Shown here: positions 1 through 64,000 of the stretch, in pieces
Position numbering within the stretch: position 1 is the first letter of the stretch
Layout: every line of letters starts with the position of its first letter
DNA from: Maribacter sp. MMG018
GTDB lineage: Bacteria; Bacteroidota; Bacteroidia; Flavobacteriales; Flavobacteriaceae
NCBI RefSeq assembly: GCF_018100785.1
Contig: NZ_JAGJEC010000002.1
Coordinates: 930,001 to 994,000 of the forward strand
Reading direction: 5' to 3'
DNA length: 64,000 nucleotides
Program-made: the position numbers and the translations under genes
Notes under the pieces: model-generated
Told to the model about the DNA's origin: nothing
Databases searched by the model: none
What the model saw: the letters and a program-made list of their open reading frames with translations, nothing else

Positions 1-666
1 AGACATAGCCTTGTCCATCCATTCCTTCGCTTTTTTAATATCTTTCCCTTCGCTAGCGTAATATACCGCGGCAGCATAATAATCACCTGCACTTGGGCCC
101 GATAATATTCTTTCTATATTGCTCATTACCGCTTCATCGGTAGGTACCTCAAAAGGAATGGCTACATAGGTATTCTCCCATATGATTCCGATGTTGGCAC
201 CACCAGATTTTAAGTCGTCTATTGTAATGGTAAATGTCTCTACAGGCATATCCATAGAATATACCGGTACAGAAGCCTTGGCAACAACCTTATTTTCATC
301 CCAGTTCTTAGGGGTTCCTCCACCATCTATATCGGTATAAAAGAAGACTTCCCAATTCTTTTCACCAGGTTTGGAGAAAATAGAATACGTACCTGCCTTT
401 ACTTTACTACCGGCAATGGTAACATCTGTATCAAAAGAAATTTTGGTATAGGCATTGGCACCGGTTCTCCACAACTTACCGAAAGGAACCAAATCGCCAT
501 ATACTTTTCTACCCCTCATTGAAGGACGGGAGTAATCAATGGTAACATTTGTTAATCCTACCATTTGTGTAATTGTTGAAGCCGGACTCGGGGCCGGGGT
601 ATTTATCTGCGCTTCTAACGATAAAGAAGCGACTACCGCTAATAAAAAAAGTATTACTTTGTTCAT
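1..666 (-). CDS. DUF2911 domain protein, 3' end cut by window edge
   Basis: Reads leftward from an ATG at 666 and is still open at base 1, so at least 222 residues are present and the C-terminus is missing. It starts with a signal peptide (MNKVILFLLAVVASLSLEAQ) and continues with the DUF2911 pattern: an early SRPSMRGR stretch, FGKLWRTGANAYT, then KVKAGTYSIFSKPG and FFYTDIDGG. The segment near the edge resembles the start of a TPR-like tail. DUF2911 proteins are common exported proteins of Bacteroidota with no settled function. A promoter matching the phylum consensus lies just upstream (692-720). Confidence 0.85.
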   Translation of the reverse strand, partial: MNKVILFLLAVVASLSLEAQINTPAPSPASTITQMVGLTNVTIDYSRPSMRGRKVYGDLVPFGKLWRTGANAYTKISFDTDVTIAGSKVKAGTYSIFSKPGEKNWEVFFYTDIDGGGTPKNWDENKVVAKASVPVYSMDMPVETFTITIDDLKSGGANIGIIWENTYVAIPFEVPTDEAVMSNIERILSGPSAGDYYAAAVYYASEGKDIKKAKEWMDKAMS

Positions 667-691
667 ATTTAATTAGTTTTTAGTGTTCTAG

Positions 692-720
692 CAAAACTAA
701 ATATAAACATAAGCGTCAAA
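692..720 (-). promoter_or_regulatory. Bacteroidota-type promoter of the DUF2911 gene
   Basis: On the minus strand a TTTG (717-720) is followed after 17 bases by TAGTTTTG (692-699), which fits the Bacteroidota consensus TTG / TAnnTTTG. The start codon follows about 25 bases downstream. Inferred from pattern only. Confidence 0.5.
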
Positions 721-751
721 TGTTAACAAAATACTAAATAAAATATAGGAG

Positions 752-1909
752 TCAATACACGACAAAGGGAACAGAAACTACGCGAGTATTTAGGTAAACG
801 GTAAAATAGTAGATATTAAAAGAAGGAAAAATTTTAGAGATCGATCCTTTGTTCATCAACTCCCCATATGACTGGAGAAGCCTTCCGGAACAATCAAAAA
901 TTGAAATTCCCTCAATGTTATCCTTTGTTTTAATTTCATATATAAACTCATCAGTTGCTTGGTCTTTATATATAATCACATGTTCTTCGGCTTTGTAATT
1001 CTCCTGTTCCCCTGGTTCTAAATCGGTTGGTTCGGAAAGCGATGTTTTTAAAAAATCGACCTTGAACACTCTTGCTTCTGAAGTAATGGATGGTGATTGT
1101 CTAGAAAAATATTCAGATGTTATAAAAAGTTTATTGTCAGATATTTTTGTAATTCCCTCCGTTTGCACAAAAGAAAGGCCCAAATCTATTTCACTTTCTG
1201 GATTATTAAATATTTCAGATAGGGTAACCTCTGTATATTTTAATAAAAAAGGGGTGAGAATACTTGAATATCCCAACAAATAAAGTTCGTTCGATTGATT
1301 ATCGTAAGTAGCATCCGTTACAAGTCCGATATCGTTCAGCGTACCTATGGCCGATGCTATATGATCGCCAGGTACATTGGGTATCGCATAAGCGACCGTA
1401 CCGTTAGATTGCCACTGTTTTGTAAATATTACCAACTGTCCACCTATAGAAACCAGAGCTTCGGCATCCCAATTAGAATCGCCATTGTCATTAAAATCCT
1501 CTTGCCCTTCATACGCAAAATTGATATTTTCCGCAGAAACGGTATCCGACTCCAAATACGTTTCTTTCGCTATTCTGTATACGGCCAGATTCTTGCGCGT
1601 ACCGTTATTGTTTCCTATATCACCAATGTAAATATAATTGTCGTCTTGGGTAAGAGCTTCCCAGTCGTTATTCTCAACGTTTATGATGCTCACTTCCCTT
1701 ACAATTTCTAACGATAGTGTGTCAAGCTCATACAAAATAGCTCCATTGCCCGAATCGTTATGTGTCACCAACCGGTCGTTAAAAAATATTAGACCAGAAG
1801 ATTCATCAATAGCATCCGGCAAGGCACCTACTTCTGTAACCGTCTGTTGTGCCACTAACAACAAAGTGTGCAAAAATAAAAGTATCGCAATTAAAACCTT
1901 CATAATCAA
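752..1909 (-). CDS. Secreted beta-propeller-like protein with T9SS sorting domain
   Basis: 385 residues with an N-terminal signal peptide (cleavage probably after LLLVAQ). The body has blade-like repeats such as SSGLIFFNDRLVTHNDSG, DNYIYIGDIGNN and ITKISDNKLFITSEYF, as in secreted propeller or phytase-like proteins. The last ~75 residues have the layout of a type A type IX secretion C-terminal domain (a SIFDCSGRLL-type strand and a short hydrophobic end), so export to the cell surface is inferred. ATG at residue 1 or 3 is equally plausible. The substrate is unknown. It stands alone between DUF2911 and the divergent SRPBCC operon. Confidence 0.7.
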   Translation of the reverse strand: MIMKVLIAILLFLHTLLLVAQQTVTEVGALPDAIDESSGLIFFNDRLVTHNDSGNGAILYELDTLSLEIVREVSIINVENNDWEALTQDDNYIYIGDIGNNNGTRKNLAVYRIAKETYLESDTVSAENINFAYEGQEDFNDNGDSNWDAEALVSIGGQLVIFTKQWQSNGTVAYAIPNVPGDHIASAIGTLNDIGLVTDATYDNQSNELYLLGYSSILTPFLLKYTEVTLSEIFNNPESEIDLGLSFVQTEGITKISDNKLFITSEYFSRQSPSITSEARVFKVDFLKTSLSEPTDLEPGEQENYKAEEHVIIYKDQATDEFIYEIKTKDNIEGISIFDCSGRLLQSYGELMNKGSISKIFPSFNIYYFTVYLNTRVVSVPFVVY

Positions 1910-2081
1910 TATATAACGAAAGAAGGAAATTTACAAAATCAATTCTACCCTCACGAATATTACACCGTATTTACTATACGAGACCGTTTTAATCGACCAA
2001 GTAATGGTTTAAAGCGAACAATCATCTTCTTTTTTAATTATTGTTTAACTATTTATATTATTTATTAAACAAAATTGGTTC

Positions 2082-2089
2082 TATATTTG
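2082..2089 (+). promoter_or_regulatory. -7 element of the SRPBCC-SDR-photolyase operon
   Basis: TATATTTG matches the Bacteroidota -7 box TAnnTTTG and ends 14 bases before the ATG at 2104, implying a very short leader. No convincing -33 TTG is present at the right distance. Confidence 0.4.
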
Positions 2090-2103
2090 CTAAAACCCGG
2101 TAA

Positions 2104-2595
2104 ATGAAACTATATCGCTTACATTCAAAACAACTATTACCAATTTCTATAGACGAAGCATGGAATTTTTTATCGGACCCCAACAACTTGCGTACGATAA
2201 CACCACAAAATATGTCGTTCACCATTACATCGGGGAATGAACTACCAATGTATTCGGGGCAAATAGTACAATATATCGTAAAACCATTTCCTTGGTACAC
2301 CACCAAATGGGTAACCGAAATTACCCACCTTAAAGAAGGTGAATATTTTGTGGATGAACAACGCTTTGGACCTTATGCACTATGGCACCATAAACATTTT
2401 ATAAAAAAAATAGAAGGTGGAGTGGAAATGAAGGATGTAATAGATTATAAAATTCCCTTTGGAATTCTCGGGCGTCTCGCAAATTATATCATCGTAAGAA
2501 AACAGCTCCATCGTATTTTTAATTACAGAGCTGAAAAATTGATTCAATTGTTCGGTTCCATAGATGGTCATAAACATGAACTGCAAATAAAATAG
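2104..2595 (+). CDS. SRPBCC family (START/Bet v1-like) protein
   Basis: 163 residues with the N-terminal pattern of SRPBCC hydrophobic-ligand-binding folds: a first strand LYRLHSKQLLPIS, then a helix with IDEAWNFLSDPNNLRTITP, and later beta strands rich in aromatic residues (KPFPWYTTKWVTEI, FGPYALWHHKHFI). A C-terminal helix closes the cavity. It is the first gene of a tight operon with an SDR (7-bp gap) and a photolyase. This neighbourhood suggests a role in a light- or membrane-related response, but the ligand is unknown. Length is normal for the family. Confidence 0.75.
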   Translation: MKLYRLHSKQLLPISIDEAWNFLSDPNNLRTITPQNMSFTITSGNELPMYSGQIVQYIVKPFPWYTTKWVTEITHLKEGEYFVDEQRFGPYALWHHKHFIKKIEGGVEMKDVIDYKIPFGILGRLANYIIVRKQLHRIFNYRAEKLIQLFGSIDGHKHELQIK

Positions 2596-2601
2596 AAGTA
2601 G

Positions 2602-3291
2602 ATGAAAAACATATTATTAATAGGTGGGTCATATGGCATTGGAGCTTCTATAGTAGCTCAGTTACAAGAAACCAATAAATTGTTCGTAGCATCGAGAACA
2701 ATGCCCGCCACCTCTCATCATAACGTCACACATTTGCCCTTTGATGTCAGCAAAGACGAATTGGACAAAGATTTACTTCCCGGTCTATTGGATGGTTTTA
2801 TATACTGCCCCGGGAGTATTAATCTTAAACCTTTTAAAAGAATGGATATCGAAGCTTTTCAAAAAGATATGCATATTAATTTTTTTGGTCTGGTGAACAT
2901 AGTCAAAACTGTTATTTCGCAGATGTCCTCAGAATCGTCTATGGTATTTTTTAGTACCGTTGCCGTAGATAACGGAATGCCCTTTCACACAAGTATAGCT
3001 GCTGCAAAAGGGGCCATAGAAGGATTTTCAAAATCTTTGGCAGCCGAATATGCTCCTAAAATAAGAGTAAATATAATAGCGCCTTCCTTGATAAATACTC
3101 CCTTGGCGGGCAGATTATTGAACAATGAAAAGAAAAAAGAATCTATGGGGAGCAAGCATCCATTGAAGCGTGTCGGCAAAGCGGAAGATATAGCCAACGC
3201 CGCCGTTTTTTTATTGAGCGACAAAAGTTCTTGGATCACGGGGCAGGTAATTAATATAGACGGTGGTCTATCTACTTTAAATTTAAACTAA
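2602..3291 (+). CDS. SDR family oxidoreductase lacking the catalytic tyrosine
   Basis: 229 residues with a Rossmann fold. The cofactor loop GGSYGIG (residues 8-14), the NAG-like CPGSI (69-73), Ser118 and Lys136 are visible. In the active-site motif YxxxK the Tyr position (132) is Ile (SIAAAKG), so the usual hydride-transfer chemistry is doubtful although cofactor binding seems intact. The end has the classical SDR tail SSWITGQVINIDGG. It sits second in the SRPBCC-SDR-photolyase operon and its stop codon abuts the photolyase ATG, so the two are probably translationally coupled. Substrate unknown. Confidence 0.8.
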   Translation: MKNILLIGGSYGIGASIVAQLQETNKLFVASRTMPATSHHNVTHLPFDVSKDELDKDLLPGLLDGFIYCPGSINLKPFKRMDIEAFQKDMHINFFGLVNIVKTVISQMSSESSMVFFSTVAVDNGMPFHTSIAAAKGAIEGFSKSLAAEYAPKIRVNIIAPSLINTPLAGRLLNNEKKKESMGSKHPLKRVGKAEDIANAAVFLLSDKSSWITGQVINIDGGLSTLNLN

Positions 3292-4608
3292 ATGTCCAAA
3301 AAAAAGGTTTCCATATTCTGGTTTCGCCGTGATTTAAGAGTTGACGACAATGTAGGCCTGTTAGCGGCATTAAAAGAAGAGTGCAATGTATTGCCCATTT
3401 TTATTTTTGATACGGACATACTTTCCAAATTACCAAAAAATGATGCGCGTGTAACTTTCATATTCGACCTTGTTCAACAACTACGTGCTAAACTAGAAAA
3501 AGAAAATGGCACATCACTTGCAATTTTTAAAGGAAAACCCATAACTATTTTTAAAGATTTGCTCCACACATATGATATAAAGACAGTTTTTACCAATCGC
3601 GATTATGAACCATACGCTAAAGAAAGGGATGGGGAAATAGAACAGTTTTTGCATGAACAAGGTATCGTTTTCAAAACCTTTAAAGATCAAGTAATCTTTG
3701 AAAAATCAGATATCTTAAAGCAAGATGGCACCCCTTATGTGGTATATACCCCCTATAAAAACAAGTGGAAAGAGAATTTTAGTCCCGATAAACATTTAAC
3801 CGATCACGACGCTACCCATTATTTTCATAATCTTATAAAAAACACCAAGCTACCCAATCTTACGTTGAAAAGCCTAGGTTTTGTCAAATCGAATATTTCT
3901 GTTCAAGACTATGTGGTAACACCTAGTCTGATAGACAATTATGAGAATACCAGAAACTATCCAGCCATAAAAGACGGCACTTCTAAACTTGGACCTCATT
4001 TACGTTTTGGCACAGTTTCCATTCGGAAAATAATTAAAAAAGCCATTTCCGAGGATAACCAGACTTTTTTGAGTGAACTCATCTGGAGAGAATTTTTTAT
4101 GCAAATTCTATGGCATTTTCCACATACAAAAAATGAGTCTTTTAAACCGAAATATGACCGTATAGAATGGCGGAACAACGAGGATGAATTTGAAAAATGG
4201 AAAAATGGGCAAACGGGTTATGCCTTGGTAGATGCCGGTATGCGAGAGCTAAATGCTACCGGTTATATGCACAATAGAGTGCGCATGTTGACTGCCAGCT
4301 TTTTATGTAAACACCTATTGATAGATTGGCGATGGGGCGAAACTTATTTTGCCGAAAAACTGTTAGATTATGAAATGAGCTCTAATGTCGGTAACTGGCA
4401 ATGGGCAGCGGGTAGCGGAGTCGATGCCGCACCATATTTTCGGATTTTTAACCCAATGACCCAAGTCGATAAATTCGATAAACAAAAAGAGTATATAAAT
4501 AAATGGGTTCCAGAGTTACAAGAACTTAGTTACCCAAATAAAATGGTAGATCATAAAGAAGCCCGTGAGCGTTGTTTAAATACATATAAAAGCGCTTTGA
4601 ACAACTAA
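3292..4608 (+). CDS. phrB: Deoxyribodipyrimidine photolyase / cryptochrome family
   Basis: 438 residues, normal for class I CPD photolyases, which use blue light to split cyclobutane pyrimidine dimers. The N-terminal Rossmann domain starts with SIFWFRRDLRVDDN. The C-terminal FAD domain shows LSELIWREFF, MRELNATGYMHNRVRM and NWQWAAGSGVDAAPYFRIFNP, the conserved FAD- and lesion-binding core of the family. It is the last gene of the operon and converges on the DUF6340 gene with only a few bases between stop codons. A blue-light-receptor role cannot be excluded from sequence. Confidence 0.92.
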   Translation: MSKKKVSIFWFRRDLRVDDNVGLLAALKEECNVLPIFIFDTDILSKLPKNDARVTFIFDLVQQLRAKLEKENGTSLAIFKGKPITIFKDLLHTYDIKTVFTNRDYEPYAKERDGEIEQFLHEQGIVFKTFKDQVIFEKSDILKQDGTPYVVYTPYKNKWKENFSPDKHLTDHDATHYFHNLIKNTKLPNLTLKSLGFVKSNISVQDYVVTPSLIDNYENTRNYPAIKDGTSKLGPHLRFGTVSIRKIIKKAISEDNQTFLSELIWREFFMQILWHFPHTKNESFKPKYDRIEWRNNEDEFEKWKNGQTGYALVDAGMRELNATGYMHNRVRMLTASFLCKHLLIDWRWGETYFAEKLLDYEMSSNVGNWQWAAGSGVDAAPYFRIFNPMTQVDKFDKQKEYINKWVPELQELSYPNKMVDHKEARERCLNTYKSALNN

Positions 4609-4610
4609 AT

Positions 4611-5660
4611 TTATTTGGCCAATTGTTGGTTTAGAACCTGTTGATCACCAATTCTTCTTTTTAAGATATTTATGTATTTTAAAGCAATAGGATTGTTGTA
4701 ATCCGTATACGAGGTAGAGGCCATTTCCATTGCCTTTTCTAGGTTTCCATTAATTTCGTTGATAATGGCCATGTTGTAATAAGCTCTTCCGGCAACTTTG
4801 GCCTTCGGATTGTTCAGTTCTTTCTCCCATAGTTCGGCGGCTCCGTTCCAATCTCCTGCCCTAGCCCTACGCATGGCGACCACAAAATTATCGGTTCCCC
4901 TTACAAAGTAATCACGAGAAACCCTTCTGCTCAATGGCTTTACATTAAGGCCGTAGTTATTGCCCAGGTCACTGCTGATCTGCATTACCCCTTCTTTTCT
5001 ACCAACTACCGCTTCAAGAGCCCTTACAGGGTTAATACCTTCTCCCGTAGAGGTTACATAATTCTTTGAGGTATATTCATCCAGAATTCTTTTACCTACA
5101 GGATCATAGATACGCCATCCATTTTTTACAACGGTATTCAATGTAATCCTGTGCCCCGGCACCTTTATTTTAACCCCTAGACCATTAGGTACGGTTACTT
5201 CGGTCATTTGATAATCTGCATTGGTATCGGTATCATAATAAGCTAAGGAAAAAAGAACATCGACATCATTCTCTTTACAAATTTTCTCTACGGTATCCCA
5301 AGGCAGTGCCGCAGGAAATACTGCAAGTCCTTTACGATGGTCTTCACTTGTCTCGATCAACTTTATACTTTCAAAACGATTGTTTCTACTTAATTCGTCG
5401 AAAAGTCCGGTTACCGCATATTCAGCTCCCTCTTTATCAAAATTCAAACCTTCTAAAGACAATATTTTATCTATTTCGTCTATAGCCTTATTGTTTTCTG
5501 AAGGCAAGCTCCTATTTACAATACCAATTTTGGTTATGTCGGAGGCCAAGGGTATTTGGGCAGGTTCTACTACTCCCATCGTCAACCTATTGGTAGAACT
5601 ACAAGAAAACATTGTAAATAGTACAACACAAGAGCAAATCAATGTTACTGGACCTTTCAT
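4611..5660 (-). CDS. DUF6340 family lipoprotein
   Basis: About 349 residues from the ATG at 5660, preferred over the in-frame ATG 36 bases upstream because it puts a lipoprotein signal first (MKGPVTLICSCVVLFTMFSC, lipobox ending in Cys). The middle holds a DUF6340-type beta domain and the C-terminal ~100 residues contain TPR-like helices (DWNGAAELWEKELNNPKAKVAGRAYYNMAIINE). It is probably an outer-membrane-attached periplasmic lipoprotein of unknown function. It converges with the photolyase gene, leaving almost no intergenic space. Confidence 0.75.
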   Translation of the reverse strand: MKGPVTLICSCVVLFTMFSCSSTNRLTMGVVEPAQIPLASDITKIGIVNRSLPSENNKAIDEIDKILSLEGLNFDKEGAEYAVTGLFDELSRNNRFESIKLIETSEDHRKGLAVFPAALPWDTVEKICKENDVDVLFSLAYYDTDTNADYQMTEVTVPNGLGVKIKVPGHRITLNTVVKNGWRIYDPVGKRILDEYTSKNYVTSTGEGINPVRALEAVVGRKEGVMQISSDLGNNYGLNVKPLSRRVSRDYFVRGTDNFVVAMRRARAGDWNGAAELWEKELNNPKAKVAGRAYYNMAIINEINGNLEKAMEMASTSYTDYNNPIALKYINILKRRIGDQQVLNQQLAK

Positions 5661-5919
5661 ATCTTCGTTTAAATAAATCGTTTGTATATAACGCAAAAAA
5701 CAATAGAAAAGTATCGTTTTATGATGTACTAAAAAATTACGGTTCTATTACACAATCTGTATTGACCACTTTGTGCAACAATAGAAGATTTATAATCAGC
5801 ACGTTCAAGGCTTCATTTAGACAATGAAAACAGTTATATTTACTATACTTTCTTGGTCTTATCTATTGTGTAAGACAGGTCAAGAAATTAAATAAACTAA
5901 CACCAAACTTTATTTCAAA

Positions 5920-7347
5920 ATGAAAAAACATTTAATTCTATTCCTGACCTTGTTTTGTATGGTCACGGGATTCGGGCAAAAATTGAGCAAGAACAAAAAA
6001 GCGATCATTCAATCTGTAGAAAACCACAAAGAAGAACTCATTAAAATAAGTGATTCTATATGGGCATTGGCAGAATTGGCTTTTGAAGAAAAGGAGTCTT
6101 CTAGAATATTGGCGGATTATGCCGAAAAAAATGGCTTAAAGGTTACTAGGGGAGTTGCCGATATTCCTACGGCTTTCACAGCTACTTATGGATCCGGAAA
6201 ACCCGTTATCAGTATTTTGGGCGAGTTTGATGCCCTACCGGGTATCTCACAACAGGCCACACCGGAAAAAAATCCTTTAAAAGAGGGTGCAGCGGGTCAT
6301 GGTTGCGGTCATAATATGTTCGGCACCTCAAGTTTAGGTGCCGCTATAGCCATTAAAGAATTAATGGAGGCCGGTAAGATCAAGGGGACCGTAAAATTTT
6401 TGGGTACACCGGCAGAGGAAAAATACTTTGCAAAAGTATGGATGGTGAAGGCAGGACTTTGGGACGATGTTGATGTAAACGTAAGTTGGCACCCTTCTGC
6501 GGGCATAGAGGCCGATGTTCAGAGCGGGTTGTCTTTAGTCGATTTTATTGTAGAATTCTATGGTCAGGCCGCCCACGCCTCGGCGGATCCCTGGAACGGT
6601 CGTAGCGCTTCAGATGCGCTGGAACTGTACACTACCGGTATAAATTATTATAGAGAGCACATACTTCCTACTTCTAGGATCCATTATCATATTCAAGATG
6701 GTGGACAGGTTGTGAATGTTGTACCTGATTACGCTAAACTATGGGTAAGGGTAAGAGACCCTAAAAGATCTAAAATGCTACCTACCTATGAGCGTGTAAA
6801 GGCAATGGCAGAGGGAGCGGCAATAATGGCCAATGTTGATTATAAAATATCGTTGGTCTCCGGAATTTATGAAACCTTGGTAAACAGAGCTGGTGGCGAA
6901 ATTATGCAGGCCAATCTTGAACTTTTAGGACCTATTACCTACACCGAAGAAGAACAGGCTTTTGGTAAGGCCATTCAAAAAGCGACGGGCAAACCGGAAG
7001 TAGGAATGGACAGTAACATCTATCCTTTAAAGGAAACCGAGAAAAATCCGGGCGGAGGATCTACCGATGTGGGCGATGTGAGCTGGAACGTGCCCAACAT
7101 TAATTTAGGTGTTACCGTGGCCCCCAAGGGCACACCTTGGCATTCGTGGGCCGTAGTAGCCTGTGGAGGAATGTCTATCGGGCACAAAGGCATGGTCTAT
7201 GCTGCCAAGGCAATGGGAATGACGATGCTGGATTTGTTCGAAAACCCAAAAATGGTAGAAAAAGTAAAAGAGGAATTTAAGACCCGAAAAGGCAATGAAG
7301 TGTACGAACCTATGATCGATGGCCCTCCACCATTAAATGGTAAGTAA
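5920..7347 (+). CDS. Secreted M20 amidohydrolase (AbgB-like)
   Basis: 475 residues, starting with a signal peptide (MKKHLILFLTLFCMVTGFGQ). Metal-ligand motifs of the M20/AbgB family are present: SILGEFDALPG, GHGCGHNMFG, the Glu pair in GTPAEEKYF and the late His in KGTPWHSWAV. A lid/dimerisation domain (GQAAHASADPWNGRSA) sits in between. Relatives hydrolyse aminoacyl or p-aminobenzoyl-glutamate amides; the exact substrate is unknown. The signal peptide implies periplasmic action. A strong terminator follows (7363-7400). Confidence 0.85.
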   Translation: MKKHLILFLTLFCMVTGFGQKLSKNKKAIIQSVENHKEELIKISDSIWALAELAFEEKESSRILADYAEKNGLKVTRGVADIPTAFTATYGSGKPVISILGEFDALPGISQQATPEKNPLKEGAAGHGCGHNMFGTSSLGAAIAIKELMEAGKIKGTVKFLGTPAEEKYFAKVWMVKAGLWDDVDVNVSWHPSAGIEADVQSGLSLVDFIVEFYGQAAHASADPWNGRSASDALELYTTGINYYREHILPTSRIHYHIQDGGQVVNVVPDYAKLWVRVRDPKRSKMLPTYERVKAMAEGAAIMANVDYKISLVSGIYETLVNRAGGEIMQANLELLGPITYTEEEQAFGKAIQKATGKPEVGMDSNIYPLKETEKNPGGGSTDVGDVSWNVPNINLGVTVAPKGTPWHSWAVVACGGMSIGHKGMVYAAKAMGMTMLDLFENPKMVEKVKEEFKTRKGNEVYEPMIDGPPPLNGK

Positions 7348-7362
7348 ACTATATTTTATAAA

Positions 7363-7400
7363 AAAGAAGCTGCCTTATAAAGGCAGCTTCTTTCATTTTT
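7363..7400 (+). terminator. Rho-independent terminator after amidohydrolase
   Basis: An 11-bp perfect stem GAAGCTGCCTT / AAGGCAGCTTC with a 2-3 nt loop, followed by a T-rich tail. Confidence 0.85.
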
Positions 7401-7436
7401 AAGTATCTTGAGAAAGATAAAAACACAATGTTTACC

Positions 7437-7880
7437 ATGAAAAAAGTTATAGCCCTATCATTTCTCCTTTACGGATGTTTTGCATCTGCACAATCTTATG
7501 ATTTTACCTATGACCACTATTCGCTTATTGTAAAGGATTTAGAAAAAGTAGGCGCATTTTATGAAAAAGTATTGAATTTAGAGGAAATTCCGCATCCTTC
7601 TGCCCCGACTGGATTCAAATGGTTTCGTATTCAAGGAAACTCACAACTTCACCTGATCGGAAAAGACAGTGTGGCATTAAAGCATAGTAAAAGTGTCCAT
7701 TTATGTCTATCTACCCAAAAACTGGACGATCTGGTAGCCTCTTTAAAACAAAACAACATTACCTTTTGGGATTGGCCCGGAAAAGAAAATGCTATAACCT
7801 TACGAGCCGATGGTGTACGGCAAATATACCTTAAAGACCCCGAAAACAATTGGGTAGAAATTAACGATGCCCCTCACTAA
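7437..7880 (+). CDS. Exported VOC (glyoxalase-like) family protein
   Basis: 147 residues from the ATG at 7437. The ATG nine bases upstream would only add MFT before the clear signal peptide MKKVIALSFLLYGCFASAQ. The mature part is one vicinal-oxygen-chelate module pair: DHYSLIVKDLEKVGAFYEKVLNL and later LRADGVRQIYLKDPENNWVEI. Putative metal ligands are the His of YDHYS, the His of HLHLI/SVHLCL-like strands and the Glu of WVEI. The family includes glyoxalases, dioxygenases and resistance proteins; the substrate is not predictable. Confidence 0.8.
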   Translation: MKKVIALSFLLYGCFASAQSYDFTYDHYSLIVKDLEKVGAFYEKVLNLEEIPHPSAPTGFKWFRIQGNSQLHLIGKDSVALKHSKSVHLCLSTQKLDDLVASLKQNNITFWDWPGKENAITLRADGVRQIYLKDPENNWVEINDAPH

Positions 7881-7897
7881 GAGGGTCAGATATTTAA

Positions 7898-7943
7898 ATC
7901 AGATGTTTTCTTTACGGAACTACACAGTAGAGAGAACATCTAC
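7898..7943. terminator. Likely bidirectional terminator between VOC gene and murA
   Basis: Imperfect inverted repeat AGATGTTTTCT / AGAGAACATCT (one G-T pair) around a ~20-nt loop between two convergent genes. The T-tract is weak, so the call is tentative. Confidence 0.4.
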
Positions 7944-7959
7944 AATTTAGTTATAGAAT

Positions 7960-9267
7960 TTATACCCTTGTTATCTTGGCCCCTATGGCCCTTAGACGTT
8001 CATCTATGTTTTCATAACCACGATCTATCTGTTCTATGTTATGTATAGTAGAAGTGCCTTTGGCCGATAAAGCAGCTATAAGCAATGATACACCTGCCCT
8101 AATATCTGGAGACGTCATTGTGGTCGCTTTTAAAGTAGATTTAAAATCATGTCCAATAACGGTAGCTCTATGGGGATCGCAAAGAATAACCTTTGCCCCC
8201 ATATCCAATAATTTATCCACAAAGAACAAGCGGCTTTCGAACATTTTTTGATGTATCAAGACTTCTCCCCTTGCCTGTGTTGCCACCACCAAAATAATAC
8301 TTAACAAATCTGGTGTCAACCCTGGCCATGGAGCATCTGCAATAGTCAAAATAGAACCATCTATATAATTCTGTATCTCATAACCATCTGTATGGGCAGG
8401 AATATAAATATCATCCTCTTTACGTTCCAAGGTAATACCCAGTTTATTAAAAACCGTAGGTATTTGCCCAAGATCGTCCCAACTAACATTTTTAATGGTC
8501 AGTTCACTTTTTGTCATGGCAGCAAGACCTATCCAGCTACCTATCTCTATCATATCGGGCAACATTCTATGCTCGGTACCACCTAACTTTTCAACTCCAT
8601 CTATAACCAAAAGATTAGAACCTACACCAGAGATTTTGGCCCCCATGCGGTTCAACATCTTACATAACTGTTGTAAATAGGGTTCGCAAGCTGCATTATA
8701 GATAGTGGTCTGCCCCTCTGCCAATACCGCAGCCATTATTATATTTGCGGTACCGGTAACAGAAGCCTCGTCCAACAGCATATAGGTACCCTTCAATTTT
8801 TTGGCCTCTACACCATAAAAATATTCTTCCCGATTGTAACGGAATTTAGCACCTAGTTTTATAAACCCTTCAAAGTGGGTGTCTAAACGTCTTCTTCCAA
8901 TTTTATCACCTCCGGGCTTGGGAATATATCCTTTTCCAAAACGGGCCAATAACGGACCTACCAACATAATAGATCCCCTTAGGCCCCTACCATCTTGTTT
9001 AAATTGATCAGACTGCAAATAATCCATATTTACATCATCTGCCTTAAAAGTATACGAGCCTTTGCCTTTTTTCTGGATCTTTACTCCAAGATCCTCTAAA
9101 AGGGATATTAGTTTATTTACATCTACTATGTCTGGAATATTGTGTATGGTAACCTCTTCAGGTGTTAACAACACAGCACATAAAATTTGTAAAGCTTCGT
9201 TTTTTGCCCCTTGTGGCGTTATTTCACCAGATAGTGAATGACCACCTTCGATTTTAAATGTTCCCAT
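7960..9267 (-). CDS. murA: UDP-N-acetylglucosamine 1-carboxyvinyltransferase, Asp-type
   Basis: 435 residues. MurA transfers enolpyruvate from PEP to UDP-GlcNAc, the first committed step of peptidoglycan synthesis, in the cytoplasm. The KN pair (22-23), GRGLRGSIMLVGPLLARFG and the repeated inside-out alpha/beta modules are typical. The active-site loop reads KPGGDKIGRRRLD, placing Asp121 where most bacteria have the fosfomycin-reactive Cys (Cys115 in E. coli). In families with this Asp the enzyme is active and insensitive to fosfomycin, so insensitivity is inferred here. It lies downstream of the DUF4290 gene with a 16-bp gap, probably in one operon. Confidence 0.93.
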   Translation of the reverse strand: MGTFKIEGGHSLSGEITPQGAKNEALQILCAVLLTPEEVTIHNIPDIVDVNKLISLLEDLGVKIQKKGKGSYTFKADDVNMDYLQSDQFKQDGRGLRGSIMLVGPLLARFGKGYIPKPGGDKIGRRRLDTHFEGFIKLGAKFRYNREEYFYGVEAKKLKGTYMLLDEASVTGTANIIMAAVLAEGQTTIYNAACEPYLQQLCKMLNRMGAKISGVGSNLLVIDGVEKLGGTEHRMLPDMIEIGSWIGLAAMTKSELTIKNVSWDDLGQIPTVFNKLGITLERKEDDIYIPAHTDGYEIQNYIDGSILTIADAPWPGLTPDLLSIILVVATQARGEVLIHQKMFESRLFFVDKLLDMGAKVILCDPHRATVIGHDFKSTLKATTMTSPDIRAGVSLLIAALSAKGTSTIHNIEQIDRGYENIDERLRAIGAKITRV

Positions 9268-9283
9268 CTATAGGAGTGGAAAT

Positions 9284-9934
9284 TTAGTAGCGTTTTTTAC
9301 CGCGATTATTGTTTCGATTCTTTTTACCAGAATTTGACCTAGGTGATTTAGCGACCCTGTTTTTCAAAAACTGTCCACTATCGGTTAAATTTTCACCTTT
9401 TGCAGCCAAATCTATTTCACCATTACTAAGTTCGTACAAATGGTTAAAAATAGCTTTGTCATCCACCACATCTTTGTTCCAATTAAGGTAACATTTTTTC
9501 ATGTGATTGGCAATGGCATACTCTAGCCCAGATCTTTTATCCCCTTTTTCCCATTTTACCGCAACATCGATCATTCTTTTGATATTGTTACCGTAAAAAC
9601 GGTACTTAGGAAAATTTTGAGGGTATTCTAAAGGCTCTGGGCGTTTGCGCAGCATTTCTTTAGAGGTAATCGGAAATGGGGATTCCACATCCAATTTAAA
9701 ATCCGACATGATAAACAATTGGTCCCAAAGTTTATGTTGAAAATCTGGAACATCACGCAAATGGGGCTGTAAGTTGCCCATTACGCTTATAATCGATTTT
9801 GCTACTTTATTTCTTTCTACAGGGTCTTCTATCGATACCGCATAATCTACCATTTTCTGAAAATGCCTACCATATTCAGGTATAATTAATTGAGGACGCT
9901 CTGTATTGTATTCGAGGTGTTCTACTAAATCCAA
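9284..9934 (-). CDS. DUF4290 domain protein
   Basis: 216 residues matching the DUF4290 layout: an N-terminal LEYNTERPQLIIPEYGRHFQKMVD helix, a central PEPLEYPQNFPKYRFYGNNIKRMID and a very basic Asn/Arg/Lys-rich tail. The family is nearly confined to Bacteroidota and regularly precedes murA, which suggests a link to envelope growth, but no biochemical role is known to me. It is co-oriented with murA 16 bp downstream. The basic tail could bind nucleic acid; this is a guess. Confidence 0.8.
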   Translation of the reverse strand: MDLVEHLEYNTERPQLIIPEYGRHFQKMVDYAVSIEDPVERNKVAKSIISVMGNLQPHLRDVPDFQHKLWDQLFIMSDFKLDVESPFPITSKEMLRKRPEPLEYPQNFPKYRFYGNNIKRMIDVAVKWEKGDKRSGLEYAIANHMKKCYLNWNKDVVDDKAIFNHLYELSNGEIDLAAKGENLTDSGQFLKNRVAKSPRSNSGKKNRNNNRGKKRY

Positions 9935-10018
9935 ATTGGAAAATTTAACTTAAAAAATGTTTGAAGAAGTATTCTTATAACGACCGCAAAATAATAAAAT
10001 TATAGGTGATATACTATT

Positions 10019-10306
10019 TTAAAGCGATATTACACCTTCTATGGCCCCTACTTCCTTGTATTTTATGATTACTTCGTCCGGGTTTTTAAGGTTTACGGTA
10101 ATGGAAACACTGGTATATTTTCCTTTTTTAGATTTTTTCAACTCTATGACCGCTCCCGTATTATCGAATATTCTATGTATTTTTTGAATCTTCTCTGTAT
10201 CGGAAAGTACAATAAACTTATACAGGTAGTCGGAAGGCCATTTACTGGTCTCTGTCAATTGCTCCTTCAGCTTGGCATAAAACTCATCAGAATTTTTCTC
10301 TGTCAT
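10019..10306 (-). CDS. DUF493 family protein
   Basis: 95 residues from MTEKNSDEF at 10306; the longer in-frame start would add 19 residues that read through the promoter region. The compact ferredoxin-like DUF493 (YbeD) core is visible: FYAKLKEQLTETSKWPSDYLYKFIV, then GKYTSVSITVNLKNPDEVIIKYKE. These small cytoplasmic proteins have no firmly assigned function. A TAnnTTTG-type box (10323-10330, minus strand) lies just upstream, supporting the shorter start. Divergent from the ATPase-recQ-fmt operon. Confidence 0.8.
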   Translation of the reverse strand: MTEKNSDEFYAKLKEQLTETSKWPSDYLYKFIVLSDTEKIQKIHRIFDNTGAVIELKKSKKGKYTSVSITVNLKNPDEVIIKYKEVGAIEGVISL

Positions 10307-10368
10307 TATATAAGATTTTATACAAATATACGGGTAAATACCAAGTTTTTTAATACCCTTCAATTCCG

Positions 10369-10376
10369 TATTTTTG
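10369..10376 (+). promoter_or_regulatory. -7 box of the ATPase-recQ-fmt operon
   Basis: TATTTTTG fits TAnnTTTG, with a T-rich -33 region about 18 bases upstream. Its position leaves only ~20 bases before the TTG start at 10398, which supports that unusual start codon. Confidence 0.4.
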
Positions 10377-10397
10377 TATCCCTAAAACCACATTTTT

Positions 10398-10958
10398 TTG
10401 GACTTTAAAAGGATTGTAATCACGGGAGCTCCCGGAACAGGAAAGACTTCTGTCATAAAATCATTGGAGAACTCAGGGTATTTCTGCTTTCATGAAATTA
10501 TCAGAACCATGACTCTTGAGGCTATCGAGAACGAGGAGACCGATGCTTTGCAGAACAACCCCATAGACTTTGTTAGCGATGCCGCCTCTTTTAACCAAAA
10601 ACTATTAAAAGGTAGACTGGAGCAGTTTAAACAGGCGTCAGAAATAAAAAAGGACATTGTTTTTTACGATCGTGGGGTACCCGATGTGCTGGCCTATATG
10701 GACTATTTTGACCAATCGTACGGCGACGACTTTGTGAATATATGCCAAACCAACCGTTATAATAAAGTATTTCTGCTACCGCCATGGAAAGAAATATACA
10801 AACAGGACAATGAGAGGTTAGAAAGTTACTCTCAAGCCGTTGACCTACATGAACACTTAGAAAAAACATACAGTTCATTTGGGTACGAAATAATAGAAGT
10901 ACCATTCGGCACCGTAGAAGAACGGTTGAAATATATTCTTAACAACACCCAAACCTAA
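10398..10958 (+). CDS. AAA/P-loop NTPase (kinase-like), TTG start
   Basis: 186 residues starting with TTG. A Walker A motif sits at the N-terminus (IVITGAPGTGKTSVIKSLE, about residues 5-23) and a YDRGVPDVLAY stretch resembles the DR-containing lid of nucleoside-kinase-like P-loop proteins (AAA_28-type). It belongs to the group often annotated as ATPases that act like small-molecule kinases; the substrate is unknown. The stop codon directly abuts the GTG of recQ, so the genes are one transcription unit. No earlier ATG or GTG lies in the leader. Confidence 0.8.
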   Translation: MDFKRIVITGAPGTGKTSVIKSLENSGYFCFHEIIRTMTLEAIENEETDALQNNPIDFVSDAASFNQKLLKGRLEQFKQASEIKKDIVFYDRGVPDVLAYMDYFDQSYGDDFVNICQTNRYNKVFLLPPWKEIYKQDNERLESYSQAVDLHEHLEKTYSSFGYEIIEVPFGTVEERLKYILNNTQT

Positions 10959-12857
10959 GTGAATATTGAAGCGCAAAAAATTCTTAGAAAGTATTGGGGC
11001 CACCCTCATTTTAGGGATTCGCAAGAAACCATCATAGAAGCTGCCCTGAATGGGCAAGACGTACTGGGACTCTTACCCACTGGCGGGGGTAAATCTATCT
11101 GTTTTCAGGTACCCGCAATGATGCAAGAAGGCATCTGTATTGTAATATCCCCTTTGATTGCGCTGATTCAAAACCAGGTTTCCTCATTAAAGAATATGGG
11201 CATTAAGGCAATCGGACTAACGGGAGGTCTAAGCTTTGAGGACATAAACAACCTCTTAGATAATTGTATCTATGGCAATTATAAGTTTTTATACTTATCC
11301 CCAGAACGTTTGCAACAAGAAATTGTTCAGGATAGGATCCGCCAAATGAACGTAAATCTTTTTGTCGTAGACGAGGCCCACTGTATTTCACAATGGGGGC
11401 ACGATTTTAGACCAGCCTATTTAAAATGTGAAATTATCAGGGAGCTTCATCCAGAAATTCCCATTATGGCACTTACCGCAACGGCCACTACAAAAGTTGC
11501 CAAAGACATAATCAATTCACTGCGACTTCAAGACCCATTGGTAAAAAGGGATTCTTTTTCTCGAAAGAACATCGCTTTTAAGGTAGACAAGAACGAGGAT
11601 AAAAATTACCGGCTAATACAATATTGTAAGGCGTTAAAAAAAAGTGCCATCGTTTATGTCAGAACCAGAAGAACAACAGAAGAACTCAACAGATACCTAT
11701 CTGCACATGGCATCTCTTCCGCTTTTTACCATGGGGGCCTAACAGAAAAGAACAAAAAATCGACATTGGCCAAATGGCTGAACAATGAAGTAAGGGTCAT
11801 GGTTGCGACCAACGCCTTTGGCATGGGAATAGATAAGGCCGATGTGGAACTGGTGGTGCATTATCAAATACCCGATTGTATAGAAAACTATTACCAAGAG
11901 GCTGGCAGGGCCGGAAGAAATGGCGAAGCCGCACAAGCTATAGTATTGACCAATAAAGCCGACCAAGAACAGGTAAAGAGACAGTTTTTAAGTGTACTGC
12001 CAGACGTGGCTTTTGTGAAACTTGTGTACAACAAATTGAATAACTTCTTTCAAATCGCCTATGGCGAAGGAAGCGATACCAAGTACCAATTAAATTTTAA
12101 TGAGTTTTGCTCGGTCTACAAACTAAATGCGATGCTTACCTATAATGCATTAAAAATACTGGACCAAAATTCTGTAATCGCACTATCGGAGTCTTTCGCC
12201 AGAAAATCTAGTATCCAGTTTATCATCAGTAAAGATGTATTGCTGGATTATATGAACAATAATAGGTCGGTACGTGATTGTGTAAAACTAATATTAAGAA
12301 CGTATGGGGGTATTTTTGAGTTCGAAACCAAAATAAACACCTTTTCCTTGGCCAAAAAATTGAATCTGCCGGAGAAAGCAGTTATAGAAAATTTGGAAGT
12401 TTTGGCCACCGATGGCATTATAGACTATAAAGCATCTCACAGCGATCTAGAAGTTACATTTTTAATGGCCAGGGAAGATGACCATACCATAAATAGGTTC
12501 GCCAACATTATAAAGGAACAAAACCTATTAAAAAAATATCAGGTACAGCAAATGCTTTCTTATATAAATACCGATACCGTTTGCAGAAGTAGGCAACTAT
12601 TACTTTATTTTGGGGAAAAGCAAACAACGGCATGCGGAAAGTGTGATGTATGTTTAGCAAAAAACGAAGACCTATCCAGCACAGACGGTTTAAAAATAAT
12701 GGTAAAGACACTTTTGGCCACTGGTGGGCTTTCATCTAGAGACCTGCAACAACAACTTGACTGTTCGCCCAATATGCTTATGCATGTATTAAAGGAATTA
12801 CTGGAGGAAGGAGAAATAATGCTCAACTCCAAAAATGAATATGAAATTACATTATGA
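10959..12857 (+). CDS. recQ: ATP-dependent DNA helicase RecQ
   Basis: 632 residues with a GTG start directly after the preceding stop. RecQ unwinds DNA 3'-5' in recombination and repair. Visible: Walker A LPTGGGKS, DEAHCISQWGHDFRPAYL, motif V ATNAFGMGIDK, motif VI QEAGRAGRNG and a zinc-binding RecQ-Ct element near the end (TACGKCDVC). The C-terminus has a short winged-helix region and no obvious HRDC domain. This is the housekeeping copy; a divergent, split RecQ-type helicase occurs in the island (25118-33195). It overlaps fmt by 4 bp (ATGA). Confidence 0.93.
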   Translation: MNIEAQKILRKYWGHPHFRDSQETIIEAALNGQDVLGLLPTGGGKSICFQVPAMMQEGICIVISPLIALIQNQVSSLKNMGIKAIGLTGGLSFEDINNLLDNCIYGNYKFLYLSPERLQQEIVQDRIRQMNVNLFVVDEAHCISQWGHDFRPAYLKCEIIRELHPEIPIMALTATATTKVAKDIINSLRLQDPLVKRDSFSRKNIAFKVDKNEDKNYRLIQYCKALKKSAIVYVRTRRTTEELNRYLSAHGISSAFYHGGLTEKNKKSTLAKWLNNEVRVMVATNAFGMGIDKADVELVVHYQIPDCIENYYQEAGRAGRNGEAAQAIVLTNKADQEQVKRQFLSVLPDVAFVKLVYNKLNNFFQIAYGEGSDTKYQLNFNEFCSVYKLNAMLTYNALKILDQNSVIALSESFARKSSIQFIISKDVLLDYMNNNRSVRDCVKLILRTYGGIFEFETKINTFSLAKKLNLPEKAVIENLEVLATDGIIDYKASHSDLEVTFLMAREDDHTINRFANIIKEQNLLKKYQVQQMLSYINTDTVCRSRQLLLYFGEKQTTACGKCDVCLAKNEDLSSTDGLKIMVKTLLATGGLSSRDLQQQLDCSPNMLMHVLKELLEEGEIMLNSKNEYEITL

Positions 12858-13801
12858 AAGATTTACGAATCGTATTTATGGGTACGCCCGATTTTGCCGT
12901 TGGAATATTAGATGCGCTAATTACCAACGACTATAATATTGTAGGGGTCATCACGGCACCCGACCGGCCAGCCGGAAGAGGAAGAAAATTAAACGAGTCT
13001 GCCGTTAAGAAGTATGCCATTGAAAAACAATTGAAAGTACTACAACCTACCAACTTAAAAAACGAGGAGTTTTTAAACGAGTTGGCCGATCTTAAAGCCA
13101 ACCTACAGGTAGTAGTGGCCTTTAGAATGTTGCCAAAAGAGGTATGGCAGATGCCTGAATATGGCACCTTTAACCTTCATGCCTCATTATTGCCAGAGTA
13201 CAGGGGAGCCGCCCCAATAAATTGGGCCATTATAAATGGAGAGACAAAAACCGGGGTTACCACCTTTTTTATAGATGAAAAAATAGATACCGGAGCCATT
13301 ATACAGCAAAAGGAAACAGATATATTACCAGATGAGGATGCTGGCTCCTTACACGACAAGTTAATGTTATTGGGTTCTGATTTGGTATTGTCTACGCTCG
13401 AACGTATCAAAAAAGGGAATTTTGAGACCACGGTTCAAAAAAATGCGACCGATCTTAAATTGGCCTATAAAATTCACAGAGATACGTGCAAGATAGATTG
13501 GAATGCCGACCAAGAAGATATTTACAACCTTATTAGGGGATTAAGCCCCTACCCTGCCGCCTGGACGGTATTGCACAACGGAGAAGAAGAACTAATCGTT
13601 AAAATATATAAGGTATCAATAGAAGAAGCCGAACATTCGTTCAACAATGGCGCACTCATTAAAACAAAGAACGAATTAAAAGTTGCCGTCAAAGGCGGTC
13701 TCATAAACTTAAAGGAAATACAACTACAGGGAAAAAGAAAAATGGCAATAAAAGATGTTTTGAACGGTCTTAAGCTAGACGAAAACGCATATCTACGCTA
13801 A
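12854..13801 (+). CDS. fmt: Methionyl-tRNA formyltransferase
   Basis: 315 residues, typical length. Fmt formylates initiator Met-tRNA using 10-formyl-THF. Conserved parts: VFMGTPDFAVGIL at the N-terminus, APDRPAGRGRK, and the catalytic block FNLHASLLPEYRGAAPINWAI with the Asn-His-Asp set (D in DTGAII). The C-terminal OB-like domain follows (RGLSPYPAAWTVL). Its ATG overlaps the recQ stop, indicating translational coupling. Confidence 0.95.
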   Translation: MKDLRIVFMGTPDFAVGILDALITNDYNIVGVITAPDRPAGRGRKLNESAVKKYAIEKQLKVLQPTNLKNEEFLNELADLKANLQVVVAFRMLPKEVWQMPEYGTFNLHASLLPEYRGAAPINWAIINGETKTGVTTFFIDEKIDTGAIIQQKETDILPDEDAGSLHDKLMLLGSDLVLSTLERIKKGNFETTVQKNATDLKLAYKIHRDTCKIDWNADQEDIYNLIRGLSPYPAAWTVLHNGEEELIVKIYKVSIEEAEHSFNNGALIKTKNELKVAVKGGLINLKEIQLQGKRKMAIKDVLNGLKLDENAYLR

Positions 13802-13903
13802 AGCCCCGTGCTTATTGGCCTAACAGAAAACGTAAAAAAACCCCTACTTTATTAACAAACCCCTTGAGTTATCAACAAAATAAGGGATTTAGAGCCGTTT
13901 TAC

Positions 13904-13933
13904 TTGCGTTGGTCGTAAATCCATATAAATTTG
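13904..13933 (+). promoter_or_regulatory. Promoter of the HU gene
   Basis: TTG (13904-13906), a 19-base spacer up to base 13925, then TAAATTTG (13926-13933): an excellent match to the Bacteroidota promoter consensus. The ATG follows 47 bases after the -7 box. Confidence 0.7.
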
Positions 13934-13979
13934 CTTTTAGGTTTAAAATTATTTTAACAACAATTAATTTAATCACATT

Positions 13980-14252
13980 ATGAACAAAACAGAATTGATT
14001 GATGCAATGGCAGCAGATGCAGGCATCACAAAAGCAGCAGCTAAAAAGTCATTGGAATCTTTCTTGGCAAATGTTGAAGGTTCTCTTAAAAAAGGAAATA
14101 GAGTTTCTTTAGTAGGTTTCGGATCTTGGTCTGTAACTAGAAGAAACGCAAGAGAAGGAAGAAATCCATCTACTGGAAAAACTATTCCAATTCCAGCAAA
14201 AAATGTTGTTAAGTTTAAAGCAGGAGCTGACTTAAGCAGTGCTGTAAACTAA
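13980..14252 (+). CDS. HU family DNA-binding protein
   Basis: 90 residues, the standard HU length. HU bends and compacts DNA as a dimer. The N-terminal helices (NKTELIDAMAADAGITKAAAKKSLESF) and the beta-arm with RNAREGRNPSTGKTIPIPA are textbook, including the Pro at the arm tip. It has its own strong promoter (13904-13933) and terminator (14276-14303), consistent with an abundant monocistronic product. Confidence 0.95.
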   Translation: MNKTELIDAMAADAGITKAAAKKSLESFLANVEGSLKKGNRVSLVGFGSWSVTRRNAREGRNPSTGKTIPIPAKNVVKFKAGADLSSAVN

Positions 14253-14275
14253 TCTTACAATTATATGTTGATATA

Positions 14276-14303
14276 AAGGCGCTTGTAAAAAGCGCCTTTT
14301 TTA
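14276..14303 (+). terminator. Terminator of the HU gene
   Basis: AAAGGCGCTT / AAGCGCCTTT stem with a short loop and a run of Ts. Confidence 0.88.
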
Positions 14304-14367
14304 TTTTTGTTTTTTTGAATATTAATAAGAATTGTCTTATTTTTAGGTAGTTTGATATACAAAAACA

Positions 14368-14928
14368 ATGGTTCAACTAAAACCAAATAAAGGAAAATTA
14401 TTAATTGCGGAACCCTCTTTAACAGGAGATGTTTCCTTCAACAGGTCTGTTGTTCTTTTGGCCGAACATAACGAAGAGGGTTCGGTCGGGTTTATTTTAA
14501 ATAAGCCTTTAGAATACCTTATAAACGATTTAGTAACAGAGATTACCATTCCGTTTCGAGTATATAACGGTGGCCCTGTAGAGCAAGACAATCTATACTT
14601 TATTCACAAAGTACCACATCTTATAGATGACAGTATAGAAATATCGGACGGCATCTATTGGGGCGGAAATTTTGAAAAAACCGTCGCCTTGATCAACCAA
14701 AAAGTTATCTCCGAAGACGATATTCGCTTTTTTCTGGGCTACTCTGGATGGTCGTCCCTACAATTAAACGAAGAACTATCCTCTAAATCATGGATCGTGG
14801 TGGACAACGAGTACCAAAGCCAGATCATTAAAAAGTCTTTGGGCACTCTATGGAAAGAAAAAATGATGGAATTGGGAGGCGATTACCTTATATGGTCAAA
14901 TGCCCCCGAAAATCCCAATCTCAACTAA
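14368..14928 (+). CDS. YqgE/AlgH family protein
   Basis: 186 residues. The family signature is intact: KGKLLIAEPSLTGDVSFNRSVVLLAEHNEEGSVG split by GFILNKPL, then VYNGGPVEQDNLYFIH and FLGYSGWSSLQLNEEL. The family is widespread in Gram-negative bacteria; proposed regulatory roles (AlgH) are weakly supported, so only family membership is claimed. It converges on the aminotransferase gene with a 4-base overlap of the 3' ends. Confidence 0.88.
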   Translation: MVQLKPNKGKLLIAEPSLTGDVSFNRSVVLLAEHNEEGSVGFILNKPLEYLINDLVTEITIPFRVYNGGPVEQDNLYFIHKVPHLIDDSIEISDGIYWGGNFEKTVALINQKVISEDDIRFFLGYSGWSSLQLNEELSSKSWIVVDNEYQSQIIKKSLGTLWKEKMMELGGDYLIWSNAPENPNLN

Positions 14929-15770
14929 GCAGTAATTCTTGCCACAGCATTTAATTTACCCACCAAATTTTTGGCTACGTTATTATTAAATACCTTTTTG
15001 CGGTATTTGGTAACCGGTATGATACCCTGAATAGTGTTAGTTAAGAAAATTTCGTCCGATTTTTGAAGTTCAAATGGCGAAATACTTTCTTCCAAGAAAT
15101 TATAATCCTCGTTCTTTTCAAGAATACCAATCAATTTCTTTCTTACGATACCATTTAAGCACCCTTCTTTTAACGAAGGCGTTTTTATCGTGTTTCCCTT
15201 CACAACAAAAATATTACCGTTTAAAGCCTCTACAACCTGTTTTTGTTGGTTTAGAAGTAGACAGTTATCATAATCGTTCTCATTGGCAAAAACACTACCC
15301 ACAACATTCAATATCTTGTTATTGGTCTTAAGATTGGAAAGCATATCCGGATTCACAAAAAAGTCTTTGAACAACTCTATTTCATACGGTTGGTCATTTA
15401 TCGTATAAAACGGATTCTCTAGTTCTTTGGCCTCTATAAGGTATGATATATCGTTGCTTTTGGGCAGATAAAGCCCTCCATCGTTTCTAAAAACGGTAAA
15501 ACGTATCCTTTGGGCATTGCCAAGCTTATTGGCCTCGACGGTTTTCTTTATTTCTTCCTCAAAAAACTCCATGGTAAAATGCATAGGTATTTCCATTCTC
15601 AAAATGCGCATAGAGGACATTAACCTTAAATAATGCTCTTCTAAAAAATAAATATGACCATTAACCACCCTAATGGCCTCAAAAAGGGAATCTCCATAAC
15701 GTAGTCCCCTATTGTTTTGATTTAAGAACTTATGTTCATCCTCATACAGATACCCGTTAAAATTTACCAT
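14925..15770 (-). CDS. Aminotransferase class IV (PabC/IlvE-like)
   Basis: 281 residues with the fold-type IV PLP pattern: NRGLRYGDSLFEAIRVVNGHIYFLEEHYLRL near the N-terminus (split by RYGDSLFE), the catalytic Lys likely in LKTNNKILNVVG, an EALNGNIFVVKGNTIKTPSL strand pair and ELQKSDEIFLTNTIQGI. Members are branched-chain or D-amino acid aminotransferases or 4-amino-4-deoxychorismate lyases. The weakly conserved substrate pocket and this length favour an aminodeoxychorismate-lyase-like role in folate synthesis, but this is an inference. Confidence 0.85.
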   Translation of the reverse strand: MVNFNGYLYEDEHKFLNQNNRGLRYGDSLFEAIRVVNGHIYFLEEHYLRLMSSMRILRMEIPMHFTMEFFEEEIKKTVEANKLGNAQRIRFTVFRNDGGLYLPKSNDISYLIEAKELENPFYTINDQPYEIELFKDFFVNPDMLSNLKTNNKILNVVGSVFANENDYDNCLLLNQQKQVVEALNGNIFVVKGNTIKTPSLKEGCLNGIVRKKLIGILEKNEDYNFLEESISPFELQKSDEIFLTNTIQGIIPVTKYRKKVFNNNVAKNLVGKLNAVARITA

Positions 15771-15797
15771 AAAAAAAGCCTTAAAAAATTAAGGCTC
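15771..15797 (-). terminator. Terminator of the START-like gene
   Basis: Read on the minus strand: AGCCTTAA / TTAAGGCT stem with a short loop followed by seven Ts, just downstream of the START-like stop codon. Confidence 0.75.
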
Positions 15798-15822
15798 AAA
15801 GATACTGTATAATATAGAAAAT

Positions 15823-16206
15823 CTATGATGAACCCAATACCTGTTTTAGGTCGGATATTTGATTTTCCCAAAGCATTTTTGCTTCATCCACTTCATCCTC
15901 TTCAGCAAAGTCGGTTATAAACAACGATACGTCTTTCGTTATTTCATCTACGATTATTTTCATCTCAAAATAGGTATCGTCATCATTCTCGTCCCAAGAA
16001 AACCTAACGAATTCATCCGTTTTTCGTTTCAACAACTTGGCTTCTTCCTCTACCCCATCCCAAATAAAAATATATTTCTCACCTCTAGAATTAACATTAT
16101 CGGCAAACCATTCGGAAAGACCTGAAGGTGTAATCAGGTATTGATATAACAACTGTGGTGAGGATTGTATAACGTATTCTATTTCAAACTTTATTTTGTC
16201 GCTCAT
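15823..16206 (-). CDS. START-like domain protein
   Basis: 127 residues from MSDKIKFEIEY at 16206; the longer frame adds eight poorly supported residues. The helix-grip fold pattern is YVIQSSPQLLYQYLITPSGLSEWFADNV, followed by RKTDEFVRFSWDEND and an acidic tail. This is a single-domain protein common in Bacteroidota and related to the AHSA1/SRPBCC group. Ligand and function unknown. It is the last chromosomal protein gene before the tRNA used by the island. Confidence 0.8.
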   Translation of the reverse strand: MSDKIKFEIEYVIQSSPQLLYQYLITPSGLSEWFADNVNSRGEKYIFIWDGVEEEAKLLKRKTDEFVRFSWDENDDDTYFEMKIIVDEITKDVSLFITDFAEEDEVDEAKMLWENQISDLKQVLGSS

Positions 16207-16291
16207 TCTGTACTTCTTTATATTGCCCAATATATATATTTCTAAATGATAAAAAAATAAAAGGCGATTATAATTTTTTCATCAACTATTG

Positions 16292-16322
16292 TTGAAGAAG
16301 AAGAAATTTACCTTTATATTTG
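16292..16322 (+). promoter_or_regulatory. Promoter of tRNA-Met
   Basis: TTG (16292-16294), 20-base spacer, TATATTTG (16315-16322); the tRNA starts 20 bases downstream. Good match to the phylum consensus. Confidence 0.6.
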
Positions 16323-16342
16323 CAGCCGCTAAAAATTATCAC

Positions 16343-16416
16343 GGCGAGGTAGCTCAGCTGGTTAGAGCGTCGGATTCATAACCCGGAGGCCGAGGGTTCA
16401 AGTCCCTCTCTCGCTA
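16343..16416 (+). tRNA. tRNA-Met (CAT anticodon), island attachment target
   Basis: 74 nt fold as a cloverleaf: acceptor GGCGAGG/TCTCGCT (two G-U pairs), D-arm AGCTCAGCTGGTTAGAGC, anticodon loop TTCATAA (CAT), T-arm GAGGG TTCAAGT CCCTC, discriminator A. CCA is not encoded. The CAT anticodon also occurs in tRNA-Ile2, but Met is the more likely reading. From the anticodon loop onward the sequence is duplicated at 58234 and, with a deletion, at 60582: it is the integration site of the island. Confidence 0.9.
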
Positions 16417-16483
16417 CATAGTCCACAGGACTCAAAATCAACGGTTTGTGTACGCACAAACCGTTTTTTTATGTCTTTTATTT
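16374..16483 (+). repeat. attL: 110-bp direct repeat at the island's left end
   Basis: Runs from the anticodon loop of tRNA-Met through the tRNA terminator. It is base-for-base identical to 58234-58343 and recurs, with 13 bases missing, at 60582-60678. A tRNA 3'-half duplication with an integrase gene beside it is the hallmark of tyrosine-recombinase integration. Confidence 0.92.
16439..16470 (+). terminator. Terminator of tRNA-Met
   Basis: Perfect 10-bp stem ACGGTTTGTG / CACAAACCGT with loop TACG and a T7 tail. It lies inside the att repeat and is therefore carried along in each copy. Confidence 0.88.
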
Positions 16484-16527
16484 CATTAATTTTACCTGCC
16501 GTATACGATAAAGTATACAGTTTGAAC

Positions 16528-17946
16528 ATGAAATTAAACTATTCCGGACCTAAATTTTACACAGGTGGCGTTAACATCAAGGAGTGGTCTAAGCTTACCA
16601 GACAACAACAAAAGGATGCTCTTGCCAAGGATTGGTATGTGTATTTTTCTTATCGAGACCCAAAAACAAAAACACTTGTAAGACAAACTGCGATCAAAGC
16701 AGGAGTAAATCGGTTTAAAACCAAACGAGAACGTCTTACATTTATGAAAGTCGTTAAAAGGTCTCTTATAAAATATTTAGAACTGGGTTTTGTTCCCAAG
16801 GAAGACAACAACCAAATTTTATCAAAAATCAGTGGTTCTAAGGGGGTGTCGGAAAAACTCACTAAAGTTGAGTTCAAGGAGGAAAAAACCACACAAAAAA
16901 CAGTAAAAAAGACAAAAACATTATTGTCACCCCCTACGACACCCCCTTCAACACCCCATACACCACCACCTCCAACACCACTTACAGCACCCCCTACCCC
17001 TACATCTCCTATATTGGAAGAAAAGTACATGACAATCAAAGAGGCTTTCGATTTTGCGCTAAAAATCAAAAAAAGAACACTAAGCCCCAATTCTTATTCC
17101 GGTTACCTAAATCCGACCAGACAATTCCAAAAATGGTTGGAAGAAAATAAAATCTACGACATAAGGGCCATCCAAAAGAAAACGGTCGTCAAATATCTGA
17201 ATACGGTATTAGAACGTACATCGGCCAGAACCCGTAACAATGCAAGAACCACCCTTAGTGCCATTTTCTCCACATTGGAGGACAACGAGATCATAGAGGA
17301 CAATTTTATTCTTAAGATCAATATACTTCCCACTAAACCTGAAAGAAACAAAACCTTGACCCCCACACAGGAATCTCAACTAGAAACATTTATGAGTGAG
17401 AATGATCCTCTGCTCCTATCTTTTATACAGTTTGTTTCTTATTGTTTTTTAAGACCTGTAGAAGTATGCCGCCTAAGAATCAAGGATATTGATGTAGCCG
17501 ACAAAAAACTATATGTAAAAGCTAAGAACAAAAAGGTAAAGATTAAGATTATACCCGAGATTTTAATCGACTTGTTACCAGATCTTTCCGATTTCAACCC
17601 AGATCATTTTCTGTTTACTCCTTATGGAATGGGTGGTAAGTGGAACATTCCGGAAAGGGATAAAAGAAATTATTTTTCTAGGAGGTTTAAAAAAGTAAAA
17701 GACCATTTTAAACTAGGAAAAGAATATGGTCTGTACAGTTATAGGCATACCTATATCACAAAATTATACAGAGAAATGAGAAAAGAACTAACCCCAAACG
17801 AGACGAAAAGTAAATTGTTGGGAATAACAGGACATACCACTATTGAAGCGTTGGAAAAATATTTAAGGGATATAGATGCCGAACTTCCTGCCGATTATTC
17901 AGGGTTTCTTCAACCATCCATAACCAATAACACTCAAAATGACTAA
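16528..17946 (+). CDS. Tyrosine-type site-specific integrase
   Basis: 472 residues from MKLNYSGPK at 16528; an in-frame ATG at 16471 lies inside the att repeat and is less likely. An N-terminal arm-binding region is joined by a Pro/Thr-rich linker (16927-17010) to a SAM-like core-binding domain (MTIKEAFDFALKIKKRTLS) and the catalytic domain: Arg in RPVEVCRLRIKDID (~309), YSYRHTYI (~404-411, with Tyr in place of the usual first His), LGITGHTT and the nucleophile Tyr in EKYLRDID (~444). It presumably recombines the tRNA-Met att sites. It overlaps the next ORF by 8 bp. Confidence 0.92.
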   Translation: MKLNYSGPKFYTGGVNIKEWSKLTRQQQKDALAKDWYVYFSYRDPKTKTLVRQTAIKAGVNRFKTKRERLTFMKVVKRSLIKYLELGFVPKEDNNQILSKISGSKGVSEKLTKVEFKEEKTTQKTVKKTKTLLSPPTTPPSTPHTPPPPTPLTAPPTPTSPILEEKYMTIKEAFDFALKIKKRTLSPNSYSGYLNPTRQFQKWLEENKIYDIRAIQKKTVVKYLNTVLERTSARTRNNARTTLSAIFSTLEDNEIIEDNFILKINILPTKPERNKTLTPTQESQLETFMSENDPLLLSFIQFVSYCFLRPVEVCRLRIKDIDVADKKLYVKAKNKKVKIKIIPEILIDLLPDLSDFNPDHFLFTPYGMGGKWNIPERDKRNYFSRRFKKVKDHFKLGKEYGLYSYRHTYITKLYREMRKELTPNETKSKLLGITGHTTIEALEKYLRDIDAELPADYSGFLQPSITNNTQND

Positions 17947-18739
17947 AAAAGGAAAAGATTACTTTGGGTATTTAAAAGGAGTAAAACTCAATAGTCTTTC
18001 AATAGAAGAAAAAATGGACCTTTTTGTTTCCAGAAAATTGTTTACTTCCAAAAAGGTCCTAAGTCTTACCCTTAAGAAACCCCTAAACCTTTCAGATTCG
18101 AGTCTTTATAAGACTGAACAAGAACCACTTAAGAATTTGCTCGATTCATATTATACTTATGTATCAAAAGTCTATCAAGAACATATAGACAATACCATCA
18201 TTGATTTTTTTCATATGTTCAACAATCAAATTTATGGGCTAAAAAACAAACAAGCTAAAGCAATTGCCAGGCTCTACTATATCAATATCATAAACAACAA
18301 AAACACTCCTAATATTGAGGTTGAAAAAATGTTTAAAAATGAAAATGGTATTCCTGAAGTGGACATGATGCCCAAATTGGAATTATATTATGATTATCAA
18401 GAATCATATAAATACAGATTGATAAAGGAATTCCCAAAAGGATTAGATGAATATCTGATGGGAAATTCTAATTACTTTACAACTAAGTTAATTGACAACA
18501 CCCCAATTTTAAAGGAGGTAGCCCAATTTGAAGGAAAGTTCAAAATCTTACTAAGTTTAAACGACAAGTATCGATTTGAAAAAATAGCAGCTCCCCAAAA
18601 AGTAGAAGTAGAACTGCCCTCGAAAACTAAACCATGTATTCCACGATCAAAAAACAACGAACGTATTGATTACCCAATTCCTACGGAAGAAGAAATGGAT
18701 GAATACATACTTAAACATGTTTTTAGTAAAAAAGGGTAA
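17939..18739 (+). CDS. Hypothetical protein coupled to the integrase
   Basis: 266 residues, no recognised family. Lys-rich and helical, with LKNKQAKAIARLYYINIINN in the middle and a C-terminal segment PSKTKPCIPRSKNNERIDY. Its ATG overlaps the integrase stop by 8 bp, so translation is probably coupled and a helper role in integration or excision is conceivable. No helix-turn-helix of the excisionase type is evident. A 69-residue frame inside its 3' end (18666-18875) looks like a shadow. Confidence 0.6.
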   Translation: MTKKGKDYFGYLKGVKLNSLSIEEKMDLFVSRKLFTSKKVLSLTLKKPLNLSDSSLYKTEQEPLKNLLDSYYTYVSKVYQEHIDNTIIDFFHMFNNQIYGLKNKQAKAIARLYYINIINNKNTPNIEVEKMFKNENGIPEVDMMPKLELYYDYQESYKYRLIKEFPKGLDEYLMGNSNYFTTKLIDNTPILKEVAQFEGKFKILLSLNDKYRFEKIAAPQKVEVELPSKTKPCIPRSKNNERIDYPIPTEEEMDEYILKHVFSKKG

Positions 18740-18884
18740 TTTAAAAAGTATTGTAATCACCAAGAGTGTCGATTTCAGAACAACTGCATCTGTAAATACA
18801 TCTAGAGTTAGCAACTACATAGGTAGGGAAAGTTTAAATGGTACGTATTCAAGCTCTTATTACATATCAAACTAAAGTTCTATT

Positions 18885-19192
18885 ATGTTTAAAATCATCA
18901 TTAAGTTAGCCCTCGTCCTAATTTTATTCCTATGCCTGGCAGACATGCCCTATGGTTATTTTGAATTAGTACGTTTTTTAGCATTAGTAAGTTTTGGTTA
19001 TTTAACATTTGCCGCGAAACAAAAAAATAATAATACTCAGGTAATTATTTATGTTGCCCTAGCATTATTATTTCAACCTTTTTTAAAGTCGCTTTAAGGA
19101 GGACCACATGGAATATTGTAGATATCATTGTCGGTTCAGTTCTATTCATTTCAATTTTCGTAAATAATAAAAAACAGATTAAAAAGGGATAA
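18885..19192 (+). pseudogene. Frameshifted small membrane protein (DUF6804-like)
   Basis: The open frame 18885-19097 gives 70 residues ending at LALLFQPFLKSL. The other frame then continues from the same spot as VALRRTTWNIVDIIVG to a stop at 19192. The intact paralogue at 49264-49575 reads LALLFQPFFKIALGREIWNIIDVIVG, so the two halves are one gene broken by loss of one T in a T6 run near 19079-19084 (T7 restores the frame). Three or four hydrophobic segments and an LxDMPYGYxxxVRF motif suggest a small integral membrane protein. It could be real decay or a sequencing error. Confidence 0.75.
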
Positions 19193-19253
19193 CCTATAGA
19201 CCACAATAAGCACAAAACAATATTCGTTTTTTTTAAACCTTTACAGGAATAGG

Positions 19254-19261
19254 TATATTTA
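19254..19261 (+). promoter_or_regulatory. Possible -7 box of the type I R-M operon
   Basis: TATATTTA is one base off TAnnTTTG and sits 26 bases before the first hsdM start. The -33 region is only T-rich. Weak. Confidence 0.3.
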
Positions 19262-19287
19262 CCAGACTACAATACCGACAAAAATCA

Positions 19288-20772
19288 ATGACTAAAACAA
19301 AACTAACCCTCTCTCAATTAGAACAGTATTTATCTAAAGCTGCGTGGATACTCAAAGGCCCTGTAGATGCTTCGGATTTTAAGGTGTATATCTTTCCGTT
19401 ACTGTTCTTTAAAAGAATTTCAGACGTTTATGACGAGGAATATAAAACTGCCCTGGAGGAATCGGAAGGCGATGAAGACTACGCCAACTTGCCGGAGTTG
19501 CACCGTTTTGTAATCCCCGAAGGGTGCCATTGGAAAGATGTACGGCAAACGACCACCAATGTTGGACTTGCCATTGAAAAGGCACTTCGTGGAATAGAAC
19601 AGGCCAATCAAGAATTTCTCTATGGTATTTTCGGTGATGCACAGTGGAGCAACAAAAACAAGCTTTCCGACCGTTTATTGATAGACCTTGTTGAGCATTT
19701 CTCTCAATACAATTTAAGTAACAGTAATGTTGATTCTGATTTGTTAGGGAATGCCTATGAATATCTTATCAAGCATTTTGCGGATTTAACCAATAAGAAA
19801 GCGGGTGAGTTTTATACCCCTCGTTCCGTGGTACATTTACTTGGTCTTATTTTAGATCCCCATGAAGGGGAAACCATATATGACCCGGCTTGTGGTACAG
19901 GTGGTATGTTGTTGGAATGCGTAGACCATCTAAAAGATAATAACGAAGATTACCGTACGCTGAAATTGTACGGACAAGAGAAGAATTTGACATCAAGCTC
20001 CATCGCCAGAATGAACATGTTCTTGCACGGTATAGAAGATTTTCAGATTGTTCGGGGCGATACCTTACGCAATCCCGCTTTTTTTGAGGCAGATGGTCTA
20101 AAAACCTTTGATTGCGTCATTGCCAATCCGCCGTTTTCATTGAAGGAATGGGGTGCTGAAAATTGGGCCAACGATCCCTTTGGCCGTAACATTGCCGGGG
20201 TACCTCCAAAAGGGAACGGGGATATGGCCTGGGTACAGCACATGATCAAATCTATGAACAGTACCGGCCGTATGACAGTGGTATTGCCGCATGGGGCATT
20301 GTTCAGAAAAGGGGCCGAAGGCAAGATCAGAAAGGCCCTTTTGGAACAAGATATGTTGGAGGCCGTTATTGGCCTAGGGCCAAATATTTTTTATGGCACC
20401 CAGTTGGCGGCCTGCGTTATGGTCTTTAAACAAAACAAGGAGGAAGCCAAAAAGGGCAAGGTGCTTTTTATCGATGCTTCAGAACAGGTGCGCGTGGGCC
20501 GGGCACAAAATTATCTAGAACCCGAACACGTTAACCAAATTTTTGATTGGTATAAAGGGTATAAAGATGTGGAGAACTACGTAAAAGTTGCATCTACAGA
20601 AGACCTACAGGAAAACGATTATAACCTGAACATTCCCTTGTACGTAGAAAAGATCATTGAGGACAATTTGCCAAGTGTAGAAGAAGCACTCGCTGATTTA
20701 AAAGTAGCATGGAAAGAAAGTCTAGAGGCCGAAGAAAAGTTTAAAAAGATTTTAAAAGAGTTTTTAGCATGA
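19288..20772 (+). CDS. hsdM: Type I restriction-modification methyltransferase subunit 1
   Basis: 494 residues. HsdM is the N6-adenine methyltransferase of type I systems. An N-terminal HsdM_N helical domain (LEQYLSKAAWILKGPVDASDF) is followed by AdoMet motif I DPACGTGG (199-206) and catalytic NPPF (280-283). The target-handling region (GAENWANDPFGRN, MVLPHGALFRKGAEGKIRK-like) is normal. It is the first gene of a ten-gene co-directional cluster and overlaps a second, different hsdM by 4 bp (ATGA). Its codon use is richer in G+C than that of most of the island. Confidence 0.93.
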   Translation: MTKTKLTLSQLEQYLSKAAWILKGPVDASDFKVYIFPLLFFKRISDVYDEEYKTALEESEGDEDYANLPELHRFVIPEGCHWKDVRQTTTNVGLAIEKALRGIEQANQEFLYGIFGDAQWSNKNKLSDRLLIDLVEHFSQYNLSNSNVDSDLLGNAYEYLIKHFADLTNKKAGEFYTPRSVVHLLGLILDPHEGETIYDPACGTGGMLLECVDHLKDNNEDYRTLKLYGQEKNLTSSSIARMNMFLHGIEDFQIVRGDTLRNPAFFEADGLKTFDCVIANPPFSLKEWGAENWANDPFGRNIAGVPPKGNGDMAWVQHMIKSMNSTGRMTVVLPHGALFRKGAEGKIRKALLEQDMLEAVIGLGPNIFYGTQLAACVMVFKQNKEEAKKGKVLFIDASEQVRVGRAQNYLEPEHVNQIFDWYKGYKDVENYVKVASTEDLQENDYNLNIPLYVEKIIEDNLPSVEEALADLKVAWKESLEAEEKFKKILKEFLA

Positions 20773-22232
20773 CCCAACAACAACTAGAAAAATACCTTTG
20801 GGGGGCCGCTACCCTGCTCCGAGGTACCATAGATGCCGGAGATTACAAACAGTACATTTTTCCATTATTGTTCTTTAAGCGTATCTGTGATGTGTACGAT
20901 GAAGAGTTTGAAAAAGCATTGGAAGAAAGCGATGGCGATCTGGAATATGCCTCCTTCGCCGAGCACCACCATTTTCAGGTACCCAAGGGTGCCCATTGGA
21001 ACGATGTTCGTGAGACTACCGTAAATGTGGGCTTGGCGTTGCAAAATGCCATGCGCGAAATTGAAAAGGCCAACCCCAATACGCTCTATGGTATTTTTGG
21101 CGATGCCAGCTGGACGAACAAAAACCGGCTCAGCGATGAAACCCTGACCAACCTCATTGAGCATTACTCCCAGCACAAACTGAGTTTAAGCAATATTCCC
21201 GACGATAAACTGGGCAATGCCTACGAATACCTGATCAAGGAATTTGCCGACGACAGCGGCCATACCGCCGCCGAGTTCTATACCAACCGCACCGTGGTAA
21301 AGCTCATGACTATGATTATGGACCCACAACCTGGGGAAAGTGTCTACGACCCTACTTGTGGTTCTGGGGGACTGCTATTGAACTGTGCGCTGCACTTAAA
21401 GGAAGAAGGCAAGGAATACCGTACGCTTAAACTATACGGGCAAGAGATCAATCTCATTACCAGTGCCATTGCCCGTATGAACATGTTTATGCACGGCATA
21501 GAAGAGTTTAGCATTGTACGTGGCGATACCTTGGCCCGCCCCGCGTTTTTAGAGAACGATGAACTAAAAAAGTTTAACGTGATCTTGGCCAACCCGCCCT
21601 ATAGCATAAAGGCTTGGGACCGCAAGAGTTTTGAAAATGACCCTTATGGCCGTAACCTTTGGGGTACCCCTCCACTAGGTTGTGCCGATTATGCTTTTGA
21701 GCAGCATATTCATAAAAGTATGGATGACAGTAATGGAAGATGTGTTCAATTATGGCCTCATGGTATTCTTTTTCGAGATAACGAAAAGAAGATGAGAAAA
21801 AATATGATTGAAACTGATACTATTGATTGTGTTATTGCACTAGGAAAGAATTTGTTTTATAACTCTTCAATGGAATCAGCTTTATTAATTAGAAGAACTA
21901 ATAAAGAAGAAAGAAAAAAAGGAAAAGTGTTATTTATTAATGCTTTTGAAGAAGTGAAAAATGAAAAAACTATTTCTTATTTATTAGATCAACATATTGA
22001 TAAAATTTATAAAGCTTATACTGATTATAAAGATATTGATGGATTTGCAAGAGTGATTGATATTGATAAAATATTAAAGAATGATGCTTCATTATTAGTA
22101 ACTAATTATGTAAAATCATCAAGAATACTTGATAACAATACTTTATCAGTACAAGAAGCATATAATAATTGGAGTCAAAGTTCTAAAGAACTAAATAATA
22201 GTATGAATAACCTTTTTAAAATATTGGATTAA
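20769..22232 (+). CDS. hsdM: Type I restriction-modification methyltransferase subunit 2 (mosaic)
   Basis: 487 residues, clearly related over its full length to the preceding HsdM but not a recent duplicate. Motif I is DPTCGSGG (194-201) and motif IV NPPY (275-278), so both methyltransferases look catalytically complete. Up to about base 21700 (residue ~310) the DNA is relatively GC-rich like the first hsdM; beyond it codons become strongly AT-rich through the start of hsdS. This suggests a recombination junction inside the gene. The stop overlaps the hsdS ATG by one base. Two HsdMs with one HsdS might form an M1-M2-S complex; this is an inference. Confidence 0.9.
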   Translation: MTQQQLEKYLWGAATLLRGTIDAGDYKQYIFPLLFFKRICDVYDEEFEKALEESDGDLEYASFAEHHHFQVPKGAHWNDVRETTVNVGLALQNAMREIEKANPNTLYGIFGDASWTNKNRLSDETLTNLIEHYSQHKLSLSNIPDDKLGNAYEYLIKEFADDSGHTAAEFYTNRTVVKLMTMIMDPQPGESVYDPTCGSGGLLLNCALHLKEEGKEYRTLKLYGQEINLITSAIARMNMFMHGIEEFSIVRGDTLARPAFLENDELKKFNVILANPPYSIKAWDRKSFENDPYGRNLWGTPPLGCADYAFEQHIHKSMDDSNGRCVQLWPHGILFRDNEKKMRKNMIETDTIDCVIALGKNLFYNSSMESALLIRRTNKEERKKGKVLFINAFEEVKNEKTISYLLDQHIDKIYKAYTDYKDIDGFARVIDIDKILKNDASLLVTNYVKSSRILDNNTLSVQEAYNNWSQSSKELNNSMNNLFKILD

Positions 22233-23386
22233 TGCAAATGAAGATTGATAAATCCAATTGGAAAAAAGTTAAGATAATTGATGTTTTTACCAAAAAAGAG
22301 GAAAATGACAAAGACAATGCAAAAAATAGATTTGACCGTTTTTTAAAGGTTAATCATATGGATGCGGAAACCTTACATATAAAAAGGTGGGGTAGCCAAG
22401 AAAATGGAGAAGAATTAAATCCAACGTTTTATAAAATTTTCAGAAAAGGACAAATATTGTTTCCAACAAGAAATCCTCATTTGAGAAGAGCCGTTTTAGC
22501 ATCATTTGATGGTATTTGTGGGGAGAAAACTCTAACTCTAGAACCGAATGAAGAATTTTTAATACCTGAGTTTATTCCTTTTTTATTTCATAGTGATTCG
22601 TTTTATGCTCATACAACTGGAGCAATAATTGGTTCAACAAATCCTCATTGTAGATGGCGTGATGTTGCCAACTACGAATTCCTCCTCCCCCCAAAAGAGC
22701 AACAGGCCCAACTAGCCGAATTACTTTGGGCTATGGATGAGGTTGTTGAGAAAAATACTGAACTTCTAGAAAAATCAGAAATAATGGAACGACTATCCTT
22801 AGCGGATTTATTTGATAAAAAGAAAGTCTTGTCAAATATACCATTAGGAAATTTGTATAAAAAAAAGTTTAAATCAATTGACCCAACTACACTTTTTGAC
22901 AAAGATGTTGAACATTTTAGTTTACCGTCTTTTATGGAAAACCAAGCGCCAGAAAAAGTTAAAGCAAGTTCAATTAAGAGTAATAAACTACTGATTAGTG
23001 ATGATGCCGTATTGTTTAGTAAATTAAATCCTAATAGACCTAAAATTTGGGCTGTTCGAAATCTGGGTAATGAATATAAATTAGGATCAACAGAATGGTT
23101 ACCTGTCAGGCCAAACAATGATTTTTCTATTAATTACATTCTTGCTTTTTTATCCTCACAGACTTTTATTCAAAGAGTTATGAGGTATGTTCAAGGCACT
23201 AGTAATAGTCATAAGCGAATTGATCCGAAGCGATTTTATTTATTAAAAATTCCGTTATTTTCTAAGGAGGACAGTGAAGATATAATTAATTGTTTATTAA
23301 GTTTTCAAAAATCCAAAGTGAAAACCTTACAAACTATAAATAGTTCCAAAGCCTTACAAAAGAGTTTAATCAATCAGGTATTTTAG
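22232..23386 (+). CDS. hsdS: Type I restriction-modification specificity subunit
   Basis: 384 residues with two target-recognition domains. TRD1 ends at CRWRDVANYEFLLPP, followed by a conserved spacer helix KEQQAQLAELLWAMDEVVEKN; TRD2 ends at HKRIDPKRFYLLKIPLF. Both TRDs are AT-rich whereas the spacer (about 22670-22740) is GC-rich, as expected if TRDs have been exchanged between systems. ATG at 22232 overlaps the hsdM stop; a second ATG six bases later is equally possible. Slightly short but complete. Confidence 0.88.
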   Translation: MQMKIDKSNWKKVKIIDVFTKKEENDKDNAKNRFDRFLKVNHMDAETLHIKRWGSQENGEELNPTFYKIFRKGQILFPTRNPHLRRAVLASFDGICGEKTLTLEPNEEFLIPEFIPFLFHSDSFYAHTTGAIIGSTNPHCRWRDVANYEFLLPPKEQQAQLAELLWAMDEVVEKNTELLEKSEIMERLSLADLFDKKKVLSNIPLGNLYKKKFKSIDPTTLFDKDVEHFSLPSFMENQAPEKVKASSIKSNKLLISDDAVLFSKLNPNRPKIWAVRNLGNEYKLGSTEWLPVRPNNDFSINYILAFLSSQTFIQRVMRYVQGTSNSHKRIDPKRFYLLKIPLFSKEDSEDIINCLLSFQKSKVKTLQTINSSKALQKSLINQVF

Positions 23387-23389
23387 GGT

Positions 23390-23902
23390 ATGGAGTATAA
23401 AGGCCCATATTGCTATACGTTGTGGCTTTCGGGTTCGGAAGAAAAAAGAGTGTTGTCAAAAAATGACTTAGAGGGTTATGCAACTACTTTTAAACACCCG
23501 GTAACACAAAACAAGACTCCAAAGATTTACATCTTAAAGCAAGAGGAAGAAATTGTTTATGTAGGCTATGCCAGCCAATCTATAGGCACGCGTTTGGCGC
23601 AAGGTATAAGGGCCAGTGGTCTTAACGGGTATCATGGGTATAAATGGAAACAGGCAAATGAATTGAATCTTTTGGTATTTGTGTTTGATCATACATTACA
23701 GGGAGATAAAGATGCCGATAAACCATATGTGCAATTTGCAGAATCGGTAGAAGCAGAACTGGTTTACCTAATACGTGAAAAAACCGGTCAATGGCCCAAG
23801 TTTCAAAACGAAATACATTTTAATAATCATAATTTACAAAAGGCAAAAGGGGTTGCGGAGGAAATTTACGCAATGGTTAATGTTCAAAAAAATAAAGAAT
23901 GA
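23390..23902 (+). CDS. GIY-YIG-like nuclease domain protein
   Basis: 170 residues. The two strands of a GIY-YIG fold are recognisable as KIYIL (45-49) and VYVGY (56-60), followed by Arg68 in SIGTRLAQ, a helix with Glu121/Glu123 (ESVEAELVYLIRE) and Asn140 in KFQNEIHFNN. The motif is divergent (IYI for GIY, YVG for YIG), so nuclease activity is likely but not certain. It lies 3 bp after hsdS and overlaps the next gene by 4 bp. Not a usual type I R-M component. Confidence 0.65.
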   Translation: MEYKGPYCYTLWLSGSEEKRVLSKNDLEGYATTFKHPVTQNKTPKIYILKQEEEIVYVGYASQSIGTRLAQGIRASGLNGYHGYKWKQANELNLLVFVFDHTLQGDKDADKPYVQFAESVEAELVYLIREKTGQWPKFQNEIHFNNHNLQKAKGVAEEIYAMVNVQKNKE

Positions 23903-24717
23903 CCTTACACGAAGCCATACAACAAATACTATTAAAGTATAATAGAGCCATGACTACCCAAGAATTGGCAGATGCTCTAAATAAAACCAAGTTGTATGTT
24001 AAGAAAAAAGGCTCTCCCATAATAACGGCCTATCAAATTCATGGCCGCACAAAAAACTATCCCCATTTATTTGATAAGACCGGAAGCCTGGTTTCACTTA
24101 AAAACAAAACAGGCCATGCAAAAATCTTAAAACCACAAATAAAAAATTCGCAAAAGGGTAAAGACGTTTTACCTAATGTTGAGTCGATAAAGGATTTAAT
24201 GAACATAAAAAAATTCAAATCGACCGCAGATATAGACAGCTTGGTGCCTCCAAAACCTGGCCTGTATTGTATTTGCATAAAAAACATACAAATGCTCGGC
24301 CCAGATTTTTCTACGGTCTTAAAACAACGTAAGCACAATATTATCTATATAGGAATGGCCTCCAAAAGCTTAAAAACTCGTTTTTTAGGGCAAGAACTTC
24401 GTGCCAAAGGTCATGGTACTTTTTTTAGAAGTTTAGGAGCCGTGTTAGGTTTTACTCCAGAAAAAGGATCATTAGTTGGAAAGAAAAACCAAAACAATTA
24501 CAAATTCTCTCCAAAGCACCAGGAAGAAATTATTGACTGGATAAATAAAAACCTCATAGTAAATTGGGTAGAGGTCGATGTAAACCTTGATGCCACTGAA
24601 AAAGGATTGTTAAAAACATATTTGCCTTTGTTGAATTTGACAGGGAATCCTGGTAAATTGACAGAAGTAACGCAATTACGGGATGAATGTAAACGGATAG
24701 CGAGAGGTAGCTATTAA
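23899..24717 (+). CDS. HARE-HTH-type winged helix plus GIY-YIG nuclease
   Basis: 272 residues. Residues 1-70 (MTLHEAIQQILLKYNRAMTT, then QELADALNKTKLYVKKKGSPI) match the HARE-HTH/HB1 winged helix common in restriction and chromatin proteins. Residues ~118-255 form a canonical GIY-YIG domain: GLY (121-123), YIG (150-152), Arg161, Glu234 and Asn250. All catalytic positions are present, so an active endonuclease is predicted. A basic linker with SQKGKDV joins the two. Overlaps the previous GIY-YIG-like gene (ATGA); the pair may act together. Confidence 0.75.
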   Translation: MTLHEAIQQILLKYNRAMTTQELADALNKTKLYVKKKGSPIITAYQIHGRTKNYPHLFDKTGSLVSLKNKTGHAKILKPQIKNSQKGKDVLPNVESIKDLMNIKKFKSTADIDSLVPPKPGLYCICIKNIQMLGPDFSTVLKQRKHNIIYIGMASKSLKTRFLGQELRAKGHGTFFRSLGAVLGFTPEKGSLVGKKNQNNYKFSPKHQEEIIDWINKNLIVNWVEVDVNLDATEKGLLKTYLPLLNLTGNPGKLTEVTQLRDECKRIARGSY

Positions 24718-24727
24718 AATAAATCTT

Positions 24728-25090
24728 ATGAACTCTAAAAAGGAATTTATTCAATTCATTAATACGACAGAGAAGGCATCGTTAACCAATTTAAATACAA
24801 GTTATTCTAAAATAAATGTATCAAAAGAAGTCTGGTGGCTAAATATACCAACCCATAAATTTACTGGCACCGTCAATTTACTATTAAAAACAAATAATAA
24901 GATCATTTGGGTACAACTACCTAAAGGGTTCGTAAATAATATTGGGACCTACTTTAAGATAAGACCAGATAGAGATGCTGTTGATTTGGAAATTTCCGCC
25001 GATAAAAACTATATGTATTTACGGGATATCAAATCTGGTGGTAGTGGATTTGACTTTAGTGGGTTTGTGAAGGATGAATTTATTTATTAG
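24728..25090 (+). CDS. Hypothetical protein
   Basis: 120 residues, no family recognised. Mostly predicted beta structure (VWWLNIPTHKFTGTVNLLLK, KIIWVQLPKGFV) ending in SGFDFSGFVKDEFIY. It is co-directional, 10 bp after the HARE-HTH/GIY-YIG gene and 27 bp before the giant exonuclease-helicase, so it belongs to the same cluster. Possibly a small adaptor; this is a guess. Confidence 0.6.
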   Translation: MNSKKEFIQFINTTEKASLTNLNTSYSKINVSKEVWWLNIPTHKFTGTVNLLLKTNNKIIWVQLPKGFVNNIGTYFKIRPDRDAVDLEISADKNYMYLRDIKSGGSGFDFSGFVKDEFIY

Positions 25091-25117
25091 ACGCTTTAAT
25101 GAATTGAGTTTGAGCAA

Positions 25118-28100
25118 ATGGATTTTAAGGATATAGAACATAAATACAAATTAGATTTTAATGGTTTGGCCGCCATTTTAAAAGAGAGACATATTACGCT
25201 TAAACTAGATCATCTAAATGATATCCCTAAAGAATGGATTCCAATAGTAGAAGAGTCTTTAGGCATAGTGACTTCAAAGAAACAGGAAGAAAAAACAAAA
25301 AATAGTGACCAAAAGAACATTAAGAAAAAAGAGGGTATAAAGAAAAAAAAGGAGATTGAAGCAAGAAAAAGGGAGGCTATACGTAAATCTAGAATTAAAC
25401 GGATTACAACTAATGAACATCCATCTCTATCAGTTGCTAAAAATAAATCAGAAAATACGTTTTATGCATACGTAAAATTTATAGGACGAGAATTAGACCA
25501 TGCCTTTATAAAACGAATTAATGATATAAACTCTATTGCTTCATTAGACATAAAAGCTAGAGATGATTCTGATTTTAAAATTATCGAAGATTGTTCTACG
25601 CTTCAAAGAGGTCAAATAATTTTATGTAAAAAAAAATCAAAAAAACATAATGTAGCAAAAATTAGTTCAGAAATACTAGAAGGAACTATTTCAAATAATA
25701 ATCAAACTACGCAATTTATAGATTGGTTATCCTTTGATTATCCTATTGAAATAAACAAAATAAGAACTTTTGGTTTTGAATTAGAAGATACTTTTGTAAC
25801 AACAAACTTATTTTATCATAATAACAAATTACGACTTAAAAAGTTGGCGGTTAAAGCGAATGAGCAAGATATTATTTCCAATATGGAATATATAATTCTC
25901 GATTCAATTTCAAATGTAACCGTTCCAGAAAATATTCAAAAATACATTGATGTTTATAAAACTAATGTACCTGTATCAAACTTTGCAACACTAGTATTAA
26001 GTCAATTTAAAAAGGATTTATCTGAACAGCAAAATTTCATAAATGAAGAAACGATCAACGCTCTTGTTGAAAAGTGGCAATGCATAGATCCATATTTGGT
26101 GACTTATACCAATATTAAGCATGATGAGTATTTCTTTTTATTTTTTGAAATGTGGATAAAAAGAAAATTGCCTATAAATTTTTGGGGAGGGCAATTGATA
26201 GAATCATGTATTAAATATCTATCTACTACGAATAAAAGCGTTGATACTGTTCTTGCCAACGTTTTACAAAAATCACATTTAGAAATTGTTTCATCTGCCC
26301 TAGAAATCTACGTCAACAGTGAATTTGAGATTATTAATTTCAATGAATTTAAGGTTTTAAACGTTTTAGTTTCTGCCTCTACTTTGCAAAATAAAGAAAC
26401 ATTAAAAGACCAGATATTAAACAAATTATCAAGGGAATTAAGTTTTGAACTTTGGTTAAATGAAGAAAACGGAAAATTCGATAAAGAATTAGCCATAAAG
26501 ATATTTCCTAACAGTAATCTTGATTTTCAGTCTCGAATATTAAATGAGTTATCAAGCATTGATATTCTTCCTTTATTACCGTTTATAAATAAGGTTTCAG
26601 ATAGTGAAGTCGAAAAAAAGGTATATGAGACATTATTAATTAGTATTGCTAATCAATTAGATTTTATTTGTTTTGATTTAGAGACCAATGGAGTGGTTGT
26701 TGACCAAATAGGTTGGGTCGATCATAAAAAAAATGAAAACTTTTTTTCTCATACAAATGAAATAGATTCTGGACTGGAAGAATTTGATAACTGTCTATTA
26801 TCTACTTCAACAATTTTTATAGGTCATAACATTGTTGAATGGGATATTCCAATCTTATCCAAATTTGAGGTAAACATACCTCAAAATCAAATCTGGGATA
26901 CCTTACTGGTAGAAGCTTTTTTAAGTCCAGAATTTAAGAATTATGCCTTAGTTACTGCACATAACGCGATAGATGACGCAAAATTAACGCGGCAACTATT
27001 TCTGAATCAGTTTTGGCGCATATTGTATATGGAAGATGACAAACTGATGTACTTGTTCTCATACTTACCAAGCAATATTGTAGAAAAAATAAAAGAATTA
27101 AAATCTAAGAAAGCTATAACCTGGAAACCATTAGCGTTAATCAATTCTGAAAAAAGAAAATTTTTCAGACCACAGCCAACGCCAAATGCATTGGTTAAAA
27201 AATTAAAAAATAAAATAGATGCTTTAGATGCTAATAATATATTAATTGTTGGTTCTGATAAATTTAAAAATGAAATATTAAGCATAAAAAACATTAAATT
27301 TCATTGTAATGATGCAACCAATAAAGATTTATATAAATTAAATAAAACTAAGATTCAGGAAATTGATGATACAAATGCTTGGGAAAAGCAAGTGTTGTTA
27401 AATTATGTGAATTATAATACATCCCTAAGCCAACCTACGTTTTGGGCTCAATTACCAGTAAGTGCTAAAATTAAAATTGAGAATAATGTAGATAACGTAT
27501 TAGACCTATTTTATCCTAGTGAAGAAATAATATGGTCAGGTAGAAATGTGATGTATTTTACGATTCCTGAATTATTATTGTATCAAGACCAGCTATCACA
27601 ACTAGATGACATCAATGTAATTACTGTTCATAATGATTTATTGTCTGTTGAGAATAAAAAGGTTTTAAAAGAAGTTAGTTTAGATTTCTTAATGAGTGAA
27701 ATTAAAAACGATGATCATATTTGGTTAAAGTTTTCTGGTGGACAAAGTTTCTCTGAGCTTACCTTAGAACAGTGTGAAGATCTTGAGGTTGATATACCCA
27801 AACCATTTGATAATATATGGATAGAAAAAGTAACTCTTAATAAATTTAATATTTGGGGCAATTTCAATTGGGAAAATTTATTACTCACTTTTGATATTAG
27901 TAGTATTGAAGATATTCAACCGAATGCTGCAATATTAAAAAAAGAGCAGACCATAATTGCCAAGATTAGCGCGGTCGAGACACTAAAGAATAAAGTAATT
28001 CGATTTAATCCGGAATCTTTGTATCGTTCTCGATATTGGGTTTTTCAAAAACAATTAATAGATCAAATAGTCGATCAAGAGAAGGCTTCTGTGTTATTGA

Positions 28101-29344
28101 TCCAAAACTATGATGAAATAGAAATACTCCAAAATTATTTTAGTCACTTAGGGTATTATATTCCTAAACAGTCTATATCTATTGGTAGAAGATTAGAATT
28201 ATTACATCAAAGTAAGTCTACCTTCAGATTAATTATAGAACATATCGGTCAACTAGAACGTATTATACAGGCTAATCATGTAGACAGTCTAAATATTATT
28301 TTTGACAGTTTCAATCTTTTAGAAAACTATTATTCTGCGCTTAATTCGAACTACTTTAAAAACTTAAACAATAAAAGGTTAAAAAGAATAAATGAAGTTG
28401 ATGAGGATGATTCTGAAAATACTACTATTAAAAATGAAGTCCTGAATACTTCTAAAAAACCAGTAATTAGTGATACCTTTTTTCTTCTAGAATTATTAAA
28501 ACCTAAAATTTCCCATATCCGGGACCTATTGCATTATGCAGATCCGAATCACAGATTATGGATTTTAGATCCAAGATGTAATGATTACAATAGCTTATAT
28601 GAATCTTGGAATGTAAGTCATAGAACTTTAAAGATTTGGAAGGACTTTGAAACCTACGAAGTAGCCGTAAAAGAAGCTGATAAGCATATTGATAGTGTAA
28701 ACCCAATAGAAGATTTACCAATAGATATAGATAGAATAAAAGAGATATTACGGCAAGTATTCCTAAAAGAGTTTGATTGGCGACCTAGTCAGGTTCCGTA
28801 TTTGGATCTTATTATTGAAGGCAATAAAGATCAGCTTATTACTTTGCCAACTGGTGAAGGCAAATCTGTATTATTTCAAGGACCAGCGTTGTTTAAAAGT
28901 GCTTTTACAAATAGGTTGACAATTGTTATAACTCCTTTAAAGGCATTAATGGAGGATCAGGTAGATGCATTATGGGATAAAGGTTTCTTTGGAAGTGTAG
29001 ATTACATAAACTCAGACCGAAGTTCAGAGGTTTATTCTATTTACAGAGCCATGGCAGGAGGGGAATTGTCATTGCTTTTTGTAACACCAGAGCGATTCAG
29101 AAGTCGCTCGTTCAACAATGCACTTCAAATGAGGATTCAATCGGATGGTGGTCTTGAATATGGTGTTTTTGATGAAGCTCATTGCGTATCACAATGGGGA
29201 CATGAATTTAGACCAGATTACTTTAACTGTGCAAAACGAATGGTTAAACTAAAAAAAATAAGTAGCAATAACTTTCCTCTTCTATTGTTTTCTGCCACAG
29301 TATCTGAAAAAATTTACAATGACTTTAATACTATTTTTTCATGA
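25118..29344 (+). CDS. DEDD exonuclease fused to N-half of a RecQ-type helicase
   Basis: 1408 residues, very AT-rich. Residues ~60-110 form a Lys-rich helix. Residues ~512-635 are a DEDDh exonuclease: CFDLETNG, GHNIVEWDIPIL and the late HNAIDDA. A long unassigned middle (~650-1210) follows. Residues ~1215-1405 are the first RecA domain of a RecQ-type SF2 helicase: DWRPSQVPYL, Walker A LPTGEGKS (~1243-1250), PLKALMEDQ, FDEAHCVSQWGHEFRPDY (~1350) and motif III LLFSATVSEK. The protein then stops after IFS. The second RecA domain is encoded by the next ORF, which overlaps by 4 bp. Either two subunits share one motor, or one gene is broken. Confidence 0.8.
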   Translation: MDFKDIEHKYKLDFNGLAAILKERHITLKLDHLNDIPKEWIPIVEESLGIVTSKKQEEKTKNSDQKNIKKKEGIKKKKEIEARKREAIRKSRIKRITTNEHPSLSVAKNKSENTFYAYVKFIGRELDHAFIKRINDINSIASLDIKARDDSDFKIIEDCSTLQRGQIILCKKKSKKHNVAKISSEILEGTISNNNQTTQFIDWLSFDYPIEINKIRTFGFELEDTFVTTNLFYHNNKLRLKKLAVKANEQDIISNMEYIILDSISNVTVPENIQKYIDVYKTNVPVSNFATLVLSQFKKDLSEQQNFINEETINALVEKWQCIDPYLVTYTNIKHDEYFFLFFEMWIKRKLPINFWGGQLIESCIKYLSTTNKSVDTVLANVLQKSHLEIVSSALEIYVNSEFEIINFNEFKVLNVLVSASTLQNKETLKDQILNKLSRELSFELWLNEENGKFDKELAIKIFPNSNLDFQSRILNELSSIDILPLLPFINKVSDSEVEKKVYETLLISIANQLDFICFDLETNGVVVDQIGWVDHKKNENFFSHTNEIDSGLEEFDNCLLSTSTIFIGHNIVEWDIPILSKFEVNIPQNQIWDTLLVEAFLSPEFKNYALVTAHNAIDDAKLTRQLFLNQFWRILYMEDDKLMYLFSYLPSNIVEKIKELKSKKAITWKPLALINSEKRKFFRPQPTPNALVKKLKNKIDALDANNILIVGSDKFKNEILSIKNIKFHCNDATNKDLYKLNKTKIQEIDDTNAWEKQVLLNYVNYNTSLSQPTFWAQLPVSAKIKIENNVDNVLDLFYPSEEIIWSGRNVMYFTIPELLLYQDQLSQLDDINVITVHNDLLSVENKKVLKEVSLDFLMSEIKNDDHIWLKFSGGQSFSELTLEQCEDLEVDIPKPFDNIWIEKVTLNKFNIWGNFNWENLLLTFDISSIEDIQPNAAILKKEQTIIAKISAVETLKNKVIRFNPESLYRSRYWVFQKQLIDQIVDQEKASVLLIQNYDEIEILQNYFSHLGYYIPKQSISIGRRLELLHQSKSTFRLIIEHIGQLERIIQANHVDSLNIIFDSFNLLENYYSALNSNYFKNLNNKRLKRINEVDEDDSENTTIKNEVLNTSKKPVISDTFFLLELLKPKISHIRDLLHYADPNHRLWILDPRCNDYNSLYESWNVSHRTLKIWKDFETYEVAVKEADKHIDSVNPIEDLPIDIDRIKEILRQVFLKEFDWRPSQVPYLDLIIEGNKDQLITLPTGEGKSVLFQGPALFKSAFTNRLTIVITPLKALMEDQVDALWDKGFFGSVDYINSDRSSEVYSIYRAMAGGELSLLFVTPERFRSRSFNNALQMRIQSDGGLEYGVFDEAHCVSQWGHEFRPDYFNCAKRMVKLKKISSNNFPLLLFSATVSEKIYNDFNTIFS

Positions 29345-32300
29345 TAAATTGGATAGACCATAACAAAGAGTACAATCCTATTAGAAAACATATCAAACTT
29401 GGTTTTAAAACGGTTGCAGATACACCAGGAATGATTGATGCTATTGTTGAAGATTTAAAAACAAAAAAATTTGATGAAGCGAAAAGTCGGGTATTGATTT
29501 TTGTAAGAACAAGAAAACAATCAGAGGAAATGACAGCTGATTTAAATAGATGTCTAAAAAAAAATAAACTTCCTTATGCAGGCAAAGCAGATTATTATCA
29601 TGCAGGATTAGAAGGTACTGGTAGGGCTGAAAAATATGAAAGTTATAAAAATGGTGAAATAGTAATTTTAATTGCAACGAAAGCTTTTGGAATGGGAATG
29701 GATATTAAAAACATTCATTTTGTATTTCATTTAGGGCCATCCTCAACTTTTGAAGATTATCTTCAAGAAGTAGGTAGGGCAGGGAGAAATGAAACTTCAT
29801 TTGAAGCTGCCGGTTATTCAAAAAGCAATCCATTACAAGCTAAGTGTTTAATAACACAAGATGATTTTAATAAAATTAAAGATTTACAGCATAAGAACGA
29901 GATTACTTGGTCTCAAATAGAACAAGTACGGACTACAATTTTTAATTATATTTCTAAATTTCGAGTACTTAAAATTGAAAAAGAAAATGCATTTCCATTA
30001 CCATTGGATTTATTAAAGCAAGATATAGAATATGACGAGGTTTATGATAAGGATACCGTGTTTAGAATCATTTTGTATTGGCTAGAAAAATTAAAAAGAA
30101 TTAAACTTGGTGTTTACACACCATCTCAATTACCTATAAAAATACTTCAAGACAATACAGATTTAATAGTCACAAAAACAAAGGAAGAAAATGAACAATT
30201 AAAAAGTTTGCTTAATCTTCTATTACAAATAAAAGGTGATAAGTTCGAAAAGTCAGAAATTGTGATGGTAGATATGCAATTTTTAAAAGATAGATTGAAA
30301 CTTAAAACAACTACAGAACTTTTTAAAGTATTATTTACAGCCCAAAGATTTAAACTTATAATTCTTGAAAGGAATATTAAATTAGAAATTACGCATATTC
30401 GTACACCAGAACTAAAATCATGGAGGTCAAATATAAAATCCCCTATAATAGAGGCAACTTTTGATTTTGCGACTGAAATTTTAAAGATAACCAAACCAGG
30501 TGATCAAGTAGTGCTAGATGATCAAGAGTTAAATTCTAAAATAAAAACTGTTATTCATTCTAATCTCTTACCTGAAAATATTTTTTGGAAAGAAAAAAAT
30601 AAAAAAAACGACCCGGTAACTAAAGAAGGAATCACTGAAAAATTAATTGAAGATTTTAAGAATGTCAGGTCAAAGTTTGCGTTTAAACTAATTAATTTCT
30701 TACCAAGATTAAAACATAAGAGCCATATAGAATATGAAGGAGAAAAAGCTTTTGTATCACAGTTGATCTATAATGGACATTATTCCAATGATATTTCTTT
30801 GAAGGAATTGAATGCCTTCAAAATTGATTTGATAAAATTGATTAATCACATAAGAAAAGAAAATATAAAAAAGGATAAAAAAACATTCAATATAGTAGAC
30901 TTAATTAATCAATTGCTAATAGAAGAAAAAGGAGATGACTATTTTCAAAAACTAATATTTATATCGAAAGGATTAGGTTATTTAAAAGGAGACGGTGGTG
31001 ATTTAGTGCCAATGGGAATTGAACTTTTTATTCATGATTTATCAAAAATTGATATAGAAAATGATACTGATTTAGAATATCAAAAAGAGTTTGACGAAAG
31101 TAATAAAATGAAAGAGTTAAGATTGTTAGCTCTTAAATGTCTTACCGATTTAAAAGATGACGAGCATGACAATTTTATTAAAGGGTATTTTAAATGCTCA
31201 AGTATTAAAGATTTAATACAACTTCTAATTGAAAACTGGAAAGAAAATCACCCTGATTTAGTCGCTTTTAGAGAAGAAGCTTTAAAAGAGGCTAAAGAAG
31301 CTTTAAATGAGAGTCAGAGAAAAGTTTATGATGCTAATTTAAATCAAAACATACAAGTGATTGCCGGCCCTGGAACAGGAAAAACGCATACACTGACATT
31401 AAGAGTGGCACGATTAATTCAAGAAGATAAAATTAACCCAGACAATATTTTGATTTTAGCATATAACCGTGCCGTGGTTATTGAACTAAAAGAAAGATTG
31501 GGTAAACTTTTTAAACAACTAGGATATTCAAAATTAATTCAGAAATTAAAGATTTTTACTTTTCACGGATTTATAAAACATGTTTTAGGGGCTGAACTTG
31601 ATGATTTGGATTTTGATGAATGGACACCTCGGTTCATTCAAATAATGCATAATACACCAGGAACTATTGGTCAGCGATTAGGAACGATAAAGTATGTATT
31701 TGTGGATGAGTTTCAGGATATAACATCGGAGAGGATGGAATTATTGAAATTTATTGCCAATCCAGAAAAAACTAGAATTTGTGTTATCGGTGACCCCAAT
31801 CAAAGTATATATGGTTATGAGCGAGCTAATTTAGGTGGTCCTATGAGTCCACAATCTTATTACGATACGTTCGCAAATATTTATAAGCCAAAAGTATTAA
31901 AACTGAATATTAATTATAGGTCTTATATTGAGATTTTAACGGAGTCTGAAAGATTATTAAGTCGTAATAATTCACGTTTTAAGATGCCAGAATTATTGGC
32001 TTATAACAAAACATCTTCAGCTAATTCACCGGTAGAAATTATAGGTTTCAGAAATAATAGGGTGGATTGGAAATTAAAGTTGCAAGAACTTTTAAGAATT
32101 AATGATGATAAAGGATGCTATCGTCAGATTGCTATTATGTTCCGTTCAAACAATGAGGTATATAGGGCATTTAATATGCTTAAAGATCTTAATTTGAATG
32201 CAAGGTTAAGAGTTCAGGGAGCAAAGGTAGCTCTAACCAAGACAAGAGAGTTTTATGAATTATTAAGAGTTTTAAAATTAAAGAGTCAAAACCAGTTAAC

Positions 32301-33195
32301 CTTAAATTATTTAGAAGAGATTTTAGTTCTAAAAACTACAATATTAAGAGAACATCCAAATTGGGATCAATACATACTAGATGTTTTTCATTGTTTGGTA
32401 TACGAGTTTGAAAAAGAAAAAGATGAAGACTCAACTTATGGGGATTTAATTCAATTTATTGAAGATATCGGACGTAATGATGATGGGCAGTTTGGTAAAA
32501 TATATGAACAGAATATAAAAGAAATAGGGGGAGATAATTCCTTGCAAGAAGTTGTTATTACAACTATGCATAAAGTAAAAGGTTTAGAATTTGATGCTGT
32601 GTTAATACCACCATCATTTTCAAACTTACCAACCACCAGTAAGTTTAACGAAGATGATTTACTTGATTATATTGAAGAGGAAAGACGTTTGTATTATGTA
32701 GCATATTCTAGAGCAAAGAGAAAATTGGTAGTTATAAAATACGATAGAGAGACAGCCTTGGAAGAAGGAATTAGATACACTGTTCCGCCTAATATTTTGA
32801 ATCAACTTGGTATTGCTGTTAATGAAGGCATTGATAAGCTTACATTGTATTGGAGCGCTAGTAATTATGGTAATGGCTGTTTCAATTTTATAAAAAACAA
32901 TGTAAGCCTCGGGGACACTTTAGTATTAAGGCCAATTATCAATGATTATGGAACGTTTTGGTATGCTTTTAAAAATAATCAAAAAGTTGCGTTGCTCTCG
33001 CATGCATTTTCAAATAAAATCAGTCACTTACCTGAAGTTAATGGATTTATAGTTTCTTCTATTTACGTTCATACTTATAAAGAATCATTAATATCTGATA
33101 AAAGGAATAATACAACTTATAGTAATAAATGGAACGAAGAATCAAAAAAACGTGGTTATGTTTATTTAATTGATTTTTCTGGGTATGGAAGTTAA
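29341..33195 (+). CDS. C-half of RecQ-type helicase fused to UvrD-type helicase
   Basis: 1284 residues. It begins with what normally follows motif III of RecQ: RVLIFVRTRKQSEEM (motif IV), YYHAGLEG, IATKAFGMGMDIKNI (motif V, ~115-130) and LQEVGRAGRN (motif VI, ~140-149). A ~450-residue linker without a clear RecQ zinc site leads to a complete SF1 UvrD/Rep-like helicase from ~660: Walker A GPGTGKT (~675-681), FVDEFQDIT (~788), IGDPNQSIYGYERAN, TTMHKVKGLEFDAVL and YVAYSRAKRKL (~1120). The last 100 residues look like a small beta-rich domain. The frame is closed upstream by a TAA at 29326; one extra T in the T6 run at 29334-29339 would fuse it to the previous gene. Confidence 0.8.
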   Translation: MINWIDHNKEYNPIRKHIKLGFKTVADTPGMIDAIVEDLKTKKFDEAKSRVLIFVRTRKQSEEMTADLNRCLKKNKLPYAGKADYYHAGLEGTGRAEKYESYKNGEIVILIATKAFGMGMDIKNIHFVFHLGPSSTFEDYLQEVGRAGRNETSFEAAGYSKSNPLQAKCLITQDDFNKIKDLQHKNEITWSQIEQVRTTIFNYISKFRVLKIEKENAFPLPLDLLKQDIEYDEVYDKDTVFRIILYWLEKLKRIKLGVYTPSQLPIKILQDNTDLIVTKTKEENEQLKSLLNLLLQIKGDKFEKSEIVMVDMQFLKDRLKLKTTTELFKVLFTAQRFKLIILERNIKLEITHIRTPELKSWRSNIKSPIIEATFDFATEILKITKPGDQVVLDDQELNSKIKTVIHSNLLPENIFWKEKNKKNDPVTKEGITEKLIEDFKNVRSKFAFKLINFLPRLKHKSHIEYEGEKAFVSQLIYNGHYSNDISLKELNAFKIDLIKLINHIRKENIKKDKKTFNIVDLINQLLIEEKGDDYFQKLIFISKGLGYLKGDGGDLVPMGIELFIHDLSKIDIENDTDLEYQKEFDESNKMKELRLLALKCLTDLKDDEHDNFIKGYFKCSSIKDLIQLLIENWKENHPDLVAFREEALKEAKEALNESQRKVYDANLNQNIQVIAGPGTGKTHTLTLRVARLIQEDKINPDNILILAYNRAVVIELKERLGKLFKQLGYSKLIQKLKIFTFHGFIKHVLGAELDDLDFDEWTPRFIQIMHNTPGTIGQRLGTIKYVFVDEFQDITSERMELLKFIANPEKTRICVIGDPNQSIYGYERANLGGPMSPQSYYDTFANIYKPKVLKLNINYRSYIEILTESERLLSRNNSRFKMPELLAYNKTSSANSPVEIIGFRNNRVDWKLKLQELLRINDDKGCYRQIAIMFRSNNEVYRAFNMLKDLNLNARLRVQGAKVALTKTREFYELLRVLKLKSQNQLTLNYLEEILVLKTTILREHPNWDQYILDVFHCLVYEFEKEKDEDSTYGDLIQFIEDIGRNDDGQFGKIYEQNIKEIGGDNSLQEVVITTMHKVKGLEFDAVLIPPSFSNLPTTSKFNEDDLLDYIEEERRLYYVAYSRAKRKLVVIKYDRETALEEGIRYTVPPNILNQLGIAVNEGIDKLTLYWSASNYGNGCFNFIKNNVSLGDTLVLRPIINDYGTFWYAFKNNQKVALLSHAFSNKISHLPEVNGFIVSSIYVHTYKESLISDKRNNTTYSNKWNEESKKRGYVYLIDFSGYGS

Positions 33196-33210
33196 ATTTA
33201 ATAATATGCT

Positions 33211-34329
33211 ATGTTGAGCTTCAAAAGGTTTTTAAAAAAAATAAAAGGAACTAAGGACTATAATGTAGATGAAAGTCGGCATCAAGATTATATCTCCTTG
33301 TGGACCGCTGGTTTAAATTATGACTCTAGACATGAGGCCGTAAGAAAGTGCACCTTGAATGAAAAAGTATATTTAGAAAGAGAACCTCAAAATATTAAGG
33401 ACAATAATGCCATTCATGTAAAAAGGAAAAATGGAGATTCTCTTGGATACGTTGGAAGAATGCATGCCCAGCAATTAGCTCCACTTCTAGATCAAAACGC
33501 AATATTCTCATGGGCAAGAATAGTCGCATTAAAATGTGATTTGGTGGAAAACATACACGGTGTAAAAATTGCAATAGCTGTTTCTCCTGAAATCATAACC
33601 TCTAACACTCCTAAGCAAAAAGATATTCATTTCCGATTTGACAAAAGTGAACATAATAATCTTTATTTGTTGTTGGATTGTGATGAAAGAACTCTGGGTG
33701 AAATAATTAAATTACTGAACCAATCTCTATTTGAAATTATTAGATCTGGAGTTAGTTATAGACCTGGTAGTGATGGAAATTTGTATTCTTGGTACTTGCG
33801 ACTTGAGAATAGCGTTGACCAAGAATCCATACATAAGCTATTAAGAGATAATTTTCCAATTCTTAATGAGCGATACAATCATGAACTAGAAGAAGAATAT
33901 TTTGAACTTCAATCAGAAGAAATAGAAGATTTAAAATCACGTAACAAAGTATTAACCGAAGAGTTATCCCATGCGAAAAAAAACCTAATAAAATTTCAAA
34001 GTATTCATAGCCATAGATCCAATCAATTTAAAGATTTGATTAATCTGACTTTACCTAAAGTTCAATTTATGGGTGATTCTATAGATGTTCTTAATAATGA
34101 AATTCAAGACTATTCTGGTCCTTTGAAAAAAATCAAAGAGATTTTGAATAACAATAATTACAAGGCAAAAAAGATTAAAACCCTAAATGGCTGGTTCGAG
34201 TTACACTTTAATACTGGTCAAAGAGACGATGGAAGACTTTATTATAGAAGATGTGCGCATCAACTAGATGTTCTCGTTTCTTTTAAAAAAACACAAAGTA
34301 AGGATATTCAGTTTCTGAAAAAACAATAA
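33211..34329 (+). CDS. HIRAN domain protein with coiled coil
   Basis: 372 residues. Residues ~28-110 are a HIRAN domain: SLWTAGLNYDSRHEAVRKCT, then VYLEREPQNIKDNNAIHVKR and LGYVGRMHAQQLAPLL. In eukaryotic HLTF this fold binds the 3'-OH end of single-stranded DNA; bacterial copies often travel with helicases and nucleases. Residues ~225-265 are a predicted coiled coil (YFELQSEEIEDLKSRNKVL, then TEELSHAKKNL). It lies 15 bp behind the UvrD-type gene and 8 bp before hsdR, so it probably serves the same complex. End-recognition by this protein is inferred. Confidence 0.78.
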   Translation: MLSFKRFLKKIKGTKDYNVDESRHQDYISLWTAGLNYDSRHEAVRKCTLNEKVYLEREPQNIKDNNAIHVKRKNGDSLGYVGRMHAQQLAPLLDQNAIFSWARIVALKCDLVENIHGVKIAIAVSPEIITSNTPKQKDIHFRFDKSEHNNLYLLLDCDERTLGEIIKLLNQSLFEIIRSGVSYRPGSDGNLYSWYLRLENSVDQESIHKLLRDNFPILNERYNHELEEEYFELQSEEIEDLKSRNKVLTEELSHAKKNLIKFQSIHSHRSNQFKDLINLTLPKVQFMGDSIDVLNNEIQDYSGPLKKIKEILNNNNYKAKKIKTLNGWFELHFNTGQRDDGRLYYRRCAHQLDVLVSFKKTQSKDIQFLKKQ

Positions 34330-34337
34330 ATAGAGTT

Positions 34338-37304
34338 ATGGCATTTAACGAACTTAATAGCGTAGAACATTATATTATTCATCAACTGAGCGGGCATAAC
34401 CTAAACAACCAAACGGCCCACGAACCGCGATCAACTTATAGTGCCCAATGGATATATAAAGCTCCGGACCAAATTCAAAGAGGGGTTAACGAAGTTCTTG
34501 TCGAGAAAGAATTAAAAGAAGCTTTGATTCGGCTTAATCTAGAGATAGAAGCCAATCCCGATTTGGCCGACGAAGTTATTTATAAGTTGAGAACGGTACT
34601 TTTAGCCGTGAACCAAGTAGGATTGGTCAGGGCCAATGAGGAATTTTTTAAATGGATGACCGGTGATAAAACGATGCCTTTTGGAGAAAATAATCGTCAT
34701 GTGCCTGTCCGTCTTATTGATTTTGAAGAGTTGACGAACAATACATATATTGTCACCAATCAGTACCGCATTCACCACCGTGAAACCAAGATTCCGGATA
34801 TCGTGATGATGATTAACGGAATTCCTGTTGTGGTAGGTGAGGCCAAGACTCCGATACGCCCTTCCGTAAGTTGGCTAGATGGGGCCCATGAAGTACATGA
34901 TGTTTATGAGAACTCGGTTCCCCAGTTATTTGTCCCCAACATACTTTCTTTCGCCACGGAAGGCAAAGAACTATATTACGGTGCCATACGCTGCCCTATG
35001 GAATATTGGGCCCCTTGGCGATTGGAAAACGACGAAGATGCCATTGCCAAAAGGCTGGGATTGGGCGAAGTGGGTAAAGAATTATCCGATTTGTTGAGTC
35101 CTAGGCGGTTATTGGATATTATGCGTAATTTTTCTTTGTTCTCTACGGACAAAAAGAAGCGTAGGATAAAGATCATACCCCGTTTTCAACAGTACGAAGG
35201 CGCCAATAAGATTGTAGAACGTGTTAAAGAGGGCCGTATTAAAAAAGGTTTGATATGGCACTTTCAAGGTTCCGGGAAATCGTTCTTAATGGTATTTGCC
35301 GCCCAAAAACTAAGGCGCGAACCGGAACTAAAAAGTCCCACGGTTATCATCTTAGTGGACCGGACCGATCTGGATACCCAAATATCCGGAACTTTCAATG
35401 CGGCCGATATCGCCAATGTAGAGACTACAGATAGTATCAAAGAGCTGCAAACTATGTTGGAAAGGGACACCCGTAAGATCATTGTTTCCATGATTTTTAA
35501 GTTTCGAGATGCCAAACCCAATATGAACACCCGGGAGAATATTATTGTTTTGGTAGATGAAGCACATAGAACACAAGAAGGTGATTTAGGGCGTCAAATG
35601 CGGGCAGCCTTGCCCAATGCATTCCTGTTTGGGTTAACGGGCACTCCCGTAAACAAAGCCGATAAAAACACTTTTTGGGCTTTTGGGTCAGAGGAAGACG
35701 CAGGTGGTTATATGTCGCGGTATACCTTTCAGGATTCCATTCGCGACGATGCCACTTTGCCCTTACATTTTGAACCTCGGTTGGTAGATGTCCATGTAGA
35801 TAAGGAAAATATTGATAAAGCATTCGAAGAATTTAAAGAAAGTGCGGCCCTGACCGATGAAGAGGCGGATGCTTTGAACAAAAAATCTGCAAAAATGTCC
35901 GCTTTTTTAAAATCACCGGAACGGGTTGCCAAAATTGTAGCGGATATCGCAACCCATTTTAAAGAAAAGGTAAATCCACATGGTTTTAAAGCCATGATCG
36001 TAACCCCGGACCGTTACGCTTGTGTTCAGTACAAAGAAGAGCTGGATACCTATTTTCCGGAAGAAGCCAGTACTGTTATAATTTCCACTTCGGCCAATGA
36101 CCCCTTAGACTTTAAACAAAAATGGGGAATGGACAAAAGCCGACAAGATAAAATAGTGGATGAGTTCAACGATCCACAATCGGATTTAAAGTTTATTATT
36201 GTTACAGCCAAGCTATTGACAGGTTTTGACGCACCGATACTTCAGACCATGTACTTGGATAAGTCTTTGAAGGACCATACCCTTTTACAAGCAATCTGCC
36301 GAACCAACCGTCTTTTTCCAAACAAGGCCTTTGGGCGAATTGTCGATTATTTTGGTGTATTCGATGATGCGGCCAAAGCCTTACAGTTCGATGAAGAAAG
36401 CATTAAGAGCGTAATTTCCAATCTATCGGAGCTGCGGGAAAAATTACCCAAAGCCATGAAGGATGCCTTAAGCCATTTTGATGGTGTTGATAGAACATTG
36501 GAAGGATTTGAAGGCCTAGAAGCGGCCCAGAACGCTATTAATACCGACAAGAAAAAAGATGCCTTTGCCAAAGATTATAAATATCTGTCCAAACTATGGG
36601 AATCTTTATCACCAGATAGAACATTGGATATATATTATGAAGATTACAAATGGCTATCCCAAGTATTTGAATCGGTAAAACCGGCTGCCGATAACATGGG
36701 GAAATTGCTTTGGTTTTCTTTGGGTGCACAAACCACTAAATTGATTCATGAAAATATCCATGTAGGCGATGTACATCAATTGGACGAGTTTATCTTGGAT
36801 GCCGATGTTATCGAGGAAATATTTAATAATCCCGACCCTAAGAATGCCAAGAAGCTTGAAAAGATTTTGATAAAGCGATTCAAGAAACATGCAGAAAATC
36901 CTAAATTCAAATCGCTTAGTGAACGCCTGGAGGCACTGAGAGATAAAGCCGAACAAGGTTTAATAACATCTATAGAGTTTGTGAAGGAATTATGCAAGTT
37001 GGCCAAGGAAACGGTACAAGCCGAAAAGGAACTGGAAGAATTGATTCAAGAAAAAACACCTAAGGCGGCCTTGACCGAATTGTTCCTGGAACTAAAAACG
37101 GATAAGACTCCTGCCGTTGTAGAACGTATCGTGACCGATATTGACGCTCATGTACGTATAGTCCGTTTTGAAGGGTGGCAGCAGACAAGTAATGGAGAGC
37201 GAGAGGTGCAAAAATCCTTGAGAAAAATTCTATGGGCCAAGTATAAAATTAAAGACCAGGTACTTTTTGACCGAGCCTATGCCTATATCAAAGAGTATTA
37301 TTGA
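34338..37304 (+). CDS. hsdR: Type I restriction endonuclease subunit R
   Basis: 988 residues, normal for HsdR. This is the translocase and nuclease of type I restriction. The N-terminal PD-(D/E)xK nuclease shows Asp154 (IPDIVMMING) and Glu168-x-Lys170 (VVGEAKTP). The SF2 motor shows Walker A GSGKS (311-315), LVDEAHRTQ (DEAH 407-410), GLTGTPV and a helicase C-domain with LLTGFDAPIL and QAICRTNRLFP. A helical C-terminal region, expected to dock on HsdM, follows. GC-richer than the helicase block just upstream, like hsdM1. It closes the cluster and is separated from the founding hsdMMS by about 11 kb. Confidence 0.93.
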   Translation: MAFNELNSVEHYIIHQLSGHNLNNQTAHEPRSTYSAQWIYKAPDQIQRGVNEVLVEKELKEALIRLNLEIEANPDLADEVIYKLRTVLLAVNQVGLVRANEEFFKWMTGDKTMPFGENNRHVPVRLIDFEELTNNTYIVTNQYRIHHRETKIPDIVMMINGIPVVVGEAKTPIRPSVSWLDGAHEVHDVYENSVPQLFVPNILSFATEGKELYYGAIRCPMEYWAPWRLENDEDAIAKRLGLGEVGKELSDLLSPRRLLDIMRNFSLFSTDKKKRRIKIIPRFQQYEGANKIVERVKEGRIKKGLIWHFQGSGKSFLMVFAAQKLRREPELKSPTVIILVDRTDLDTQISGTFNAADIANVETTDSIKELQTMLERDTRKIIVSMIFKFRDAKPNMNTRENIIVLVDEAHRTQEGDLGRQMRAALPNAFLFGLTGTPVNKADKNTFWAFGSEEDAGGYMSRYTFQDSIRDDATLPLHFEPRLVDVHVDKENIDKAFEEFKESAALTDEEADALNKKSAKMSAFLKSPERVAKIVADIATHFKEKVNPHGFKAMIVTPDRYACVQYKEELDTYFPEEASTVIISTSANDPLDFKQKWGMDKSRQDKIVDEFNDPQSDLKFIIVTAKLLTGFDAPILQTMYLDKSLKDHTLLQAICRTNRLFPNKAFGRIVDYFGVFDDAAKALQFDEESIKSVISNLSELREKLPKAMKDALSHFDGVDRTLEGFEGLEAAQNAINTDKKKDAFAKDYKYLSKLWESLSPDRTLDIYYEDYKWLSQVFESVKPAADNMGKLLWFSLGAQTTKLIHENIHVGDVHQLDEFILDADVIEEIFNNPDPKNAKKLEKILIKRFKKHAENPKFKSLSERLEALRDKAEQGLITSIEFVKELCKLAKETVQAEKELEELIQEKTPKAALTELFLELKTDKTPAVVERIVTDIDAHVRIVRFEGWQQTSNGEREVQKSLRKILWAKYKIKDQVLFDRAYAYIKEYY

Positions 37305-37508
37305 CCTTTCAGTATCAACTTCCTTTAAAGACTTATAGTGTCAGAATGAGCTATTACTAAAGTTTAAAAGGTTTACCTTGTTCAAATTATAAAAAAAACG
37401 CAAGAACCGATAAACTGTATTGGAAACAAAGTTATGGGGGTATTGTATTCATAGTAAAAGGTAATAGCTTTTGAACTTGTTTCAAAGTCTATGAAATATA
37501 ACAACAAA
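37305..37508. other. Convergent intergenic region hsdR/mcrC
   Basis: 204 bp between convergent operons. No coding frame and no clear stem-loop terminator is seen. Confidence 0.5.
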
Positions 37509-38729
37509 TCAAGAAAACCACGCTATAATTTCTTCCCCGATATGATCGTTTAGCTTATCATTATTCAAGATATTCAATTTACCGATCGCACATTTATGTT
37601 TTTCATCACCTTCAAAAGCGATAAACTCAGGTTCTATTGTTTCTATTGAAGGATATAACAAAAGTGCCTTAAAAGAAGTCCAATATTCGTTGTAAACATA
37701 CATCTGCCGAAGATCATGGGTAGATGGTTTACTAGCTCCTATATTCTTCCATTTTGTGTCTATTACGTAGGTTTCCCCCTCTTTATGAACGATAATGTCT
37801 GGCCTAATCTTTATACCGTTCCAAAACGGCCTTGATTCTTGGCCTTTAACCTCTAGACCTTCTGTCTGAAGTGTTTTTAGCTTGATCAAAACATATTCTT
37901 CCCATAAGTCATTCATATCAAATAGAAGGGCCAGCATGTTTTCTTTTCCACTTGAAATATTAGGAGCAAAATTTAATATAATGAGTCGGGCAATTTCCAA
38001 GGCCGTCCTATACGGTTCTGCTTTCCTGTTCACCGTTAATTTTTTAAATGTACTTGCGTTTACCACAATCCGGGAAACGTCAGGAAAATCGGCCTCTACC
38101 CTTTTATATTTAGAATATAGGTATGTTCCCGATGAAAATTGACCTATAATATCCAATGCCAATGATAAGATTTGATGTATTTGGTGGTTATGGTCATATA
38201 TTTGATGAGAGGTATAAAACCGTTCTTTATGTATAAGGTTTTGCCCAATGTGCTTAGCAAACACCAATTTGCCTTTTAATGCCTTTACATTTCCTGTTTT
38301 CTTACGGTATTGTTTTATCAATCCTTGCCGGACCAATAATTGCACCTCATTTAAAAACCATTCAAAATAAATGTCCAACAAATGAATCTGTTGCTTGTTG
38401 ACAATGGCCTGGCCCACCTTATTTACTTTTAGGCGTCTTGTAGCCCGAAGCATATCGATCAACACTTTTTGCCATAAAGCTTCATTGGACGAACCCCCAT
38501 CTATTTTGGGTAAAACCTCAATAGTTAGGCCATCTATCTGGATGACACCTACATATTGTGAGAATTTAATGCCTTTGTGCAATAGGGTAAAATACTCGTT
38601 GTTATGTAGCTGATTTAATTTAGCTAAGGCATTAAAATGCTTTTCTTCAAAAGAAACTCCATTATATTCCCGACCATAGTATAATTTACCATGTTCAAAG
38701 ACCTGTAATATGTTTTTACGCTTACTCAT
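37509..38729 (-). CDS. mcrC: McrC, nuclease subunit of McrBC-type restriction
   Basis: 406 residues. McrC partners the GTPase McrB to cut DNA containing modified cytosine (type IV restriction). The N-terminal domain (VIQIDGLTIEVLPKIDG) and the C-terminal PD-(D/E)xK nuclease (KIRPDIIVHKEGETYVIDTKWK, split at IVH) are present with Asp and DTKWK motif residues near 310-325. Its ATG overlaps the mcrB stop by 8 bp. Together with the type I locus it makes this part of the island a restriction cluster with opposing preferences: unmodified versus modified DNA. Confidence 0.9.
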   Translation of the reverse strand: MSKRKNILQVFEHGKLYYGREYNGVSFEEKHFNALAKLNQLHNNEYFTLLHKGIKFSQYVGVIQIDGLTIEVLPKIDGGSSNEALWQKVLIDMLRATRRLKVNKVGQAIVNKQQIHLLDIYFEWFLNEVQLLVRQGLIKQYRKKTGNVKALKGKLVFAKHIGQNLIHKERFYTSHQIYDHNHQIHQILSLALDIIGQFSSGTYLYSKYKRVEADFPDVSRIVVNASTFKKLTVNRKAEPYRTALEIARLIILNFAPNISSGKENMLALLFDMNDLWEEYVLIKLKTLQTEGLEVKGQESRPFWNGIKIRPDIIVHKEGETYVIDTKWKNIGASKPSTHDLRQMYVYNEYWTSFKALLLYPSIETIEPEFIAFEGDEKHKCAIGKLNILNNDKLNDHIGEEIIAWFS

Positions 38730-41541
38730 TAACGATGCCCAATAGCTGCCCTACAGCATCTTCTATATCATCAATGGAATCAATGAGCTCAAAGACCCTA
38801 TCATTCTCCGGCTCTTCAATATTCTTTAACTTAGGAAAGAGATTCTTCTTTGTTTCTTTTTCATTCACAAAACCTGGTCCCAATACCAAAGCTATTTTCT
38901 CATAATCGTTATAAAAATACTCTTGAAGTAACGGAATAATATTGTTTCTAAATACATTCAACAATCCATCAGTGTCATTACTGTTCAACTTAATAAAGTA
39001 CGAATGCCCAATGGTATGGTCTCGGTCCAATAAGGCCTCTACCCTATCATTAATGGTAGTAAGCAACTGTTCAAGATTAAAGCCATTAAACGTTATTTTC
39101 GATAACAGTGATGGGTTCGGCATTACTTCCTCAAACACAAAACGTCTTCTTAGGGCTGTATCCAAAGCCTCCACACTTCTATCGGCCGTGTTCATGGTGC
39201 CTATAATATATAAATTTGAGGGCACCCCAAATTCAGTTTTGGAATAGGGTAATTTTACCGTTACCTCTTCGGCCGCACCTAAACGTTTATCAGGTTCCAA
39301 TAAAGTAATTAATTCACCAAAAATTGCTGAAATATTGCCTCTGTTGATTTCATCAATTATTAAAACCCTGGAAGATTCAACTGTGTTACTTGATTTTTCT
39401 TCTTTAGCCTTTACATATTCCAATAAGGCCTTAAACATACTATCATATCCAAAGAGATATTTATCCCATTTAGTGGGTAGATTTTGATGTAGGTAGTCTC
39501 GGTTTGCAGAATTAAAATCATCTATCGAAATATTACCCGCCAAAAACTCAGAAACCAACTCATTAATAAAATCCAATGCCAGGTCTACAATTCCAGAATC
39601 TCGCTGTATTTTAAGAAGATACTTGTTTACCCCCACTATTTGATATTGGTTTCTAGAACCAAAAAAATCACCTGACTCGAACCATGAAGCCTTTTTACAG
39701 ATATCCTTAAAAATACCTGGCACCACCTTATACACCAATCCATCTTCTTTCTCCATAGGCTTAATGCCTTCTACAAAATCCTCATAGGACATACTTTGGT
39801 GAAAAGTGGTAAAAACAATTTGGCCTTCCTTTACTTTTTGCTCAAAAAGTTCCTTGACATCTTCCCGTTTTAAATTTTCTGTATCTACACCTAAGATATT
39901 CAAAGCTTTGCCCTTCGTTTTATATGTCTTTCCGGTACCAGGAGGGCCGTAAAGAATTTGGTTTAAAGGAATATTCATTTCAATTGTCGTATTAACCGCT
40001 TCATCACCATTTATAATTGCCATGAGGCGTTCATGATAAGTAGCATGTTCAGTTTCTAGTGAAGGATAACGAGAAATATCAGTAAGTGTTTTTACGACGA
40101 GATTATGACCCGCCTCCCAAGTACCTTTCTTTTTCCAATCAACTTTCCTGATATTTTTATATTCAGTTCTATTTTCATCATATATACAACCTGAGGTTAC
40201 GATACCATAACCCAAAAGTTTAGAAGTTCCCTTTTTAACGAAAACGACATCCCCGATTTGCATTTCATTTGCAAATTCGAATACGGCAGTTGCATCATTT
40301 TTCTTGGAACTATCTGTCTTAAACTTTTCTTGAAGGATTTTAACAATCTCTTCTTTTGAAGTGTATGATTTAAAGTTCCCTAAATAATCCCAACCCAAGG
40401 CCATTATACCTTCTTTATGGAACTCTTCCCATTTATTGGCCTTTTCTCCTGGTGAGTATATCCAATACTTAGTGCTATTATCCATGTAATTAATGATTGA
40501 ATAAATAAAATCTTGAGTTAGAATATTATAATCGTCCTCTTTGTATGAAGAACCGATTAATCTATTCTCATGAATATCCAATAGCTCCTTATCCTCTTTA
40601 AGTGAATTTTTGATTAACTCGCTAACTTCCTGATTAATAAATATCTGGCTCACAATATCACCCTTTTTTGGAGCATCTAATTTGAACTTTTTACAAAAAG
40701 ACTTAAGAACACTATATTTAAAAAGGAAGTATTTTGAGGGAGTATTAAATGACAATAATAAACCTATGGTCCTGCCATCTTGGTAATGCTGTTTATCAGA
40801 TGCCCCTTCTATTTTGTTTCTTTCATCCAATAACTCGTCCATTGCATTTTTATAGGCCAAAATCCTATCTTCTAATTGTTCATTTTCATTAAATAAATAG
40901 ACCAATGACGATTTTACTTTATCAGGATTTATTTTTGCAAATGATTTTAGCATGGATATGGGATAATAATTTTGGCTGCTCCACAAATTGCTATTGCCCG
41001 GAAATGATTGGTCAATCATTTCAACTAAATCATTCGATTTTAAATCCCAATGATCTTGAAAATTCTGGATGGCTTCCCATTTATAGATTTCATCATAATC
41101 GATAGAGTTAACGATTAAATCTTTATATTTCTCAATGTAAGGTTGTAACACTTTTCTTAAATCCATGTCTTTGTTGTCTTTTTCAGTGCTTTTTTCATAT
41201 GGACTTATGTAGCTCTTGATTTTCGAAAACACTTCATGCTCACTAAGATTATCGAAGTCGTTATAAACATCCAAAGAATATCCGCTAAGTTTTACCGGAT
41301 TGCCTCCATCATCTTTCCAACCTTCCCTTTCGGTTTCGGCAAAATAACCATCAAACGCATCTCTAGAGTTGTTTAAACTATTTCTGAATTGGGTAACAGA
41401 ACGTCCATTACTCAATTTATTATAGAAGATATTGTATGCATCTTTCCACTTAGATACATTTAATTGTTTTGGCGGATACTTCTTACCAAATCTAGACAAG
41501 TAGTATCCAACAATTACTAGTTCCTTTGACCGTTCTGCCAT
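38722..41541 (-). CDS. mcrB: McrB-type AAA+ GTPase with EVE-like domain
   Basis: 939 residues. The C-terminal half is an McrB AAA+ motor: Walker A LYGPPGTGKTYKTK (~528), IIDEINRGNISAIFGELITL (~726, McrB signature) and GTMNTADRSVEALDTALRRRF. Residues ~360-475 (STKYWIYSPGEKANKWEEF, MALGWDYLGNF, GDVVFVKKGTSKLLGYGIVT) form an EVE/PUA-like domain of the kind that reads modified bases. The first 350 residues are helical and unassigned. The modification recognised cannot be told from sequence; the EVE-like module suggests base-flipping recognition. Confidence 0.88.
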   Translation of the reverse strand: MAERSKELVIVGYYLSRFGKKYPPKQLNVSKWKDAYNIFYNKLSNGRSVTQFRNSLNNSRDAFDGYFAETEREGWKDDGGNPVKLSGYSLDVYNDFDNLSEHEVFSKIKSYISPYEKSTEKDNKDMDLRKVLQPYIEKYKDLIVNSIDYDEIYKWEAIQNFQDHWDLKSNDLVEMIDQSFPGNSNLWSSQNYYPISMLKSFAKINPDKVKSSLVYLFNENEQLEDRILAYKNAMDELLDERNKIEGASDKQHYQDGRTIGLLLSFNTPSKYFLFKYSVLKSFCKKFKLDAPKKGDIVSQIFINQEVSELIKNSLKEDKELLDIHENRLIGSSYKEDDYNILTQDFIYSIINYMDNSTKYWIYSPGEKANKWEEFHKEGIMALGWDYLGNFKSYTSKEEIVKILQEKFKTDSSKKNDATAVFEFANEMQIGDVVFVKKGTSKLLGYGIVTSGCIYDENRTEYKNIRKVDWKKKGTWEAGHNLVVKTLTDISRYPSLETEHATYHERLMAIINGDEAVNTTIEMNIPLNQILYGPPGTGKTYKTKGKALNILGVDTENLKREDVKELFEQKVKEGQIVFTTFHQSMSYEDFVEGIKPMEKEDGLVYKVVPGIFKDICKKASWFESGDFFGSRNQYQIVGVNKYLLKIQRDSGIVDLALDFINELVSEFLAGNISIDDFNSANRDYLHQNLPTKWDKYLFGYDSMFKALLEYVKAKEEKSSNTVESSRVLIIDEINRGNISAIFGELITLLEPDKRLGAAEEVTVKLPYSKTEFGVPSNLYIIGTMNTADRSVEALDTALRRRFVFEEVMPNPSLLSKITFNGFNLEQLLTTINDRVEALLDRDHTIGHSYFIKLNSNDTDGLLNVFRNNIIPLLQEYFYNDYEKIALVLGPGFVNEKETKKNLFPKLKNIEEPENDRVFELIDSIDDIEDAVGQLLGIVNE

Positions 41542-41965
41542 TTCTTAATATATTTTAAAATCTACTTTTCAATAATCTTTCTATATGTCTCTTGATACTT
41601 TTTGTTTTGATTATCCTAAGCTTTGACATGTTTTTGATTGTCGCAGAGATTTCAATATTTAAAGGGATTGTAACTTCCCATTCTGAACGTCCTAAAAAAC
41701 TCAGTCTATTCAATCAATTGCTTACTCCCCTCTAGTATTCCATAATCTAAACCCGTTAAAAGTATTTTTCGATCAAATTATTCCTACAAGGTCTAGAACT
41801 CATACCGTCCCATGATTATATCTCTACTTCAGTTTTATAAAAAAGCATTCAATTTCAAACACTTAATCTTTGAACGAAAATGAATCGAACTCTTTCTTTT
41901 TAAATGTTGTGGACAATGTTCCAGCGTTGGGTTGGTAGTTATTGTTTTTGTTGGGTTATTTGTTA
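41542..41965. other. Intergenic region upstream of mcrB
   Basis: 424 bp, AT-rich. It should hold the mcrB promoter on the minus strand, but no consensus match was found. No coding frame of note. Confidence 0.4.
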
Positions 41966-42460
41966 TTATTCTTCTTTTTTTATGAATTCTCCCTTGAAGT
42001 TGTATACACTTCCATCTACATAGAACAACTCCTCATCGTCAAAATGTTGTATTTTATTAAATATTGGCTCTAGAATATAATCGCCATATCTATTAATGAC
42101 GCTCATTTTCCAATCATCATTAGCCACTGAATAGTAGGCACTATCATTTTCGCCTAAACCAAAACCAGTAAACATTACTACAAATAATTCTACTTCGGGT
42201 ATGTAATGATGGATTTCTTTAATTCCTTTTTTAACCAAGTCACCATCTTTTGAAACAATTGCAAAATGTTCTGTACTATCCCATTCATAATACATAAGTT
42301 CCAAATAGCTCTTATCTTCTCCCAACCATTCACATTCAGTCACAGTTGCGTTTAACAGTTTTTCTAAATCTATTAAAATTGTACCATTGTTTTTATTAAG
42401 CTTATATTTCGTTACTTCATCACCTTCTACAATTTCTTGGTAGGTTATTATTTCTGTCAT
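41966..42460 (-). CDS. Hypothetical acidic protein with WG-like repeat segment
   Basis: 164 residues, acidic, no signal peptide. The C-terminal part (SVINRYGDYILEPIFNKIQ, then HFDDEELFYVDG) resembles WG beta repeats, which are common in Bacteroidota proteins of unknown role. The N-terminal half is mostly beta. It ends in KKEE. It is 48 bp downstream of the phospholipase-D-like gene and may be cotranscribed with it. No function is assigned. Confidence 0.5.
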   Translation of the reverse strand: MTEIITYQEIVEGDEVTKYKLNKNNGTILIDLEKLLNATVTECEWLGEDKSYLELMYYEWDSTEHFAIVSKDGDLVKKGIKEIHHYIPEVELFVVMFTGFGLGENDSAYYSVANDDWKMSVINRYGDYILEPIFNKIQHFDDEELFYVDGSVYNFKGEFIKKEE

Positions 42461-42508
42461 CGAGCGTTTTTAATTATTTTGGAATAGTAATTATTCGGTA
42501 CAACTAAT

Positions 42509-43423
42509 TTATAATAATTCGACCAAAGACTGTGGGTAAACAATCCATTTATCCCCTTTAGCATTCTCTTTATATTTAATTCCTACCGACTTACCATTTA
42601 CAGTTATAGTTGTCTTATCCACAACATATCCATTTGCTATCATAACCTCTATGACTTCAGCATAAGATCTTCCCTTTAACTTTCCAAGATTTGTTGCAGA
42701 AAGAAGTTTGCTTTTTGTTTTGGGTGGAGACATTTCAAGTGTGGTTTTAGTTGCATTGCCTTCAATTAGCCTTTCAAATTCTTCTCTACTAGGTCTTTCT
42801 GTATGTTCAATCTCATCTACAAAGGTTTTGTCCATAAATTCAAAAACGTTCCTTTTCGATTTGAGCCCCCCACTTAATAATTCATCTGTAAGATCTAAAA
42901 GAGTTTCAGAGCCTACATAATCTTTTGCTATTAAAAACTTCTTTTTATAATTAGGTCTACGTATAAAAATGGTGTGATTTTCCGATAAAATCTTCATGGT
43001 TTCCTCCCATGCTTCCTTATCAATGCCTGAACCTCCCAAAAGTGAGGTTTCACTAATAACACCAAATTCCACATTATTTTCAAATGAATAATCATACAAG
43101 TTAATGGATGTAATTATGCCTTTTTTTTCATTCGAATAGTATTTAGCATGTAGATTGGGAATAAAAACAATGGAAATATTTGGAAAATCCTTGAAGTAGT
43201 CTAAATCTTCTTTTTTCAAGCTCCGCTGAGGATTTTTCTCGTTTTTTCCAAAGGCAATAATAATATGTAGTTCTGAATTTTTCTTATGATTCTCGAAAAG
43301 AGCCTTTTTAAAATAATCATCTAGTTTAATGTAAGGTGAAACAATCAGTAGTTGCTTCTTTGCCTTGTGAATGATTTCATAAACTTCTTCTTTTAGCTGT
43401 TTTCCAGTAATGAACTTAGCCAT
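42509..43423 (-). CDS. Phospholipase-D-like nuclease domain protein
   Basis: 304 residues. Residues ~1-150 form a single PLD-like domain: KQLLIVSPYIKLDDYFK, then the HKD-type block NLHAKYYSNEKKGIITSINL with His-x-Lys and a later Asn, then NNVEFGVI. One HKD motif per chain suggests dimerisation, as in Nuc and BfiI-type enzymes. The C-terminus (LSATNLGKLKGRSYAEVIEV, MIANGYV) resembles a small winged-helix or phage-type DNA-binding module. A DNA nuclease in defence is plausible; the target is unknown. Confidence 0.65.
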   Translation of the reverse strand: MAKFITGKQLKEEVYEIIHKAKKQLLIVSPYIKLDDYFKKALFENHKKNSELHIIIAFGKNEKNPQRSLKKEDLDYFKDFPNISIVFIPNLHAKYYSNEKKGIITSINLYDYSFENNVEFGVISETSLLGGSGIDKEAWEETMKILSENHTIFIRRPNYKKKFLIAKDYVGSETLLDLTDELLSGGLKSKRNVFEFMDKTFVDEIEHTERPSREEFERLIEGNATKTTLEMSPPKTKSKLLSATNLGKLKGRSYAEVIEVMIANGYVVDKTTITVNGKSVGIKYKENAKGDKWIVYPQSLVELL

Positions 43424-43657
43424 TATATCAAATAATTAAATATGTTTTTTTAATAAGGTTTGATCAAAAAATTGGTTAGGATGTTATGGACATCCTTTCA
43501 TCTTTAACTTCTACAGTACAACATTTTAATTTCAAATAACAATATATTGTTCACTTAAAATCATTGATTATTTTCGATTATTTATAGCAACTAAAATTAA
43601 AATAATTATTCTTTTGAAGGCAAATCTTACGACAAACACCTTAGATAATGGTTTAAT

Positions 43658-43792
43658 TTAAATGCCTATTCTTAATAAAAAAGGTGAATATCCAAACAAA
43701 CGCCAATGCAACATAGCACCTTTAACTCCTGCAGATTTACAGATTTCCGTAAATGCTTCTATTTTTTCCAATAAAACCGTATCAATTACCAT
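43658..43792 (-). CDS. Possible 44-residue ORF downstream of a TACGG array
   Basis: ATG at 43792, stop at 43658. Reads MVIDTVLLEKIEAFTEICKS followed by AGVKGAMLHWRLFGYSPFLL and RIGI. It could be the helical N-terminus of a decayed regulator or a small peptide. It is supported mainly by its position just downstream (minus strand) of seven TACGG repeats. Weak call. Confidence 0.25.
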   Translation of the reverse strand: MVIDTVLLEKIEAFTEICKSAGVKGAMLHWRLFGYSPFLLRIGI

Positions 43793-43808
43793 AGTTATTT
43801 ATGAAACA

Positions 43809-43969
43809 TACGGTATATCGTAGCATCAATAAATATAAAGTATACGGTGTCCCCTGTCGCCTTTTTTGGCATACCACACCTCACCTGCGGTCTTGCCCAA
43901 TAAAACTACGGTATACCTTACGGTCTTTCCCATAATTTAAACATACGGAGACTACGGACACAACTACGG
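43809..43969. repeat. Cluster of seven TACGG/CCGTA motifs
   Basis: Exact TACGG at 43809, 43843, 43907, 43919, 43944, 43953 and 43965, all on the same strand within 161 bp, plus one near-match (TGCGG). Far more than expected by chance for a pentamer in AT-rich DNA. The flank 43950-44015 also resembles 58555-58625 beside the att repeat. It may be an iteron-like protein-binding array. Confidence 0.55.
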
Positions 43970-44046
43970 CCCTATTAAAAATAGTTAAGTGATACATTCT
44001 TTTTTAATTGATTAAGATTCAAAAAAAACCGTATTCGTCAATAAAC

Positions 44047-46011
44047 TTAATCAGCAACAAGGTCATATTTGAAATGTTCATAGACCATGACCATGGCCAA
44101 GGTATCCAATTCGCAGTATTTTAATAGGGCACTGGTAATCTCAGCACGTTCCTGTTGATCCATATCTGTATATTGTAACTTGGCATAAGCGGTCAGTGCC
44201 GCACCACCGTCTGCGATACCTTCCAGTTCCGAGATTGTATTCTCTAATTCCAACATACTCCAACCATCGAATAAGGGAGGCAACATTTTATACGGGTTCA
44301 ATATGGCACCCCCATCTTTTCGAAGCCATATATGACCTGGTTCAAAATTGGTACTACTTACATTTATGGTTCCGATAGGCTTGCTATATTTTTCTTGCAA
44401 ATAAGAACTAGTGTTTAAACTGGCCGGTAAAATGGCCTTGATACTGTTGGATCCTTTTGTAAGGGGGTTATAATAATAATCTTTGACCACCTTGTTTAGA
44501 TCAACCATACTACGATCCCCGACCCACTGTTCAACGTTGTCTTTTGTAGCCGTGGAAATGGATTTTAAAAAGGATATCAGCTCGTGGGCATCAGCTTCAC
44601 TACTGGATATTAACTGGGCGATAATCGCGTTGACAATCGTGTTTTCATGGGCTGCGAACCTAAATATGGTTCCCTGGTCTTTGGAAAGGGCCTTTTGCAA
44701 AGCACGGGCAAATTCAAAATTGGGAAACTCCCCAGGGCTATTGTTTATATATTGGCTCTTGTGTTCAACACTGCCATCTTCATTCAATTGATGATGCGAA
44801 AACTGAAAAGCTACTTGCTCATAAGGTCTTCTGCCCTTCGTAAAAGGAAGCGCTACAGTACTCGTTTCAAAATCTATGAAATGTAGTGGATATTGCCATT
44901 TGCCCATTTCTTGTTTTAATTCCTCCCGGAGCACAAAAACGGTGTCGTCATTTTGTTGGGCCTTTTGTATTTGGAGCCATTGCCGCTCGGAAGCCGACAA
45001 TTTCCCCGGTTCCACTTTTATGTTGATTTCCTCCTCCGTAAGGTCATCCATCAACAAGCGGTTCTCTTCCATCAGGTTTTTCCCCCTAAAATTCCATATT
45101 TCAAAGGCATTGGGCCTATCAAAATCTTTATCTGCCCATTGATGCTGCTTTTTAAAACAATATTTAAAGCCAGATTTCAATCCTTCTTTTTCCTGTTCTT
45201 TCGTGGTTTTAAATTCGCAATTTTTACAACTGCCGAATTGTGTAGGCCAATTCAGGTACTTATTTTCTTGATATGCTTTTTTAAAAAGCTCTACCGACTG
45301 TTCAAAGTTCAGATTATCAAAATACGAATACTCACCGGTTATAATTCCATTAATCAACCTATCAACATTGATTTCCGAAAGAACGGAACCCCCAATTTCA
45401 TCAATGGAAGAAATACCTGTAACAACATCGGTTCGTGGGTTCCCATTTTTAGGTATTCTGAACAATTGGTTCAGACCGTCCACTTTTGCCGTTTTTGTTT
45501 TGTCGGCCATCATAAGATAGGCCTCGAAGGTAAATTGTGGAAATGCTTGTTGTGCGACATATTTCTGGAAGGCCAAATCGAACAAATAGGATTTCCATCC
45601 ACTTTTAATACTTCCTCTTTTTCCCAAAAACAAATATTCATCGTCGGGATCAAATGATTTGGCCTTTACCTCAATGAGTTTGATATGGTTTCCTTTTTTT
45701 GAAAGGATATCGGTACGGATAAAAAGACCTTCGTGTCCAAAGGCGGCTTCATATATGGAAACAGTTTCTTTTTCCAAATAAATTCGCGTAAGATCCGTGG
45801 CCCGATCGTACTCATAATTTGCCGTATCGATAAAGACTCCATTGGGATAGTGTAAACGGGCCAAAGCCTCAACCTGAAACCCACCTTTTGCCAAAGCCTC
45901 TAAAAAGGAATCGTCCATTCGCTGATCGGCATATTCCCTTTTAGAAGTGAAGAACAATTTATTGGGACATTCCAACCCTAACTTGAAGCGGGATTTGGTT
46001 AAGGGTTTCAT
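44047..46011 (-). CDS. DUF2779 protein: Cas4-like nuclease plus DEDD exonuclease
   Basis: 654 residues. The N-terminal third is Cas4/PD-(D/E)xK-like: Cys15 in GLECPNKLFF, the Asp/Glu-Lys site in LIEVKAKSF, and a late Cys group (SCKNCEFK, FKYC) that with Cys15 could hold a 4Fe-4S cluster. The C-terminal half carries DUF2779, a DEDD-type fold: LHFIDFETSTVALPF, FAAHENTIVNAI and a last Asp in KYCELDTLAMV. Such proteins are found in defence islands and are predicted DNA-end-processing nucleases. It is GC-richer than its neighbours, suggesting separate origin. Confidence 0.78.
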   Translation of the reverse strand: MKPLTKSRFKLGLECPNKLFFTSKREYADQRMDDSFLEALAKGGFQVEALARLHYPNGVFIDTANYEYDRATDLTRIYLEKETVSIYEAAFGHEGLFIRTDILSKKGNHIKLIEVKAKSFDPDDEYLFLGKRGSIKSGWKSYLFDLAFQKYVAQQAFPQFTFEAYLMMADKTKTAKVDGLNQLFRIPKNGNPRTDVVTGISSIDEIGGSVLSEINVDRLINGIITGEYSYFDNLNFEQSVELFKKAYQENKYLNWPTQFGSCKNCEFKTTKEQEKEGLKSGFKYCFKKQHQWADKDFDRPNAFEIWNFRGKNLMEENRLLMDDLTEEEINIKVEPGKLSASERQWLQIQKAQQNDDTVFVLREELKQEMGKWQYPLHFIDFETSTVALPFTKGRRPYEQVAFQFSHHQLNEDGSVEHKSQYINNSPGEFPNFEFARALQKALSKDQGTIFRFAAHENTIVNAIIAQLISSSEADAHELISFLKSISTATKDNVEQWVGDRSMVDLNKVVKDYYYNPLTKGSNSIKAILPASLNTSSYLQEKYSKPIGTINVSSTNFEPGHIWLRKDGGAILNPYKMLPPLFDGWSMLELENTISELEGIADGGAALTAYAKLQYTDMDQQERAEITSALLKYCELDTLAMVMVYEHFKYDLVAD

Positions 46012-46096
46012 ATAGATTCAACCATCTTTTTTACATTTAAACATGGGGCTAGTTTTTGAACATTAGGTATTCTACTATCCGTATAGAAGATAGATT

Positions 46097-46657
46097 TCAT
46101 TTTTTTATTTTATGTAACCAATCTTCTAACATATAATCATATTTTTTTTCTCCTTTTGGTACTTTAGCCGCCATACTTGGGGACGTGAGACTTATAATTG
46201 GTCCAATTTTATCGATTTCAACATTCCAATTTTTAATGATAGGTCCCTTGCCCCACGTGGAATAAAGCCTTACACCAGGATTTTTTTTGATTACTTCTAT
46301 TATATTGGTTGTGTTATGTTCTCTTTCTATTGTGTTATTAATGATTTTGGAATCTGAATAACCTTTACCCGTAATCAAAGAAATGTCTTCATTGATAACC
46401 TTTACAGATTTAATCATATCCATACAGGCTATTTTATGCTTTTTTAATTTCGTTAAAAATTGATCAAATTCTTTTGGGTTAAATTCATCTTTAAAAATTT
46501 CACTTAATAATTTCCATGTTTGATTTCTATTTCGACCATAAAAATAATTGACCTCTTCACCTCCTTCAGGGTTAAAAGTGCCTAAAAACAAGTGTTTGAT
46601 TTCCCATTTAGGTATAAAAAAATCTTTACTTAATAATTGGTGATTAACAATTTTCAT
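46097..46657 (-). CDS. Uracil-DNA-glycosylase-superfamily-like protein
   Basis: 186 residues. The sequence LFLGTFNPEGGEEVNYFYGR followed by NRNQTWKLLSEIF fits motif 1 of Mug/UDG-like folds (GxxPG...YY..N.FW), and SLTSPSMAAKVP fits the C-terminal Ser-Pro-Ser loop. The catalytic Asp/Asn of classical UDGs is not obvious (Asn at TFNP is the candidate). It may excise or bind modified bases. Its ATG follows the 230-residue gene by 12 bp. Confidence 0.55.
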   Translation of the reverse strand: MKIVNHQLLSKDFFIPKWEIKHLFLGTFNPEGGEEVNYFYGRNRNQTWKLLSEIFKDEFNPKEFDQFLTKLKKHKIACMDMIKSVKVINEDISLITGKGYSDSKIINNTIEREHNTTNIIEVIKKNPGVRLYSTWGKGPIIKNWNVEIDKIGPIISLTSPSMAAKVPKGEKKYDYMLEDWLHKIKK

Positions 46658-46669
46658 TTTTTTTGTTTT

Positions 46670-47362
46670 TTATTTTAAACTCTCTAATACCTCTTGTAGT
46701 TGGCCGCTCCAAAAGAATTGTTCGCCATCTACTTTTCTGTTCAGCGAAAAACCAATTAAGAGGTGTTTTTTATAATATAATTTGGTCACCCTAAAATCTT
46801 TCATGGCGACTATCGCATTCCATTTTTTGGAATACTCATTTTTTATCTGTTTAAACTGTCTGGTTGTACATACATGATCCAATCGCAGGTCTGAAAAAGT
46901 AGTACTATCCAAACAATACATGTTGTTCATAAAAGGCTCAGCTATCTCTGTATTCGCAAACCTTTTGAAAATTTTAAATTCCTTGGGGGAGATAATGGAA
47001 TTTTTTTCTTTTATAATTCTAGCAACCACTTTATGAACGGTTGAAACAGATATTTCATCGGCACATTCCACTGTGCCCGATTTCAGAATCAGTCCTTTAT
47101 AAAACGGTCTTATTTTTAAATTTAGTACATGGTCGCCATATAAAATTCCAGCTAATGTGTCATTTTCATAGATTACATGGATTCTTTTTATGTTTCTTTC
47201 CTTATGTTCATCTTCCAAACCAAACAACTGAATAAGTATTTCTTTAAACCCTATATCACCGCCCCCACATTCTTTAATTAAATCTTTGGCATTTTCATGA
47301 GCAATATCTCGAAAGTCGACTACCTTAAATGCTTCCAAGGAGTCGTATAACAATTTCCACAT
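46670..47362 (-). CDS. Hypothetical protein
   Basis: 230 residues, soluble, no recognised family. Alternating beta strands and helices (RIHVIYENDTLAGILYGDHVL, split at TLA; LYYKKHLLIGFSLNRKVDG) end with FWSGQLQEVLESLK. It is preceded by 4 bp by a 59-residue membrane-protein ORF and followed closely by the UDG-like gene, so the three probably form one transcript with it in the middle. No function can be assigned. Confidence 0.55.
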   Translation of the reverse strand: MWKLLYDSLEAFKVVDFRDIAHENAKDLIKECGGGDIGFKEILIQLFGLEDEHKERNIKRIHVIYENDTLAGILYGDHVLNLKIRPFYKGLILKSGTVECADEISVSTVHKVVARIIKEKNSIISPKEFKIFKRFANTEIAEPFMNNMYCLDSTTFSDLRLDHVCTTRQFKQIKNEYSKKWNAIVAMKDFRVTKLYYKKHLLIGFSLNRKVDGEQFFWSGQLQEVLESLK

Positions 47363-47366
47363 ACTG

Positions 47367-47546
47367 TTACTTTTTAAGTTTATAAAATATATACAACAGA
47401 ATTACAGGCCAAAGTAAAATATATACCACTTTGTCGCTGTTTGTTATTTCGATATCATCTTCATCATATGAGGGTATATCGTTAATTTCGGAAACCATGA
47501 TGGTTAAGGTCAAACCAATAAACAAGTAAATTGATAAAATTTGCAT
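47367..47546 (-). CDS. Small membrane protein, 59 residues
   Basis: ATG at 47546, stop at 47367. An N-terminal hydrophobic helix (MQILSIYLFIGLTLTIMV), an acidic loop (SYDEDDIEITNSDK) and a second hydrophobic helix (VVYILLWPVILLYIFY) ending in KLKK give a two-helix hairpin. The positive end should be cytoplasmic. It stops only 4 bp before the 230-residue gene, which supports real translation. Family unknown. Confidence 0.5.
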   Translation of the reverse strand: MQILSIYLFIGLTLTIMVSEINDIPSYDEDDIEITNSDKVVYILLWPVILLYIFYKLKK

Positions 47547-47751
47547 AGAATATATGAAGTAGGTTAATATTCAGTAATGGCAAGGAATTTTTTATCTCCT
47601 AAAAATGAATATATTGGAAGGTTTTTGGATGACCAATACATTTTTTTAAAAGTCGCCGAAAAAAATTTTTCGTGTTAAAAATTAGTGCAGATTATCGATA
47701 GTTTTAAATCATATTTCATTTTTAGGGTCATGAGTCAAATATGATATAATG

Positions 47752-48270
47752 TTAACGGGTATATTTTCCCACAATAAAATAATCTAATATGCGGTCGTTT
47801 ACTTCACCTATCAGTTCTCCCGAATACTCTATCAGCCCGCTATCATCACTTAATATTTTCATAATGAAACAGTTTCCTTTTGGCTTATCTTTTACAAGTA
47901 TGGCATTGACCTTGGCTACCCCTTGATCATCTTCATAAGAGTCTTTATAGTGCCAATCAAAAGAGAACACAATTCCATCATACTTATATTGACTTAAGTC
48001 ACTCCGTCTAATGATTTTTATATTATCAATAGGTCCATAACTTTTGGTATTATCATTGGCAAATACATTTTCCATATATATGGCATCATTATTCTTTTCA
48101 ACATAAAATGCCGTATACCCACCACTCTTTACCACCTCTTCCGTACAATCTTTTTTATTGTTTATCGCCTTGGTGATAACATACTTTGCCAAAATAGGGT
48201 TATAATCGTTTTGTGCCCTTGAAACTTGAGAAACAAGTAACACCATCATTAAAAAGAACAGTTTTTTCAT
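47752..48270 (-). CDS. Hypothetical exported protein
   Basis: 172 residues with a clear signal peptide (MKKLFFLMMVLLVSQVSRAQ). The mature part is beta-rich (GGYTAFYVEKNNDAIYMENV, GIVFSFDWHYKDSYEDDQG, IEYSGELIGEVNDRILDYFI) and probably periplasmic. It is separated from the upstream 156-residue gene by 45 bp. No family recognised. Confidence 0.6.
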   Translation of the reverse strand: MKKLFFLMMVLLVSQVSRAQNDYNPILAKYVITKAINNKKDCTEEVVKSGGYTAFYVEKNNDAIYMENVFANDNTKSYGPIDNIKIIRRSDLSQYKYDGIVFSFDWHYKDSYEDDQGVAKVNAILVKDKPKGNCFIMKILSDDSGLIEYSGELIGEVNDRILDYFIVGKYTR

Positions 48271-48315
48271 AGTGGTAGGTTTTAAAAATTCGATAATATT
48301 TGGTTTTATTTTGAT

Positions 48316-48786
48316 TTAGCAGATTTTATCTAATTCTTGCATTTCATTCTTTGACAAAAAAGAATTACAAATCATTAGATCATACAATATTCCCTCCCTC
48401 ACATCGTATGCCATTCCAAAGTCATATTTATATACGATACGGTTATAGGGAAATTCCGCCTCTGAATGTTTATATTCAAACCCATAAACAGTTATGCTTT
48501 TTCCTAATAGGCAGGCAGCGCAACGACTTTTTGATATGGATACATCACCAACAACTACGGATACTTTACCTTTCTTTTGCCACCCATTCATCATTTCATG
48601 ATAAGCTTCTAAAAATTCCGTTACTTCTGGTTGTATAACGATGTTATATTTTAAAAGAACCCTTATTACCTCAATATCCTCCATAGCTTTCAAGGCATTG
48701 TTCATATCATGAATAAAAGACTTGGTGCTCTTGGTTGTGAAAAAATTACCAAGCCCCTTTTTTATCCGTTCATTTATTGCTTCCAT
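48316..48786 (-). CDS. Hypothetical protein
   Basis: 156 residues, no recognised family. Helical N-terminal half (SFIHDMNNALKAMEDIEVIRVLL split at NNA) and a more beta-like C-terminal half with a Cys pair RCAACLLGK. No signal peptide or membrane segment. It is the first of the leftward hypothetical genes downstream of the Hsp70 operon, with a long spacer on its upstream side. Confidence 0.5.
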   Translation of the reverse strand: MEAINERIKKGLGNFFTTKSTKSFIHDMNNALKAMEDIEVIRVLLKYNIVIQPEVTEFLEAYHEMMNGWQKKGKVSVVVGDVSISKSRCAACLLGKSITVYGFEYKHSEAEFPYNRIVYKYDFGMAYDVREGILYDLMICNSFLSKNEMQELDKIC

Positions 48787-49263
48787 ATAGCTATTTCAAT
48801 TATTTAGGATTTATTATGACACAGCTTTTATTGAATGGCCTATAACCATTTTATTCAACAGTCAATTATTCTATTTTCTTCTGAAAATGAATAAATACAC
48901 GATAATACACCCTTTTAAGACTTATAAATCATGTTCAGAAATGATATGGAAAGTGAAATCATTTATTTTGACAGACTGCCCACATTCTAAACCACCGTGG
49001 CTTTTATGCTCGGTTGGCACCCATAAAGAGTTCTAGATGTATTACTACTTCGAAAGTAGGAATATCATGAAACCCCACCAAAACTGTTCGTTTTATGAAC
49101 CGAATTTTCGATAATCGCAACGAAAAAGCAATAATTAATTTCGTAAAAAATACTCATAGAATTGGGTAACCTAATATAACTTTGTATTTTCTCTTACCCT
49201 AGACCCATCTGCCTATTAATATCGTTCTGTCTCTATCCTATTCACCCACATTTCTATACATAC
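48787..49263. other. Non-coding spacer
   Basis: 477 bp without a convincing frame on either strand. Short hydrophilic frames are broken by stops. Some of it may be decayed coding sequence, but nothing recognisable remains. Confidence 0.4.
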
Positions 49264-49575
49264 CTATAATTCTTCATTTGGTTTTCTACTTACAAACGAA
49301 CTTCCAATCAGTCCTATTCCAACAATTACATCTATAATATTCCATATTTCTCTCCCAAGTGCAATTTTGAAAAATGGTTGAAATAGAAGTGCAAGTGCAG
49401 CATATAATATCACTTCTAATTGTTTGTTTTTTTTATTTGCTTTAAATGACAAAATTCCAAATCCTATGAACGCCACAAATCGCACAAATTCATAAAATCC
49501 ATAAGGCATATCCAATAAACATAAGAACATTAGAATTGCCAATACAGTCTTTATAATAATACCATTATTCCTCAT
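49264..49575 (-). CDS. Small multi-pass membrane protein (DUF6804-like)
   Basis: 103 residues with about four hydrophobic segments. The motif LDMPYGFYEFVRF and ALALLFQPFFKIALGREIWNIIDVI (split at FFK) match the DUF6804-type membrane family (family name from memory). It is the intact paralogue of the broken gene at 18885-19192 near the island's other end. It overlaps the TerB-like gene by 11 bp and is the last gene of the Hsp70-kinase operon. Function unknown. Confidence 0.65.
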   Translation of the reverse strand: MRNNGIIIKTVLAILMFLCLLDMPYGFYEFVRFVAFIGFGILSFKANKKNKQLEVILYAALALLFQPFFKIALGREIWNIIDVIVGIGLIGSSFVSRKPNEEL

Positions 49576-50104
49576 TCTTTTCTTTTAAACTATTTAATAT
49601 GTCACCATCAATTTTACTAATCAACTCAAATTTGCTCGAAACATGTGTATCAAAAAAGTCGTCTTGAAGTCTTGACAAATAAAAATCGGTAATTATGTCT
49701 TGCTCTAAATAATCCTCAAAATCAGGATACTTTTTAAGTATAGCCTCATTATCTATTTTTAACTTTGAACGAATCACCTTAAAAAACTTGATTTCACTGT
49801 ATTCAACCTTTTCGTCTGCTTTAATTGTGTCAATTGCAACTTCAATCAAGTTAAGTTCATCAGCTTCTGTCAATTCAGAAGTTGTTAGTTCATCAAAATA
49901 ATCTCTCATAAATTGATGTCCATCTTTGTTGATAGCAATTAGCAATGTGTCCAATTCGGTATTGATGTCTATTTCTCCGAAGGTTTTACGTTCCTTTTGC
50001 AGTTGCTTAATAAGTTTGACCTCACGTTTGTCAATATCGCCATCACAAGCCATACATGAAAAAGCAGTTTTGAGCAAAAGTTTATTGAAGTGTAATGTTT
50101 CCAT
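49565..50104 (-). CDS. TerB-like domain protein
   Basis: 179 residues, all-helical. Two copies of the acidic metal-binding turn typical of TerB folds are seen: FSCMACDGDIDKREVKLIKQ and IDTIKADEKVEYSEIKFFKV. TerB-like domains occur in tellurite/stress and phage-defence loci at the membrane and often accompany kinases. It starts 3 bp after the kinase-AAA+ gene. No membrane segment is evident here. Confidence 0.65.
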   Translation of the reverse strand: METLHFNKLLLKTAFSCMACDGDIDKREVKLIKQLQKERKTFGEIDINTELDTLLIAINKDGHQFMRDYFDELTTSELTEADELNLIEVAIDTIKADEKVEYSEIKFFKVIRSKLKIDNEAILKKYPDFEDYLEQDIITDFYLSRLQDDFFDTHVSSKFELISKIDGDILNSLKEKNEE

Positions 50105-50106
50105 AT

Positions 50107-51879
50107 CTAATTGTTTTTAAAACCGATTCTAGGTCGGTCGTTAGTATTATTCGATACCCCTTCCATTTTCGCTCTTATAGCGATATAACTTTGTAATTCC
50201 TCAAGTTTTATTGAAGGTTTATTGTTCCTTATGGTTTCAAGTAAAATCTCTTTTGAAATTCTTGAGTTGAGTTTTAATGCTTTTCTTGATGCTTCATCAC
50301 AAAGGAATCTAATATCACTCGAAACATAGTTCTCTGTTGCTTTTGCAAATTCTGAATAATCTAAACCTATTTCTCTTGGCCTTTTCTCCAAGTATAATTT
50401 GAACATCAATTCACGAGCTTCTAGGTCTGGTGGTGGCAAGTAGATTACTTTATCTAATCTTCCCGCTCTCAATATGGCTGGGTCAATTGAATTGGGTCTG
50501 TTAGTCGCACCAATAATGAAAATTCCATCTTCACCACAATTATTCATTTGTGCTAAAAATTCATTAACAGCACTTGTATTCATATGATTTACACTCGAAT
50601 TATCACGATTTGGTACAACTGCATCCAATTCATCAATAAAAATAATGCTTGGCCCATTTTCACGAGCTTCATCAAAAATATCTTTGATTTGTTCCTGTGT
50701 TTGATTTACATACTTACTTTGAATGTCGGAAGGCTTTAATTGATAAAATCTAAATCCTATTTCTTCAGCCATTCTTTCGGCAAAAAATGTCTTTCCGCAG
50801 CCTGGTGGACCATAAAGTAACATTCCGTTTGGTATGGTTAAACCATATTCTGCATAACGTTCTTTTTCGTTTAAAGCATCAATAACATCAAGTTTGATAA
50901 TATCTTTCAATTCTTGCATTCCTGCAATAGCTGAAAAACCTTTACCTTTCTTAATCTCATTTAATTTAGGTTTCGAGGTCTGTTTTGGCGAAGACAATTG
51001 TTTTACTTCTAATTCACCATTAATAGCTTTTACGAAATCACTAACATTCTTAAAACGATGTTCTGTATTTGGTTGTAATGCTTTAGCAATTATATTTTGA
51101 ATTTGTTCGTCCGTAATATTTGAGAATCTTAAAGGCTTCTTTCGTTCAGAAATAACTGCATCTTCCAGTTTTATAGTATCAGATTTGTATTTTGAAATTT
51201 CTACAAACCAAGGTGGCAATCCTTCCAATAAATGATAATACAAAGCACCAGCAGAAAATACATCACTTTGAACAGAGAAAATTTTATTAAATGCTTCATT
51301 GGCTTGGTAAAACGGATTTAATCCATCTTTTAAAAAGTCCTTGTTAGATTGACTCAAATAACGGGCATAGCCAAAATCAATAATTTTTGGAATAGAAATT
51401 TTACCTGATAAATCTAACATTACATTTAAGTTGGTAATATCGTTGTGAATAATTGGATTGTTTAAAGAATGTAAATATTTCAATCCGTTTAATACACCCA
51501 AAATAATGTCTTTAGCTTCATAAATATTAAGTGACTGCTCACGTTTTAATCTATCTACCAATGTTTCACCGCTAATAAAATCAAGAATAGCATAAGCGTA
51601 TTTTTGACCATCAAGAATTAATTCACCACTATCGCAGTATTTAACCAAATTAGGATGTTTGATTTCTTTTAAAATCTCAACCTCCAAAACATCACCATTT
51701 TCAGTAAACTGGGTTCTATCCAATTTTGAATACGCAAACAGTTTTAAAAGCTTTGTTTTACCTTCTTGGTCTTTTACACGATAGGTTTCTGCATAACTTC
51801 CCTTTTTGAGAAAGAAAGTAACTTTGTACTTATCTTTAATAGATTGACCTTTGGATAATATGTGATTATGTTTATTCAT
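50107..51879 (-). CDS. Ser/Thr kinase-like domain fused to AAA+ ATPase
   Basis: 590 residues. Residues ~15-285 are a eukaryotic-type kinase: Lys46 (LLKLFAY), Glu in EVEILKEIKHPNLVKY, a catalytic loop HNDITNLN (145-152, Asn replacing the Arg of HRD but with Asp147 and Asn152 kept) and DFG 168-170. Residues ~315-590 are a classical AAA domain: GPPGCGKT (357-364), FIDELDA (DE 416-417), GATNRPNSIDPAILRAGRLD. Kinase and unfoldase-type motor in one chain is unusual. Cytoplasmic, no membrane segment. Predicted to be the signalling/remodelling core of the operon. Confidence 0.88.
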   Translation of the reverse strand: MNKHNHILSKGQSIKDKYKVTFFLKKGSYAETYRVKDQEGKTKLLKLFAYSKLDRTQFTENGDVLEVEILKEIKHPNLVKYCDSGELILDGQKYAYAILDFISGETLVDRLKREQSLNIYEAKDIILGVLNGLKYLHSLNNPIIHNDITNLNVMLDLSGKISIPKIIDFGYARYLSQSNKDFLKDGLNPFYQANEAFNKIFSVQSDVFSAGALYYHLLEGLPPWFVEISKYKSDTIKLEDAVISERKKPLRFSNITDEQIQNIIAKALQPNTEHRFKNVSDFVKAINGELEVKQLSSPKQTSKPKLNEIKKGKGFSAIAGMQELKDIIKLDVIDALNEKERYAEYGLTIPNGMLLYGPPGCGKTFFAERMAEEIGFRFYQLKPSDIQSKYVNQTQEQIKDIFDEARENGPSIIFIDELDAVVPNRDNSSVNHMNTSAVNEFLAQMNNCGEDGIFIIGATNRPNSIDPAILRAGRLDKVIYLPPPDLEARELMFKLYLEKRPREIGLDYSEFAKATENYVSSDIRFLCDEASRKALKLNSRISKEILLETIRNNKPSIKLEELQSYIAIRAKMEGVSNNTNDRPRIGFKNN

Positions 51880-52566
51880 TTACAAAGCCTCTTCTGGATT
51901 ACTCGGACGAGTACTGAAATTCCCATTTTCTTGTAAAATCAGTTGGTATTCCAAAATATTGTTGTTTAATGTTTGTGGATTATCCTTGCCAAAGTCTTCA
52001 TTGGCAACAAAACCACCTTTCATTTTTCCTCCTTTCATTTCCTTTTCAGGATTCCAACCTTTTCCGTAATAAAAAAATGTTTGATAAGTTCCATTAGGAA
52101 ATGAAAAAGTGTAGCTGCTATATGATTTGATGTAGGCATGTCTGACTACTTTCCCTTCCTTTTTAATAGTAACGATTACATCTGAGTTACTCGTTGTTAC
52201 TTTTATTTGTGAACAACCATACTTGTTACAAGAAGAATTTCCTCCATAATAACGGGAATAGGGTGTAGTACCCGTATTTAATGAGCTATTAATATATTTT
52301 TCATAAATAATTCTTTCTTGTCTTTCTTTTTCAAGAAATATTTCTCTGGCAATACGCTCTTCTTCCTCACGCTTTTCTTGTTCAATGCGTTCTTGCTCTA
52401 ATTGAAATGCACGTTCAGCTTCTTCTGCTTTTCGCTTTTCTTCCAATTCAATTCTTTGCTGTTCTTCTTTTGCTAAACGCTGTTTTCTTTCTGCATCACT
52501 TTCACAGGAAGAAATAATTATAGTTAAAAAAAAGAGCGGTAAAAGTAACTTAGTACTTAATCTCAT
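51880..52566 (-). CDS. Lipoprotein with charged coiled coil
   Basis: 228 residues. A lipoprotein signal (MRLSTKLLLPLFFLTIIISSC, Cys21) is followed by ~80 residues of Glu/Arg/Lys-rich coiled coil (KRKAEEAERAFQLEQERIEQ) and a C-terminal beta domain (IKVTTSNSDVIVTIKKEGKV). It is probably anchored in the periplasmic leaflet, so the operon has an envelope component. Its stop is directly next to the kinase-AAA+ start. No family recognised. Confidence 0.65.
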   Translation of the reverse strand: MRLSTKLLLPLFFLTIIISSCESDAERKQRLAKEEQQRIELEEKRKAEEAERAFQLEQERIEQEKREEEERIAREIFLEKERQERIIYEKYINSSLNTGTTPYSRYYGGNSSCNKYGCSQIKVTTSNSDVIVTIKKEGKVVRHAYIKSYSSYTFSFPNGTYQTFFYYGKGWNPEKEMKGGKMKGGFVANEDFGKDNPQTLNNNILEYQLILQENGNFSTRPSNPEEAL

Positions 52567-52578
52567 ATCCTTATCTTT

Positions 52579-55104
52579 TTATCCAACCAATACAGAATCA
52601 TCACCACTTGGTATTTCCGTATTTGGTATCATATCGAATAATGAAATTAGTATCTGTCTTAATTCTTCTTTATCTGGACCATTTGCGATTTTTTCCATTC
52701 CTGCACTAACCAATTGTCTCGCTTTTGTTGGGTTGCTCCAAGAATAGCCTCCAAAATTGTCATTGAAGTTTCTTATCAACCCGATAAACTGATATATTTC
52801 GGTTAATTTAAATAAGAACATCTCGATTTCTTCCAATAGAACATTACCAATTTTCACGTCTTTAGCCCTTATGACTTCATCTAATTGCGAACGGAATTGA
52901 TTGACTACTTGATTAGTTTGTTCATTACCTAATTCATTATTAGCTTTTTCTAATCTATAAAATTCTTCCTTTAAAGTTTCTTCTAATTTTGGCCACTCGG
53001 TGGTATCGTTGAGCTCATCAATTGTTTTTAATGACTTTCTCAAATTGGTTAATACTTCTTGCTTGCCATCTACGTCATTTTTATTGTTTTCAAATGCTTT
53101 TTCAATTTGCTCTAATTCAGCTTCAACTTTTAGCAATTGTCCATTATTAGAAATACCGTTTTGTTTCAGTTCGGTAATACTGCCTTTTGCTTTTCTGATT
53201 TCATTAGCTAACCAAGAAGTTTCTATAGAGGTTTTAGTACTATCAACTTCTATTTCTGTTGAGTAATCTAAATAAGGGAAGTAAGCTGTTACTGTTATTT
53301 TCTCCGACCTATCAATGTTTATAGTTAAATCCACATCACTGTTTTCGGGAAGCAAAGAAGGTAAATCAGATCCGCTTATTTTTATATCAGTAACATGTTC
53401 ATTGTAAATTGCTCTTGTCCCCTCAGATGCGTATTCACCTTCATAAACAGGGATTTTAATAAAATCGGAATCCATTCCTGGACGAATTTGCTTTTGGGTT
53501 TTGAGCCCATTTCTTGTTCCTACAGCCGGAATGGATTGATTTTTTTCTAATCCTTTGATGGTTCTGAAACAAACTTTGCCTGTTATTTTATCTTTTAATT
53601 CAATTCCAATATTATAAGGTAGCGTAGCATTTCCAATTTTAGAACCTTGTATCACGCTAAAAAATGTTGGTTCGCACTCCAAAATATTACCTTTATCATC
53701 ATAGAGAGCTACTTCAAATAAATTGGTTTTACCTTCATTGAGTTGGATTTCAACTACTTCACCAATCGTGTTAACTTCAACTTTCCCGCTAGACCAAGCT
53801 TTATCTCCTCTAGTAAGTTCTACAAATACTTTTTCAGGAATTTCGTCTTCTGTTTTGTCAGCTAAAATTTTGATAGGCACAAATTCTTCGGTTTCGACTG
53901 TGGATGCTTCATTGGCAATTTCCAGTTGAATCTTTGTTTTATCTCTGGTTTGCTCCCTTACTTCTTCCGAAACATCAACAGTTGATGCGTACAAAGCAGC
54001 CCCTTTTGAAACCACGGTCATTGGGTCTACACTTGTGTCTGGTTTGCAAATTTGTTCTTCTAACATTTTCCTCAAAACAGGTGAGAATGTTGGTCCACCA
54101 ACAAGAATAAGTGAATCTAAAGATGAACCTTTTAAATTGTTACGCTCTAATAGGCGTAAACTAACATCAATTGCTTTTTGAAAAACAGGTGAAACAGCTT
54201 TAGTAATGTCCGCTTGGGTTACTGTAATGTCCAATTCAAATTCTTCCCCTTCATCATCTTCTCCGGGAATATCCCCCAAATCTGACAGGATATTGTGCGT
54301 GTCGTTGAATGAAAGTTTAATTTTTGCTTCTTCTGCATAGAACTTCATAGCATTACGTAGAATTTGTTTTTTTGCATCATCTGCTAAAATGGAATTAATG
54401 ATATAATTTTCTTTTAGGTATGGCATAATAATTTCATCAACAATAGCAAAATCCAAATTTTTACCGCCAAGATAATTGTCTCCCTCAGTGTCAATTACTT
54501 TCATTATGCCTTCTTCAACTTTCAAAAGAGCCGCATCAAATGTTCCTCCTCCGAAATCGAATACTAACCAAAAACCATCTTTTTTATTGGAATCTAAACC
54601 ATAAGCCATGGAAGCAGCAACAGGTTCTTGTAACAATTCGATATGATTAAAACCTGCAAGTTTAGCGGCTTCTCTTGTAGCTTCTTTTTGGTTGTTTTTA
54701 AAAGCAGCTGGAACGGTAATTACAATAGAATTTACATTTTCGTCCTTGACAAAAGACTTGAGTGTTTTTAATACTTCTGCTGACAATTCTTCACTTGATA
54801 ATTCTTTGTCAAGGTTGGAACTTTGATACATTTTGTCAGTTCCCATTGTTCGTTTGAACTCAATGAATGCGTTTGATTGAAAATTATCAGCACCTTTCAT
54901 TGATTTCAATTTGTCTCGCTTTAAAGCGTTATAAGCACTATCGCCAACTTGTATAGCTTTCTTTTTATTGATATAGACACAAGAGGGCATTGTGTCTTTT
55001 AAAGTATCCGTTTTTTTTATGGTTGCTTCTCCATTTTCCATTCTTGAAATAGCGGAATTGGTGGTTCCTAAATCAATACCGTAATCAATTTTTGTTCTTG
55101 CCAT
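52579..55104 (-). CDS. Hsp70-family chaperone (DnaK-like, accessory)
   Basis: 841 residues. The actin-like ATPase is intact: DLGTTNS (11-17), VFDFGGGTFDAALL, and ILVGGPTFSPVLRKML. After ~residue 390 the sequence no longer resembles housekeeping DnaK: a beta-rich segment and a long helical tail (LKKVEAELEQIEKAFENNKN-like, residues ~640-800) replace the standard substrate domain and lid, and the end lacks EEVD. An accessory Hsp70 devoted to this operon is likely. No J-domain protein with an HPD motif is encoded nearby. Confidence 0.88.
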   Translation of the reverse strand: MARTKIDYGIDLGTTNSAISRMENGEATIKKTDTLKDTMPSCVYINKKKAIQVGDSAYNALKRDKLKSMKGADNFQSNAFIEFKRTMGTDKMYQSSNLDKELSSEELSAEVLKTLKSFVKDENVNSIVITVPAAFKNNQKEATREAAKLAGFNHIELLQEPVAASMAYGLDSNKKDGFWLVFDFGGGTFDAALLKVEEGIMKVIDTEGDNYLGGKNLDFAIVDEIIMPYLKENYIINSILADDAKKQILRNAMKFYAEEAKIKLSFNDTHNILSDLGDIPGEDDEGEEFELDITVTQADITKAVSPVFQKAIDVSLRLLERNNLKGSSLDSLILVGGPTFSPVLRKMLEEQICKPDTSVDPMTVVSKGAALYASTVDVSEEVREQTRDKTKIQLEIANEASTVETEEFVPIKILADKTEDEIPEKVFVELTRGDKAWSSGKVEVNTIGEVVEIQLNEGKTNLFEVALYDDKGNILECEPTFFSVIQGSKIGNATLPYNIGIELKDKITGKVCFRTIKGLEKNQSIPAVGTRNGLKTQKQIRPGMDSDFIKIPVYEGEYASEGTRAIYNEHVTDIKISGSDLPSLLPENSDVDLTINIDRSEKITVTAYFPYLDYSTEIEVDSTKTSIETSWLANEIRKAKGSITELKQNGISNNGQLLKVEAELEQIEKAFENNKNDVDGKQEVLTNLRKSLKTIDELNDTTEWPKLEETLKEEFYRLEKANNELGNEQTNQVVNQFRSQLDEVIRAKDVKIGNVLLEEIEMFLFKLTEIYQFIGLIRNFNDNFGGYSWSNPTKARQLVSAGMEKIANGPDKEELRQILISLFDMIPNTEIPSGDDSVLVG

Positions 55105-55118
55105 TTTGATTATATTTT

Positions 55119-56057
55119 TTATGCTTCTGTAACTTCTATTTGTGCTGTTTGAATCATTGTTCCCTTATAATTTACTTGAGGTTTAATGATTCTTGTTATA
55201 ATTCTTTTTCCCTCTTCAAAATCCTCATCTTGAACAAAGTTTACTGTTGCTTTCATTCCCTCATTGTATTCTTTCCCAAGCATGTCTACCAATTCGTAAC
55301 CGTTAGATGCAAAGTTGTCTTGAATACGTTTTACTGAAGAATTTAACTGTTTTAAACCTTTTGTTTTTTCATCCATTCTGCTCAAATTCTTTTGAATCCG
55401 AATGATTTCATCTGCAACTTTAAGGGCTAAAGAATGGTCTGCTTTATCGTTTGAAGCAACTGGTTGAGATTTGCTTGTTTCTTGTTGCAGCTTTAATTGT
55501 GTTTCTAAAACTTCTACCAATTTGTTATCTAATTTCACACTTTCTTCTTCCAATGAAGCTTTAGTATTTCTGATTTGAGTTTCTACATCTGTTTTACTTG
55601 ACTGAATACGTTTACCTAATAACCAATAAATCAAACCACCTAATAAAAGTGTTGCCAAAGTGGCAATTATCCAGTACAGTCTGTTTTTCTCCACATCTCC
55701 GCCTAGTTCTGATATCTTGTTTTCAGCTTGCTGCTCCGTTTCTTGGATTTTAGTGCCAAGTTCTTGAGAATTGGTTACAATATTTTGACTATTCGTTTGG
55801 ATTAGCTGACTCAAGCTATCAATGGAAGCATTTAGACTAGTATTTTGCTCTTGCAAAGCTGAAATGGTTTGGCTTTGTTCTCTAATTAGATAACTTTGGT
55901 TGTTCACCTTTTTAGTTAAAACATCAACCTCTTGTTGCTGTTTTAATAAATCACTTTTTAAGCTTGGTAATTCTTGAACCAAAAGTGAATCCTGTTGCTG
56001 TTGAGCAAAAAGATTTGTTGCTCCGATAAAGAACGATATAATAATTAGTCTCTTCAT
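55119..56057 (-). CDS. Exported coiled-coil protein with one membrane span
   Basis: 312 residues. A signal peptide (MKRLIIISFFIGATNLFAQ) leads to ~100 residues of Gln/Ser-rich coiled coil, then a transmembrane helix (LYWIIATLATLLLGGLIYWL, ~129-148) and a cytoplasmic part with another helix region and a C-terminal beta segment (RIITRIIKPQVNYKGTMIQT). Topology suggests a link between periplasm and cytoplasm. It lies 14 bp upstream of the Hsp70 gene and could recruit it to the membrane; this is inferred. Confidence 0.65.
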   Translation of the reverse strand: MKRLIIISFFIGATNLFAQQQQDSLLVQELPSLKSDLLKQQQEVDVLTKKVNNQSYLIREQSQTISALQEQNTSLNASIDSLSQLIQTNSQNIVTNSQELGTKIQETEQQAENKISELGGDVEKNRLYWIIATLATLLLGGLIYWLLGKRIQSSKTDVETQIRNTKASLEEESVKLDNKLVEVLETQLKLQQETSKSQPVASNDKADHSLALKVADEIIRIQKNLSRMDEKTKGLKQLNSSVKRIQDNFASNGYELVDMLGKEYNEGMKATVNFVQDEDFEEGKRIITRIIKPQVNYKGTMIQTAQIEVTEA

Positions 56058-57605
56058 TTATTGTAAATTTTTATAAATCCAATTGCCTACAAAATATCCT
56101 ATTACAGTTCCTATCACAGGTAAAATAAATGTTCCTATAACCATTGGAATACCGTATAACAATATTTTTGACCAGCTTATTCCCGAGTTTTTATTAGAAT
56201 AAGTTGGTCTTGTTGTAGATTTTGAGTTTGTTGAAGAACTACTTGATGTTCTTGGTGAATGCCAATACTTTAAATATTGAATCCTACTCTTTTGAGAGTA
56301 ACTAACTTTTTCAAGTACAAATTCGACTAATTTTTTGTATTCGTTTATTTTAGAAGTATTTTGGGCATTCTTTATTTTACTAATATTCTCTCTTGGAATT
56401 ACGTTGACAAGAAGTTCCGTTGCTTTATCCCAATCAATTGAATTTTTGATTAGTTCAGCGACTTTTGTCCAATTGATTGATTGCCCATAGCCCATATTTG
56501 CTTCTTGCTCTTTTACTTGTGCCATTAGTTGTCTAGCATTATTATCATACGCATCTTTTATAGATTGTAAGACCTGTAATGCTTGATTAATCTCTTGATC
56601 CTTCATTTCTTCAAGTGTGGCAAGACTGTCTTTTGCCCTATCCTTGGTCAATTTTCCAACCGCAATAGAGTCTGCCAATTTTGTCAACTTTTGAGCTGAT
56701 TCAAGATAATTATCATTGGAGTCATTTTCTTGACACTCGTTGAAATAATCAATTCCGCATTGCATTATTTCGTTCGCCAATTGGTCGGAAACCGATTTGT
56801 ATTTTAAGTCGCTTGTACCAAGTAATGATTTGAGAAGTGATAAATCGTCCTTTGTGTTTGTGAATAATTTAAAACCAAATTCATAAGCTCTGCCTTTGTC
56901 TGCTTTTCGTTTCTTTTTACAACTCTCAATTTGGCTTTCTATGTTATGTAATGGTTGTTCTGTAAACTTTTTGGAAAGATACTTTTGAGTAGTTCCGTTA
57001 CATCCGCTAAACAATTCCAATGTTTCTGAACTTGAAAACTGATTTTTGAATTGTATCAGCAATTCATCAATCAATTTTTCAGATTGTTTTTGATTGTCAA
57101 TTGTATAAGTTTCATCTGCAACAGAATGAACGAAGCTTTCAAAATAGTTTGATTCAATGAGTTTGATTTTGGCTTCAATCCCTGTTTTGATATCAGATTT
57201 ATCTCTGCTTAAAAGTTTGTAGGTACCCAAATTGTTGAACGCTGAGAAATTTTTGGAATTAACATCTTTGTCGGTTGTTACTTTTTCCCAAATTTCAATT
57301 GCCTTTTCTTCATCTCCATTTTTCAAGTATTCAAAAGCGGTGTTGTCAAATGGACTAGCATTTAAGAACCAAAACAGGGCATAATTTACTTTGTCTTGGT
57401 TTTGCTCAACATTTGAAAATGCTTTTTTTACAGAATCTTCCGTTCTGTCAATACTTTTGAGAATTTGAAAGTCAAAGTCTGATTTGATTTCTTTTCCAAC
57501 CTTTGTGTAGGCTTTGATTTTAGTCTTTTGCTTTTGTAACTCTCTTTCCGTTGCGTTTGAGAGAATACCCGCAATTCGATAAGGGTTTTTTTCTATTAAC
57601 TCCAT
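56058..57605 (-). CDS. NPYRIxG-type protein with C-terminal membrane anchor
   Basis: 515 residues, first gene of the Hsp70-kinase operon. The N-terminus ELIEKNPYRIAGILSNATER resembles proteins found beside DnaK-like genes in Bacteroidota; it recalls a J-domain start, but no HPD motif is present. The middle is TPR-like and helical (YALFWFLNASPFDNTAFEYL, NGDEEKAIEIWEKVT). A Ser/Thr-rich linker leads to a hydrophobic C-terminal hairpin (ILLYGIPMVIGTFILPVIGT). It may be the membrane-tethered client or cochaperone of the Hsp70. Confidence 0.6.
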   Translation of the reverse strand: MELIEKNPYRIAGILSNATERELQKQKTKIKAYTKVGKEIKSDFDFQILKSIDRTEDSVKKAFSNVEQNQDKVNYALFWFLNASPFDNTAFEYLKNGDEEKAIEIWEKVTTDKDVNSKNFSAFNNLGTYKLLSRDKSDIKTGIEAKIKLIESNYFESFVHSVADETYTIDNQKQSEKLIDELLIQFKNQFSSSETLELFSGCNGTTQKYLSKKFTEQPLHNIESQIESCKKKRKADKGRAYEFGFKLFTNTKDDLSLLKSLLGTSDLKYKSVSDQLANEIMQCGIDYFNECQENDSNDNYLESAQKLTKLADSIAVGKLTKDRAKDSLATLEEMKDQEINQALQVLQSIKDAYDNNARQLMAQVKEQEANMGYGQSINWTKVAELIKNSIDWDKATELLVNVIPRENISKIKNAQNTSKINEYKKLVEFVLEKVSYSQKSRIQYLKYWHSPRTSSSSSTNSKSTTRPTYSNKNSGISWSKILLYGIPMVIGTFILPVIGTVIGYFVGNWIYKNLQ

Positions 57606-58233
57606 ATATTTTTGGTTGGTTTTATTTCCCTAAAAATATTAGCTCCATGAACTCCTAATTTTTCATTTTCCTCTTAGAAGCTCCTGTTGAGTATAAATTC
57701 ATTCGCAACTTAGAATCTTTTTAATTAGTTCTTTTACGGATTTCTGTAAGGGTTGAAAAAAAATTAAAGAATCAGAACTGAAGTTTTTGATATTTCCAGG
57801 GTAAGCAACAACCTACAAAACCCTTTTAATCAAAATAATTAGATATTAGTTATCCCTATGACAATCATATAATTAATACTTATCAAAAACATTTGTCATT
57901 ACGATATAAATTAAATAAATCTTTAATGAAATTGGTTGCTAACTATCAAACCAAGAAAATATCTTCTTTTATTAAATTCCATTAAAAATTAGCCAATCAA
58001 TGTAAGAAGATATATGTGCTACCAGAACATATTTGCAAACAACAGATATTCACACTGAATTTTTATAATAGCAATAATTATTTATACGAAAGACCTAAAT
58101 ACTATCACAACACCCACTTCTCACTTTTTTATTATATTAGGCCATATAATATTGTAAAACCAGCGTATACATTGCCTGATACGATTTTGCTATAAAAAGC
58201 TTGAAACAGCCGTAAAAAAGGGGAATTTTTAAA
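57606..58233. other. Non-coding right end of the island
   Basis: About 630 bp, very AT-rich, with no convincing gene. It should contain the promoter of the leftward seven-gene operon; TATTTTTA (57631-57638, minus strand) is a weak -7 candidate. It ends at the att repeat. Confidence 0.4.
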
Positions 58234-58343
58234 ATTCATAACCCGGAGGCCGAGGGTTCAAGTCCCTCTCTCGCTACATAGTCCACAGGACTCAAAATCA
58301 ACGGTTTGTGTACGCACAAACCGTTTTTTTATGTCTTTTATTT
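58234..58343 (+). repeat. attR: 110-bp direct repeat at the island's right end
   Basis: Identical to 16374-16483: the tRNA-Met 3' half from the anticodon loop, plus the tRNA terminator. Not a functional tRNA because the 5' half is absent. Confidence 0.92.
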
Positions 58344-58733
58344 TCTAATCTTTTGTGCAGCATGCACTTCCATATAAGATTAAAAAATAAAACTGGATTC
58401 CTGTTATTTGCATAAATCAAACGATATATCATCTAAATAACCTACATAGATTAAGGAGGTATGTTTAAGAAAAACACAAAATCTATATAATTAGTAGAAA
58501 GTTAAAACTAGATCTGGTAAAAATACTCTTCTCTCCTTTTCCATGACATGGACCACGGACACAACTACGGCTCGATTAAAGATAATTTGGTGGCGAGGTC
58601 TTTTTTAATTTTTAGGATACAGCTAGATTTAGATTTATAAAAAAAGAGCCACAGTTTCTTGTGACTTCTTTTTAAAACTAAACTAACAACTCAAATAATA
58701 CTTAGCTTTTGGTCGTTTGATAACTATTTTCAT
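58344..58733. repeat. Imperfect copy of the native att-to-cstA spacer
   Basis: Matches 60679-61066: about 190 bp almost identical after the att repeat, a diverged middle (~58545-58640), then ~95 bp similar again (from AAAAAAAGAGCCACAGTTTC). It ends with a remnant of the 3' tip of cstA on the minus strand (QTTKS then stop at 58702; the real gene ends QTTKI). The middle part resembles 43950-44015 instead. Confidence 0.8.
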
Positions 58734-58771
58734 TAATTATTACATCAGGTAATGAATACACCTGTTGATTT

Positions 58772-60373
58772 TCAAAAACTTCTTACTGCTTTTTTAGTTC
58801 TTTTTGGAGGGGGCAAAATTTTCACGTTTTTATTATATAATTCCTGTAAAATGGATTTTCGTTTTGGATTTTTAGCCGAAATATCATTTAGCTCGGTTAT
58901 ATCATTTTCAATATTATATAAACTCCCTTCGGAATGCGGATATTTATTTTTATTTGTTTTCCCGTTTTCATTTTCAATCACATTTATATTTCTGACCAGT
59001 TTTTCATCACCACTCCTTATAGAGTAAATATTCCTATCATATCGTCTGAAAAACAAATATTCATGAGCTGTTTGTCCTTTTTTATCTCCTATTAAATAGG
59101 GAATTAGGTTAACACCGTCAATAACACGGTCTGCCGGCACTGTTGCTCCTGCCAATTCCACCGTGGTTGTAAATATATCCATAGATGACACCATTAAATC
59201 AGAGGTTTCTCCAGCTGGTAAAGTACCTTTCCAATTCATCACAAATGGCACTCTAACACCTCCATCATAGACAGTACCTTTACCTTCTCTGAGTGGTAAA
59301 TTAACCCCTCCAAGGTCATTTGGTCTAGCTAGTGCAGCTCCGTTATCGCTTAAATAAAAAATCAAAGTGTTGTGTAATAAATTTTCATCTTCTAAAAGAC
59401 TTACTATTTTTCCAACACCATCATCAACCGATAAAAGCATAGATAAATAGACTAGCCGTAATGCTTCCTGATCTAGATTTAATCCTTTAAATTTCCCAAA
59501 ATAGTAATTCCTGTCATTACCACTTTTTTCCCATTTGTCTGTTTCAAGTTTCATGCGCTCATATGCCGCTTGATACTTCGGCTGATGTTTAACAATTCTT
59601 TTTATCAAACTTTCTTTGGTCTGAAATGGACTATGCGGTGCATGGTATGCCACATAGGCAAAAAAAGGATTGTTTTTATTTCTTTTTATAAAAGAAAGAG
59701 TTTCATCTGTTACAGCATCCGTTAAATATTTACCATATTCAGGAACAGCAAATTCACCACTTGTCCAACTTGGTGGATTTTTTATTCCTTTTCCCATAAA
59801 TAACTCTCTATAGTAACCATGATAGTCTTGATTTACTTCACTTCCATTTAAATAATCTTCACCCCAATAGTAATCAAAACCGCGTCCTGTGGGAAACATA
59901 GCTAAATCGCTACCTCCCAAATGCCATTTACCAAAAGCTCCTGAAATATAATTCTTTTGTTTAATTATTTTTGGTATGAAAATTTCTGACAATGGTGGTC
60001 CCGTATCTCCTTTAGGCAGATTTATATTATCCTCCATTTCAAAACGACTACTTGAACGACCCGTTAAAATTGAAGATCTAGAAGGCCCACAGGTAGAAGA
60101 TGCCACATATCCATTACGAAAATATACACCTGTTTGTGCTAATTTTTCAAGATTGGGTGTTAAAACATCAACCGAGGCCGGAAACTCTTTTGGGTCGTGA
60201 AAGCTAAAGTCTGCATATCCTTGATCGTCTGTTAATATTACAATAATATTTGGTTGCTGGTTAACAGGAGGGGGTTCATTGGAATTTTCTACTTTTCTAC
60301 TTCCATATGCAAATAATGCTATTGTTATGAGTATTGAAAAAATACCAATATATTTTAATTGTTTGTATATCAT
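58772..60373 (-). CDS. S1-family sulfatase in a 2.2-kb mini-insertion
   Basis: 533 residues with an N-terminal signal or anchor helix (IGIFSILITIALFAYGSR). Metal-binding DD at 49-50 (ILTDDQGY), the formylglycine motif Cys95-Gly-Pro-Ser-Arg (STCGPSRSSILTGR), GKWHLGG and YLSDNGAALARP are all present, so an active formylglycine-dependent sulfatase is predicted. It probably removes sulfate from marine polysaccharides in the periplasm; the sugar is unknown. It is the only gene between att copies 2 and 3. AT-rich compared with the chromosomal sulfatase at 62559. Confidence 0.88.
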   Translation of the reverse strand: MIYKQLKYIGIFSILITIALFAYGSRKVENSNEPPPVNQQPNIIVILTDDQGYADFSFHDPKEFPASVDVLTPNLEKLAQTGVYFRNGYVASSTCGPSRSSILTGRSSSRFEMEDNINLPKGDTGPPLSEIFIPKIIKQKNYISGAFGKWHLGGSDLAMFPTGRGFDYYWGEDYLNGSEVNQDYHGYYRELFMGKGIKNPPSWTSGEFAVPEYGKYLTDAVTDETLSFIKRNKNNPFFAYVAYHAPHSPFQTKESLIKRIVKHQPKYQAAYERMKLETDKWEKSGNDRNYYFGKFKGLNLDQEALRLVYLSMLLSVDDGVGKIVSLLEDENLLHNTLIFYLSDNGAALARPNDLGGVNLPLREGKGTVYDGGVRVPFVMNWKGTLPAGETSDLMVSSMDIFTTTVELAGATVPADRVIDGVNLIPYLIGDKKGQTAHEYLFFRRYDRNIYSIRSGDEKLVRNINVIENENGKTNKNKYPHSEGSLYNIENDITELNDISAKNPKRKSILQELYNKNVKILPPPKRTKKAVRSF

Positions 60374-60581
60374 AATTTAGTACACTTTAAATTTTAATAA
60401 TATTTTAATCTTAAATCAAACTGTCAAATTGAAAAAGTATAACAATTTTTAAATGTAACAAAAATACAAATGTAAATTCCACACTTGTAATTAAATTTTA
60501 CTTTAATTTTATAATTTAAAAATTATTCTAAATAGTTAATTATCAGGTTATCTAAGATTATATCAATACAATTCTACTAGA
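60374..60581. other. Sulfatase upstream region
   Basis: 208 bp, extremely AT-rich, no coding frame. It should carry the promoter of the leftward sulfatase gene, but no clear consensus match was identified. Confidence 0.4.
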
Positions 60582-60678
60582 ATTCATAACCCGGAAGTCC
60601 CTCTCTCGCTACATAGTCCACAGGACTCAAAATCAACGGTTTGTGTACGCACAAACCGTTTTTTTATGTCTTTTATTT
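60582..60678 (+). repeat. Third att copy with 13-bp deletion
   Basis: Same 110-bp unit as 16374 and 58234 but lacking 13 bases (AGGCCGAGGGTTC, variable loop to T-arm). The rest is identical, including the terminator stem-loop. It is followed by the native spacer to cstA. Confidence 0.9.
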
Positions 60679-61042
60679 TCTAATCTTTTGTGCAGCATGC
60701 ACTTCCATATACGATTAAAAAATAAAACTAGATTCCCGTTATTTGCATAAATCAAACGATATATCATCTAAATAACCTAGATAGATTAAGGAGGTATGTT
60801 TAAGAAAAACACAAAATCTATATAATTAGTAGAAAGTTAAAACTAGATCTGGTAAACATACTCTTCTCTCCTTTTCTAGAACGGAGATTACAGGCACCCC
60901 ATTAAAGCCCTGTTAAAAAAGCTTGCCGGCACTCTTTTATTGCGTGCTTCAATTAGAAATGGCTACCAAGTCTATGAACAAAAAAAGAGCCACAGTTTCT
61001 TGTGACTCCTTTTTAAAACTAAACTAACAACTCAAATAATAC
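60679..61042. other. Native spacer between att site and cstA
   Basis: 364 bp with no gene. Its left ~190 bp and right ~90 bp are duplicated at 58344-58733. It represents the original sequence between tRNA-Met and cstA before the insertions (inferred). Confidence 0.6.
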
Positions 61043-62488
61043 TTAGATTTTGGTCGTTTGATGACCTTTTTGTCTTTTGATGATCAGCATCAGAAATAAA
61101 ATACAAACGATAATGGTTATGATTCCACCCAAAACGTAAGATGTTGTATTGTCCAATTCAAATCCTTCTGGCGCGATCAAAATATAGGTAGTGCATACCA
61201 TGGTCATAAAAACAGCAGGAATCAGCGTAATCCAATAAAACTTATCCGTATAGACCAAATACGCGGTAATGGTCCATAATACAACCGTCGCCAAGGTCTG
61301 GTTACTCCATGCGAAATAGCGCCAGATGATACCAAAATCTACCTGCGTTAAAATAAACGCTACTACAAATAAGGGGATGCTTAGGTATAATCTATTCTTA
61401 ATTTTCTTTTGATCTACCTTAAATATGTCGGCAAGGATCAAGCGGGCGGACCTGAACGCCGTATCGCCAGAAGTAATCGGGGCAGCTACAATGCCTAACA
61501 ATGCTAAAAAACCTCCGATCGTACCCAGCATATTGGTAGATATCTCATTAGCTGCCCAAGCTGCGTTACCATTATTAGCAAGCATGGCATCATTAAGTAA
61601 ATCTACATTGCCAAAAAAGGTCATTGCGGCCGCGGCCCAAATCAAGGCTACAATCCCCTCCGTAATCATGGTGCCATAAAATATTTTTTTACCAAAAGTT
61701 TCATTTTTTAAACATCGGGCCATTAACGGGGATTGCGTTGCATGAAATCCTGAAATGGCCCCACAGGCAATGGTTACAAAAAGAATTGGAAACAAAGGTG
61801 TTTCCTCAGGGTTCTTGGTCATATTTCTTAGATTATCAGGTACCATTTCAGGAATGGTATAATCTCCCCAAAAAAGAGCGATGAGCAATCCGATAGCCAT
61901 TAATAACATAGCCAACCCAAAAAGGGGATAAATTTTACTTATTACTTTATTGATAGGCAATACGGTCGATAGAATATAATAGAGTAAAATTATACCCACC
62001 CAAATCCATAAATTCCAAAAATTACCGGTCATTTCAGCTATGATCTTAGCTGGCCCCATTAAAAAAACGGTTCCAACAAAGATCAACAACACAATAGTGA
62101 AGAGCCTCATTAACTGCTTCATATTGTTTCCTAAGTAGACCCCTACGACCTCACTAATGCTTAGTCCATCATGTCTTAACGACAACATTCCCGAGAAGTA
62201 ATCATGAACACCACCCGCAAATATGCTTCCCAAAACAATCCATAAAAAAGCTGACGGACCAAACATCGCTCCGGCAATTGCACCAAAAATAGGCCCTAAA
62301 CCTGCAATATTCAGAAATTGAATCAGAAATATGCGCCATGCAGGCAGCGGTACAAAATCTACATCATCCCTTAATCTAACAGCAGGTGTCTCTTGGTTTT
62401 TATTAATGACGAAAACACTTTCTACAAGCTTGCCATAAATAAAATAACCTAGAATCAATACTACAATAGAAATAATGAATGAAACCAT
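61043..62488 (-). CDS. cstA: Carbon starvation protein A family transporter
   Basis: 481 residues with about 13 hydrophobic helices. The CstA signature is seen near the N-terminus (FLNIAGLGPIFGAIAGAMFG, GSIFAGGVHDYFSGMLSLRH) and in ACGAISGFHATQSPLMARC and APITSGDTAFRSARLI. Family members take up peptides or pyruvate across the inner membrane. It is shorter than E. coli CstA (about 700 residues), as is usual for this shorter subgroup. Its 3' tip is partly duplicated at 58702. It is co-directional with the sulfatase upstream (71-bp gap). Confidence 0.92.
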   Translation of the reverse strand: MVSFIISIVVLILGYFIYGKLVESVFVINKNQETPAVRLRDDVDFVPLPAWRIFLIQFLNIAGLGPIFGAIAGAMFGPSAFLWIVLGSIFAGGVHDYFSGMLSLRHDGLSISEVVGVYLGNNMKQLMRLFTIVLLIFVGTVFLMGPAKIIAEMTGNFWNLWIWVGIILLYYILSTVLPINKVISKIYPLFGLAMLLMAIGLLIALFWGDYTIPEMVPDNLRNMTKNPEETPLFPILFVTIACGAISGFHATQSPLMARCLKNETFGKKIFYGTMITEGIVALIWAAAAMTFFGNVDLLNDAMLANNGNAAWAANEISTNMLGTIGGFLALLGIVAAPITSGDTAFRSARLILADIFKVDQKKIKNRLYLSIPLFVVAFILTQVDFGIIWRYFAWSNQTLATVVLWTITAYLVYTDKFYWITLIPAVFMTMVCTTYILIAPEGFELDNTTSYVLGGIITIIVCILFLMLIIKRQKGHQTTKI

Positions 62489-62558
62489 CTGGAAATATAA
62501 TTATTAGATTATTCGACTCTTTGCTACTAACACACGCTTAAATTAAGAATGGGATTTT

Positions 62559-64000
62559 CTATTTTTCAGACACCGTTCCGGAAATTATACCACGTAATTC
62601 TTTATGCATTTCAGCTGCCACATCAGAATTTTCCGTGATTATGTTATTAGATTCGGATTCGTCCTCGTATAAATCATATAACTGGCCCTGAGCCGAGTCA
62701 TTTTGCGGTGCAATAAACTTCCATTTCCCCTTTCTTAATCCCATTAGATTATTTGAAGACTGAACAACTACAGATTTTCTAACATCTTTTTCTTCGCCCA
62801 AAAGGTTCATGGATTGGTCATAACTATCTATGGCCATATTTTGTGGCACGTTAAAATTAACGATCGAACCAAGGGTTGCAAGTACATCGTTCAAGGCAAA
62901 GATCTTATCCGATTTGACACCCTGGGGGATATTTCCCGGCCATTTGGCTATAAGAGGAGTACGAACCCCTCCTTCCCAAATGGTCCATTTAGAACCTCTT
63001 AAACTACCGTTCGGATGATGTTCATTCTTGTTTGGCCCTTTTTCTTTAACATCCGACAAATTATTACTTGCGTTTGCCAAATCTATATGAACACCTGTTC
63101 TCTCGAACTGAGAACCGTTATCACTGGCGAAAAGGACGATCGTGTTTTCTGCTTGCCCTAAACTATCGAGCGTATTCAATATTTGCCCTACATAGCTATC
63201 CAGTTCAGAAACATAATCACCGTACAGCCCAGCTTTTGTGGTACCTATAAATTCATCGCTTACCGATAACGGCACATGGGGAACATACGGTGCATAATAT
63301 AGAAAAAAGGGATTTTCTTTTTTCTGTCTTGCTCGCTCACTTAAAAATGCGATACTTTTCTTGGTGATACGTTTAAGGTATTGATTGGCCGGAACGATCT
63401 CAATATGATCTTTTCCTTTTGCCGAATCGATGTTATAGAATTCATGCCCAAGCGCCGCAACAATAGTATTGCCATCCATTATCCAGCATTCACTTGCGCA
63501 ACTAAATCCGTACCAATTTTCAAAACCATTATCGACCGGGCCTCCGCTGATCGGTTTTTGTAGATCAATATTCGCACCATTGTTCTCTGCCTTAAATTTT
63601 CCATACCCGGCAGGTTTAGCCCCGTCCAATGTAGGAAATGTGGCCCCCAAGTGCCATTTACCATACCCGGCCGTCGTATAACCTGTTTGCCGTAACATTT
63701 GCGGTAAGGTCAGTTGGCCTTTATCCATCATAGATGGTTCATAATTTGACAAGACACCTGATTTTTTCCAACTTCTAAAAGGATACGTTCCGGTCATCAG
63801 TGCATACCTAGACGGCGAACAGACCGAAACAGGGCAATACGCGTTCGTAAAACTTATACCTTCAGATGCCAATTTATCTAAATTAGGGGTAGGTACCAGA
63901 GATTTATCATTATATGATCCCAAGTCACCATACCCAAGATCATCTGCAAATATCAGTACAATGTTGGGCAGGGGTTTCTGTTCTTCTTGTACGTTCGTAC
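62559..64000 (-). CDS. S1-family sulfatase, 5' end cut by window edge
   Basis: At least 480 residues. The frame stays open to the window edge: before the internal Met (63923) it reads QKPLPNIVLIFADDLGYGDL, the start of a sulfatase with its metal-binding DD. The true start lies outside. The formylglycine motif VCSPSRYALMTG, GKWHLGATFP, FASDNGSQFE and a C-terminal GLRKGKWKFI are present. It is expected to act on sulfated glycans in the periplasm. Not closely similar to the mini-insertion's sulfatase. Located directly upstream of cstA. Confidence 0.9.
   Translation of the reverse strand, partial: TNVQEEQKPLPNIVLIFADDLGYGDLGSYNDKSLVPTPNLDKLASEGISFTNAYCPVSVCSPSRYALMTGTYPFRSWKKSGVLSNYEPSMMDKGQLTLPQMLRQTGYTTAGYGKWHLGATFPTLDGAKPAGYGKFKAENNGANIDLQKPISGGPVDNGFENWYGFSCASECWIMDGNTIVAALGHEFYNIDSAKGKDHIEIVPANQYLKRITKKSIAFLSERARQKKENPFFLYYAPYVPHVPLSVSDEFIGTTKAGLYGDYVSELDSYVGQILNTLDSLGQAENTIVLFASDNGSQFERTGVHIDLANASNNLSDVKEKGPNKNEHHPNGSLRGSKWTIWEGGVRTPLIAKWPGNIPQGVKSDKIFALNDVLATLGSIVNFNVPQNMAIDSYDQSMNLLGEEKDVRKSVVVQSSNNLMGLRKGKWKFIAPQNDSAQGQLYDLYEDESESNNIITENSDVAAEMHKELRGIISGTVSEK

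Follow-up and report, generated by a model that had tools for sequence, protein, structure and literature searches.

Genes with defence functions of their own have been described inside type I restriction-modification operons, as for TgvAB in V. cholerae (PMC11411939) and PrrC in the EcoprrI operon (PMC3874165). DarTG2 of EPEC lies exactly between hsdS and hsdR, a gap that the accessible text of the report regards as a potential recombination hotspot (PMC12255303). A second point of reference is the group of non-canonical m6A/m4C type I systems, whose two methyltransferase subunits are marked, in the accessible part of the source, by the motifs AGEF/NPPF in M1 and AAEF/NPPY in M2 (PMC9613975). 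The locus described here, from Maribacter sp. MMG018, combines the two situations. It lies in a stretch of 64,000 nucleotides (contig NZ_JAGJEC010000002.1, positions 930,001 to 994,000), the whole of which is hereafter called the window.

The window contains a ten-gene operon in the order hsdM1-hsdM2-hsdS-giy1-giy2-u120-g7-g8-HIRAN-hsdR, with all ten ORFs on the + strand and a spacing of -4 to +27 bp, in agreement with the gene set and the tight co-directional packing of the original prediction. The best PDB chains for HsdM1 (19288..20772; M1-type, m6A by motif; PF02384 3e-106) and HsdM2 (20769..22232; M2-type, m4C by motif; PF02384 1e-85) are the M1 and M2 subunits of PacII, 7vru_A and 7vru_B respectively, and the characteristic motifs are found at positions 172 (AGEF) and 280 (NPPF) of M1 and 167 (AAEF) and 275 (NPPY) of M2. 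They are followed by the specificity subunit hsdS (22232..23386; PF01420 3.7e-9; PADLOC Specificity_I 1e-54), and the operon ends with the nuclease-translocase hsdR (34338..37304; TIGR00348 1e-163), which carries a PD...EAK nuclease motif and a DEAH motor, its Walker A having been missed by the motif pattern and read by eye in the translation. On the strength of the PacII matches and of the M1, M2 and HsdR motifs, this frame can be assigned to a known class and looks like a complete non-canonical (PacII-like, m6A/m4C) type I system. It shares with the PacII-type systems two different M subunits bearing these motif pairs, one S and one R; it differs from them in holding cargo genes between hsdS and hsdR, and its methylation is predicted from motifs.

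The inner genes are of several kinds. Two GIY-YIG-type proteins had been predicted: giy2 (23899..24717) is clearly one of them (PF20815 1.5e-36), with an N-terminal HARE-HTH match just under the cut-off (PF05066 3e-5), while giy1 (23390..23902) gives only a weak sub-cut-off match (PF20815, E 0.0047). The 120-residue protein u120 (24728..25090) has no confident family in Pfam, PADLOC or NCBIfam. Homologues of giy1, giy2 and u120 occur in Pareuzebyella (L017) and Salegentibacter (L018), and of giy2 also in Nonlabens tegetincola (L042). The last inner gene encodes a HIRAN-domain protein (33211..34329; PF08797 6e-14), and Pfam bore out this assignment together with those of the two hsdM, hsdS and hsdR. 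The remaining two genes, g7 (25118..29344) and g8 (29341..33195), form what we call the core. The g7 protein carries a cold-shock-like domain, for which the family profile gives CspC at 1.2e-8 and single proteins weak CSD hits, a DEDDh exonuclease (~514-636), a DinG-like SF2 fold (~688-1175) and the first RecA lobe of a RecQ helicase (~1204-1407); g8 carries the second RecQ lobe (~35-184), a middle region and a UvrD helicase (~655-1136). In Pfam terms, g7 ends in a DEAD lobe and g8 begins with a Helicase_C lobe and also contains UvrD. The motif search found the catalytic motifs as expected in the DEDDh, RecQ, UvrD, HsdM and HsdR parts.

The exonuclease, already proposed for g7, is upheld by the invariance of the DEDDh residues in two alignments (45/45 and 32/32 rows), the latter comprising D520, E522, D576, H615 and D620. 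RecQ motif VI and the UvrD Walker A are present in 81/81 rows; for RecQ lobe 1, 77 of the 103 core ORFs longer than 900 aa have a Walker A and 73 have DEAHC, an unclean count because the set includes genes of the g8 part only. The model of g7 1-1195 (pLDDT 84.1, pTM 0.63) finds S. aureus DinG (9ii8_A) as its top Foldseek match, at 4.9e-13 over the exonuclease and helicase parts, a score aided by the shared exonuclease. Superposition on this protein gives a VIA Z of 11.5 over 506 residues with an rmsd of 9.5. DinG and XPD chains reach Z 11.4-11.5 with 326-363 aligned residues, against ~233-271 residues for other SF2 motors; the SF2 fold is nevertheless firmer than the DinG label, because SNF2-type or chromatin-remodeller motors and other SF2 motors attain Z values of up to 11.1. 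By pattern, neither Walker A (G....GK[ST]) nor DE[AC]H is present between g7 640 and 1190 in any of 32 rows, and N964, R970, Y973, W974, D1151 and R1153 of this region are invariant in the same number of rows. In g8, Pfam at E 0.1 finds no RQC, zinc or HRDC domain after RecQ lobe 2. For the model of g8 150-660 (pLDDT 87.7), Foldseek returns nothing at E<=0.001, and the VIA Z values do not exceed 6.2, many of the rows being winged-helix DNA-binding proteins. Since it has no confident fold match, the middle of g8 may harbour a hidden nuclease or a sensor.

The division of RecQ between two genes deserves separate consideration. The RecQ models of NCBIfam cover residues 1207-1403 of g7 and 35-175 of g8, and RecQ is therefore divided between the two proteins, as the original prediction had it in placing RecQ-N in one gene and RecQ-C with UvrD in the next. 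The lobe 1 motifs close g7 (TGEGKS, DEAHC, SATV), those of lobe 2 open g8 (FGMG, QEVGRAGR), and the ATGA overlap at 29341/29344 falls exactly between the two RecA lobes. Relatives were collected with a g8 alignment in a pattern-based scan that covered 84,980 species, each by one genome, and the best 80 of 107 relatives together with three plasmid loci make up the 83 other core loci discussed below. In the tree derived from this set, from which L061, L083 and L008 were dropped beforehand as contig-cut or distant, RecQ and UvrD reside in one gene in 56/78 rows. This fused gene includes the exonuclease part and mostly measures ~2,450-3,100 aa where the contig does not cut it. The split between the lobes is seen in the other 22 rows (the window and 21 others), and by parsimony the split state changes four times on the tree. 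A sequencing error or a pseudogene was rejected as the cause of the split in the window, since 21 other loci break at the same point. A programmed frameshift as a conserved mechanism is likewise unsupported, as both frame offsets and overlaps vary among the split loci: g8 is offset by 2 in 12 loci including the window, by 1 in nine others and by 0 in a single one, and overlaps of 4, 8, 1, 17, 14, 23 and 38 nt are found, with a 15-nt gap in L081, while the called overlaps of 215 nt (L018) and 85 nt (L033) hinge on uncertain start codons. Some loci are further divided or simpler. In N. tegetincola a 129-aa piece matching g7 forms a separate ORF just before the remaining g7 (L042:5872-6351), either an interrupted copy or a further break; Rhodobacter CZR27 has the core in three ORFs (L006:12096-19497), and L087, L088 and L094 have a single ORF of ~2,490-2,500 aa. 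The window also encodes, outside the island described next, a separate single-chain RecQ-like protein of 632 aa (10959-12857) matching lobe 1 of g7 at 33%.

The operon is carried by a 41.9-kb island bounded by two identical direct repeats of 110 bp, of which the left (16374..16483) includes the 3' end of a tRNA-Met gene (16343-16417) and the right lies at 58234..58343. A tyrosine integrase (16471..17946, +; PF00589 2e-8) is found next to the tRNA at the left end. Just downstream of hsdR, the island holds a neighbouring type IV system on the opposite strand, composed of McrC (37509..38729, -; PF10117 3e-57) and a McrB-like AAA protein (38722..41541, -; PF07728 1e-14), and beyond this pair are PLD-like (42509-43423) and DUF2779 (44047-46011) genes. 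A third copy of the repeat, 84 bp long, is present at 60595-60678 and could possibly reflect a second accretion of 2.3 kb.

We propose that g7 and g8 together encode a defence helicase-exonuclease that is separable from the restriction genes around it: it would be cargo inside a complete-looking type I operon, itself part of the tRNA-Met island, and would degrade DNA from the ends that neighbouring restriction enzymes leave. We consider this reading somewhat more likely than not, as the best explanation of the architecture, conservation, exchange and association drawn from sequence and prediction, in which the end-dependent degradation is the inferred element. The two chains would have to meet to form the RecQ ATPase site, and the complex would then load on the invader DNA, at its ends or where it is single-stranded. 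RecQ and UvrD helicases both normally work 3'-to-5'. Here, the two motors would unwind the invader DNA while the DEDDh exonuclease chews the exposed strand. The ends could be supplied by HsdR, McrBC, GmrSD and perhaps the GIY-YIG proteins, a dependence that is postulated because no endonuclease domain was detected in g7-g8. Two core loci beside Druantia-like DruE genes (L028, L043), and the interrupted core genes of L042 and L006, speak against this explanation, as do the 70/83 other core loci with no window-type hsd relative in view. At a wider level, it can be tentatively hypothesised, with somewhat less than an even chance, that an undescribed machine combining cold-shock, DEDDh, a motor-dead DinG-like clamp, split RecQ and UvrD has been repeatedly recruited by restriction systems as a shredder of DNA after the cut. 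The same tentative hypothesis includes the proposition that, in flavobacteria and Hymenobacter, where RecQ is split between its ATPase lobes, the motor would be built only upon the meeting of the two chains.

The neighbours of the core in other genomes are consistent with a link to restriction. McrC (PF10117) is present in 8/44 core loci (L029, L032, L033, L035, L043, L045, L046 and L050), against 0.09 expected for the flank in view or 0.14 for a full 20 kb each, an expectation derived from 28 matches in 164.8 Mb of 44 genomes by a simple Poisson calculation in which relatives are not independent and genome sizes are rounded. N6 methylase genes occur in at least four core loci against 0.53 expected. 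In Zobellia (L016/L107), the core adjoins an EcoEI-type operon of R, M and S together with two GmrSD genes, and HsdRs that are divergent relatives of that of the window stand directly upstream of it in Nonlabens antarcticus (L021) and Sulfurovum (L035, with McrC). By sequence comparison, the type I systems adjoining the core thus belong to more than one family, the PacII-like and EcoEI-like ones being clearly different. The McrBC excess proves residence in islands and not joint action, because defence genes cluster anyway and the relatives are not independent. Other neighbours were observed. A Piwi protein lies beside the core in L045, and L047 has a homologue in the corresponding position. 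In 12 Bacteroidales-type loci (L044-L091), the fused core is immediately followed by an SF1 helicase-like protein of 593-697 aa (f1), and in six it is preceded by an S1-domain protein (f5); these neighbours possibly denote a second version of the system. In L060 (1435-4464) and L070 (189-3167), the gene that ends 4 bp before the fused core encodes a protein in which Pfam, applied to the L060 copy, finds Schlafen AlbA_2 and WYL domains.

These same neighbourhoods bear on the strongest rival reading, according to which the core would be an autonomous sensor-effector similar to Hna. Its cold-shock and DinG-like parts would sense phage single-stranded DNA or SSB and free an autoinhibited exonuclease, with no need of restriction cuts. 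Hna, as described in the accessible text, combines a 3'-5' exonuclease and an SF2 helicase and is switched on by a phage SSB (PMC13381803), and the cold-shock domain and the DinG-like fold devoid of Walker A are compatible with such a role, as is the fact that the core often stands with no recognised restriction neighbour in view. Taken alone, however, this reading leaves the McrBC excess and the several type I neighbours unexplained, and we regard it as rather unlikely.

Less probable still is a reading in which the type I enzyme itself employs the products of the embedded genes, which would bind HsdMS or HsdR and process the DNA that HsdR has translocated and cut. Its appeal comes from the recurrence of the arrangement: the core lies between hsdS and hsdR in 4/83 other core loci (best 80 of 107 relatives plus plasmids), namely Pareuzebyella (L017), Salegentibacter (L018), a Flavobacteriales MAG (L019) and N. 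tegetincola (L042), and because these four operons belong to other genomes the placement goes beyond chance. M1, M2, S, g7, g8 and R are constant across the five same-frame operons, window included, while giy2 is found in four, giy1 and u120 in three (all three genes together in the same number), GmrSD between M1 and M2 in three, and AbiEii-like genes, genes with a NO VEIN C-terminal part and genes with no assigned family vary as well. The other type I genes near the core, that is, the EcoEI-type operon of L016 and the divergent hsdRs of L021 and L035, can also be counted in favour of a type I subunit. The co-occurrence that the original prediction proposed to look for was recovered for g7 and g8 and not for the HIRAN gene, no homologue of which was found in the other four operons. 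McrBC and type I genes of other kinds adjoin the core far above expectation. Window-type hsd relatives were not seen in 70/83 other core loci, a count to be read in the knowledge that contig ends truncate many of the loci, that most neighbours are unannotated and that the search can miss other type I families, as it did the EcoEI-type hsdR beside L016.

The frame examined independently of the core argues against such subunits. HsdR searches unbiased towards the core returned 7/296 order genomes (E<=1e-150) and 6/395 class genomes (E<=1e-200), each including the window's own. This gives nine other genomes, whose HsdR identity is 53-86%; two more order hits at 36-37% were left out as another family. 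The interval from hsdS through hsdR is readable in six of the nine (L103, L120-L124), the contigs of the other three ending too early, one of them with an AbiEii-like gene adjoining hsdR. None of the six readable intervals has a g7 or g8 match. Three are empty (G649/L103 being one such empty-slot frame). Of the others, one contains an AbiEii-like gene accompanied by a small partner gene, one an AbiEii-like gene and a protein of 1228 aa with a weak AAA_14 match, and one an AAA_15 ATPase with a 168-aa gene. The Streptomyces and Exiguobacterium plasmids (L113, L114) have M1-M2-S-R with no insert. AbiEii-like, GmrSD, AAA and kinase genes were also noted in the hsdS-hsdR and hsdM1-hsdM2 gaps of L120-L124, L103 and L112. 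The two-HsdM frame is consequently a compact search site, worth mining for defence genes that are still unknown.

Frame and cargo moreover differ in identity and composition. Close frames share 86-91% identity with the window for M1, 75-79% for M2 and 80-86% for R, as against 34-46% for g7, 51-63% for g8 and 27-34% for HsdS among the core bearers, a difference of which faster cargo evolution could account for part. The GC content is 0.41 for hsdM and 0.418 for hsdR against 0.295 for g7 and 0.294 for g8 in the window, the step being smaller elsewhere (~2 points in L018). On the frame tree, core presence needs at least three changes, two contig-cut rows not being counted, and the core-bearing frame of L017 pairs with the coreless L121 (support 100/99); on the core tree, embedding in a window-type frame needs at least four changes by a quick method that carries a long-branch warning. 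It can therefore be said of the original prediction that the embedded genes are DNA-processing enzymes that occupy the hsdS-hsdR interval in five operons, whereas an obligate extended type I enzyme does not fit the unbiased frames, whose slots are empty or otherwise filled. Its other suggestion, a core relying on hsd methylation to tell self from non-self, finds no support in these comparisons. The inner block behaves, as far as sequence comparison goes, as exchangeable cargo in a type I operon. A phage or virus origin of the core was considered and rejected: the g7 pattern scan of viral contigs returned nothing, the g8 alignment against them gave eight weak hits at 25-41% identity, and phage genomes had no g8 match at 1e-15. 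HsdR was not found in viral contigs, nor were HIRAN and giy2 in plasmids.

RecQ and UvrD act in DNA repair. That the core is mainly a repair or genome-protection machine, lessening the damage of self-cutting by neighbouring restriction systems, would accord with its presence beside cutting systems and with the part of DinG-like proteins in DNA repair and stress responses, as far as the accessible texts go (PMC11981726, PMC12525004), but is very improbable for a core that is island-borne, exchanged like defence cargo and rare (the genome of the window is the single one with a match, both among 198 relatives at E<=1e-30 and among 395 phylum genomes at E<=1e-70).

If the proposed cargo shredder is real, restriction would not be finished at the cut, and a dedicated multi-motor exonuclease would repeatedly stand beside type I, McrBC and GmrSD enzymes. 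This would offer a testable answer to the question of what follows restriction in genomes carrying the core. The split RecQ, with an ATPase site common to two polypeptides, would be unusual among helicases.

The comparison with described systems places each of these elements. As for TgvAB, DarTG2 and PrrC, in the accessible accounts of these systems, genes of another defence function sit within a type I operon: extra same-strand genes lie between hsdS and hsdR with a GC step from 0.41 to 0.29, the frame occurs with no cargo (L103, L113, L114) and the core occurs elsewhere apart from window-type hsd relatives. The cargo of the window differs from theirs: its enzyme is a helicase-exonuclease with several motors, GIY-YIG and HIRAN genes accompany it, and its defence role is predicted. 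With ExoDinG, that is, S. aureus or B. subtilis DinG, g7 shares a DEDDh exonuclease, which is followed by an SF2 fold that may be that of DinG; this DinG-like part differs in lacking Walker A and DEAH by pattern, and g7-g8 adds the RecQ and UvrD motors and the cold-shock domain, the main text of the DinG review having no occurrence of RecQ (PMC11981726). Hna, compared by description only, is likewise a defence enzyme that unites an exonuclease with an SF2 helicase core, and the RecQ and UvrD pair is not seen in the accessible part of its description. GajB models of Gabija match the UvrD part of g8 and only that part, and DpdF models of Dpd only the RecQ parts of g7 and g8; among the PADLOC matches listed for the ten operon proteins, up to 25 for each, there is no GajA and no further Dpd protein except DpdC on u120 (E 0.069). 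The TOTE systems, also compared by description and from a partial source, have the cold-shock part in common with the core. A protein joining cold-shock, DEDDh, RecQ and UvrD parts, or the operon of the window, was not found described in the literature searched, which mostly excluded subscription papers. Embedding between hsdS and hsdR is thus a known phenomenon, and the g7-g8 enzyme as the core of such cargo is apparently undescribed.
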